Below are positions 1 to 38,061 of a stretch of 38,061 bases of DNA, in pieces. Where the stretch lies: positions 1 to 38,061 of the forward strand of contig MNYV01000177.1 of the NCBI GenBank assembly GCA_001873285.1, read 5' to 3'. Position numbers and translations under genes: made by a program. Source of the stretch: Nitrospirae bacterium CG2_30_53_67. GTDB taxonomy: Bacteria > CG2-30-53-67. The notes under the pieces were generated by a model. It made no database searches and was not told the DNA's origin. It saw nothing but the letters and a program-made list of their open reading frames with translations. The stretch's first letter is position 1. Each line of letters begins with the position of its first letter.

Positions 1-57
1 ATACTGATACCGGTAAACCGAGTACAAGAACGCAAGCAAAATTTCCAGAGAAAAACA

Positions 58-153
58 CTGGAACCCTTGAACCCTATGACCCTCGGCCCCTTATGTTTTC
101 AGCATTTCACTTGATCCCTGGAATCCTTGACCCCTTGACCCCTGATGTTTTCA
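58..153. repeat. Imperfect direct repeat upstream of dnaK
   Basis: Two related blocks (58-101 and 118-153) both begin CTGGAA and end ATGTTTTCA, with runs of CCTTGA/CCCC between. The second copy is about 8 bases shorter. The blocks lie outside any convincing gene. An open frame reads through them into dnaK, but the dnaK protein clearly begins at 291. No function can be assigned. Confidence 0.6.
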
Positions 154-198
154 CCCACTCTTTTGGAGATGAACCCCATTTTTTTAATTGTCTGCACA

Positions 199-227
199 TT
201 GACAATGGGAGATCCGATCATTATATT
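199..227 (+). promoter_or_regulatory. Sigma-70 type promoter of the dnaK operon
   Basis: A perfect TTGACA (199-204) is followed by a 17-base spacer and TATATT (222-227), 5 of 6 to the -10 consensus. Predicted transcription start is near 234, giving a leader of about 57 bases before dnaK. No CIRCE element (TTAGCACTC-N9-GAGTGCTAA) is present. A CCCCATTT block at 175-182 resembles a sigma-32 -10 element but lacks a matching CTTGAA -35. Confidence 0.65.
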
Positions 228-290
228 TTAAAAGAATTCAAGTTTTGCAGGGAAACGCTTGCGGCGTATTTTACAAATAAGGAGAAACCT

Positions 291-2195
291 ATGGGTAAGA
301 TTATCGGAATTGATCTCGGAACAACCAATTCGGTGGTTGCCATTATGCAGGGTGGAGAACCGGAGATCATCACCAACGAGGAAGGCGGGCGGACCACGCC
401 ATCCGTGGTGGCCTTCGGCAAGGATGGGAGCATCATGGTCGGGCAGGTGGCCAAGAGACAGTCTGTGACCAATCCGGGAAATACCGTCTATTCCATCAAA
501 CGCTTTATGGGTCGAAAGTATCATGAAGTGAACGAAGAGATGAAAATCGTTCCTTACAAGGTGGCCAAGACACCGAATGGGGATGTGGTGGTGGAAGTGA
601 AAGGGAAGGAGTTTGCGCCGCCGGAGATCTCCGCCAAGATCCTGCAAAAACTGAAAAAGGCAGCGGAGGAGTTTCTGGGAGAGACCGTGAAGGATGCCGT
701 GATCACCGTTCCGGCCTATTTTAATGACAGCCAGAGACAGGCCACCAAGGATGCCGGCACGATTGCCGGTCTGAATGTGAAGAGGATCATCAATGAACCC
801 ACGGCAGCGGCCATGGCTTACGGCCTTGATAAGAAGAAAGATGAGACCATTGCTGTCTATGATTTCGGCGGCGGTACCTTTGATATTTCCATCCTCGAAG
901 TGGGGGATAACATCATAGAGGTCAAATCAACCAACGGGGATACCCACCTGGGAGGGGATAACCTGGACCAGAGGATCATTGACTGGCTGATTGCAGAATT
1001 CAAGAAAGACCAGGGGATCGACCTGAGCAGGGACCAGATGGCCATGCAGAGGCTCAAGGAGGCGGCCGAGAAGGCCAAGATTGAGCTCTCCACGGTTCAG
1101 GAAACGGATATCAACCTCCCCTTTATCACGGCGGATGCCTCAGGACCCAAGCATTTGAATTTCAAGCTCAGCCGTTCCAAATTCGAACAACTGGTCGAAG
1201 ATCTGATCGAAAAGAGCAAGGGGCCCTGTCTCAAGGCCCTTGCCGATGCAAAGATCAGCGCCAAAGACGTGGACGAAGTGGTTCTTGTCGGGGGGATTAC
1301 AAGGGTACCCAAAGTTCAGCAGCTGGTCCGGGATATTTTTGGGAAGGAGCCCCACAAGGGGGTCAATCCGGATGAGGTGGTGGCCCTGGGCGCGGCCATC
1401 CAGGGAGGCGTCCTGGCCGGGGAGGTGAAAGATCTCCTGCTCCTCGACGTGACGCCGCTCTCACTGGGTATCGAGACCCTGGGCGGAGTCATGACCAGGC
1501 TGATCGATCGGAATACCACCATTCCGACCAAAAAGAGCGAGAAGTTCTCTACTGCGGAGGACAATCAGACCAGTGTGGAGATCCACGTGCTTCAGGGGGA
1601 GAGGGAGATGGCCCTGGACAACCGGACCCTCGGAAAATTTCATCTTGTAGGGCTGCCGCCGGCGCCGAGAGGCATGCCGCAGATCGAGGTGACCTTCGAT
1701 ATCGACGCCAATGGGATCGTCAATGTCTCGGCCAAGGATCTCGGAACAGGAAAGGAGCAGCAGATTACGATAACGTCATCCAGCGGTCTCTCCGAGGAGG
1801 ATATCAAACGGATGGTCGCTCAAGCCGAAGAACATGCCGCGGAGGATAAAGGGAGGCGTGAGAGTATTGAGATCCGGAATCGTCTGGATTCCCTGATCTA
1901 CAGCACAGAGAAGACCATCAGCGAGAACAAGGATAAGATTCCATCTGCGGATCTTAAAGAAGTTGAAGAGGCCATTCAGGAAGGGAAGAAGGCCATGGAA
2001 TCCGCAGATATGGACAAAATGAAACAGGCGACCGACCGGATGACCAAGGCGTCGCATAAGTTTGCAGAAATCATTTATCAACATCATGCCAAGCAGCCGT
2101 CGGCCGAGACCGAGTCTCAGCCGTCATCCGGAGGGGACAAGGCCCCGCAGGAGGAGGGTGAGGTGGTTGATGCCGAATTTGAAGACGAGAAATAA
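291..2195 (+). CDS. dnaK: Molecular chaperone DnaK (Hsp70)
   Basis: ATP-dependent cytoplasmic Hsp70 chaperone that binds exposed hydrophobic segments of client proteins, working with J-domain proteins and a nucleotide exchange factor. The protein is 634 residues, the normal family length. It opens with the ATPase phosphate-1 motif [10 protein letters not shown], has the phosphate-2 motif [10 protein letters not shown] and the adenosine motif [11 protein letters not shown], then a beta-sandwich substrate domain, a helical lid, and the usual acidic end [14 protein letters not shown]. The frame is open back to 93, but the start at 291 is preceded by AAGGAGAAA and gives the canonical [10 protein letters not shown] beginning. 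It is the first gene of a stress operon with hsp20, a J-protein and clpB. No grpE is next to it. Confidence 0.98.
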
Positions 2196-2215
2196 TCCGA
2201 CCGGGAGGAAAAGGC

Positions 2216-2665
2216 ATGTATTTAAAAAAATGGGAGCCCTTCAAGGATCTGATGTCTATACAGGAGAGGATGAACCAGCTCTTTGATGATACCCTCTCCA
2301 AAAGGAACGAGGGGACTGAGGAGTTCTCCAAGGGGAACTGGTCTCCACCGGTGGATATCTATGAGACCGCAACTCACGTGGTTCTCAAGGCGGAAATCCC
2401 CGGCATCTCTCAGGACGATATTGACATCAAGATCGAGGACAATGCACTGGTTTTAAAGGGAGAACGCAAGTTTGAGAAGCCGTCCGACGATGAGACCTAT
2501 TACCGGATTGAGCGGTCCTATGGAAACTTCATGCGATCCTTTACCCTGCCCAACAGCGTGGACCAGAGCGGGGTTAAGGCCACATACGAAGCCGGGATAC
2601 TCAAGATCGTCATGCACAAGAAGCAGGAGAAGAAGCCCCATAGCATCAAGGTCGAAGTGAAATAA
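2216..2665 (+). CDS. Hsp20/alpha-crystallin family small heat-shock protein
   Basis: ATP-independent holdase that keeps unfolding proteins soluble until DnaK and ClpB can rescue them. The 149-residue protein has a short N-terminal arm (MYLKKWEPFKDL), then an alpha-crystallin domain from about residue 42 (SPPVDIYETATHVVLKAEIPG) to the end. The domain contains the conserved A-x-x-x-n-G-x-L motif as ATYEAGILKI. A GGGAGGAAAA ribosome site sits 7 bases before ATG. The gene starts 20 bases after dnaK on the same strand, so co-transcription is likely, and its position between dnaK and a J-protein fits a shared disaggregation role. Confidence 0.95.
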   Translation: MYLKKWEPFKDLMSIQERMNQLFDDTLSKRNEGTEEFSKGNWSPPVDIYETATHVVLKAEIPGISQDDIDIKIEDNALVLKGERKFEKPSDDETYYRIERSYGNFMRSFTLPNSVDQSGVKATYEAGILKIVMHKKQEKKPHSIKVEVK

Positions 2666-2756
2666 TCTTATGATGTTCAGGGCTCCAGGAAGGATGATGA
2701 AGGACCTGGTCAATCTTTTCATGTTCCCGTTGGCATGAGAAAGACAAGATGAGAAC

Positions 2757-3665
2757 ATGGCAAAAAAAGATTACTATGAGATCCTTGGTGTTTCGCGAAA
2801 TGAGTCACCCGATGAGATCAAAAAGGCTTACAGGAAGCTCGCCAGGAAGTATCATCCGGATGTGAATGTGAATTCCAAAACAGCGGAGTCCCGGTTTAAG
2901 GAAATTTCCGAGGCCTATGATACCTTAAGCGACCCCGATAAGAAAAAGAAATACGACCTTTTTGGACACCAGGCCGCCCGCTCTGATTTTGATCCCACAC
3001 GGGCCTATTCCCATGATGGTCCCGGCTTTGAAGGATTTGATAACATTTTCAGAGGAGAGGGCGCCGGGTTCCAGGATATTTTCAGCGATCTCTTCGGCGC
3101 CGCACACAGGGGCCGGCCTGCCGGACCGAGAGCAGGTCATGACGTTCAATATTCCATGGAGATCTCCTTTGAGGATGCGGCCAGAGGGATGAAGACCTCG
3201 CTCAACCTGAATCATGAAAAAATCTCTGTAAAAATTCCTCCCGGAGTAGACTCAGGTTCTAAAATCCGTCTTCCAGGCAAGGGAGGGCCAGGGATCAGCG
3301 GAGGTCCTCGGGGAGATCTTTATATTGTGACCCAGGTCCGGCCCCATCCCTATCTTGAAAGAAAAGGGGACCATATCTACCTTGAAGTCCCTGTTAGTTT
3401 TGCTGAAGCCATCCTGGGTGCGAAGATCCGGGTTCCTACGATTGAGGGAATGATCCAATTGACCATCCCGCCGGGGACACAGAGCGGTCAGAAGTTGAGA
3501 ATTGCCGGAAAGGGGTTTCCGCATCTGCGGGGCGGAGGCAGGGGAGACCAGTTTGTGGTGATCAAGATCACCGTCCCCAAAAAAGTTGATACAAGATCCG
3601 AGCAGCTCATCAGGGATTTTGAACGGTTGAATCCGGAGGACCCGAGAAGCAAATTGAAATGGTGA
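2757..3665 (+). CDS. DnaJ/CbpA-type J-domain co-chaperone (class B, no zinc finger)
   Basis: J-protein that stimulates the DnaK ATPase and delivers clients. The 302-residue protein has an N-terminal J domain (about 4-68) with the essential HPD (KYHPDVN), then a Gly/Phe/Asp-rich linker (about 70-125). Two beta-barrel substrate domains follow (about 130-290), with typical segments such as PPGVDSGSKIRLPGKG and IPPGTQSGQKLRIAGKG. The four CxxCxGxG zinc repeats of class A DnaJ are absent, so it is a CbpA/DnaJ2-type protein. It lies 91 bases after hsp20 and 56 bases before clpB in the same direction, and is likely the operon's DnaK partner. Confidence 0.93.
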   Translation: MAKKDYYEILGVSRNESPDEIKKAYRKLARKYHPDVNVNSKTAESRFKEISEAYDTLSDPDKKKKYDLFGHQAARSDFDPTRAYSHDGPGFEGFDNIFRGEGAGFQDIFSDLFGAAHRGRPAGPRAGHDVQYSMEISFEDAARGMKTSLNLNHEKISVKIPPGVDSGSKIRLPGKGGPGISGGPRGDLYIVTQVRPHPYLERKGDHIYLEVPVSFAEAILGAKIRVPTIEGMIQLTIPPGTQSGQKLRIAGKGFPHLRGGGRGDQFVVIKITVPKKVDTRSEQLIRDFERLNPEDPRSKLKW

Positions 3666-3721
3666 TATGCCTAAGGAATGAAGGGTCAACCGTGGGCAGC
3701 ATGTTGACATCGAGGTGATCT

Positions 3722-6376
3722 GTGAGGTTTGATCGTTTTACATTGAAGGCGCAGGAGGCCGTTTCCGAGGCCAGATCCATTGCCCAGCGGCACGGACATC
3801 AGCAGGTGGATGGTGATCATCTGTTGATGGCCCTGATCCGTCAGGATGGGGGGGTGGCGGCGCCGATACTTCAGCGCCTGGAGATCTCGCCCGAAAAAAT
3901 AGAGGGTGAGGTCCGGGAGATGATCGAGCGAAAGCCCCAGGTGCACGGCCCGGCCGCCATGGATCAGATCTACGTTACGCCTGAACTCAATCAGGTCTTT
4001 GAATCGGCCATGGCTGAAGCCGGAAGATTGCAGGATGAGTTTATCAGCACGGAGCACCTGCTCCTCGGCCTGGCTGAGAAGGGCGGAGAGGCGGGCAGGC
4101 TCCTAAAGAAATACCGTGTTACCCGGGACCGGATGCTCACCGTTCTGAAGGATATCCGGGGCTCTCATCGCGTCACGGACCAAAATCCGGAGGAGAAGTA
4201 TCAGGCATTAAAGCGCTACACCCGTGACCTGACCGAGGAGGCCCGGAAGGGTAAACTGGATCCGATCATCGGCCGGGATGAGGAAATCCGCCGAGTGATT
4301 CAGGTTCTCTCCAGAAGGACCAAGAACAACCCGGTTTTGATCGGAGAGCCGGGAGTCGGGAAGACCGCCCTGGCCGAAGGGCTTGCCCAGCGCGTGGTGG
4401 CCGGCGACGTCCCGGAGAGCATTAAAGACAAGCGTGTCCTGGCCATGGACCTCGGAGCGCTGATCGCGGGGACCAAATACAGAGGTGAATTTGAGGATCG
4501 TCTGAAAGCGGTCTTGAAGGAGATTCACGAGGCAGAGGGGCGGGTGATTCTCTTCATTGATGAGCTGCATACGCTGGTAGGGGCAGGCGCCGCTGAAGGG
4601 GCCATGGATGCCTCCAACATGCTCAAACCGGCGCTGGCCCGGGGAGAACTCCGATGCGTGGGCGCGACCACCCTCGATGAGTACCGCAAACATATAGAAA
4701 AGGATGCGGCCCTGGAGAGGAGGTTCCAGCCGATCATGGTAGGAGAGCCTACCGTTGAAGATTCCATTTCCATCCTCCGGGGGCTCAAGGAACGCTACGA
4801 GGTGCATCACGGGGTCAGGATACAGGATTCTGCGCTGGTGGCCGCAGCCGTACTTTCTCATCGTTACATCACGGACCGTTTCCTGCCGGACAAGGCCATC
4901 GACCTGATTGATGAGGCCGCCTCCCGCCTTAAGATGGAAATTGACAGCATGCCTATTGTCCTGGATGAGGTGGAAAGAAAAATCCGTCAACTCGAAATCG
5001 AACGCCAGGGATTGATGCGTGAAAAGGATCCCGCCTCCAAAGAGCGAATGGAGAGAATCCAGCAGGAGGTCAAAGGACTGCAAGAGAAGCAGGCAGGCCT
5101 CAAGGAACAGTGGACGGCGGAGAAGGGCGCCATCCAGACGATCCGGTCCATCAAAGAAAAGATTGAGCAGGCCAGGATCGAGGAAGAGAAGGCGGAACGG
5201 GAAGGTGATCTTTTGAGGACCTCGGAACTCCGTTACGGCGCCTTGGTCGAGTTGCAGAAACAGCTTAATGCTGCAAATGATCATCTCCAGTCCATCCAGA
5301 AAGATGGAGGATTGCTCAAAGAGGAGGTCACTGAAGAGGATGTGGCCGGGATCGTGGCCAAGTGGACGGGGATCCCTGTCACAAAGCTTATGGAGGGCGA
5401 ACGGGAGAAACTGCTTCGGATGGATGAGGTGCTTAGAAAGAGAGTAGTCGGCCAGGATCAGGCAGTCAAGGCCGTATCGGATGCCGTGCGAAGGGCCCGA
5501 TCCGGACTTTCGGACCCGAAACGCCCCATCGGCTCCTTCATTTTTCTGGGTCCGACCGGCGTGGGCAAAACCGAACTCACCCGGTCTCTGACCGAATTTC
5601 TGTTTGATGATGAAGATGCCATGACCCGGATCGACATGTCTGAATATATGGAACGTCATACCGTGGCGCGCCTGATCGGAGCGCCGCCCGGCTATATCGG
5701 TTATGAAGAAGGAGGGCAGCTTACCGAAGCGGTCAGAAGGCGGCCCTATTCCGTGATTCTTCTGGACGAAATCGAGAAGGCCCACCCCGATGTCTTTAAT
5801 CTTCTTCTGCAGGTTCTCGATGACGGGCGGTTGACCGACTCCCATGGCCGTACCGTGGATTTTAAAAACACCGTGATCATCATGACCTCTAATATAGGGA
5901 GCCAGCATATCCGGGGCATCACAGAGTCCTTGGGGAAAGAAGCGTATCAAAGGAATTACGAGTCTATGAAGGAACTCGTCCTCAAGGAACTTAAGGGGGC
6001 CTTCAAGCCTGAGTTTCTCAACCGGATCGACGAGGTGATCGTATTTCATGCGCTGACCCAAGAGAACATCCTCGAGATTGTGGACCTGCTGATCCAGCGT
6101 CTGAACCTCAGACTCAAGGATTCCGGTCTGCAGATTCATGCGACGGATCAACTCAAGGTCAAGATTTCAGAGATGGGGTATGACCCCCTTTATGGGGCCC
6201 GGCCGCTGAAACGGACCATTCAACAGGTCATAGAAAATCCCCTTTCCCAGGAAATCCTGACTGGGGGTTTCACCAAAGGAGATACCCTGCTTGCAGACTG
6301 GGCTTCCGATCGTATGGTCTTCAAGAAGAAGACGATAGGAGAGCCGGTATCATCGGGGCAATCAATCAAAGAATAA
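3722..6376 (+). CDS. clpB: ATP-dependent disaggregase ClpB (Hsp100)
   Basis: Hexameric AAA+ unfoldase that pulls proteins out of aggregates together with DnaK. The protein is 884 residues, close to the family norm of about 860. It has a Clp_N repeat domain (about 1-145), a first AAA domain with Walker A GEPGVGKT (from residue 208) and Walker B VILFIDE, a long coiled-coil middle domain (about 410-530) that marks ClpB rather than ClpA/C, a second AAA domain with GPTGVGKTE (from about 610) and [14 protein letters not shown], and a C-terminal D2-small domain. The start is GTG, with GAGGTGA a few bases upstream, and gives the typical beginning [13 protein letters not shown]. It is the main effector of the stress operon. 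Confidence 0.98.
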
Positions 6377-6407
6377 CAACAGTCCGGAAGGAGAGGTGAG
6401 AAATAAG

Positions 6408-6647
6408 ATGAGATTTTTGTATAGTCTGAATCAAGGCGGGCCAGGAGGGTTTTCTGGTTTCTTTATCCTTCAAGGGAGCCTTCTGATCCTATTGGGGGTT
6501 CTGATTCTTCTTTTTCCAGCCTTGCTTCAAGTGATGGTGGCCGCCTTCTTCATCCTCATCGGTATCCTGGTTCTTGGTTTCGGATTGACGATTCGAAAGA
6601 TTGAGAAAGGACGTCCAGACCGTCATGATTCCTTCTATAATATATAG
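6408..6647 (+). CDS. Small two-helix membrane protein, unknown function
   Basis: A 79-residue protein with a short N-terminal region containing a Gly-rich stretch (GGPGGFSGFF), then two hydrophobic segments (FILQGSLLILLGVLILLFPA and MVAAFFILIGILVLGFGLTI) and a charged tail. This pattern resembles half of an HdeD/DUF308-like membrane protein, but no family is firmly recognised. ATG at 6408 is preferred over the in-frame GTG at 6396, because GGAGAGGTGAG is correctly spaced only for the ATG. It begins 31 bases after clpB and probably ends the stress operon. A real but uncharacterised gene is likely; a role in membrane stress is only a guess from position. Confidence 0.7.
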   Translation: MRFLYSLNQGGPGGFSGFFILQGSLLILLGVLILLFPALLQVMVAAFFILIGILVLGFGLTIRKIEKGRPDRHDSFYNI

Positions 6648-6730
6648 AATATAAACGGTTACGGCATCTTTTTCCATATCAGCATTCTGATCATTTCAGC
6701 GGCAAACCATTTATTCGCGTCACGAGAAAA

Positions 6731-6770
6731 GTGGAAAACTTTTTCCCTTTTTGTGTAAAAGTTTTCACAT
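6731..6770. promoter_or_regulatory. Tandem palindromes, candidate activator sites
   Basis: Two related inverted repeats share the pattern GTG-N-AAAA-(C/G)-TTTT. The first (6731-6747) contains a perfect GGAAAA-CT-TTTTCC. The second (6753-6770) reads GTGTAAAAGTTTTCACAT. They start 22 bases apart, about two helical turns, so a protein could bind both on one face. They lie about 140-165 bases upstream of the sigma-54-like element at 6896, the usual distance for enhancer-binding activators. The protein that binds them is not in the window. Confidence 0.45.
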
Positions 6771-6895
6771 AAAAAGTATATTTTCCCCTCCATCAAACCT
6801 TATATTTAGCCGGACTTATCATCAGCTATTGAGATAATCTGTTTAATTCATTGATTTTTAAAGTTTTCTACTTTTTTAGTTACTTTATTGATCTT

Positions 6896-6911
6896 AGGCA
6901 TAGTTTTTGCT
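6896..6911 (+). promoter_or_regulatory. Candidate sigma-54 (RpoN) promoter
   Basis: The element reads AGGCATAGTTTTTGCT. It has the obligatory GG (6897-6898) and GC (6909-6910) exactly ten bases apart and agrees with TGGCAYR-N4-TTGCW at GGCA and TTGCT. The predicted start is near 6922, about 314 bases before the first glycan gene. RpoN control of exopolysaccharide loci is known in other bacteria. Here it rests on the motif and its upstream palindromes only. Confidence 0.5.
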
Positions 6912-6951
6912 TAATAAAAGGGGAATATCCAAACTGATAAGATATTTATAG

Positions 6952-6981
6952 TTGACATTTCAGGAGATGAGATGATAAAAT
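6952..6981 (+). promoter_or_regulatory. Candidate sigma-70 promoter of the glycan operon
   Basis: A perfect TTGACA (6952-6957), an 18-base spacer and TAAAAT (6976-6981, 5 of 6 to consensus). The predicted start is near 6988, about 250 bases before the first gene. Random matches are more likely in such AT-rich DNA, so it may be a second promoter or a chance hit. Confidence 0.5.
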
Positions 6982-6988
6982 TCAAACA

Positions 6989-7004
6989 ATAAGTTTTAAC
7001 TTAT
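6989..7004. promoter_or_regulatory. Inverted repeat at the sigma-70 start, possible operator
   Basis: A perfect 7-2-7 palindrome, ATAAGTT-TT-AACTTAT, lies immediately after the sigma-70-like -10 box, at the predicted transcription start. A repressor bound here would block that promoter. No regulator gene is adjacent. Confidence 0.35.
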
Positions 7005-7235
7005 AAAAATATTGGCGGTTTTATGTTTTTTTCTTTCCGACGTTTAAGATAATGAATGCTGCCGAAATTGTTTTTAAAAAACATAAAAGTTTAATTTTTT
7101 CATCAAGATAGAGTATGGATCATGTAATTGAGAGGGCGAAGCTGTATCTTAAAGACAGCACACGGAAAAATAAGATCTTGTTAAGTGAACCATTCGCTTT
7201 TAAGGCCGGATGGTTCTTTCATATGGAGCGTATGT

Positions 7236-8999
7236 ATGAAGGCCGTAATTTTAGCAGGTAGTCCAGGAACAGCAATCTTCCCCCTTGCAAACTATTATTC
7301 CAAACTTTCATTTCCCGTAGCCAATGAGCCGATCATTTACCATCTCCTCTCTTTTTTAGAAGCCAGTCATATTTCAGAGGTCATGGTTGTCTTGTCGGGA
7401 CATCCAAGCGGGGGAGGTTCCATAGGCCGTCTATTTAATGATGATCGAATAGAGGGCATGAAGGTCTCGGTCTTTGAAGAAAAGCGGCCGAGGGGAACCG
7501 CGGGATGCTTAAAAGAGGTTGCCGGATTCATAGGATCTTCGCCTTTTCTGGTGATCAGCCCGAACGTATTTACGGGCCATCTTGATTTGTCAGAGGCGTT
7601 TTCAGCTCACCATACCCAGAAGGCTGCGGTTACGGTTGTGGTTGAGAAAAGCAACGGCTTTAAAAAAAGTTTGGAGAATATAGAGGTTGGGAAAGACGGT
7701 CGTATAAAAAGATTTCATATCCTGCATCCGTCACGGGATCAACGGCGGATCCTGCTTCCTGCAGGGTTTTACATCTTTAATCCGATCGTGCTGGATCATA
7801 TTCCCGATAAGGGGTATATGGATATCAAAGAACAACTCATTCCTGAACTGGGCCATAAAGGTTTTCGAATCTACGCGTATGAGCTGTCAAATCCCGTAAA
7901 AAAGCTCGACAGTCTCAGCGATTATTTTCAACTGAACAGGGATCTTCTTTCCAATGGGTTTATGGGCGGCAATCATAACGGGAGTTCCAAAAGTGAGATC
8001 ATGGAAAGGGTCTGGGTTGGTAAGAACGTGAGAATCTCGCCTAAGGCATATTTATTGGGACCTGTGGTCATCGGCAGGAATTGTACCATTGAGGATTATG
8101 CACAAATCATCGGTCCTGCAAGCATTGGAGACGGAACTCGCATTGGGAAGGACGTTCTGGTGCGTGAAAGCATTATTTGGGAGAAAGCGGAATTATCGTC
8201 TAATTCCCGAATAGAGCATAGTCTTATAGGAGAAGAGGTCGTTATCCGGGAAGATGAACGAGTGAAGAATACGATTGTGATTCAGGACAACAGGTTTCAT
8301 CAGAACTTCAATATCTCATCATCAGAGCATGGGCTTGATGGTTTGAATCACTGCGGGACCGATTTGTTCAGCGCGTCTTACAAACGCTGGAAATACGGGG
8401 CTTATCTGATATTCAAAAGGTTGTTTGATCTTTTTGTGTCTTTTTTATGCCTGTTTACTTTTCTTCCGATCTTCCTTATAATAGCCGTCTTGATTAAGAT
8501 CGACTCTCCCGGCCCGATGATATTCAGGCAGAAAAGATGCGGGAAAGACGGGAAAGAATTCAAGATGTACAAGTTCAGAACCATGGTCAAGGATGCAGAG
8601 AAGTTACACGATGAAGTCTTGGGTAAAAACATTTTGGATGGTCCTATGTTCAAGATGAAAAGAGATCCCAGGATAACGAACGTAGGAAGGTTCTTGAGGA
8701 AAACAAGCCTTGATGAGCTTCCCCAGTTGTTCAATGTGCTGAAAGGAGAGATGAGCCTGGTGGGGCCCAGGCCGTTGGCCATGGAGGAAATGAAATTCAG
8801 CCCGAGCTGGAGGGATTTGAGGTTGAAAGTGAAACCCGGCATCACGGGGCAATGGCAGGTCAGCGGCCGAAGCGGAACACTTTTCGATGGCTGGATCAGA
8901 CATGATATAGACTATGTGAAGAATCAGTCCACATGGCTTGACTTGAAGCTCCTGATGAAGACGATTATTATGGTTTTTAAAAGAGAAGGGGCCTTTTGA
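7236..8999 (+). CDS. Nucleotidyltransferase-like/hexapeptide/phosphoglycosyltransferase fusion
   Basis: A 587-residue, three-part protein. Residues 1 to about 240 have the fold of sugar-1-phosphate nucleotidyltransferases (MKAVILAGSPGTAIFPL), but the GGxGTRL loop reads GSPGTAI (Arg to Ala at 13) and the Mg-binding Asp region reads FLVISPN (108-110), so this part looks catalytically impaired. Residues about 255-370 form a left-handed beta-helix of hexapeptide repeats. Residues about 395-587 are a WcaJ/WbaP-type monotopic phosphoglycosyltransferase with a hydrophobic re-entrant helix, the catalytic Asp-Glu pair in SLDELPQ (493-494) and the GPRPL motif, all intact. It should load the first sugar phosphate onto undecaprenyl phosphate at the inner membrane. 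The ATG at 7236 has GGAG seven bases upstream; an upstream GTG at 7185 is unlikely. It abuts the Wza-like gene. Confidence 0.88.
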   Translation: MKAVILAGSPGTAIFPLANYYSKLSFPVANEPIIYHLLSFLEASHISEVMVVLSGHPSGGGSIGRLFNDDRIEGMKVSVFEEKRPRGTAGCLKEVAGFIGSSPFLVISPNVFTGHLDLSEAFSAHHTQKAAVTVVVEKSNGFKKSLENIEVGKDGRIKRFHILHPSRDQRRILLPAGFYIFNPIVLDHIPDKGYMDIKEQLIPELGHKGFRIYAYELSNPVKKLDSLSDYFQLNRDLLSNGFMGGNHNGSSKSEIMERVWVGKNVRISPKAYLLGPVVIGRNCTIEDYAQIIGPASIGDGTRIGKDVLVRESIIWEKAELSSNSRIEHSLIGEEVVIREDERVKNTIVIQDNRFHQNFNISSSEHGLDGLNHCGTDLFSASYKRWKYGAYLIFKRLFDLFVSFLCLFTFLPIFLIIAVLIKIDSPGPMIFRQKRCGKDGKEFKMYKFRTMVKDAEKLHDEVLGKNILDGPMFKMKRDPRITNVGRFLRKTSLDELPQLFNVLKGEMSLVGPRPLAMEEMKFSPSWRDLRLKVKPGITGQWQVSGRSGTLFDGWIRHDIDYVKNQSTWLDLKLLMKTIIMVFKREGAF

Positions 9000-9776
9000 A
9001 TGAGAAACATATTAACGGCTCTTACGGTCTTGATCATGTTATTGATGTTTACGGGGTGTGCAAAAAACAAAACAGCCGTTCATCCTGGCGATATTGAAAA
9101 AAAACAAGAAACTGTTTCGGACGAGAAGCTTAGAGTATCCGAATTTACCCTCGGCCCGGGCGATCAACTGGAGATAACGGTCTGGGGCGTCGAGGATATG
9201 GACAGAAAGATACTGGTCGGCCCGACGGGTTTCATCTCCTATCCGTTTGTTGGGGACATCCAGACGAACGGTATGAGTATATTCCAGTTAAGGGACAGGA
9301 TTGCCGACGGCCTCGCCGACTACTTTCTCAATCCCAAGGTGAGCGTCAATATTTTATCTTCCAAAAGCAAGAAGATCTATGTATTAGGAGAAGTGGTGAG
9401 GCCCGGGATATTCCAGATGACGGGCGCCAACTCATTAATAGAGGCGATCTCCATGGCCGGCGGATTCACCCAGGATGCCAAGGAGCAAAACGTCCTTCTT
9501 GTCCGAGGAGGCCTGGTTGCCCCGGTACTCCGCTCTCTTGATCTTAAAGCGGCCTTGCGGGAAGGGGATTGGTCGCAGAATATTCTGCTTAAAGCGGGAG
9601 ACATCGTCTATATTCCAGCATCGACCTTTGCCGATACGGAACGCTTTTTCAAACGTATTGCGAGTATCATCTCACCTATTGTCAACCTGGAAACAGGCAT
9701 CGTACTCGAACCCACCGTTGAAAATGTCTTCCATGGAGAGGATGTCGGGAACGCAGTGGTCATTACCCCGAAGTGA
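9000..9776 (+). CDS. Wza-like polysaccharide export lipoprotein
   Basis: Outer-membrane/periplasmic export component for capsule or exopolysaccharide. The 258-residue protein starts with a lipoprotein signal (hydrophobic stretch, then FTGC, Cys at 20). A Poly_export domain follows (about 50-125, FTLGPGDQLEITVWGVEDMD and NPKVSVNI), then an SLBB beta-grasp domain (about 125-205, KKIYVLGEVVRPGIFQM). It is shorter than E. coli Wza (379 residues) and lacks its extra repeats and long C-terminal helix, as is usual for the short export proteins of exosortase-type loci. Its ATG directly follows the stop codon of the preceding fusion gene, so the two are translationally coupled, and a Wzc-like partner follows after 102 bases. 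Confidence 0.92.
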   Translation: MRNILTALTVLIMLLMFTGCAKNKTAVHPGDIEKKQETVSDEKLRVSEFTLGPGDQLEITVWGVEDMDRKILVGPTGFISYPFVGDIQTNGMSIFQLRDRIADGLADYFLNPKVSVNILSSKSKKIYVLGEVVRPGIFQMTGANSLIEAISMAGGFTQDAKEQNVLLVRGGLVAPVLRSLDLKAALREGDWSQNILLKAGDIVYIPASTFADTERFFKRIASIISPIVNLETGIVLEPTVENVFHGEDVGNAVVITPK

Positions 9777-9878
9777 TGTAATAAAAGTTTGATATATAGA
9801 TAGGCGTAGTCATATCTTGAAAATGTCATTCAGAGGGTATTTTTTTTTGCATCATCAGGAAAGTGAGACAATAAGCCT

Positions 9879-11963
9879 ATGGAAATGAGAGCATATTGGG
9901 AAATCCTTTTGAGAAGGAAGTGGATCATCATCATATCCGTTTTGCTCTTGCCGCTGCTGACCTTCGTGATTCTCATCCTCTTGCCGCCTGTTTATCAAAG
10001 TAAGGCTAAACTCCTGATCAATTTAACCAACTTCAAGCAGATGTTCATAAAAAATGTGCCTCCACATCTCGGGCAGATTACGTTTACCGATAAGGATAAG
10101 ATCATGAATAGTATTGAGGCGGCCATTGAAAGCACGCCGGTGGTCGGGAAAGTGATCGAAAAGTTGAATCTGCAAGACAGCAAAGGGGACCTGTTGAAAC
10201 TGGATAACTTTATTGACCCTTCGATCACGACCATTCTTTTCAAAAAAAGAGGGGTGGACATTGAAAACATGAGCGCCACGGAGATATTTGAAATCAGGGG
10301 TTACTCTGCGACGGGTTCCGAGGCAAAGCTGATCGCCGATGAGGTGATTCATCATTTCTCAACAGAAATGGCCGACCAATATCGGAGGCAGATGGCGGAA
10401 ATCAGAAAGGTTTTGGAAAAACGGATTATGGAGGTAGAAGTTCAACTGAAAAGGGAGGAAAAAAGCATTGCGGAATTTAAGACCGCTAATCAACTCTATG
10501 ATGTAACGACTCAGACCAGTATGATGATTTCTGAGATCAAGGATCTTGAAACCGAAAGAGACAAGGCCTCGCGTGCGTTTGAGCAGTCCAAGGCGAGTCT
10601 GAAGAATCTGCAGGAGGCCTCATGGCTGAACCAGCAAAATCTTGGAGATATGACTTCTCATCAATCGGACAACACGGTTATCAGTGGTTATAAGGAACAA
10701 TTGGAGAAGCTTGAAACCAGTCTGGCAAAAATGATAAAGGAAAAAACAGATGAGGATCCGGTAGTCAAAATTACGAAGCATCAGATCGATCTTGTGAAAG
10801 AGAATATCAGAAAGGAAATCTCGAAGAATATTGCTTCACAGTTTTCATCCAGGTTGTCTAATTCCTTGGTGACAGGGTCATCATCCTTTTACAACACACT
10901 TTCAACAAGGTATGCAGATATTATCATTTCGTTAGTGGAAATCGAGACCGGGAAGAAGATTCTGGATACCCAGATCAATTCGAAACAGGAGTCGCTTAGA
11001 AATATTACGGAAAAAACGACAAAGTTGAGTGAGTTACAAAGGCGGGCAGATGACTTGAAAACAGTATATAATTCCATATTTCTCGATCTGGAGACCGTGA
11101 GGAACACTTCAGATTTGGACCTGACCAATGCCATGGTTGTTCAGCCGGCAGATCCTGGAAAATATTATTTTCCTCATACGTTTGATGACTATGAAATTTA
11201 TCTTGGGATCGCCGCTGTTGCCGGCATATTTCTGGGAATATTTTTTGCGTTCCTTTACGATTACCTCGATCGTACCCTTAAAACTCTCGATGAAACCAAG
11301 AAGGTCCTCAATCAGGGAATCGTTGTGAAGTTTCCCAAAGTCAAAAGATCGCAATTGAACATTCTTGAAACGACTCAGTCTCCATTTACCGAGCCTATTT
11401 ATAATTTTTTTACACAAGCGAACGGCTTCAGAAATGCGAAAGGCGGACAAGCCATTGCCGTGGTCAGTACATCAGGCAAGGCCGGAAACTCCACTGTGGC
11501 CGTTCACGCCGCGTGCGTCTTGGCTCGTGGGAACAAACGGGTTCTTCTGGTAGACGGTAACCTGCGCGGGCCCGTTCTCCATGAGGCATTCAATATACCC
11601 AACGATAAGGGGCTCAGCGACTATCTTTTAAACGGCCTGGCGGCCCAGGATATTGTCAGTAAAACGTTTGAAAACAATCTGGATATGATTACGGCCGGTT
11701 CGGTATGGATGGAGAGCCCTCAGATCCATCTGCAATCCAAGAAATTTGAAAAGCTTCTTGAAGAGATGTTGAAGCTCTATGATTTCATATTGTTCGATAC
11801 CCCGCCTTTTTCATCCGGCGCTGATGGATTGATCATATCCATTTATGCACGAAAGGTCATATTAGTCGTCAGACAAGGTCGAACCCCTCAGAAAGCAGCC
11901 AAAGAACTGGTGAATATGCTTGAAAAGGAAAATGCCGCAGTATGGGGCGTTGTGGTCATATAA
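9879..11963 (+). CDS. Wzc-like chain-length/co-polymerase protein with degenerate BY-kinase domain
   Basis: Inner-membrane polysaccharide co-polymerase of 694 residues. It has a Wzz domain with a first membrane helix (about 15-37), a long periplasmic region with coiled coils (about 165-400), a second membrane helix (about 440-462), then a cytoplasmic CpsD/BY-kinase-like domain (about 520-694). In that domain the Walker A loop reads SGKAGNST: the position of the catalytic Lys in PGEGKST is Asn537. Walker A' reads LLVDGNLRGP, where D-A-D is typical. Walker B (ILFDTPP) is kept. There is no Tyr cluster at the C-terminus. Chain-length control is likely; autophosphorylation is doubtful. A GGAAAGTGAG ribosome site precedes ATG. 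Confidence 0.88.
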   Translation: MEMRAYWEILLRRKWIIIISVLLLPLLTFVILILLPPVYQSKAKLLINLTNFKQMFIKNVPPHLGQITFTDKDKIMNSIEAAIESTPVVGKVIEKLNLQDSKGDLLKLDNFIDPSITTILFKKRGVDIENMSATEIFEIRGYSATGSEAKLIADEVIHHFSTEMADQYRRQMAEIRKVLEKRIMEVEVQLKREEKSIAEFKTANQLYDVTTQTSMMISEIKDLETERDKASRAFEQSKASLKNLQEASWLNQQNLGDMTSHQSDNTVISGYKEQLEKLETSLAKMIKEKTDEDPVVKITKHQIDLVKENIRKEISKNIASQFSSRLSNSLVTGSSSFYNTLSTRYADIIISLVEIETGKKILDTQINSKQESLRNITEKTTKLSELQRRADDLKTVYNSIFLDLETVRNTSDLDLTNAMVVQPADPGKYYFPHTFDDYEIYLGIAAVAGIFLGIFFAFLYDYLDRTLKTLDETKKVLNQGIVVKFPKVKRSQLNILETTQSPFTEPIYNFFTQANGFRNAKGGQAIAVVSTSGKAGNSTVAVHAACVLARGNKRVLLVDGNLRGPVLHEAFNIPNDKGLSDYLLNGLAAQDIVSKTFENNLDMITAGSVWMESPQIHLQSKKFEKLLEEMLKLYDFILFDTPPFSSGADGLIISIYARKVILVVRQGRTPQKAAKELVNMLEKENAAVWGVVVI

Positions 11964-11972
11964 CCAATTATC

Positions 11973-12932
11973 ATGATAATTCGAGAGAATTTTGCAAGGG
12001 ATGTCCTAAGGCTGATCGTCTGGTATCCCGTAAGATGGATGGTTAGAATGGCTCCCCTGAAATACTCCCTGAATGTCTTAAGAGGGATGGGCGACCTTCA
12101 TTATTTTTTGTCAAGGGGGAAGAGGGCCGCCCTATTGAATAACCTGAAAATGATTTTCCGAGATCCGGCGAAGACCGGAACAAATTTTTTTCCTCATACA
12201 ATAAGGGAGTATTTCAGAAACCATTATGTGAACCGGCTGCATATCTTTCTTTTCCCGAGACTCAATAAAAAAAACATTGATCAGGTCCACACCTTCGAGG
12301 GGATGGATCACTTGAATAAGGCCCTTGCCTTGGGGAGGGGCTGTATATTGCTTCACCCCCATTTCGGGCCCTTGTTCCTGCCCGTCCATGCCCTGGGACT
12401 GGAAGGCTATCCCGTGGCGGCGCTCCTGCTGACGATCAATGAGGGATTAAGTTTCATGGGAAGGCATATTGCCTATAAGTTACGTGTAAAATATGAGAAG
12501 AAGATGAAGGCCCATCTGATTTATGCGGATTCGTTTTTAAGGCCTTTATTCCAATGTCTGAAACAAAACATGGTGGTTTTTTCAATCGGAGACGGCTCTG
12601 ACGGCGGAAGACGCCTGGGCAAATTTGCCGAAAGAGAATTTTTAGGGAAGAAAATGCTGTTTCCACGCGGCCCCGCGCTCCTTTCAAAGAAAACAGGCGC
12701 GCCGATCATCCCCATTTTTACGGTTCTTCAGGAGGATGGCCGCTACAAGACGACCATCCATGAGCCGATCAACTTGAATTCCGATGCCAGCGAAGATGAG
12801 ATCGCTTCCATATTTATAGCAAAGATGGAGTCTTATGTGCAAAGATACCCGCACCTCTGGCATTTCTGGGATGAGTTTGAAGAGAGGATCCGCTGCAATA
12901 TGAACCATTCAAACGATCAGGCCGTTCAATGA
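11973..12932 (+). CDS. LpxL/HtrB-like acyltransferase family protein (first copy)
   Basis: A 319-residue member of the lauroyl/lysophospholipid acyltransferase family. Typical members transfer an acyl chain from acyl-ACP or acyl-CoA to lipid A or a glycolipid at the inner membrane. The core shows GRGCILLHPHFGPLF (120s-135) and later a conserved basic FPRGPALLSKKTGAPIIPIF segment. Known members have H-x4-E/D (often HxGNWE). Here the His is 130 but the acid position is Phe135, so catalysis is uncertain or uses another residue. The stop overlaps the flippase start (ATGA, 4 bases), implying coupling. A second relative lies at 20783. The gene context suggests acylation of the glycan or its lipid carrier, not of lipid A. 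Confidence 0.8.
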   Translation: MIIRENFARDVLRLIVWYPVRWMVRMAPLKYSLNVLRGMGDLHYFLSRGKRAALLNNLKMIFRDPAKTGTNFFPHTIREYFRNHYVNRLHIFLFPRLNKKNIDQVHTFEGMDHLNKALALGRGCILLHPHFGPLFLPVHALGLEGYPVAALLLTINEGLSFMGRHIAYKLRVKYEKKMKAHLIYADSFLRPLFQCLKQNMVVFSIGDGSDGGRRLGKFAEREFLGKKMLFPRGPALLSKKTGAPIIPIFTVLQEDGRYKTTIHEPINLNSDASEDEIASIFIAKMESYVQRYPHLWHFWDEFEERIRCNMNHSNDQAVQ

Positions 12933-14377
12933 ATCAAGTCAGAAAGATAGCAAAAAATTCCTTTTTTGTTCTGACCGCCAGGGTGATGGAAGCCGTTTTC
13001 AACCTTCTCATCATGACGCAGATCGCCCGCTACCTTGGAATTGACGGTTTTGGGGTTTATTCCCTTGTGCTTGCCGTTGCCTGGGTCTTATCTCCCATGC
13101 TCTTTCTCGGATTAAATCAGATCCTTGCAAGAGACGTTGCTGTAGACAGGGGAAGGACATCGGATCTGCTCGGGAACGCCCTGGTTCTGAACCTGCTGAT
13201 GGTCATCCCTGTGATGGTTTGCACGATGCCGGTCATTTATATGTTTGGAATGGACAGAGTCTCCATCATCGCTCTCTTGATCTCAATAGGTTATTTCATT
13301 ATCGATGCTTTTGTTAGAAACTTTTTCGGAGTGATCATTGCTTTTGAGGAGATGAAATACCTGGCATGGATCACACTGATCAATGTCTTGACCGAGCTGG
13401 TATTGGTTCTGCTCGTCGTTCATTTTGATCTTGGGTTTCTCAGCATCTTTCTTGCGTCGGGCTCCGCCGGTCTGATCAGCCTCTTTGCCTGTCTGCTGTT
13501 GTTCAAGAAGCATTTTCTGCTGCCCAGGATACGAATTCATTTCAAAAAGCTTTATGATCTCTTCGTGACCTGCCTGCCGCTCATGATCTCTCTTTTTCTG
13601 ATCAACGGCTTTCTTTATGTAGACGTCTTTGTGCTGAAATTTATGGGGAGTAATGCCGATGTCGGACTTTTCCAGGCGCCGCATAAGATATTGATGAGAA
13701 TGCAGGTGCTGCCGATGGCTTTTTTTGTAGTCCTTCTTCCGGTTTTCTCCCGTCTTGCGCAAACAAACGAGACCCTTAAAAATTTCAGGAAGCTATATGC
13801 AAAAACCTTCAAGATGACGTTGATCTTCGCCCTCCCGATTACCGTTGTCGGGGTTGCCTTTTCTGATCAAATCGTCTTCTTTTTATTCGGCCTGGAATTT
13901 GCCGGGTCGGGTTTATCCCTATCCATACTTCTGTGCGCATTCCCCTTCCTCTGTCTTACGACCCTCTGCAGGTATTTGTTGATCGCACTAAAAAAGCAGA
14001 AGCTGGTCATGTTTTCCGACGGGGTTTGCCTGCTGACCAATTTCGTTTTGGATATTATTTTAGTGCCTCGATTTGGATTCATCGGCGCCAGTTTTGGAAC
14101 CTTATTCGCACTGGTTATTCAGTCTCTCACAAACTACGTCCTTCTCTCAGAACATTCGCGTGACGTCTCCTGGCTGGAAACCGTTCTTGCACCCGTCGCC
14201 GCTGCTGTTATATTTGTCTTGTTCTTATTCGGGACAGGCAGAGAGGATCATATGATCCTGCTCCCGGTGGGCATGGCCCTCTATATCGGAACGTTATTTA
14301 TTTCCAAGGGATTTTCATCGGAAGATATGAGCTGCATCAAAAAAATATTAAGTTATAAAAAGGGCCTTCAGAAGTGA
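12929..14377 (+). CDS. Wzx-like oligosaccharide flippase (MATE/PST superfamily)
   Basis: Integral membrane protein of 482 residues with about 12-14 hydrophobic helices spread along its length. It opens with the typical N-terminus of the polysaccharide transporter family: IAKNSFFVLTARVMEAVFNL, then ARYLGIDGFGVYSLVLA. It should move the undecaprenyl-linked repeat unit from the cytoplasmic to the periplasmic face of the inner membrane. The gene starts inside the end of the acyltransferase gene (4-base ATGA overlap). The locus also has a phosphoglycosyltransferase, a ligase/polymerase and an export pair, so it fits a Wzx/Wzy-type pathway. Confidence 0.92.
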   Translation: MNQVRKIAKNSFFVLTARVMEAVFNLLIMTQIARYLGIDGFGVYSLVLAVAWVLSPMLFLGLNQILARDVAVDRGRTSDLLGNALVLNLLMVIPVMVCTMPVIYMFGMDRVSIIALLISIGYFIIDAFVRNFFGVIIAFEEMKYLAWITLINVLTELVLVLLVVHFDLGFLSIFLASGSAGLISLFACLLLFKKHFLLPRIRIHFKKLYDLFVTCLPLMISLFLINGFLYVDVFVLKFMGSNADVGLFQAPHKILMRMQVLPMAFFVVLLPVFSRLAQTNETLKNFRKLYAKTFKMTLIFALPITVVGVAFSDQIVFFLFGLEFAGSGLSLSILLCAFPFLCLTTLCRYLLIALKKQKLVMFSDGVCLLTNFVLDIILVPRFGFIGASFGTLFALVIQSLTNYVLLSEHSRDVSWLETVLAPVAAAVIFVLFLFGTGREDHMILLPVGMALYIGTLFISKGFSSEDMSCIKKILSYKKGLQK

Positions 14378-14424
14378 TATGCATAACCTGTGAAAACTTA
14401 TAGACAGGAGGTTTGAATCCAAGT

Positions 14425-15762
14425 ATGAACATCGTCATCTTATTAATCGATGCACTGAGGGCCGATCACCTGGGATGTTACAGGTATCCCAAGAAGACTT
14501 CCCCGCATATGGATCGTATTGCCGAGAAAAGCGCTTTATTCGAAAACGCCATATCCCAGACCAACTGGACGCTCCCTTCTCTATACTCCCTGATGACGGG
14601 GAGGTATCCATCGAGCCTGCAGATTTCATGGTGGGATCAGAAAATCAATGAGAAATTTACCGTGCTTCCTCAACTCCTCGCGGAGAATGGATATCATACG
14701 GGTTTATATACCCCCTTTAAGGCGCTCCTCAATCCCAAGTCTTTTTGCAGCCACTTCCATGAGACCAGACAAATCAAGACTCAGGATCATATCCCTGCGG
14801 TCATGAAGGACTGGGTGAAACGGCATGAGCATTCCTTTTTGCTCTTTCACATCGGGGAGTACGTCCATGAGCCCTTTTTTGCAGACAAGAAATATGTAAG
14901 CATGTTTTTGGATGATGATATTGATGCTGAGAAGATATCCGGATCAAACGTCATAGATTCATTAACATCAAGAACCAGCGCATTCAAGAATATACGAAAA
15001 CTCATCATGAAGATTAATGCCGGAATGATCAGGCTTTCAAAGGCAGAGATCCAATATCTCATGAGCGCGTATGATGCCGGTATTTTCTGCGTTGATGAGA
15101 TGGTCGGACAAATTTACAATGTGATGAGGGAGCAGAGCAAAGACTATCTTTTTATCATCACGGCGGACCATGGGCAGGCGTTTATGGAGCACAACTTTTT
15201 CGGGCATGGGTTGTCGCTCTATGAAGAGCTGATCCATGTACCGCTGATCGCCGATTTCAACGGCAGGCATTCCCTGCGGGTCCCGGATCCGGTTCAGTTA
15301 ATGGATTTGTGTCCGACGATCCTGGACTTGCTGAAACTCTCTCCTAAAAGCCCGTTGAATGGGGACTCGCTGATGCCGCTTCTGAACCACCACCGCTTCC
15401 CCGACAGGGGATGCATCTCCGAAAGTTATCCATACCTGTCCTTGAGAAAAGCCGATTATAAACTGATCACCAAGCACACCAGGCTTGCAAACGCTGATGA
15501 GATTTTCAACCCGGTTGAAAAATCCTGGAAGAAGAAATTATTGACAAGATTTCTACATTATCTTCCGGACAAGCTGTTCAATTTAAATGAAGATCCCGGC
15601 GAAAGACACAATATCAGGCGAAGGGAGCCTGCGGTCTATGGGACTCTTGTGGCGGAGATCAACGAGATTGCGAAGCGTTTCAACACGGAGGACCTGCGGC
15701 CGGAAGAGGTCGGCATAGATGAAGAAATCAAAAAACAGTTGATCGATCTCGGATATTTGTAA
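14425..15762 (+). CDS. Sulfatase-like alkaline-phosphatase-superfamily protein, no signal peptide
   Basis: A 445-residue metal-dependent hydrolase or transferase of the sulfatase/alkaline-phosphatase superfamily. Metal ligands are visible in ILLIDALRADHLG (Asp9) and ITADHGQAFMEHNFFGHG. The nucleophile region reads NWTLPSLYSLMTGRYP: Thr49 stands where true sulfatases have Cys or Ser in CxPxR. So it is not a formylglycine sulfatase; a phosphodiesterase or phosphotransferase of the Thr type is more likely. It lacks an export signal or membrane helix, so it seems cytoplasmic. The ATG at 14425 is preferred over TTG at 14413, which lies only one base after GGAGG. It ends in IDLGYL, much like the protein at 19072. 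Confidence 0.83.
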   Translation: MNIVILLIDALRADHLGCYRYPKKTSPHMDRIAEKSALFENAISQTNWTLPSLYSLMTGRYPSSLQISWWDQKINEKFTVLPQLLAENGYHTGLYTPFKALLNPKSFCSHFHETRQIKTQDHIPAVMKDWVKRHEHSFLLFHIGEYVHEPFFADKKYVSMFLDDDIDAEKISGSNVIDSLTSRTSAFKNIRKLIMKINAGMIRLSKAEIQYLMSAYDAGIFCVDEMVGQIYNVMREQSKDYLFIITADHGQAFMEHNFFGHGLSLYEELIHVPLIADFNGRHSLRVPDPVQLMDLCPTILDLLKLSPKSPLNGDSLMPLLNHHRFPDRGCISESYPYLSLRKADYKLITKHTRLANADEIFNPVEKSWKKKLLTRFLHYLPDKLFNLNEDPGERHNIRRREPAVYGTLVAEINEIAKRFNTEDLRPEEVGIDEEIKKQLIDLGYL

Positions 15763-15815
15763 TAATATATAAATTTTAAGCCGTATTCTTCATTCAGATG
15801 CAAGCGGGGGAAGAC

Positions 15816-17558
15816 ATGGGAAAACATAAGGTCCGGCGGATATTTCTTTTGTTTCTCTTCGTACTTACTGCTCAGTGCGCGACCCGGAATGCTTCATCAC
15901 AGGTTATGCGGCAGGATGTCATGGAGAAGGCGCAGAAGGTCAAGGAACTCATCAGAATGAAGCAGGCCCGGGGGGAAGATGTTTCCGCCGCTCTTTTCAA
16001 GGCACGGCAGGCGAAAAGATCTTTTAAGAGCGGTGATGTTTCAACAGCCGACCGGTTATTGGATGAAGCGCTTGTTTCTCTTGGAGAGAGCAGCGAGGCG
16101 GAGGTTAAAAGACCCATGCCGTCTTTACAGTACTCCCAATCGACTCAGATATACGAACCCGAAGGAATAGAGAAGACAATCAGTCTCAATCTTGGTTTGA
16201 AGAAGGCTTACCTGGTCAATCTTGATCCAAGGTTCAAAAGGGGCAAGGATATCTCCGGTTTTGATCGTGCGTTGAAGATGGTTCCAGCGGAGATTAAAGA
16301 CGGCCTACTCTCTTTGAAGATCGGAGCGGCGCCCATTTTTATTTTAGAGGACAAGCCGGCAATTCCATTTCGAAGAGTTGAGCCCACTTACGACTCTCCT
16401 TTTGGTTTTCATCCTGCAAAAGTTGAAGACATGAAAGATCCATACCAATATGCACATGATATCGGGGTGAGCTGGCACAGAATGAAACGGTATTTCATCT
16501 GGCCGTTGATTCAGAAGGACTTGACACGGAAGGAATATGACTGGACTTTCTACGATCATGAGATCCAAGAGGCTCAGGGTCTATACCTGCTCTGCAACAT
16601 TATTGCGGGACCCCCTTTGACTTCGGAAAGTGCTTCAAAAATCAGGAAGCAAGGGGTCAATCTGAATCTATATATGCAAAAGGATTCCTACCTGCCCGTC
16701 AACCAGAAGGCATATATGGACTTCGTGACCGCCACTGTTGAACGCTATGACGGCGACGGGATCAACGACATGCCTGGACTGACAAGGCCCGTTAAATACT
16801 GGCAGATCGGAAATGAGCCTCATCCCAAAGTCAAGGATTTCGCAGAGTTCGTGAAGATGACGAGTACGGCGATCAAGAAGGCGGACCCTACGGCAAAGGT
16901 TGTGATCGGCGGCGCCTTACTGCAGGAAATGCAGAATCCCACGATATTTGATATGCATTTCCTTAAGATACTGGAAGATCTGAAGGGCGGATATATTGAT
17001 GTCATTGATTTTCACTGGGGTGGTGAGGCTTCCGGTAATTACAGGGGATACAAGGATATCTACGACCATCTCAGACGCAGGCTGAGTGAGATGGGCTTCC
17101 CTCCGGATATGCCCGTATGGATCACCGAAATGAGCAGTTACAGCGGTGATCCGGTCAAACTCTCTTTTCAACCCTGGGATCCCAAGCCGCAGACTGAATC
17201 GCAGCAGGCATCGGATTTAATCAAGAGATATGTCTTTGGGACTTCGATCGGTATCAAAAAGATTTTCTGGGCCTGGGGCATGGTAGAGGGATTCAAGAAT
17301 AATGACTCCTATTTCGATCATACGGGACTGATTTATGACGGGAAATTTTCCGATGACGATGGATATGGAGTAAAAAAACTTGCTTACTACAGCTATAAAC
17401 TCATGACCGGATTGCTCGACGGGAGTGATTGGAACAGCATCGGAATCATCAAAAACGGTGAAGACGATATCTATGCATATAAGTTTATCCGGAAAAGAAC
17501 GGGGAAACCGGTCTATGTCGTTTGGTGGGACTATTCCCATGAAAAAACAGCAAGATGA
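15816..17558 (+). CDS. Lipoprotein glycoside hydrolase (clan GH-A, PslG/GH39-like)
   Basis: A 580-residue secreted protein. A hydrophobic signal ends in LTAQC, a probable lipobox. A helical region follows (about 30-95, rich in Lys, Ala and Glu), then a small beta domain, then a (beta/alpha)8 hydrolase domain from about residue 195. The domain carries the clan GH-A acid/base in IGNEPHP (Glu334) and the nucleophile in WITEMSS (Glu438). PslG-type hydrolases in other exopolysaccharide loci trim the polymer in the periplasm and help its release, so that role is inferred here. ATG 15816 has GCGGGGGAAG just upstream; the ATG at 15798 has none. The ligase gene starts 18 bases downstream. Confidence 0.82.
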   Translation: MGKHKVRRIFLLFLFVLTAQCATRNASSQVMRQDVMEKAQKVKELIRMKQARGEDVSAALFKARQAKRSFKSGDVSTADRLLDEALVSLGESSEAEVKRPMPSLQYSQSTQIYEPEGIEKTISLNLGLKKAYLVNLDPRFKRGKDISGFDRALKMVPAEIKDGLLSLKIGAAPIFILEDKPAIPFRRVEPTYDSPFGFHPAKVEDMKDPYQYAHDIGVSWHRMKRYFIWPLIQKDLTRKEYDWTFYDHEIQEAQGLYLLCNIIAGPPLTSESASKIRKQGVNLNLYMQKDSYLPVNQKAYMDFVTATVERYDGDGINDMPGLTRPVKYWQIGNEPHPKVKDFAEFVKMTSTAIKKADPTAKVVIGGALLQEMQNPTIFDMHFLKILEDLKGGYIDVIDFHWGGEASGNYRGYKDIYDHLRRRLSEMGFPPDMPVWITEMSSYSGDPVKLSFQPWDPKPQTESQQASDLIKRYVFGTSIGIKKIFWAWGMVEGFKNNDSYFDHTGLIYDGKFSDDDGYGVKKLAYYSYKLMTGLLDGSDWNSIGIIKNGEDDIYAYKFIRKRTGKPVYVVWWDYSHEKTAR

Positions 17559-17576
17559 TGATGGGAATATCCGCCG

Positions 17577-19085
17577 ATGGCCGTGATGACCATTAAGAGA
17601 TTTCAGGATCATATTCTATCGCCGATCAGAACGGCCGGTTTCCTTCAATTGCTGACCATGGCGCTGCTGCAATTTTTCTTGGCAGCCCTCTTTATTTTCC
17701 TGCCGTTGATACAATCCATCATCCTGACGGTTATCTTCTTTTCAGCGGTGATCCTCTTGATGAAGCCCGAATGGGCCGTCTATCTGTTGGTTTTGATGGT
17801 ACCCCTCATCGCCAATTATATCGGATTCTATTTCGTGCCCACGAGGATCGGAGCGGAAACAACCAAGACGGTCCCTCTTTTTTCCGTGTTTTTGCTTCTC
17901 GCTGTCTTGGGATTGATTTTTAAAAAACTTGCACGGCTGCATGAAAGCGTTCCTCTGATCAGCTCCTGGACGGTCCCCATGTTCCTGCTGGTGGTCTATG
18001 CCGGCCTTTCATTGCTGTGGTGGGCTCCCTATCATGATTTCGGAGTCGTGACCCTTTACTTTATCATCATTAATTTTATTTTATATTATTATGTGGTCAA
18101 GGTGGTCAACATCGAGCGTATCCATAAGCAGTTGATGGTCTGTTGGGTGGTTGCCGGTGTCATCGAGTCTATTCTTGTCATTCTTTCCTATTATGGCATC
18201 CCGGAGAAAATGTTTTATACCTACAAGATTTCAGACTGGGTGATCTATGTTTATAATAATTACACCCATGTGCTCTACCGAGGGAATGCCCTGGGGCATC
18301 CGAACGTCGCCTCAACCATTTTGAATATGACCATCTGTGTCAATATCGGTCTGCTCCTGACCATGAGAACAAGGTGGAAATCCATCCTTCTATGGGGAGC
18401 GCTGATCCTCTCTCTTTTTGGTAATTTTCTTACATTGTCAAAAGCGGGTCTCGGCTCGCTGGTGGCGATGATCTGTTTTTTGCTGGTCGTCATATCAAAA
18501 CTAAGAAAGAGATGGTTCATCAACACGGCGGCGTGTCTTTCGGGTGTTGCAGTGATTTTCCTGGTCGGATATATTTATTTTACAAATACCGTAAACAGGG
18601 ACAAGCCCTTCAGGTTGTTTACCTTGTCGACACCCACGAGCAATGAAATAACCTCTTTGAAACACCGGATCATTATGTGGAAGGCAGGATGGGCGGAGAT
18701 GAAGGTAAGACATCTGACGTTGTTAGGATTGGGACCGGGAGGGTTTGAAATGACCACCCATTATCCCCATTCCCATAATCTCTATTTTTCCTTCTTTTTC
18801 GATTTGGGTTTACCTGGAGTCATCTTTGAACTGATTCTCTTTATAACGCTCGCCGGATATATCGGCCGGCACTTTCGCCGGCATTTTATCCGGCAAGAGA
18901 CCTACCTTGAGATCATGTCTTTTTGTTTTATGGGAGGCCTTCTGGCCTTAGCCGCGCATAGTACCGTGGATCAATATTATTACAAGCCGGTTATATGGCT
19001 TTTTTTCGCCTTGGCCGTATCCACCTTCAGCCTGACAAAAATTGAAACCCTTGGAAAAGAGAAGCAGTTAAATGGAGCAGAATAA
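17577..19085 (+). CDS. O-antigen ligase/polymerase (WaaL/Wzy family)
   Basis: Integral inner-membrane glycosyltransferase of 502 residues with about 11-12 hydrophobic helices and a large periplasmic loop. The Wzy_C pattern is visible: RGNALGHPNVASTILNM before a helix, then GLGPGGFEMTTHYPHSHNLY with the conserved His-rich H-x-H-N motif in the main loop. Such enzymes use undecaprenyl-linked glycan as donor and either polymerise it or attach it to an acceptor. With a flippase and an export pair in the same operon, either job is possible. Its last 14 bases overlap the next gene. A nested palindrome lies in its 3' part. Confidence 0.88.
   Translation: MAVMTIKRFQDHILSPIRTAGFLQLLTMALLQFFLAALFIFLPLIQSIILTVIFFSAVILLMKPEWAVYLLVLMVPLIANYIGFYFVPTRIGAETTKTVPLFSVFLLLAVLGLIFKKLARLHESVPLISSWTVPMFLLVVYAGLSLLWWAPYHDFGVVTLYFIIINFILYYYVVKVVNIERIHKQLMVCWVVAGVIESILVILSYYGIPEKMFYTYKISDWVIYVYNNYTHVLYRGNALGHPNVASTILNMTICVNIGLLLTMRTRWKSILLWGALILSLFGNFLTLSKAGLGSLVAMICFLLVVISKLRKRWFINTAACLSGVAVIFLVGYIYFTNTVNRDKPFRLFTLSTPTSNEITSLKHRIIMWKAGWAEMKVRHLTLLGLGPGGFEMTTHYPHSHNLYFSFFFDLGLPGVIFELILFITLAGYIGRHFRRHFIRQETYLEIMSFCFMGGLLALAAHSTVDQYYYKPVIWLFFALAVSTFSLTKIETLGKEKQLNGAE
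18852..18894. repeat. Nested palindrome inside the ligase gene
   Basis: An outer 8-base pair, GCCGGATA (18852-18859) and TATCCGGC (18887-18894), encloses two GCCGGC hexamers (18865-18870 and 18877-18882) around a 6-base loop. The whole can fold into one GC-rich hairpin with a small internal bulge. It lies in coding sequence about 190 bases before the stop codon. Confidence 0.6.
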
Positions 19086-20748
19086 AAACAAGACAAAAGT
19101 CATGGTGATCGGCTTTGACGGGGCATCACTCAATGTCCTGCTGCCGATGATTCAAAAAGGTAAACTACCCCATTTTGCATCAATCATGGCATCCGGAGTC
19201 TCCGGAAAGCTGAGGAGCATCATCCCCCCCATATCCGGTCCCGCATGGACGACCTTTGCAACCGGTGTTTATCCCGGCATGCACGGTATTTATGATTTTT
19301 TCCGGAATCTCCAAGAGAACTATGCATGCACACCAATAAACAGTTCTTTCATCCCGCTGAAGACCCTATGGGAAATCCTCTCGGACCAGGGGAAAAAAGT
19401 AGGCGTCATGAACATGCTCTTTTCCTACCCTCCCCAGAGAGTCAACGGATTTGTGGTTTCCGGGAGGGGGACGCCGAATGAGAATGTGAAATATGCATAT
19501 CCTGAACGGATCAAAGATGAAATCCTGGATTTTGAACCCCATTACCGAATAGAGGCTTACAGACAGATCTCCATGACCGGACACTTTCTGAAGCTCCTTG
19601 TGGATCAGTTGAAATGTCAGGAGCGGGTGAACCAATATTTATTCCGGAAATATTCTTGTGATTTTACCATGTCTTATTTTGCGGTACCGGACCTTATCCA
19701 GCATATATTCTGGAAATATATGGATCCAACTCATCCGAATCACGATCATCAGGATGCGAAACGGCTGCTCCCTTTGATCGAAGGCTGCTATCAAGTGCTG
19801 GATGATATCCTTTCCGAGAGATTGAAGATGATGGATGAAGATACGATCTTGATCGTCGTATCCGACCATGGGGCCGGTCCTCTGCACAAAATGGTTCAGA
19901 TCAACAAATGGCTTCAGGACGCGAAGCTCCTCTTCCTCAAAGAGGAATACAATAAAAAGGGTACCTTGAGATCCTTGCTCATGCTGAACAAGCTTCTTAA
20001 GGGGCTGATCAGCATCACCTCAAAGGTGGACATCTTAGGCCTGAGAAGGCTGATCGGCTTCAAGACAAGAGAGAAAAGAATGTTATACAGCAAGCATAAA
20101 TTCATAGATTGGTCCAGGACCAAGGCCTATGCCGGAAGGCTTGCGGAGTGCGGGATCCATGTCAATCTCAAAGGCCGGGAAGGCGGGGGGATCGTTGAGA
20201 GCGGCGATGAATATGAAAAGATCCGGGAATTCATCATCTCCAATCTTTCAGAACTGAAAGATCCCCAGACCGGGGAGAAGGTTTTCGAAAAAATATGGAA
20301 AAGGGAGGATCTTTATCGAGGTCCCTATGTTTCCCATGCGCCCGACCTTATCCTTGATTGCGGAGACCGTCCTTATGCGGCGAATGACAGCTTGTGGTCA
20401 AACGAATTGCTGGAGAAGGTTCCCAAGAGCGGCGTCACAGGGATGCACAGAAATGACGGTATCATCATGGCCTTGGGCAAAGGGATCAAGAAGGGAGCGA
20501 AGATACAAGGCGCGGGCCTTTCTGATCTGGCGCCGACCATCTTGTCTCTGATCGGAGCGGAGATCCCGGCTTATATGGAGGGAAAGGTTCTTACCGATCT
20601 GATGGTTTCCCCCTCTCAGGCGGCAAGAAAGCCGTCGGGTAAGGGTTGGGATCGTCCGCAGGCGCCGGAGGAAAAAGAAAAAGTCATCTATTCCGAAGAA
20701 GAATCCGAAGACATCAGCAAACGCTTGAAAGACCTTGGATACCTTTAG
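19072..20748 (+). CDS. AlkP-superfamily phosphodiesterase/phosphohydrolase (COG3379-like)
   Basis: A 558-residue protein of the type I phosphodiesterase/nucleotide pyrophosphatase branch of the alkaline phosphatase superfamily. It opens with KVMVIGFDGASLNVL (metal ligand Asp16), followed by the nucleophile segment ISGPAWTTFATGVYPG (Thr60). Later ligands are in SYFAVPDLIQHIFW and VVSDHGAGPL, and TGMHRNDGIIMA is typical of COG3379. There is no signal peptide or membrane helix. The substrate is unknown; a phospho-linked sugar or lipid intermediate is plausible from context. A charged linker near 515-545 leads to the end KRLKDLGYL, which matches the end of the protein at 14425. The start overlaps the ligase gene by 14 bases. 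Confidence 0.86.
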   Translation: MEQNKNKTKVMVIGFDGASLNVLLPMIQKGKLPHFASIMASGVSGKLRSIIPPISGPAWTTFATGVYPGMHGIYDFFRNLQENYACTPINSSFIPLKTLWEILSDQGKKVGVMNMLFSYPPQRVNGFVVSGRGTPNENVKYAYPERIKDEILDFEPHYRIEAYRQISMTGHFLKLLVDQLKCQERVNQYLFRKYSCDFTMSYFAVPDLIQHIFWKYMDPTHPNHDHQDAKRLLPLIEGCYQVLDDILSERLKMMDEDTILIVVSDHGAGPLHKMVQINKWLQDAKLLFLKEEYNKKGTLRSLLMLNKLLKGLISITSKVDILGLRRLIGFKTREKRMLYSKHKFIDWSRTKAYAGRLAECGIHVNLKGREGGGIVESGDEYEKIREFIISNLSELKDPQTGEKVFEKIWKREDLYRGPYVSHAPDLILDCGDRPYAANDSLWSNELLEKVPKSGVTGMHRNDGIIMALGKGIKKGAKIQGAGLSDLAPTILSLIGAEIPAYMEGKVLTDLMVSPSQAARKPSGKGWDRPQAPEEKEKVIYSEEESEDISKRLKDLGYL

Positions 20749-20782
20749 AGGTCCAATTTTAGATGGATTGAAATCATCATCA

Positions 20783-21718
20783 ATGAAAAAAATTATTGAT
20801 CTCATCATATGGTTCGTATGGTTCCCGTTAAGGGATTTCCTGCTTTTAACACCACATCGCGTAAAACATTTCATTCTTGGCTTTTGTGCGGCCTTATTCT
20901 ATCTGGCAGATTCCAGAAGAAGAAATGGTGTTAAAGAGGAAGTTCAATTGCTGTATGGGTCCCGTTTTAACAAAAAAGAGATTAACAGAATCGCCAGATC
21001 AAGTTTTGATCATTTTTTCAACAGGCTGTTCGAAAATCTTTATTACGGCCGGATTGATGCGGAATATTTCAACAGGATTGCTTCCATAGAGGGTCTCGAT
21101 CACCTGAAAACCGCGTTACAAAAGAATAAAGGGGCGCTTCTGATACAATTCCATTTCGGATCCTTTCTGCTGATCCTCCTTGCTCTTGCTTTTCAAGGGA
21201 TCAGGGTGAACGCCTTTGCAGGGGCTCCTCTGAAAGGAGAAGGGTATATAAAAAAGAAACTGGTTGAATTAAGGAATCATGAAAGGGAGACCTATCCTTT
21301 CGGCGTCCTGACCATCCGGTCTTCGCTTCTTCCGGTCGTAAAGGCATTGAAGAAGAACGAAGTGATAGGAGTGACGATTGACGGGAGGCAGGGAACAAAT
21401 TTTATTCCGATCAGATTATTCGAGCGGACTGCTCTCTTTTCAACGGGCCTGATAGATTTGAGCATCAGAACAGGCGCTCCGATTCTGCCCCTTGCCGTTG
21501 TGAGGGGCAAAGATAAAAAACAGAGGGTCATCATTGAACCCGAGATGGAACTTATAAAAAGTGATGACAGGGAGGAGATGCTGCGGTTGAATCTTGAAAA
21601 GTATATCAGAAACTATGAGAAATATTTACTGAACCATCCTGATCATATGGCGATGACTTTATATAGTATGAGGGAAGAAGTAAGGAAGGGAATCAATTCA
21701 CCCCTTTTTATAGATTGA
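20783..21718 (+). CDS. LpxL/HtrB-like acyltransferase family protein (second copy)
   Basis: A 311-residue member of the same acyltransferase family as the protein at 11973, with similar order of motifs: a hydrophobic N-terminus (IIDLIIWFVWFPLRDFLLL), SIEGLDHLKTAL, then GALLIQFHFGSFLLI, and RTGAPILPLAVV near the end. The expected H-x4-E/D is H124-FGSF-L129, so the acidic partner is missing here too. The ATG at 20783 begins the family-like hydrophobic segment; the upstream TTG at 20735 would overlap the previous gene. The ribosome site is weak. It lies one base before the GT9 gene. It may put a second acyl chain on the same glycolipid, which is inference. Confidence 0.78.
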   Translation: MKKIIDLIIWFVWFPLRDFLLLTPHRVKHFILGFCAALFYLADSRRRNGVKEEVQLLYGSRFNKKEINRIARSSFDHFFNRLFENLYYGRIDAEYFNRIASIEGLDHLKTALQKNKGALLIQFHFGSFLLILLALAFQGIRVNAFAGAPLKGEGYIKKKLVELRNHERETYPFGVLTIRSSLLPVVKALKKNEVIGVTIDGRQGTNFIPIRLFERTALFSTGLIDLSIRTGAPILPLAVVRGKDKKQRVIIEPEMELIKSDDREEMLRLNLEKYIRNYEKYLLNHPDHMAMTLYSMREEVRKGINSPLFID

Positions 21719-21719
21719 A

Positions 21720-22865
21720 ATGTATAAGATTATAAACAAGAAAAAGCTTGCGGCTACCATTGCAGCGGATGCCATTGGAAAAATTATCTTTCTGCCAAAG
21801 CTGCTGTCCAGAAAAAGCAGGAAAATCATGGATAACGGGATCAGGGATATCCTGGTCATCCGGACTGCCTATATTGGTGATGTTGTGATGACAATGCCCA
21901 TTCTGAAACCATTGAAGGAAAAATTTCCAGGATCAAGGATCTCTTTTCTCACATCAACTCCAGCAGGAGAAGTTCTGAAAAACAACCCTTATCTGGACGA
22001 TGTGATCACATACGATCCCTTCTGGTTTTACCCTACTCAGAAAAAAAAGTATCTTGAATTTATTAAAGCGCTGAAAAAAAGATCATTTGACCTGGTGATT
22101 GAGTCCCGGGGCGATATCAGGGAATTGCTGTTTCTGGTCTGGCCATTGAAGGCAAAGTTCAAGCTGAGTTACGATTTCGGCGGCGGGGGTTATCTTTTAA
22201 CGGATATTGTTCCTTATAACGGGTTGAAACACAAGGTTGAATATCATTTTGATATGATCAGATACCTTGGCTGTGATATCGGAGATCTCGACTGGGGAGT
22301 CTATCTTACAGAAGGGGAAAAAAATAAGGTCAGAGAGATTCTTGAGAAGAATTCAATCAGAAAACCTTTTATTTCCGTGCACCCCGGGGCAAGAATCCCT
22401 CTGAAGAGATGGATGACTGATCGGTACGCTAAATTATGTGACCGGCTTATTGAGGATTATGGTTTACCGCTCATTGTGCTTGGGGCTAAAGGAGAAAGAG
22501 ACATCGTTGATGAAATACTGAGGGAAATGAGACACAGACCGACAGATCTTGTTGGGGCACTGACTCTCAGAGAGCTTTCAGGAATCTTGTCGGAGTCGGC
22601 TCTTTTCATCTGCAATGACAGCTCGCCGATGCATATCGCTGCATCAATGAAAACCCCAACCGTTGCAATTTTCGGGCCGTCGAAAAGCGTCGAAACGGCC
22701 CCATACGGGAACGTGAACAGGATTGTTGAAAAAGATTACCCATGCAGATGCCATTGTGATGAAAGCTCTTGCCATAATAAACGATTTCATGGCTGCATGA
22801 GAGACATTGAAGTGGAGGATGTCCTTTCAGCAGTTGGAGAAATTACAAAGGAATTGAGATTGTAA
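21720..22865 (+). CDS. Glycosyltransferase family 9 (heptosyltransferase-like)
   Basis: A 381-residue cytoplasmic GT-B enzyme related to ADP-heptose:LPS heptosyltransferases. After a basic, partly hydrophobic extension (1-37) the domain begins with DILVIRTAYIGDVVMTMPIL. It later shows ISVHPGARIPLKRW (donor-binding part) and the GT9 signature FICNDSSPMHIAASMKTPTVAIFGPS. A Cys-rich segment (CRCHCDESSC, then GCMRDIE) near the C-terminus is common in this family. It probably adds a heptose or other sugar to the lipid-linked or core oligosaccharide. It follows the second acyltransferase by one base and overlaps the DUF362 gene by one base (TAATG), so all three are likely coupled. Confidence 0.9.
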   Translation: MYKIINKKKLAATIAADAIGKIIFLPKLLSRKSRKIMDNGIRDILVIRTAYIGDVVMTMPILKPLKEKFPGSRISFLTSTPAGEVLKNNPYLDDVITYDPFWFYPTQKKKYLEFIKALKKRSFDLVIESRGDIRELLFLVWPLKAKFKLSYDFGGGGYLLTDIVPYNGLKHKVEYHFDMIRYLGCDIGDLDWGVYLTEGEKNKVREILEKNSIRKPFISVHPGARIPLKRWMTDRYAKLCDRLIEDYGLPLIVLGAKGERDIVDEILREMRHRPTDLVGALTLRELSGILSESALFICNDSSPMHIAASMKTPTVAIFGPSKSVETAPYGNVNRIVEKDYPCRCHCDESSCHNKRFHGCMRDIEVEDVLSAVGEITKELRL

Positions 22866-24136
22866 TGTTCAGATTCGATGCACTAAATGTATATAACACC
22901 AAAGATTTAAAACCTGGGATTAAAAAATTGCTCCTGGGCAAGTATGGCGATCTCCTGCCGTCGGACAGAAATGCAAAGATCCTAATCAAACCCAATTTGA
23001 ACAGCAATATGAACGCGCTGACCGGCAACACCACGGATCTCAGGCTCTTGTCGGCAGTCATTGAGCTTTTGAAAGAGAATGGTTATCAGGACATCACCAT
23101 TGGAGAAGGAACAAACAGCGGGTTTTATAGGAATAACATCAGCGTGATCAGTCGATTGAAGGTTGATGCTCTGGCTGACTACTATGATGTCTCAGTGAAG
23201 GATTTAAACTATTCCAAGACCGTGGAGGTCGAATTTGAGAAAGGTGTCAAGGCGGGTGTTGCAAAAGAATGCATGGAAGCCGATCTCTTCATCAATATGC
23301 CGAAACTCAAGACCCATTTTGAGAACGGCATGAGTGTATGCCTGAAGAACCTTATGGGGTGCCTGGTAGGCCAGGAAAACAAGAAGAAGACCCATCAATC
23401 CCTTGAAGCGAACATTCTCAATATCAATAAATTTCTAAAGCCCCATCTTCATATCGTGGACGCGATCTTCTCCATGGAAGGCCTCGGCCCCACCCGCGGA
23501 ACGCCCGTCAAGACCGGAATGGTTCTCATCGGGACAGACCCCTATTTAATAGATCTGATGTGTGCCAAGTTCGCTTCTTTTAATCATAAAAAAGTCAGAA
23601 CCCTCGTGGAGTCGGAGAAAAGAGGGATTGTGAATTCGCAGTACCACAAATTTGTGAATGAATTTCAGTTTGAAAAACTTTTCAAATTCGCACCGCCTAA
23701 AGCCGGACCCATAGCGACTTTCATCCACAGCCCCAAAAGGCAGAGATACTTTCTTGCCGTGAGGAACACACCGGTTTTCAACTTCTTATGCTCGACCGAA
23801 CTGGGCGGGAAATTGTTATACCGTACAGGGTTGAGGCAGGATGTCTTTATCAAGGACGAGATGGAATGCACAGGCCTCTCGGTCGACATGAAGCGGTGCA
23901 CGCAATGCGGGAAATGTTCTGATTATTGTCCTTCGGGTTTAACCCTGCCGGACGTCCTTGCAGAGGAAGGAGAATTAAATCCAAAGGGAAATCGGGGTAA
24001 GAAATGTTTATTCTGTTTATACTGTTTCTGCGTCTGCCCTGAGAATGCAATTTTGTTTCACGGCAAACTCGGTTTCATGGAAGAGCAGATGAAACAGTAC
24101 GGAGAGATCATCAAGAAGATCGTCAGAGAGGAATAA
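22865..24136 (+). CDS. DUF362 protein with two C-terminal [4Fe-4S] clusters
   Basis: A 423-residue protein. The N-terminal two-thirds (about 30-300) is a DUF362 domain, seen in ILIKPNLNSNM, the GEGTNSGFYR segment, and INMPKLKTHFENGMSVCLKNLMG. The C-terminal part (from about 340) is a bacterial ferredoxin domain with CTQCGKCSDYCP and CLFCLYCFCVCP, each fitting C-x2-C-x2-C-x3-C for one 4Fe-4S cluster. No signal peptide is seen. The biochemical role of DUF362 is poorly known; a redox or electron-supply role is suggested by the clusters. It overlaps the GT9 gene by one base, and a radical SAM gene follows after 36 bases, a possible partner that needs electrons. Confidence 0.88.
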   Translation: MFRFDALNVYNTKDLKPGIKKLLLGKYGDLLPSDRNAKILIKPNLNSNMNALTGNTTDLRLLSAVIELLKENGYQDITIGEGTNSGFYRNNISVISRLKVDALADYYDVSVKDLNYSKTVEVEFEKGVKAGVAKECMEADLFINMPKLKTHFENGMSVCLKNLMGCLVGQENKKKTHQSLEANILNINKFLKPHLHIVDAIFSMEGLGPTRGTPVKTGMVLIGTDPYLIDLMCAKFASFNHKKVRTLVESEKRGIVNSQYHKFVNEFQFEKLFKFAPPKAGPIATFIHSPKRQRYFLAVRNTPVFNFLCSTELGGKLLYRTGLRQDVFIKDEMECTGLSVDMKRCTQCGKCSDYCPSGLTLPDVLAEEGELNPKGNRGKKCLFCLYCFCVCPENAILFHGKLGFMEEQMKQYGEIIKKIVREE

Positions 24137-24172
24137 CGGTTCCTAAAATAATATGAGAGGGGAATAATCGCC

Positions 24173-25624
24173 ATGAAGATACTTTTATTGAATCCGCCTT
24201 TTTTAGAACATTTCTCCCGTCCGCAGCGAAGTCCTGCCGTGACCAAGAGCGGGACGCTCTATTTCCCCATGTGGCTGGCCTATGCGGCAGGGGCGCTCAT
24301 CGAGAACGGCTTTGAAGTCGATCTGGTTGACGCCCCGGCGGACGGTTACAGCATAGATGATATCGTTGATCGGGTGAAGAAATTTCAGCCGCATCTGATG
24401 GTCTTGGAAACCAGCACGCCGAGCATTTATAATGACGTCGCTGTCGCCGGCAGATTGAAAGACTTATTGCCCTCTTCGTTCATCATCTTGGTGGGCACCC
24501 ATGTGTCAGCCCTTCCTGGGGAGAGTCTGAAAATCGATTCGAGAGTGGATGCTGTGACAAGATATGAATATGATTATACCCTTCTGGACCTCGCGAAAAA
24601 ATTGGAGAGAAAGGGAGATTTAAAAGAGGTTTCAGGCATCAGTTTCAGGGCCGACGGGAAAATCATTCATAATCCTCTCAGGCCGCACATAGAAAACCTC
24701 GATGAATTACCGTTCGTGAGCCGCGTGTACAAGAAGTTTCTCAACATAGAAAACTATTTCAATCCCAATGCCCTCTATCCCATGGTCACCATCACAACAA
24801 GCAGAGGCTGTCCTTTTCCCTGTGTATTCTGTGTTTATCCCCAGACCATGATGGGGAAGAAGTTCCGGTTAAGAAGCATTGAGAATGTGGTGGCTGAAAT
24901 GAAATATATTGTTGATGAATTCCCCCAGGCCAAGGCCATTTTTTTTGAGGATGACACCATCACGGCCAATAAGAAGCGCTGCAAGGAATTCGCCGAACTG
25001 ATTTTGAAGGAAGGCGTCAAGATATCCTGGACGGCCAATGCGAGGGTGGGGCTGGATTATGAGACCATGCTCCTGATGAAGAAAGCAGGCTGCCGGTCTT
25101 TATGCGTGGGATTTGAAAGCGGGAGCCAAAGGATCTTGGATAATATGAAGAAAAAGATCAAACTGGAAGAGATGGAGCAGTTCATGCAGGATGCAAAAAA
25201 GTCCGGCATCCTGATTCACGGCTGCTTTATGGCTGGGCTTCCCGGAGAAGACCGGGAGACCATGAACGAGACGCTCGAACTGGCAAAAAGGCTGAATCCC
25301 GATACGGTACAGTTCTACCCGGTCATGGTCTATCCGGGAACCGAGGCCTATGATTGGTACAAGACGAGAGGCTTGATCGCCACGGATGATTTTTCCAAAT
25401 GGATCACGCCTGAGGGGCTGCATAACACGGTGATCAGGACCGAGGATGTCCCCTCCAGGGAACTTGTAAAATTCTGTGATGATGCGAGACGATCTTTTTA
25501 CCTCAGGCCGAGTTATATGATTTACAAGCTTGGACAGATGATGGCTCATCCCAGAGAGATCAAGAGAACCGTAAAATCCGCCAGGACATTTTTTAAATAT
25601 CTTCTAAAAGGTTCCGACATATAA
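24173..25624 (+). CDS. B12-binding-type radical SAM protein (RSMT/BchE-like)
   Basis: A 483-residue cytoplasmic enzyme. The N-terminal region (about 1-150) has a cobalamin-binding Rossmann fold (MKILLLNPPFLEHF, IILVGTHVSALP) but no DxHxxG, so any cobalamin would bind without the histidine ligand. The radical SAM core starts at about 205 with RGCPFPCVFC (Cys213, 217, 220), the CxxxCxxC that holds the 4Fe-4S cluster, followed by FFEDDTITANKKR and LCVGFESGSQRIL. Members of this class methylate or rearrange unactivated carbons in lipids, hopanoids and antibiotics. In this operon it may modify a sugar or a lipid chain; the substrate cannot be read from sequence. GAGAGGGGAA lies before the ATG. Confidence 0.9.
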   Translation: MKILLLNPPFLEHFSRPQRSPAVTKSGTLYFPMWLAYAAGALIENGFEVDLVDAPADGYSIDDIVDRVKKFQPHLMVLETSTPSIYNDVAVAGRLKDLLPSSFIILVGTHVSALPGESLKIDSRVDAVTRYEYDYTLLDLAKKLERKGDLKEVSGISFRADGKIIHNPLRPHIENLDELPFVSRVYKKFLNIENYFNPNALYPMVTITTSRGCPFPCVFCVYPQTMMGKKFRLRSIENVVAEMKYIVDEFPQAKAIFFEDDTITANKKRCKEFAELILKEGVKISWTANARVGLDYETMLLMKKAGCRSLCVGFESGSQRILDNMKKKIKLEEMEQFMQDAKKSGILIHGCFMAGLPGEDRETMNETLELAKRLNPDTVQFYPVMVYPGTEAYDWYKTRGLIATDDFSKWITPEGLHNTVIRTEDVPSRELVKFCDDARRSFYLRPSYMIYKLGQMMAHPREIKRTVKSARTFFKYLLKGSDI

Positions 25625-25642
25625 GCGTGATCCGGATTTGTC

Positions 25643-26620
25643 ATGATCGAATATTCAGTCATTGTTCCGGCATATAATGCCGTCTCCACCCTGGATGGTT
25701 GTCTCAACGCCTTGCTCAACCAGTCCATCAGCAAGGAGCGCTACGAAGTCATCGTGATTGACGACGGATCCACGGACAGGACGGCGGATCAGGTGAAAAA
25801 CTATCCGGTAAGATACCTATATCAGAAAAACCATGGGCCTGCAACGGCCCGGAATACGGGCGTGAAAGAGGCCATAGGTCACATCGTTCTTTTTACGGAT
25901 TCGGACTGTGTACCGGATGTCCACTGGATCAGAGAGATGGTCCGTCCATTCGATGACAAAGAGGTTGCGGCTGTGAAAGGGGCTTACCGGACCCGGCAAA
26001 AAAGTCTCACGGCCAGATTTTCTCAGATGGAGTTTGAGGAAAGATTTGCGATGCTTAAAAAGGCCGGAACCATTGATATGGTGGACACGTATTCAGCGGG
26101 ATTTCGCAAAGAGATATTCTTGAAAATGGGCGGTTTCGATATCAGCTTTCCCGCAGCCAACAATGAAGACACGGAGTTTTCCTACAGGATGTCTAAGCTG
26201 GGTTATCGGATGGTTTTTAATCCTGACGCCATTGTCTATCATTTGAATCATCCTGATACGATTCGTAGATATGCGAGACTCAAATTTTGGAGAGGTTATT
26301 GGCGCATGGTGGTCTATAAAAGATTTCCGGATAAGATGCTCAAAGACACATATACGCCGCAGACTTTGAAACTGCAGATCCTGTTTCTCTTCCTTGTTTT
26401 TGCATGTTTGCCGTTTACAGTTTTATTCCGTCCGCTGGGTTTATATGCTTTGTTTTTTTCGGCAATCCTTCTAAGTGTGTTTCTTCTTCCCTTTACCCTG
26501 TTCGCCTTTAAGAAGGATCCGTTCATCGGCGCCGCGGCCCCGTTCTTTCTGTTGGTCAGGGCGGCCTCGCTGGGGTTGGGGATGTTGAGGGGCATGGGCG
26601 GGGGCACGCGGAAGATTTGA
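25643..26620 (+). CDS. Glycosyltransferase family 2 with C-terminal membrane helices
   Basis: A 325-residue GT-A enzyme. The domain opens with YSVIVPAYNAVSTLDGCLNALLNQ and VIVIDDGSTDRTADQV, followed by GPATARNTGV and the metal-binding FTDSDCVPD (a DxD-like site). A second conserved block is GFDISFPAANNEDTEFSYRM, whose ED pair suits the catalytic base. Two or three hydrophobic helices (about 240-310) anchor it in the inner membrane. It probably adds a sugar to a lipid-linked glycan. It begins 18 bases after the radical SAM gene and is the last clear gene of the glycan operon. Confidence 0.92.
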   Translation: MIEYSVIVPAYNAVSTLDGCLNALLNQSISKERYEVIVIDDGSTDRTADQVKNYPVRYLYQKNHGPATARNTGVKEAIGHIVLFTDSDCVPDVHWIREMVRPFDDKEVAAVKGAYRTRQKSLTARFSQMEFEERFAMLKKAGTIDMVDTYSAGFRKEIFLKMGGFDISFPAANNEDTEFSYRMSKLGYRMVFNPDAIVYHLNHPDTIRRYARLKFWRGYWRMVVYKRFPDKMLKDTYTPQTLKLQILFLFLVFACLPFTVLFRPLGLYALFFSAILLSVFLLPFTLFAFKKDPFIGAAAPFFLLVRAASLGLGMLRGMGGGTRKI

Positions 26621-26706
26621 GCGTCATTTTGCTGCATGGCCTGCTCAGTGTCCCAACGGGAAAAGTAAGATGGGGTATGTTGTTTTTTCCAGATTCAGCC
26701 GGTTTC

Positions 26707-26735
26707 TTTACAAATTCAGTTCAAGCTGGTATGCT
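26707..26735 (+). promoter_or_regulatory. Candidate promoter of the subtilisin gene
   Basis: TTTACA (26707-26712), a 17-base spacer and TATGCT (26730-26735). The predicted start is near 26742, giving a leader of about 105 bases. The rest of the 226-base gap from 26621 to 26846 holds no convincing gene and no obvious terminator for the glycan operon, so read-through remains possible. Confidence 0.4.
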
Positions 26736-26846
26736 TCAATCTTCGGTAAACCATGCATCTTTGAATAAGATGGCAGATGAGGTCCAATATTATTTTAGGA
26801 AGTAGGAGAAACAGAGAATTATTTAACGAGGAAAAGGAGGTTGATG

Positions 26847-28472
26847 ATGTCAAAGCGGTTGATTAAAAAGGGAATTTCATGTTTATGGGTTCTGAGTTTA
26901 TGGATCTTGATTGCAACGGGCATGGCTGAGGCGCAATCAGAGCAGAGACCGGAATATCTTCCGGATGAGGTTCTCGTCGGTTTCAAGGACCATGCGGCGA
27001 AGCATGCCGTAGACGTCGTGCTGGCGCAGGTTAACGGGCAGGTTGTGAGAAAGTTCCGTCTTGTTCCGATCATGCTTCTGAAGGTTCCGAACCATACGGT
27101 TCTCTCGGTCGTGAGATTTCTGAAAAGCCGGCCGGAGGTGGAATTTGCGGAGCCCAACTATCTCCGTCGCCTCCATGCCGCGCCGAACGATCCGAGGTAT
27201 GGGGAGATGTGGGGTTTGAACAATACGGGCCAGACCGGCGGCACATTCGATGCGGACATTGACGCCCCGGAGGCCTGGGGCCTGACCACGGGGGATCCGA
27301 ATAGGGTCGTTGCCGTGATCGACTCCGGGGCCGACCTCAACCATGAGGACCTGGCCGGGAATATCTGGACGAATCCCGGTGAGATCCCGGGCAACGGAAT
27401 GGATGATGACGGCAACGGTTTTATTGATGATGTCCATGGATGGGACTTCGCCCATGATGACAGTGATCCGTCGGACACCGATGCAGCCTGCGGCGGGCAT
27501 GGGACGCACACGGCCGGGACCATCGGCGCAAGAGGAAACAATGGGATCGGAGTCACCGGCGTGAATTGGGATGTGAAGATCATGCCCCTGAAGGCGTTCA
27601 GGTCGTTTCTGGGTTTATGTTCAGCATCTTCATCGGATATCATCGGCGCCATAGACTATGCAGCCATGATGGGCGTCAGGGTATCGAGTAACAGCTACGG
27701 CGGCGGTCCCTACAGCCAGTCCGAATTCAACGCGATCCAGGCGTCAAAGGGCCTCTTTGTGGCCGCGGCGGGGAACGAGGGGAATAACAATGATGTCACG
27801 CCGAATTATCCCTCGAACTATAATCTGAATAATATCATCGCGGTGGCGGCTACCGATCACAATGATCTTCTTGCCTATTTTTCCAACTATGGGACAAATT
27901 CCGTGGATCTGAGCGCCCCCGGCGTGGACATCCTCAGCACCACCCCGAACAATACCTACAGCCTGTTCAGCGGGACCTCCATGGCCACGCCGCACGTGGC
28001 CGGAGCGGTTGCGCTTCTTATGGGTTCTGATTCCAGTCTTACGAACAACGAAGTGAAATGGAGGATCTTACAGGGGGCGGATAACAAGTCGCTCCCCGTG
28101 CTGACCGGGGGCCGGCTGAATGTCAACCATTCGCTGACGCTGCCGCCGCCGCAGGTTACGGTTACCGTGACCCCGAATGGGTCCACGACCCTTTCTCCGG
28201 GAGGCATCCTCTCCTTCATCCTCACCCTGCATAACAATGAACCCGCGCCTCAAACCGCGGTGATATCCCTGGCGCTGGTCAAACCGGATGGGAGCGAACT
28301 TGTCCTCGTCCAGCGTGCCTTGACCGTGCCGGCCAATGGCACCTTGAACAAAACGATTTCCAAAAAGCTGCCTTTAGGGATGGTCCCCGGCGAATATCAG
28401 ATGGCAGGGAGGGCGGAGATCCCGGCGATGAGTTATGATGAAGATCTCGTCGTATACAATGTCGTGCCATAA
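26847..28472 (+). CDS. Secreted subtilisin-family (S8) serine protease
   Basis: A 541-residue exported peptidase. The signal peptide spans about 1-29 (cleavage after AEA). A short fervidolysin-like inhibitory prodomain (about 35-105, PDEVLVGFKDHA and VEFAEPNY) follows, then the catalytic domain (about 110-425). Catalytic Asp is in VAVIDSGADLNHEDL, His in HGTHTAGT, the oxyanion Asn in AAAGNEGNN, and Ser in SGTSMATPHVAGA; all are intact. An Ig-like beta domain (about 430-541) ends the protein. ATG 26847 is chosen among TTG 26841, ATG 26844 and ATG 26847, because AAGGAGG at 26834-26840 is six bases from it. It has its own candidate promoter, so its link to the glycan operon is uncertain. Confidence 0.93.
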   Translation: MSKRLIKKGISCLWVLSLWILIATGMAEAQSEQRPEYLPDEVLVGFKDHAAKHAVDVVLAQVNGQVVRKFRLVPIMLLKVPNHTVLSVVRFLKSRPEVEFAEPNYLRRLHAAPNDPRYGEMWGLNNTGQTGGTFDADIDAPEAWGLTTGDPNRVVAVIDSGADLNHEDLAGNIWTNPGEIPGNGMDDDGNGFIDDVHGWDFAHDDSDPSDTDAACGGHGTHTAGTIGARGNNGIGVTGVNWDVKIMPLKAFRSFLGLCSASSSDIIGAIDYAAMMGVRVSSNSYGGGPYSQSEFNAIQASKGLFVAAAGNEGNNNDVTPNYPSNYNLNNIIAVAATDHNDLLAYFSNYGTNSVDLSAPGVDILSTTPNNTYSLFSGTSMATPHVAGAVALLMGSDSSLTNNEVKWRILQGADNKSLPVLTGGRLNVNHSLTLPPPQVTVTVTPNGSTTLSPGGILSFILTLHNNEPAPQTAVISLALVKPDGSELVLVQRALTVPANGTLNKTISKKLPLGMVPGEYQMAGRAEIPAMSYDEDLVVYNVVP

Positions 28473-28595
28473 GCGGCCCATGGCTATTGGCCCGGAGGAA
28501 GGTCTTGGCAGGGAAGCTCCCGGTGATATGATAAAATCAATGCGGAGTTCCGTTGCAGAATAGTCCGTGCCGGTTTGCGATGGAGGGGAAAGCCC

Positions 28596-28811
28596 ATGCA
28601 TTTTGAAGAGCATATTACCCAGGCCCTGGAGGATTCGGAAAACTTCTCGAGGAAGGTGGCCATTTCCTTCTTCAAGACGCTCAAGCGTGCCGGGTGTACG
28701 GATCAGCAGATCATCTCCGTGGCCACGGATGTGATCGGATGTCTGGTGGAAAGCCTCGAAAAATTCGAACAGAAAAAGATGAAGGAGGAAAAGGACACGA
28801 AGACCCGGTAG
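28596..28811 (+). CDS. Conserved-looking small helical protein, unknown function
   Basis: A 71-residue, highly charged, helical protein with no signal peptide or membrane helix. It begins MHFEEHITQALEDSENFSRK and ends in a Lys/Glu-rich tail. One Cys in AGCTDQQI precedes a helix-turn-like segment (DQQIISVATDVIGCL). No family is recognised. The ATG has GGAGGGGAAA 8 bases upstream, good evidence for translation; a TTG at 28575 is less likely. A strong intrinsic terminator lies about 100 bases after the stop codon, supporting a real transcript that ends there. Confidence 0.65.
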   Translation: MHFEEHITQALEDSENFSRKVAISFFKTLKRAGCTDQQIISVATDVIGCLVESLEKFEQKKMKEEKDTKTR

Positions 28812-28901
28812 AAGTTCTCACTCTGTTTTTAAAAAGCTTCAAAAGAGCAGGAGAGCGCCGGGTTATTTTATAAACTCCATTTCATATCCGAAATAAAAAG
28901 A

Positions 28902-29066
28902 TTAATACGACTGAAAAAGGGGCTGATGCCCCTTTTTCTTTTTTTTCCTGCATTTTTTCCCGGATGAGGGTCTGCAGAGATGACATCGGTCGTTGCTGCA
29001 CCACTGGCAGAATTCACAGTCCGGGCAGGGGTATTTTTTCAGATCCTTGTCTTGCGCCTTGTTCAT
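28902..29066 (-). CDS. 54-residue Cys-rich small protein, probable metal binder
   Basis: Reading the minus strand from ATG at 29066 gives a protein starting MNKAQDKDLKKYPCPDCEFC. Then follow QWCSNDRCHLCR and a Lys-rich tail ending GHQPLFQSY. Six Cys form C-x2-C-x2-C-x2-C-x4-C-x2-C (residues 14, 17, 20, 23, 28, 31), with a seventh near 39. Such spacing suggests zinc or Fe-S binding. Similar short proteins appear familiar from Desulfobacterota-type genomes, but this is recollection, not a search. AGGAA lies just before ATG, and TATAAT stands six bases upstream of ATG (29073-29078). The 3' end overlaps the terminator of the opposite strand. Confidence 0.7.
   Translation of the reverse strand: MNKAQDKDLKKYPCPDCEFCQWCSNDRCHLCRPSSGKKCRKKKKKGHQPLFQSY
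28914..28946 (+). terminator. Perfect intrinsic terminator
   Basis: The left arm AAAAAGGGGC (28914-28923), loop TGAT and right arm GCCCCTTTTT (28928-28937) form a perfect 10-base stem. A T-rich run to 28946 follows. It should stop transcription from the 71-residue gene on the plus strand. Read on the minus strand, the same hairpin is followed by TTTTTCAG, so it may also act weakly in reverse. It lies inside the last codons of the minus-strand Cys-rich gene. Confidence 0.9.
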
Positions 29067-29072
29067 GTTCCT

Positions 29073-29102
29073 ATTATATCCCTAAAAATACGCATAGCGC
29101 AA
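29073..29102 (-). promoter_or_regulatory. Candidate minus-strand promoter of the Cys-rich gene
   Basis: On the minus strand, TATAAT (29078-29073) is a perfect -10 box. An 18-base spacer separates it from TTGCGC (29102-29097), a weak -35. Its predicted start falls within a base or two of the ATG at 29066, so the message would be leaderless, or the true promoter lies further upstream. Confidence 0.4.
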
Positions 29103-29124
29103 ATCATGAGCGTTGACTTTTCCC

Positions 29125-29153
29125 TTGAAACAAACGGGACTTTGTTATATTTT
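29125..29153 (+). promoter_or_regulatory. Candidate promoter of the TPR lipoprotein/ttcA operon
   Basis: TTGAAA (29125-29130), 17 bases and TATTTT (29148-29153), giving a start near 29160 and a leader of about 27 bases. An alternative -10, TATATT, lies two bases earlier. It is divergent from the Cys-rich gene's promoter. Confidence 0.4.
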
Positions 29154-29186
29154 AATGAAATAAAAACGATCGCTTATGGATAACAG

Positions 29187-30002
29187 ATGCTTCGATTTTT
29201 CAGACCATACCTTTTTGTTCTCCTGTTTCTCCTGGCGGCAGGTTCAGGGTGTTCCAGCATCCATGAGTCGATTCGCTCGGCCCGTTCGTCCTTCCCCCTG
29301 AAGTATTTTTACTATCCTTCCTATGAAACAGTGGGGGCCATGTACAAAACCGATCCCTCGCTCGCGATAGAACTTCTGGAGCGGATGAGCCGGGAACATC
29401 CTCAGAATCTCGCTTACCGATTGACCCTTGCCGACATGTATAAGGACCGGGGGATGGCCAATAATGCGATCCGGCTCTGGTTCGAGATCCTGGACATGAG
29501 CAAGGATAAAGGTGTTTTGGACGCAAGAAACCTCAAGGTCTATTTTATTCCGATCGTCTCCGGTCAGGAAGAGGGAATGCGGCCCTACGCCCGGATGATA
29601 GACAAGCCTCTGGTCTATGATCATATCGGGATGATTTATTTTCAGAACGCCTTTTTCGAGGAGGCATCAGACTATTTCAGCAGGGCCGCCGAATACGCTG
29701 CGGACCCGAAGCAAAAAGCCGGGCTTTATTATCAGGCGGGCCAGGCCGCCGGCTCCAAAAAAGTGGAATTCTTCATCTCGGAAAAGGATGGTAAACCTTA
29801 CCGGAAGGCCGGAGGGCATACGGTCCTGGTGGATCCGGCGTTGTACCGGAAAAAAGAGAAGGCCTTTTATCTGATGGCTCTGGCATTGGACATGACGGAT
29901 AAGGATCTGCGGGAGGAAATCGAGAAAAAACTGGATGAAGCAGATCAGGAGATCTTGAAATATGAGGCAAGGCCGGGGGCCCGCGTTTCACAAGCGAATT
30001 AA
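29187..30002 (+). CDS. TPR-repeat lipoprotein, unknown function
   Basis: A 271-residue exported lipoprotein. The hydrophobic N-terminus (FVLLFLLAA) ends in the lipobox GSGC (Cys about 22). The mature part is helical with tetratricopeptide-like repeats, for example LAIELLERMSREHPQNLAYR and LADMYKDRGMANNAIRLWFE (about 60-115), and FFEEASDYFSRAAEYA (about 155). A long charged tail follows. TPRs usually bind other proteins, so this may be an envelope scaffold. No specific role is seen. The ribosome site is weak. Its last 41 bases overlap the TtcA-like gene in another frame. Confidence 0.8.
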   Translation: MLRFFRPYLFVLLFLLAAGSGCSSIHESIRSARSSFPLKYFYYPSYETVGAMYKTDPSLAIELLERMSREHPQNLAYRLTLADMYKDRGMANNAIRLWFEILDMSKDKGVLDARNLKVYFIPIVSGQEEGMRPYARMIDKPLVYDHIGMIYFQNAFFEEASDYFSRAAEYAADPKQKAGLYYQAGQAAGSKKVEFFISEKDGKPYRKAGGHTVLVDPALYRKKEKAFYLMALALDMTDKDLREEIEKKLDEADQEILKYEARPGARVSQAN

Positions 30003-30759
30003 GCGTCAAATGGGCAAGGCCCTCTTTGATTACAGGATGATTGATCCGGGGGACAGGATCCTGGTGGCTGTCTCCGGGGGCAAGGACAGCCTGAGTCTTC
30101 TTCATCTTTTGAAAGGGCATCTCTCCCGCGCTCCGGTCGACTACACCTTGATCCCGGCGCATGTGGACCTGGGGACGTGCCGGAGCAAGGTGGATCTTCT
30201 CAGCGATTATTTTCAGGGTGAAGGGTTTTTATTCCGGATGGTTGAGACCCGGATCGGATATGAGATCTGCGGGGCACAAAACCTTCCGGAGAGCTGCTGT
30301 TTCCACTGTTCCCGGATCCGGAGAAAGCTCCTCTTTGAGACGGCCCGCGAACTCGGATGCAGGAAGGTGGCCTTTGGTCATCATATGGATGACATGATCG
30401 AGACCTGTCTCATGAACATGTTTTTTGCGGGCAATATCAGCACCATGATGCCCAGGCAAGAGCTGTTCAAGGGGGATCTGGTCTTGATCCGTCCGCTCGC
30501 CTACTGCCGGGAAGAGTGGATCCGGGAGTATGCCCGTCAACATGGGCTTCCGGTCCGGGAAGAGGCCTGTCAGGAGGGAGGACCCGGGTCCCGGCGGCGG
30601 CGGATCAAAAATCTGCTTGCCCAGCTCGAGAAGGAAAACCCGGGCCTCAAGACCAGACTTTTTCATTCATTGAAGAATGTTCGTATGGAATATATGCCCC
30701 GGGCCTTTCATGACGGGAACGAACCGAGTCCGTGTGTAAAGGGGCCTCATGTCCAATAA
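29962..30759 (+). CDS. ttcA: TtcA-like tRNA 2-thiocytidine synthetase (PP-loop)
   Basis: A 265-residue PP-loop ATPase that likely adenylates and thiolates a tRNA base (C32 in TtcA) with help of an Fe-S cluster. The PP-loop is VAVSGGKDSLSLLHLL (Ser at about 38). The family Cys residues appear as the CxxC in SCCFHCSRIRRKLLF and a later Cys in EEACQEGG, matching the three-Cys pattern of TtcA. HHMDDMIET is the usual FGHHxDD motif. Length is slightly below E. coli TtcA (311). The ATG at 29962 keeps the helix FHKRIKRQMGKALFDYRMI seen in the family. It overlaps the lipoprotein gene and, by 11 bases, the next gene. A TtuA-type relative is an alternative. Confidence 0.82.
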   Translation: MRQGRGPAFHKRIKRQMGKALFDYRMIDPGDRILVAVSGGKDSLSLLHLLKGHLSRAPVDYTLIPAHVDLGTCRSKVDLLSDYFQGEGFLFRMVETRIGYEICGAQNLPESCCFHCSRIRRKLLFETARELGCRKVAFGHHMDDMIETCLMNMFFAGNISTMMPRQELFKGDLVLIRPLAYCREEWIREYARQHGLPVREEACQEGGPGSRRRRIKNLLAQLEKENPGLKTRLFHSLKNVRMEYMPRAFHDGNEPSPCVKGPHVQ

Positions 30760-33361
30760 GATTCAGGGAAGCCTCAAGATCATGTCCCTTCCTGATGTCC
30801 TGCAGTGGATCGGTCTGGCTCAGAAGACCGGATCCCTGATTTTTGAGAAGGACAAGGAAAAGAAGGTCCTCTTTTTCAGGAAAGGGGCGGTGATCGGGGC
30901 CAATTCGAACAACCCAAAGGACAAGGTGGGAGAGATCCTGATCCGGATGGAAAAGATCACTCGTGAAGAGCTGGATCAAGGGCTGATCAAGCAAAAGGAG
31001 ACGGGCGACTTGATCGGGGATATCCTGCTGGCCAGGGGGTATCTCACGACCAAGGACTTTATCACCGCTCTGGAGAGTCAGGCCACTCAGATCATTTATG
31101 ATCTTTTCACATGGAAGGAGGGGGAGTTCATCTTTCAGGAAAGACTCCCGGCGGCGAGGACTATCCCCATCTCCATCAAGGTAGACTTTATCCTGATGGA
31201 GGGGATGCGGCGCATCGATGAATGGCAGAGAATCAAGGAGGCCTTTCCTTCCCTGGACATCATCCTGGCCCTTGAAGAACAAATTCCCGAAGAGGAGGAG
31301 GACGGGGATCTGAAGGCCATGCGGAACCTGGTAAACGGGAAGAATACCATTCTCGATATCTGCGATCAGTCCCCTTTGAACGATTTTGAGACCTGCAATG
31401 ATCTCTATAACCTGTTCCATAACGGCAAAATCACTAAAAAGGGTGTCCGAAGTCCGCATGAGATTACAGATGACGATGATGTGAAACGTCTGCTCAGCCG
31501 GGGAAAGGCCTTCTACCAGAAAGGGCGCTTTGCGGATGCCATACCCTTCTTTGAGCGGATCATGAAGATCCAGCCCGAAAACAAGGAAGCGGACCGGTTT
31601 CTGACCCGAGCCATCACCGCGGTCCAGAATGAGCTGCTGAAAACATTGGGGTCTCCCAGCGCCGTATTAGAGATCGCCAAGGGATTCCGCATGGAAGACG
31701 CCAAGGACTTGAGCGTAGAGGAGGGTTTTGTCCTCTCCCGGATTGACGGGAGAACCACGGCCAAGGAAATCACCTATATCAGCGGTCTCTCCCAGACCGA
31801 ATCTTGTATCACGTTGAACCGGCTCTTTGAAAAAGGGATCATCCGTGCCGGCAGGGACAAGGAGGAGATCCGGCGCAGGACCAGGCCGGTCATGGCCAGG
31901 GAGACCCTGGACCCGAAGAAAAAACGGATGACCCTCGATCTTGCCGACATCCTGCTTTCCGAGATCCTCCTGGATCTCATGAAACAGAGACAGACCGGCA
32001 TTCTTCAACTGATGGCTTCTCCCATGGACATTCGTGTCTATTTCCACGAGGGTTCCATGGTGTTCGCCACTTCAAACATGGAATCCGACCGGTCCGGGAG
32101 CATCATGCTCCGGAAGAAGAAGATCACGGAAGATCGGTATCAGGAAGTCAAAGCCCTGGCCGACAAGGAGAACATGTTTCAAGGGAACGCCCTGGTCAAG
32201 CTGGGGATCATTACCCCGAATGATCTGATCTGGCTGACCAAGACCAAGGTTGAGGAGATCCTGATCAGCCTTTTCGGATGGCGCAAGGGAAAACTCCGTT
32301 TCTTTGAAACGGAAATTCAAGGCCTCGACATCATTCAACTCAAATTGATCCCCGGCAGGATCATCATGGAGGGGACCTGGCGTTATTTTGAGGAAGAGGA
32401 GATCATGAAAGTCTTTAAGACATGGGATATCCTTTTCGACGTTGTTGAGACGCCGCCCCTTTCCCGCAGGGAATTGGAACTGACCGATACCGAGGTCACG
32501 ATCCTCGAACTTGCGGGCAGAAAGAAGAAGATTGAAGAGATGGCCGCCGCCACAGGGCTTCAAAGGCTGGAGATCCTCAAGGTTATTTTCGGGTTCTATT
32601 CACTGGGTTTGGTCATGATCAGCAGTCTGGTCGATGAGGATAGAAAGGAAGAGACCGCCCGAGCGCTTACGGAGACGAAGGAAAGATGGGAGGAGGTCCG
32701 GAAACAGAACTATTACAGGATACTGGGTCTGGATCCGGGGGTTGATGTCCGGGAGATTAAAAAGGCGTTTTTCAGGTTTACAAAGGAATATCATCCCGAC
32801 AGGAGTTTTCGATATACGGACAAGGAGATTTTGGATCTGATGCTCAATATTTTTCTTGCCGGCAGGGAGGCCTATGAAGCCCTCTCCGATCCCAAGACCC
32901 GCAAGGAATACGACAACTTCCTGAAGGAGCGTGGTGAAGGGGCCACGGCCGCGGACTTCCAGAAGTTTACCAGGCCGAACATCGAAGTCAGCCACATCAT
33001 GAAGGCCGAAGACTTATTCAATAAAGGGAAGAGTCTCCTGTTCTCCGGAAGGTACGTGGATGCCTCGGAATTTTTTGAGAAGGCCCTTGAACTCGTTCCC
33101 GACGACCCGGATTACAATGCCTATACCGGGCTCGCCCTCGCTCGGATGAACAAGGATTACCGGCAGGCCGCTCGTCTGATCGAAAAGGCCCTGGAGTCCG
33201 ACTCGAAGAATGCCGACTATCATGCCTTCCTTGGAGAGGCGCATTTGAGATATGGAAAGAAGAAGATGGCTGAAGAGGCCTTTGCCGCCGCCCTCGAGAT
33301 CAATCCCCGGCATATCCAGGCCAAACGGGAGTACCTCAGGCTGCGCTCCAAGGCAAAATAA
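30749..33361 (+). CDS. PATAN (DUF4388)/J-domain/TPR fusion protein
   Basis: A large cytoplasmic protein of 870 residues. A DUF4388 domain lies at about 1-165 (GSLKIMSLPDVLQWIGLAQK, TGSLIFEK). A TPR-like segment (about 250-285) and a winged-helix-like region (about 305-375) follow. A second DUF4388-like domain occupies about 390-560 (LADILLSEILLDLMKQRQTG, YFHEGSMVFATS) and a helical linker about 560-645. A J domain (about 653-725) has its HPD intact (KEYHPDRS), and C-terminal TPRs span about 750-870. PATAN domains occur in predicted signalling proteins of Geobacter, Myxococcus and Nitrospira types. The J domain implies DnaK recruitment. The ATG lies inside the end of the TtcA-like gene (11-base overlap). 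No transmembrane segment is visible. Confidence 0.85.
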   Translation: MSNKIQGSLKIMSLPDVLQWIGLAQKTGSLIFEKDKEKKVLFFRKGAVIGANSNNPKDKVGEILIRMEKITREELDQGLIKQKETGDLIGDILLARGYLTTKDFITALESQATQIIYDLFTWKEGEFIFQERLPAARTIPISIKVDFILMEGMRRIDEWQRIKEAFPSLDIILALEEQIPEEEEDGDLKAMRNLVNGKNTILDICDQSPLNDFETCNDLYNLFHNGKITKKGVRSPHEITDDDDVKRLLSRGKAFYQKGRFADAIPFFERIMKIQPENKEADRFLTRAITAVQNELLKTLGSPSAVLEIAKGFRMEDAKDLSVEEGFVLSRIDGRTTAKEITYISGLSQTESCITLNRLFEKGIIRAGRDKEEIRRRTRPVMARETLDPKKKRMTLDLADILLSEILLDLMKQRQTGILQLMASPMDIRVYFHEGSMVFATSNMESDRSGSIMLRKKKITEDRYQEVKALADKENMFQGNALVKLGIITPNDLIWLTKTKVEEILISLFGWRKGKLRFFETEIQGLDIIQLKLIPGRIIMEGTWRYFEEEEIMKVFKTWDILFDVVETPPLSRRELELTDTEVTILELAGRKKKIEEMAAATGLQRLEILKVIFGFYSLGLVMISSLVDEDRKEETARALTETKERWEEVRKQNYYRILGLDPGVDVREIKKAFFRFTKEYHPDRSFRYTDKEILDLMLNIFLAGREAYEALSDPKTRKEYDNFLKERGEGATAADFQKFTRPNIEVSHIMKAEDLFNKGKSLLFSGRYVDASEFFEKALELVPDDPDYNAYTGLALARMNKDYRQAARLIEKALESDSKNADYHAFLGEAHLRYGKKKMAEEAFAAALEINPRHIQAKREYLRLRSKAK

Positions 33362-33406
33362 TCTCAAATTTGAAATTTCAAATCTCAAATCTCAAATTTC
33401 AAATTC
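33362..33406. repeat. Short AAATTT tandem/palindromic repeat between convergent genes
   Basis: Runs of TCTCAAAT and TTGAAATTTCAAA alternate here and contain several palindromes (GAAATTTC, AAATTTGAAATTT). The block fills the 30-base gap between two converging genes and also encodes the last residues of the kinase gene on the minus strand (FKEFEI). It may give a weak two-way stop, but there is no GC-rich stem. Confidence 0.6.
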
Positions 33407-34090
33407 TTTAAAAAGGGTTTCTTTGTCCAGGGGCGCCCGCTTCTTCTCTTTGGTGGAGAGAGGGGCGTAATAACGGGTTCCCTTGTCCATCTGAAGGATA
33501 TGGCGGATTAAATCGTCGAGGTCCTCGGCGCTTCGAACAAAATCGATTTCCGATGTCTTGATCACCAGCATGGGCGTGTCGCTGTAATGAAAGAAGAAGT
33601 ATTCATAGGCCTGGTTGACGGCCTCGACATATTCTTTGGTGATGGTATTTTCATAACTCCTCCCTCTCCCTTTGATCCTTTTCATGAGCACGTCCGTGCC
33701 GGCCTGCAGGTAGATCACCAGGTCAGGAGAAGGGATGCGCTCGTTTAATATGGCATAGATCTGTTCGTATATCGGGAGTTCATGATCGCTGAGATTCATG
33801 TAAGCAAAGATCCGGTCCTTCGGCAGGATGTAGTCCGCCACGGTCCAGGCATGGAACAGATCCATCTGCCTGAGCTGGAAAAGCTGGTTGTACCGGCTGA
33901 GAAGAAAAGACATCTGGGTCTGAAAGGCATATTTCTTCCGGTCTGAATAAAAAAGAGGAAGAAAGGGATTCTCCTGGACCTTTTCCTGGATCTTCACGGC
34001 CCCCAGGCGCTCGGTGAGCAGGTTGACCAGACTGGTCTTGCCCACGCCGATGGGCCCTTCGACGGCAAGGTATCGTTTCTCCTTGCTCAT
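33392..34090 (-). CDS. Deoxynucleoside kinase (dNK/dCK family)
   Basis: A 232-residue cytoplasmic kinase that phosphorylates deoxynucleosides for salvage into dNTPs. The P-loop is EGPIGVGKTSL (about 10-20), with the family motif VQENPFLPLFYSD, a DRK-like loop, and the SYE-x-T segment (GRGRSYENTITKEYVEAVNQ) near the lid. QLRQMDLFHAWTVADYILPKDRIF matches the substrate-binding helix. Base specificity cannot be told. The ATG overlaps the folK stop by four bases (ATGA). It ends the minus-strand operon pepA-folB-folK-dNK. The last six codons lie in an AAATTT repeat block. Confidence 0.9.
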   Translation of the reverse strand: MSKEKRYLAVEGPIGVGKTSLVNLLTERLGAVKIQEKVQENPFLPLFYSDRKKYAFQTQMSFLLSRYNQLFQLRQMDLFHAWTVADYILPKDRIFAYMNLSDHELPIYEQIYAILNERIPSPDLVIYLQAGTDVLMKRIKGRGRSYENTITKEYVEAVNQAYEYFFFHYSDTPMLVIKTSEIDFVRSAEDLDDLIRHILQMDKGTRYYAPLSTKEKKRAPLDKETLFKEFEI

Positions 34091-34581
34091 GAATCCCCCT
34101 GAATCTTTTCAACCTTTTGGGCCGTGCCCAGTTCATCCAGGAGTTCCTGGAAGGTCTTTTGATGGATGGGGTGGATCCCGTTCGGCGCGAGTTCGGCCAA
34201 GGGCTCCAGAACGAACCGGCGCTGCTCCACGAGGGGATGAGGGATGGTCAGGTCCGGTTCTTCAACGATCTTGTCCCCGAAGAAGAGAATATCCAGATCA
34301 ATATTCCTCGGTCCCCACTTAATCGGGGTGCTCCTCTCCATTTTTTGCTCAATGGACTGGAGCAGGTCCAGGACCTGCAGGGGAAGAAGGGAGCTCGAAA
34401 CCTCGGCCGCGGCATTCAGGAACCAGTCCTGGTCCTCGTAGCCCATGGGTTCCGTGCGGTAAAAAGAAGAGACCCGAAGGACCTTCAGTCCCTTGCTGTT
34501 TCGCATATGTTCGATCGCGGTCCGGATGTTCCGGGCCCGGTCATCCATATTGCTCCCGAGACCGATGTATACAAGATTCAT
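34087..34581 (-). CDS. folK: HPPK, 6-hydroxymethyl-7,8-dihydropterin pyrophosphokinase
   Basis: A 164-residue folate-pathway enzyme that transfers pyrophosphate from ATP to 6-hydroxymethyl-dihydropterin. It opens with YIGLGSNMDDRARNI, then has SSFYRTEPMGYEDQDWFLNA (pterin site) and the HPPK signature WGPRNIDLDILFFGD with two Mg-binding Asp residues, followed by IPHPLVEQRRFVLEPLAEL. All key residues are intact and length is normal. It overlaps folB upstream by 4 bases (ATGA) and the kinase downstream by 4 bases, so all three are coupled. FolB supplies its substrate in the same pathway. Confidence 0.96.
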   Translation of the reverse strand: MNLVYIGLGSNMDDRARNIRTAIEHMRNSKGLKVLRVSSFYRTEPMGYEDQDWFLNAAAEVSSSLLPLQVLDLLQSIEQKMERSTPIKWGPRNIDLDILFFGDKIVEEPDLTIPHPLVEQRRFVLEPLAELAPNGIHPIHQKTFQELLDELGTAQKVEKIQGDS

Positions 34582-34943
34582 CTTCGTCTCCTGTTGATCT
34601 CCACACCGACGCTTTGGACAGGCGCAGGGATGGGTGGGTGGGGTTTGGTGACGCGGACTTGCACCTCCGCGGGAGAAAATATTTCAAGGAGCATTTCCGC
34701 GATCCTTTCCGCAAGGGCTTCGATCAGGCGGCATGGTTCCGATCGGCAGATCTCAAGGACATGATTCACCACGGAGGCATAATCAATGGTATCCTCGATC
34801 CTGTCCGTTGAACCGGCCGGGATGCCGTCCATGATCAGTTCAAGGTCCACCCGGAAACGCTGCCCCAATTCCCGTTCCTGCGGCAGGTTCCCGTGGTATC
34901 CGTAAAACTCGATCCCGTGGATGATGATTTTGTTACCGCTCAT
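34578..34943 (-). CDS. folB: Dihydroneopterin aldolase
   Basis: A 121-residue enzyme that cleaves 7,8-dihydroneopterin to 6-hydroxymethyl-dihydropterin and glycolaldehyde, the step before FolK. It shows GIEFYGYHGNLPQERELGQR (family start with the conserved Tyr), DYASVVNHVLEI, and LIEALAERIAEMLLE with the substrate-binding Glu, then VRVTKPHPPIPAPVQSVGVE with the catalytic Lys and the typical K-P-x-x-P-I. Length is normal. Its ATG is 19 bases after pepA in a minus-strand operon and its end overlaps folK by 4 bases. Confidence 0.95.
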   Translation of the reverse strand: MSGNKIIIHGIEFYGYHGNLPQERELGQRFRVDLELIMDGIPAGSTDRIEDTIDYASVVNHVLEICRSEPCRLIEALAERIAEMLLEIFSPAEVQVRVTKPHPPIPAPVQSVGVEINRRRR

Positions 34944-34962
34944 GGTTGATTTCTGCGGCTAT

Positions 34963-36456
34963 CTACAAGGTAGAGATATAACGCAGTAAAGATCTTACGC
35001 CGACGCCGGTCGCCCCCCCTGGATTACAGCCCCATCCTTTTTCGTGGAAGGCCGGCCCGGCAATGTCGATGTGGATCCAGGGGGTATCCCCCACAAATTC
35101 TTTTAGAAACATTCCCGCCGTAATGGCGCCGCCCCAGCGGTTTCCGATATTCTTCAGGTCCGCCACGCTGCTTTTGAGCTTCTCCTTCATGTCGTCATCA
35201 AAGGGAAGCGGCCACATCTGTTCCCCGGCCTCTTTTGCGCTCTTGAGGAATGTGTCGATGAAGGTTTGATCATTTCCCATCACACCCGATGTATACTCTC
35301 CGAGCGCCACCACGCAGGCGCCGGTCAGGGTCGCGAGATCGATCATCTGATCGGGCTTGAGTTTGACGGCGTAGCTCAGCGCATCGGCCAGGGTCAACCG
35401 CCCTTCGGCGTCCGTGTTCAGAACCTCGATGGTCTTCCCGCTCATGGTCCTTACAATGTCATCGGGCCTTTGGGCGCGTCCTCCCGGCATGTTCTCGGCC
35501 GCGGCGATAATGCCGTGAACCACGACATTGGGCCTGATTTGATGGAGGGACTGCATGACCGACAGGACCGTGCACGCTCCGGACTTGTCTATCTTCATGG
35601 TCTGCATCGCCTCCGAAGGCTTGAGGGAAAGGCCGCCGCTGTCGAAGGTCATCCCTTTCCCGATAATGGCGATGCTCTTTTTAGCGGATTTTCCACGCGG
35701 CCGGTAAGTCAGGTGGATGAATCTGGGCGGATTGCTGCTCCCCTGGGCCACACCGAGGTAGGCCCCCATTCCGAGGCCGGCGATCTGCTTCTCATTGAAG
35801 ATCCTGCAGGAGAGACCTGTTTTTTTAGCGATCTGCCGGGCCGTGTTTGCAAGGGAGACCGGGTTGATCACATTTCCCGGTTCATTGACGAGGTCTCTCG
35901 CGAAGTTGGTGGCCTGGGCGGCCGTGGTCCCTTGCCGGATCCCTGCCTGGATTTTGGTTATGGACATCCCCGGTTCCACGAGGAAGGAGGCGCGTCTCAG
36001 TTCGTGCTTTTTTTCTTTCTTCTTGTACTTTTCAAAGGTATAGGCGCCGAGGAGGACCCCTTCGGCCGCGGATTCAGAGAGCTCTTTTTCATTGAGCCCC
36101 TTGCCTCCCCATCCGAAAAAAGGGCTCAGGAGGCTTTCTGCCTGGACGCTTTTTGCCGTCTGTACCATCTTTGCAAAGGTCCTGCGGTGACGGTCTGTTG
36201 TAAACTCCTTGCTTTTACCCAGGCCGATCAGGCAGACCCTCTTGGCAGAAATTCTCCCTAACGAATGGACAAGGAGGGTTTTTTCGAAATCTCCCTTGAA
36301 GTCCTCGTCCCGCATCACGCCCTGGAGGGCGTTTTTCAGGGCGGCATTCACCTCCGCTGCCGGCCCTTTGAGCTTTTTGTCGTCTTCAAAGATCCCCACG
36401 ACCAGGAGATCTGCCTTGGCTTTCAGGATGTCTCCTTTGTAGATCTGGATTTTCAT
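34963..36456 (-). CDS. pepA: Leucyl (cytosol) aminopeptidase, M17
   Basis: A 497-residue dizinc (or Mn) aminopeptidase that removes N-terminal residues from peptides in the cytoplasm, normally as a hexamer. The N-terminal macro-like domain (1-160) leads to the catalytic domain, with VNEPGNVINP, AIIGKGMTFDSGGLSLKPSE (metal-binding Lys and Asp), KIDKSGACTVL, and the family signature NTDAEGRLTLADAL with Asp-Glu ligands and catalytic Arg. Length is typical. The ATG at 36456 has GGAG seven bases upstream. Some PepA proteins also bind DNA, but no sign of that is visible. It leads the pepA-folB-folK-dNK operon. Confidence 0.96.
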   Translation of the reverse strand: MKIQIYKGDILKAKADLLVVGIFEDDKKLKGPAAEVNAALKNALQGVMRDEDFKGDFEKTLLVHSLGRISAKRVCLIGLGKSKEFTTDRHRRTFAKMVQTAKSVQAESLLSPFFGWGGKGLNEKELSESAAEGVLLGAYTFEKYKKKEKKHELRRASFLVEPGMSITKIQAGIRQGTTAAQATNFARDLVNEPGNVINPVSLANTARQIAKKTGLSCRIFNEKQIAGLGMGAYLGVAQGSSNPPRFIHLTYRPRGKSAKKSIAIIGKGMTFDSGGLSLKPSEAMQTMKIDKSGACTVLSVMQSLHQIRPNVVVHGIIAAAENMPGGRAQRPDDIVRTMSGKTIEVLNTDAEGRLTLADALSYAVKLKPDQMIDLATLTGACVVALGEYTSGVMGNDQTFIDTFLKSAKEAGEQMWPLPFDDDMKEKLKSSVADLKNIGNRWGGAITAGMFLKEFVGDTPWIHIDIAGPAFHEKGWGCNPGGATGVGVRSLLRYISTL

Positions 36457-36493
36457 GCGGTCTCCGTATGACGTTATAAAATAAAGTTAATGT

Positions 36494-36522
36494 AACATAA
36501 TTTCTTATGTTTGGAAAGTCAA
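36494..36522 (-). promoter_or_regulatory. Sigma-70 type promoter of the pepA operon
   Basis: On the minus strand, TTGACT (36522-36517), a 17-base spacer and TATGTT (36499-36494). The predicted start is near 36487, giving a leader of about 30 bases to the pepA ATG. The AT-rich surroundings and correct spacing make this the best candidate in the gap. Confidence 0.6.
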
Positions 36523-36879
36523 TTTTATCGTTCCAGGAATTTCCCCCTCTTTGGAAAAGAGGAGTGAGGGGAGATTGATAGAGGCAATCTTGCGCCCGGC
36601 TCTCGTCGCACCCTGTCCATCAAGCTCAAAGGGCTCTTCCGGCGGATTACAGATTTATAGGGAGGCGCCCATATCAAATAATCAATGTCTGGGTACCCTC
36701 GACCCTTTTCAATTCGATGAGGTCAGCGGCCGAGCGCACGTGAGGTACGCTTGACCGTTTTGTTGGCTGAGTGCCTCCGTCGCACTCCAAGACCTGCGCT
36801 GGATTTTGCCAGCGTCAAGCAAACACTCCGGAGTTGACTGACCTGTCTCAGCCGAAGCGTAACAGCAGCCGGACTCAGA
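36523..36879. other. Intergenic accessory DNA left of the MNT gene
   Basis: No convincing gene is seen in this 357-base gap. It holds a small hairpin (CCTCTTT/AAAGAGG, 36546-36562), the first copy of a 68-base direct repeat, and a CGCTGG-ATTTTG-CCAGCG hairpin (36797-36814). An open plus-strand frame at 36551-36754 is low in credibility. Confidence 0.6.
36624..36691 (+). repeat. 68-base direct repeat, copy 1
   Basis: Aligns with 37621-37688 at a constant offset of 997 bases with six mismatches in 68. It shares the invariant core TTACAGATTTATAGGGAGGC. The two copies flank the MNT gene. It is not recognised as a known element end. Confidence 0.85.
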
Positions 36880-37344
36880 TCAACTTTCATCACCGATACT
36901 CCTCAGATATTGAATATCATCTTGATCCTGACCGCTCCCGCGGAAGGACTTCAGGAAAATCAGACCTTCAGGCGAGACAACGCTGAGCGTTCCTCCTTCC
37001 CATTCCACCCTCGTGCGGGTCTCCCACGCCCGCTCTATTTCATGCGTGACAACGAGCAAATCCAGAACGAGGGTTTCGCCTGTGACGGGCTCAATCTTGG
37101 TGACGCGATGTATATTGATCTTGCCGCCATGGAACTCCATGGGCACGGCGCCCAGGGTGAATCCTAACTCGCGAACTGCATCCCTTGCCTTGTCAAGGGA
37201 ACTCGACTCGATCATGATATCAATGTCAAGAGTGGCCCTTGGCAGAGCATAGACAGCCATGGCCAATCCCCCGTAAAGAGCATACTCGATCCTTTCCTCA
37301 CTTAGTTTTTTGATCAGCTTCTTCAGTTCATCCAAGAGATCCAT
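36880..37344 (-). CDS. MNT-type nucleotidyltransferase (AbiEii/DUF6036-like), orphan
   Basis: A 154-residue protein of the minimal nucleotidyltransferase fold. The key motif is YALYGGLAMAVYALPRATLDIDI, where Gly-Gly is followed by D-x-D after about 14 residues, as in AbiEii and related toxins. A third carboxylate may lie in LVLDLLVV. An EGLIFLKSFRGSGQDQDDI segment near the end is typical of the family. Such proteins either nucleotidylate a target (toxins) or act as MNT antitoxins of HEPN toxins. No HEPN or AbiEi partner is seen on either side. ATG 37344 has AAGGAAAG upstream; a TTG at 37386 is less likely. It is bracketed by direct repeats, suggesting an acquired cassette. Confidence 0.75.
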   Translation of the reverse strand: MDLLDELKKLIKKLSEERIEYALYGGLAMAVYALPRATLDIDIMIESSSLDKARDAVRELGFTLGAVPMEFHGGKINIHRVTKIEPVTGETLVLDLLVVTHEIERAWETRTRVEWEGGTLSVVSPEGLIFLKSFRGSGQDQDDIQYLRSIGDES

Positions 37345-37620
37345 AGGGTCTTTCCTTACAGCCGCACGCAGAAGGTCGCGTGTCAAACTTCAAGATTCAC
37401 TCAACCTTATCCCAGATCTCGGTCTATTCTCGGAGCAATGAAAGTCTGAAGGTCCGCCTGTCCCCATCACCTTGTTGTCATTTTGGCCGTCCATGCGGGA
37501 TAGTCATTTCATCCCGAGATGGGTCAGACATGATTTTCAAGCTTATGGGCCGGCCCCGTTGCGCGTAACATACACCTGAAAGGGTACGAAATCAAGGCCA
37601 AAGATAATGCCAAAGATAAT
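37345..37620. other. Intergenic accessory DNA right of the MNT gene
   Basis: Nothing coding is convincing here. An inverted repeat CGGGAT-N9-ATCCCG spans 37496-37516. Short minus-strand frames such as one starting MSDPSRDEMTIPHGRPK stop quickly and may be remnants. A short plus-strand frame runs into the second direct repeat and ends at 37690. Confidence 0.5.
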
Positions 37621-37688
37621 GCTGAAAGGGCTCTTCCGGCGGGTTACAGATTTATAGGGAGGCGCCAATATCAAATTATCAAAGGCTG
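37621..37688 (+). repeat. 68-base direct repeat, copy 2
   Basis: The partner of 36624-36691 in the same orientation, 62 of 68 positions alike. One frame is open through both copies (ERALPAGYRFIGRRQYQII in this copy; ALPADYRFIGRR in copy 1), so it may be a decayed coding piece rather than a regulatory site. Confidence 0.85.
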
Positions 37689-37758
37689 ACCCTCTATTTT
37701 TCTTATGGCATTCAGATTATAGCTGGAAAAAAAGAGGGAGTCAACTTCTACCTACTTT

Positions 37759-37795
37759 TTTGTCGCAGACCCCTCCTCTTGGGGTGTGCGACAAA
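37759..37795. repeat. Hairpin close to the transposase gene end
   Basis: TTTGTCGCA (37759-37767) pairs with TGCGACAAA (37787-37795), and CCCC/GGGG pair inside around a 7-base loop. It lies 16 bases beyond the transposase stop codon. A further TTTGTCGG follows at 37796-37803. It may belong to the end of the insertion sequence. It lacks a T-run on the minus strand, so a terminator role is unlikely. Confidence 0.6.
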
Positions 37796-37810
37796 TTTGT
37801 CGGTAAACCC

Positions 37811-38061
37811 TCAAGCGCACGCCCGCTGCTCCCAGAAATCCTCCCACCGATTGCTCATGATGCTGCATCGAAGGGCGATTATCTTATTTGCCCCTTCGAC
37901 CGTCCAATGCATCCCCGATTGTTTCAGCCTCTGTCCAATCACCGAACGGCATCCGGCCTCAAGCACGCCTGAGCCGACAAAAAGCCCGAGCCTTTTAAAT
38001 TCAGCATACCGCATCCGTTCCTTGTTCTTCTCAAAATAGCCCATTTCTCGGTCGCAAAGGT
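37811..38061 (-). mobile_element. ISKra4-like transposase gene, C-terminal part (runs off window)
   Basis: The minus-strand frame is open to the window edge, so the gene is partial. The visible 83 codons contain MRYAEFKRLGLFVGSGVLEA, then GCRSVIGQRLKQSGMHWTVE and GANKIIALRC, a block typical of the C-terminal catalytic region of ISKra4-family transposases (Glu in the GSG-x-x-E motif is the likely third acidic residue). It ends WEDFWEQRACA and TGA at 37811. The inner end of the element should lie between the direct repeat and this stop. The assignment to ISKra4 rests on remembered motifs. Confidence 0.82.

Follow-up and report, generated by a model that had tools for sequence, protein, structure and literature searches.

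The window analysed here, a 38,061-nucleotide stretch of the Nitrospirae bacterium CG2_30_53_67 genome (contig MNYV01000177.1), contains an operon that, on balance, we are inclined to interpret as a horizontally transferred Wzx/Wzy surface-glycan island that carries a conserved module for anaerobic sugar modification. This module, whose enzymes are unusual and oxygen-sensitive, probably makes a chemically rare sugar, of which no description was found in the literature. The operon is made up of 14 genes, all on the forward strand, from 7185 (GTG start) or 7236 (ATG start) through 26620. The intervals between successive genes range from -14 to +102 bp, and four of them are overlaps, which bears out the tight same-strand block of often overlapping or abutting genes described in an earlier note on this DNA. 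Pfam also confirmed the families named there: a Wzx/Wzy export set, two LpxL-like proteins, two proteins of the AlkP superfamily, a DUF362-ferredoxin and a radical SAM enzyme. The GC3 of the island (0.45-0.60) differs from that of its flanks (0.66-0.71). The 800-bp AT-rich gap 5' of the operon contains a promoter-like site (6952..6981, forward strand; 11/12, TGn), a consensus match only, such sites being about as many as expected by chance; a search for Rfam/riboswitch control of the operon gave no match. As the earlier note had stated, no exosortase or PEP-CTERM protein was detected, here among the 14 genes and the downstream S8 gene.

The first gene (7185..8999, with ATG 7236 as a second possible start) encodes a fusion of an NDP-sugar nucleotidyltransferase/hexapeptide protein and a monotopic phosphoglycosyl transferase (PGT; PF02397, PF00483, PF25084). 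Its DE motif, SLDELPQ, is intact and, judging by its sequence, the protein is the starter of the lipid-linked glycan; no report of such a fusion was found in the open-access literature. The operon also encodes a Wza-like outer-membrane export lipoprotein (9000..9776; Poly_export, SLBB), a Wzc-like regulator of chain length whose AAA domain is of the tyrosine-kinase type (9879..11963; Wzz, AAA_31), a Wzx flippase (12929..14377; PF01943) and a Wzy polymerase/O-antigen-ligase-fold protein (17577..19085; PF04932). The presence of PGT, Wzx, Wzy, Wzc and Wza in a single operon, as assigned by Pfam, identifies a Wzx/Wzy-dependent polysaccharide locus. A secreted 586-aa protein (15798..17558) had no Pfam match when searched alone, but its alignment matches PslG with the NE + E catalytic positions kept (E340, E444), and a gene of a neighbouring locus matches GH39; it is a PslG/GH39-like glycosidase. 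The island resembles Psl and other Wzx/Wzy exopolysaccharide loci in its PGT, Wza, Wzc, Wzx, Wzy and PslG-like glycosidase, and differs from them in its anaerobic redox core, its cytosolic AlkP pair and its LpxL-like pair.

Both LpxL-fold acyltransferase-like proteins (11973..12932, PF03279 and alignments; 20735..21718, PF03279) keep the His of the HX4(D/E) motif and lack its acid, and the first retains HFG at 130-132. The acid is absent in 19/19 aligned LpxL-like proteins and present at the same column in the solved homologue 5kn7; a plain LpxL function was rejected on this ground. The two AlkP-superfamily proteins are a sulfatase-fold protein (14413..15762; PF00884) and an NPP-type phosphodiesterase (PDE, 19072..20748; PF01663 and alignment). 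Neither has a signal-like N-terminal hydrophobic segment, as previously noted, and both appear from their sequences to be cytosolic, unlike the periplasmic EptA-type decorators. The sulfatase-fold protein has a Thr at the nucleophile position (TLPSL; TYPSV in an ortholog) instead of the sulfatase C/S-x-P-x-R. Since the formylglycine motif is absent, a plain sulfatase role was rejected, and the protein probably works on phosphate esters. The two-metal ligand set of the PDE is complete and invariant (D16, D207, H211, D265, H266, H459).

The 3' end of the operon encodes a heptosyltransferase-type GT9 glycosyltransferase (21720..22865; PF01075), a fusion of a DUF362 domain with LarA-like fold and a 2[4Fe-4S] ferredoxin (22865..24136; DUF362 and Fer4), a B12-binding radical SAM enzyme (rSAM, 24173..25624; B12-binding and Radical_SAM) and a membrane GT2 glycosyltransferase with three C-terminal TM-like segments (25643..26620; Pfam GT2). 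The last three, usually with GT9 (20/30 core-carrying genomes), constitute a constant core from which the acyltransferases and AlkP enzymes are excluded. In 26 of 30 genomes, which represent several phyla, the DUF362 and rSAM genes are direct neighbours or one ORF apart, rSAM adjoins GT2 in 20 of the 30, and the core GT2 is present in 28/30 positive versus 0/46 sampled negative genomes. Relatives of rSAM are also present without DUF362. A second phylum gave the conserved co-occurrence that the earlier note had proposed to look for: 13 of the 14 window genes are found in the same order in one Nitrospirota genome (G729). The glycan system postulated in that note is conserved. Its idea that acylation and phospho-decoration define the product was not supported, as LpxL-like genes lie beside the core at 17/30 loci, the PDE at 8/30 and the sulfatase-fold gene at 2/30, against near-universal DUF362, rSAM and GT2; acylation is further weakened by the missing catalytic acid, and decoration by the apparent cytosolic location of the AlkP proteins. 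Among the organisms that have the core are a cable bacterium (Electrothrix), Desulfamplus magnetovallimortis and an oral Desulfobulbus, and the window genome and its congener are placed in different clades. The best reading of this distribution is that the island was moved horizontally between distantly related phyla. In several Nitrospirota genomes the core is separate from the Wzx/Wzy genes, so the acceptor may differ from the Wzy polymer. A literature search for B12 radical SAM enzymes together with exopolysaccharide, AlkP and acyltransferase found nothing relevant in open-access reports.

Among the structural matches of the DUF362-ferredoxin model (pLDDT 89), LarA enzymes alone reach probability 1.00, and DUF362 and LarA share the Pfam clan CL0471 (PMC11770544). 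Residues H151-x9-K161-x15-H177 and eight Cys are invariant, and the H-x9-K-x15-H pattern is found in 29/29 proteins at the spacing of LarA1. The nickel-pincer-binding Lys/His (LarA Lys184/His200) and one catalytic His are retained, but the second catalytic His is absent, the position of LarA His108 being occupied by Leu, Phe or Cys. The TM-score between both proteins is about 0.35, so their domain arrangements differ. DUF362 resembles the LarA nickel-pincer lactate/malate racemases in the fold and in the spacing of cofactor-binding and catalytic residues, and departs from them in its ferredoxin fusion, its missing His and its domain arrangement. Its LarA-like domain probably holds a nickel-pincer nucleotide. 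The co-occurrence of LarC is uninformative in this respect, since it is about as frequent in negatives (23/30) as in positives (25/30). No report joining DUF362 with radical SAM and ferredoxin was found in the open-access literature.

The rSAM is a B12-dependent radical SAM enzyme: it has a B12-binding domain and the CxxxCxxC core, C213, C217 and C220 are invariant, and the fold agrees. Its best NCBIfam model is HpnJ (TIGR03471; 389-442 bits, and 394-435 for the core rSAMs scored against it, all under the equivalog cut-off of 577.6), to which it is sister; TIGR04072 is a weak match. AprD4 is the closest PDB entry by profile and by fold, with 20% identity over the fold alignment and 95-125 bits against an NCBIfam cut-off of 500. 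Neither rSAM nor DUF362 has a signal-like segment. Because these nearest families act on glucosamine-type sugars (HpnJ, PMC12583986; AprD4, whose structure title names paromamine), a sugar substrate is suggested for rSAM. A parallel is the hpnI-hpnK-hpnJ cassette (BHT cyclitol ether), where a glycosyltransferase is likewise accompanied by a B12 radical SAM enzyme from this branch, one that works on a lipid-linked glucosamine. Nevertheless, in the core no deacetylase is seen, and DUF362-ferredoxin and a molybdopterin enzyme (MoOR, below) are added. Squalene-hopene cyclase passes its cut-off in just 3/30 genomes, not including the window genome, and was not found in the other 27, so hopanoids are unlikely and a hopanoid role for rSAM was rejected. 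AprD4, a radical SAM diol dehydratase of aminoglycoside biosynthesis, needs a reductase partner. The likeness of rSAM to the AprD4/AprD3 dehydratase/reductase pair lies in the fold and the presumed sugar substrate; no AprD3 homologue was identified in the core, whose partner genes are DUF362 and MoOR.

MoOR is a cytosolic enzyme encoded outside the window and present in most core-carrying genomes; a twin-Arg motif was looked for and none was found. MoOR and the DUF362 subfamily occur in the identical 14 of 296 Nitrospirota genomes, mostly unlinked (Fisher 3e-24), and in the phylum of Desulfamplus MoOR is found in 7/10 genomes with DUF362 versus 2/385 without it (Fisher 1.5e-11). The recurrence of the core across phyla and this co-occurrence indicate that the operon gene set is more than chance. 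In seven genomes the unlinked MoOR gene comes directly after a Wza-like gene, which ties MoOR to glycan export. It was not found in four of the 30 genomes (G077, G326, G458 and the window genome, which is ~95% complete and whose best match, at 31%, is below ortholog level); there it is dispensable, lost or unassembled. The best PDB match of MoOR is 2e7z (443 bits, almost full length). Like the acetylene hydratase/DMSO-reductase family, it keeps the Cys motif for a [4Fe-4S] cluster and has a further Cys at the expected position of the metal ligand, yet it has no characterised close relative. A His follows the second Cys in 10/10 MoORs and may take the place of Asp13 of acetylene hydratase, next to the Fe-S cysteines. 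In the open-access literature, no report was found that links acetylene hydratase with exopolysaccharide, or molybdopterin oxidoreductase with radical SAM, exopolysaccharide and Nitrospira.

Our best reading is that the module would deoxygenate or ring-contract a lipid-linked hexosamine. Gene content, conservation, co-occurrence, folds and motifs are observed here, and from there on substrate and chemistry are our inference. The nucleotidyltransferase-PGT fusion would provide the first undecaprenyl-linked sugar, and GT9 and the membrane GT2 would extend the chain. On the cytosolic face, rSAM would take a hydrogen from the hexosamine, leading to hydroxyl removal (AprD4-like) or ring contraction (HpnJ-like). 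The DUF362-ferredoxin could supply electrons and/or hydride, setting the oxidation state or stereochemistry, and MoOR would work on the same pathway in the cytosol, where the AlkP enzymes may trim phosphoesters of intermediates. Finally, Wzx, Wzy, Wzc and Wza would flip, polymerise and export the glycan, and the PslG-like glycosidase would trim the polymer.

Other scenarios may be considered. The core could make an unusual membrane lipid or acyl chain (for instance ladderane- or hopanoid-like) that LpxL-type enzymes attach, the glycan genes being secondary. The rSAM family includes lipid enzymes, among them the weakly matching TIGR04072, LpxL-like genes accompany over half of the loci, an AMP-ligase and a Zn-dehydrogenase lie near the core in 5-6 loci, and in G001 and G701 an AMP-ligase and a FAD oxidoreductase separate rSAM from GT2. 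Yet the families closest to rSAM act on sugars, the core holds two glycosyltransferases, the catalytic acid is missing from the LpxL-like proteins and hopene cyclase was not found in 27/30 genomes, which makes this scenario unlikely. It seems quite unlikely, too, that the core alters an LPS-core or glycolipid sugar instead of the Wzy polymer. GT9 and the LpxL fold are indeed LPS-type families and stand-alone GT9-DUF362-rSAM-GT2 cassettes exist with no Wzx/Wzy nearby, but in those genomes Wza adjoins MoOR, and in most long loci the core has Wzx, Wzy and Wzc genes as neighbours.

A further scenario, an ordinary Wzx/Wzy exopolysaccharide island with the redox genes as incidental passengers, would account for the entirely standard export and polymerase genes and for the accessory genes that differ between loci, such as the patchy LpxL and AlkP genes. 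It is disfavoured and seems improbable, since DUF362, rSAM and GT2 recur jointly across phyla, even outside Wzx/Wzy loci, and the co-occurrence with MoOR is perfect in the Nitrospirota sample despite the lack of linkage in most cases.

More speculatively, and with rather low confidence, the transferred island with its sugar-modifying module could represent a mobile anaerobic pathway in which GT2, rSAM as a new enzyme of the HpnJ/AprD4 branch, DUF362 as a nickel-pincer (LarA-like) redox enzyme coupled to ferredoxin, and a molybdo/tungsto-enzyme make a carba- or deoxy-sugar within an exported glycan; in this tentative version, DUF362 (PF04015) would add to the nickel-pincer enzymes a second class, one that is redox-coupled. 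The co-occurrence reported here links into one pathway three families whose function in this context is not settled: the DUF362-ferredoxin, the HpnJ-sister rSAM and a molybdoenzyme of the acetylene hydratase branch. The linked core points to an exported glycan with a radically rearranged or deoxygenated sugar, and PF04015 gains a testable cofactor, the nickel-pincer nucleotide.

The conservation of the island was studied through its core, which consists of a GT2 glycosyltransferase, a B12 radical SAM protein (rSAM) and a DUF362-ferredoxin, usually with a GT9 glycosyltransferase as fourth member. Six loci (56-69% identity) were retrieved when genome_contigs was queried with the DUF362 protein, and whole genomes provided two more. 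A profile of this DUF362 subfamily was then used for surveys by phylum, which detected it in 2/8 genomes of the window's phylum, 1/4 of the phylum of G049, 10/395 of the Desulfamplus phylum and 14/296 Nitrospirota (here, the phylum of the Thermodesulfovibrionales genome). In the neighbourhoods inspected (~20 kb on either side of the core, as far as contigs reach), the rSAM gene adjoins DUF362 or lies one ORF away in 26 of the 30 positive genomes, GT2 adjoins rSAM in 20 of them and GT9 is mostly found directly upstream. GT2 itself is present in 28/30 positives versus 0/46 sampled negatives. The nitrospirotal G729 has 13 of the 14 window genes in identical order, in a stretch that stops short of the position of the priming phosphoglycosyl transferase (PGT), and additionally carries an AMP-ligase/Zn-dehydrogenase pair and a molybdopterin oxidoreductase (MoOR), while several other Nitrospirota have the four-gene core without the surrounding island. 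GT2, rSAM, DUF362-ferredoxin, MoOR and usually GT9 form a conserved multi-phylum module, often located within a Wzx/Wzy island. The Zn-dependent dehydrogenase/AMP-ligase pair flanks Wza/Wzc in five or six loci (e.g. L032:10938-13656, L034:13248-15907 and L101:16742-19395) and is not present between Wza and Wzc of the window. Several loci have further B12 radical SAM genes, related to the core rSAM and distinct from it, arranged in arrays near the core (rSAM_b and rSAM_c; L035:1-3853, L087, L086, L082).

MoOR (L037:13699-15810, L031:7955-10069, L033:5616-7736, L035:10963-13086, L100:11816-13939) is a DMSO-reductase-family protein of the acetylene hydratase branch, whose best match among solved structures is acetylene hydratase. 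It adjoins the core in many loci. No twin-arginine signal was found on it. In Nitrospirota, MoOR and DUF362 occur in exactly the same 14/296 genomes (Fisher, 3e-24, a value that overstates the strength because the test assumes independent genomes and related genomes are not), usually on different contigs; in seven genomes the unlinked MoOR directly follows a Wza-like gene. In the Desulfamplus phylum, a strict MoOR (950 bits or more, a cut-off set by eye at a gap in the scores) is present in 7/10 DUF362 genomes versus 2/385 others (Fisher test, with the same reservation), leaving out the paralogues at 634-761 bits that are common there. The overall tally is 26/30 positives, two of them fragments at contig ends; MoOR was not found in the window genome (~95% complete), G077, G326 and G458.

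The window is the entire 38,061-bp contig G000:C177, from a small phylum (n = 8 genomes). Its 14 plus-strand genes are closely spaced between 7185/7236 and 26620, neighbours being separated by -14 to +102 bp. The families assigned to them in the earlier note agree with Pfam and NCBIfam, and the gene at 15798, devoid of Pfam hits, corresponds to a secreted PslG/GH39-like glycosidase according to alignment and PDB profile search. A single protein (7185-8999) combines the PGT with a sugar nucleotidyltransferase and a hexapeptide domain; G049, G065 and G565 have long proteins resembling this fusion. An S8 subtilase with a fervidolysin-type prodomain (26841-28472) lies 220 bp downstream of the operon and was excluded from the island because its GC3 (0.68) matches the host-like flanks, whereas that of the island is 0.45-0.60. 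A strong terminator-like site at 28913 is associated with the subtilase region. Immediately upstream of the island, a DnaK-Hsp20-DnaJ-ClpB chaperone cluster (93-6376) is separated from it by an 800-bp AT-rich gap containing a long imperfect inverted repeat (6719-6742/6860-6883). Trees of DUF362 and of rSAM both place the window in a different clade from its congener G001, that of G001 being strongly supported, and the window's sister is not the same in the two trees (G063 versus G049, with moderate support). Together with the GC3 contrast, these placements suggest that the genes moved horizontally and that components were mixed.

The DUF362 model (pLDDT 89) has LarA-family structures as all of its probability 1.00 matches, albeit with TM-scores of only ~0.26-0.36. 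Its H151, K161 and H177, invariant in 29 sequences, are spaced 10/16, as are H174, K184 and H200 of LarA1, respectively the catalytic His, the cofactor-binding lysine and a Ni ligand (PMC11770544); the position of LarA H108 is occupied by L, F or C, as read from a weak alignment (E = 0.048). DUF362 proteins outside the subfamily keep H-x9-KN, the last His being mostly one residue nearer (L004-L025), and this retained H-x9-KN...H suggests that a LarA-type cofactor site may be family-wide. All 8/8 ferredoxin cysteines are invariant.

The acylated, phospho-decorated lipid-linked glycan which the earlier note proposed as product is possible, but relies on the least conserved genes, and those for acylation are also catalytically doubtful: the LpxL-like proteins retain the His and lack the acid in 19/19. 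In the sulfatase-fold protein Thr replaces the formylglycine Cys/Ser; the metal ligands of the NPP-type phosphodiesterase are all intact. As for rSAM, HpnJ is the top NCBIfam model for every core protein tested (394-435 bits, below the cut-off of 577.6), and both profile and fold comparisons with the PDB rank AprD4 first (the latter from a fold model with a pLDDT of only 72). HpnJ converts bacteriohopanetetrol glucosamine into cyclitol ether (PMC12583986); hopene cyclase is above cut-off in only 3/30 genomes. The structure of AprD4 has been solved with its substrate, paromamine. We infer that the module would act in the cytosol, prior to export, on a membrane-linked hexosamine, either removing oxygen from it or contracting its ring.
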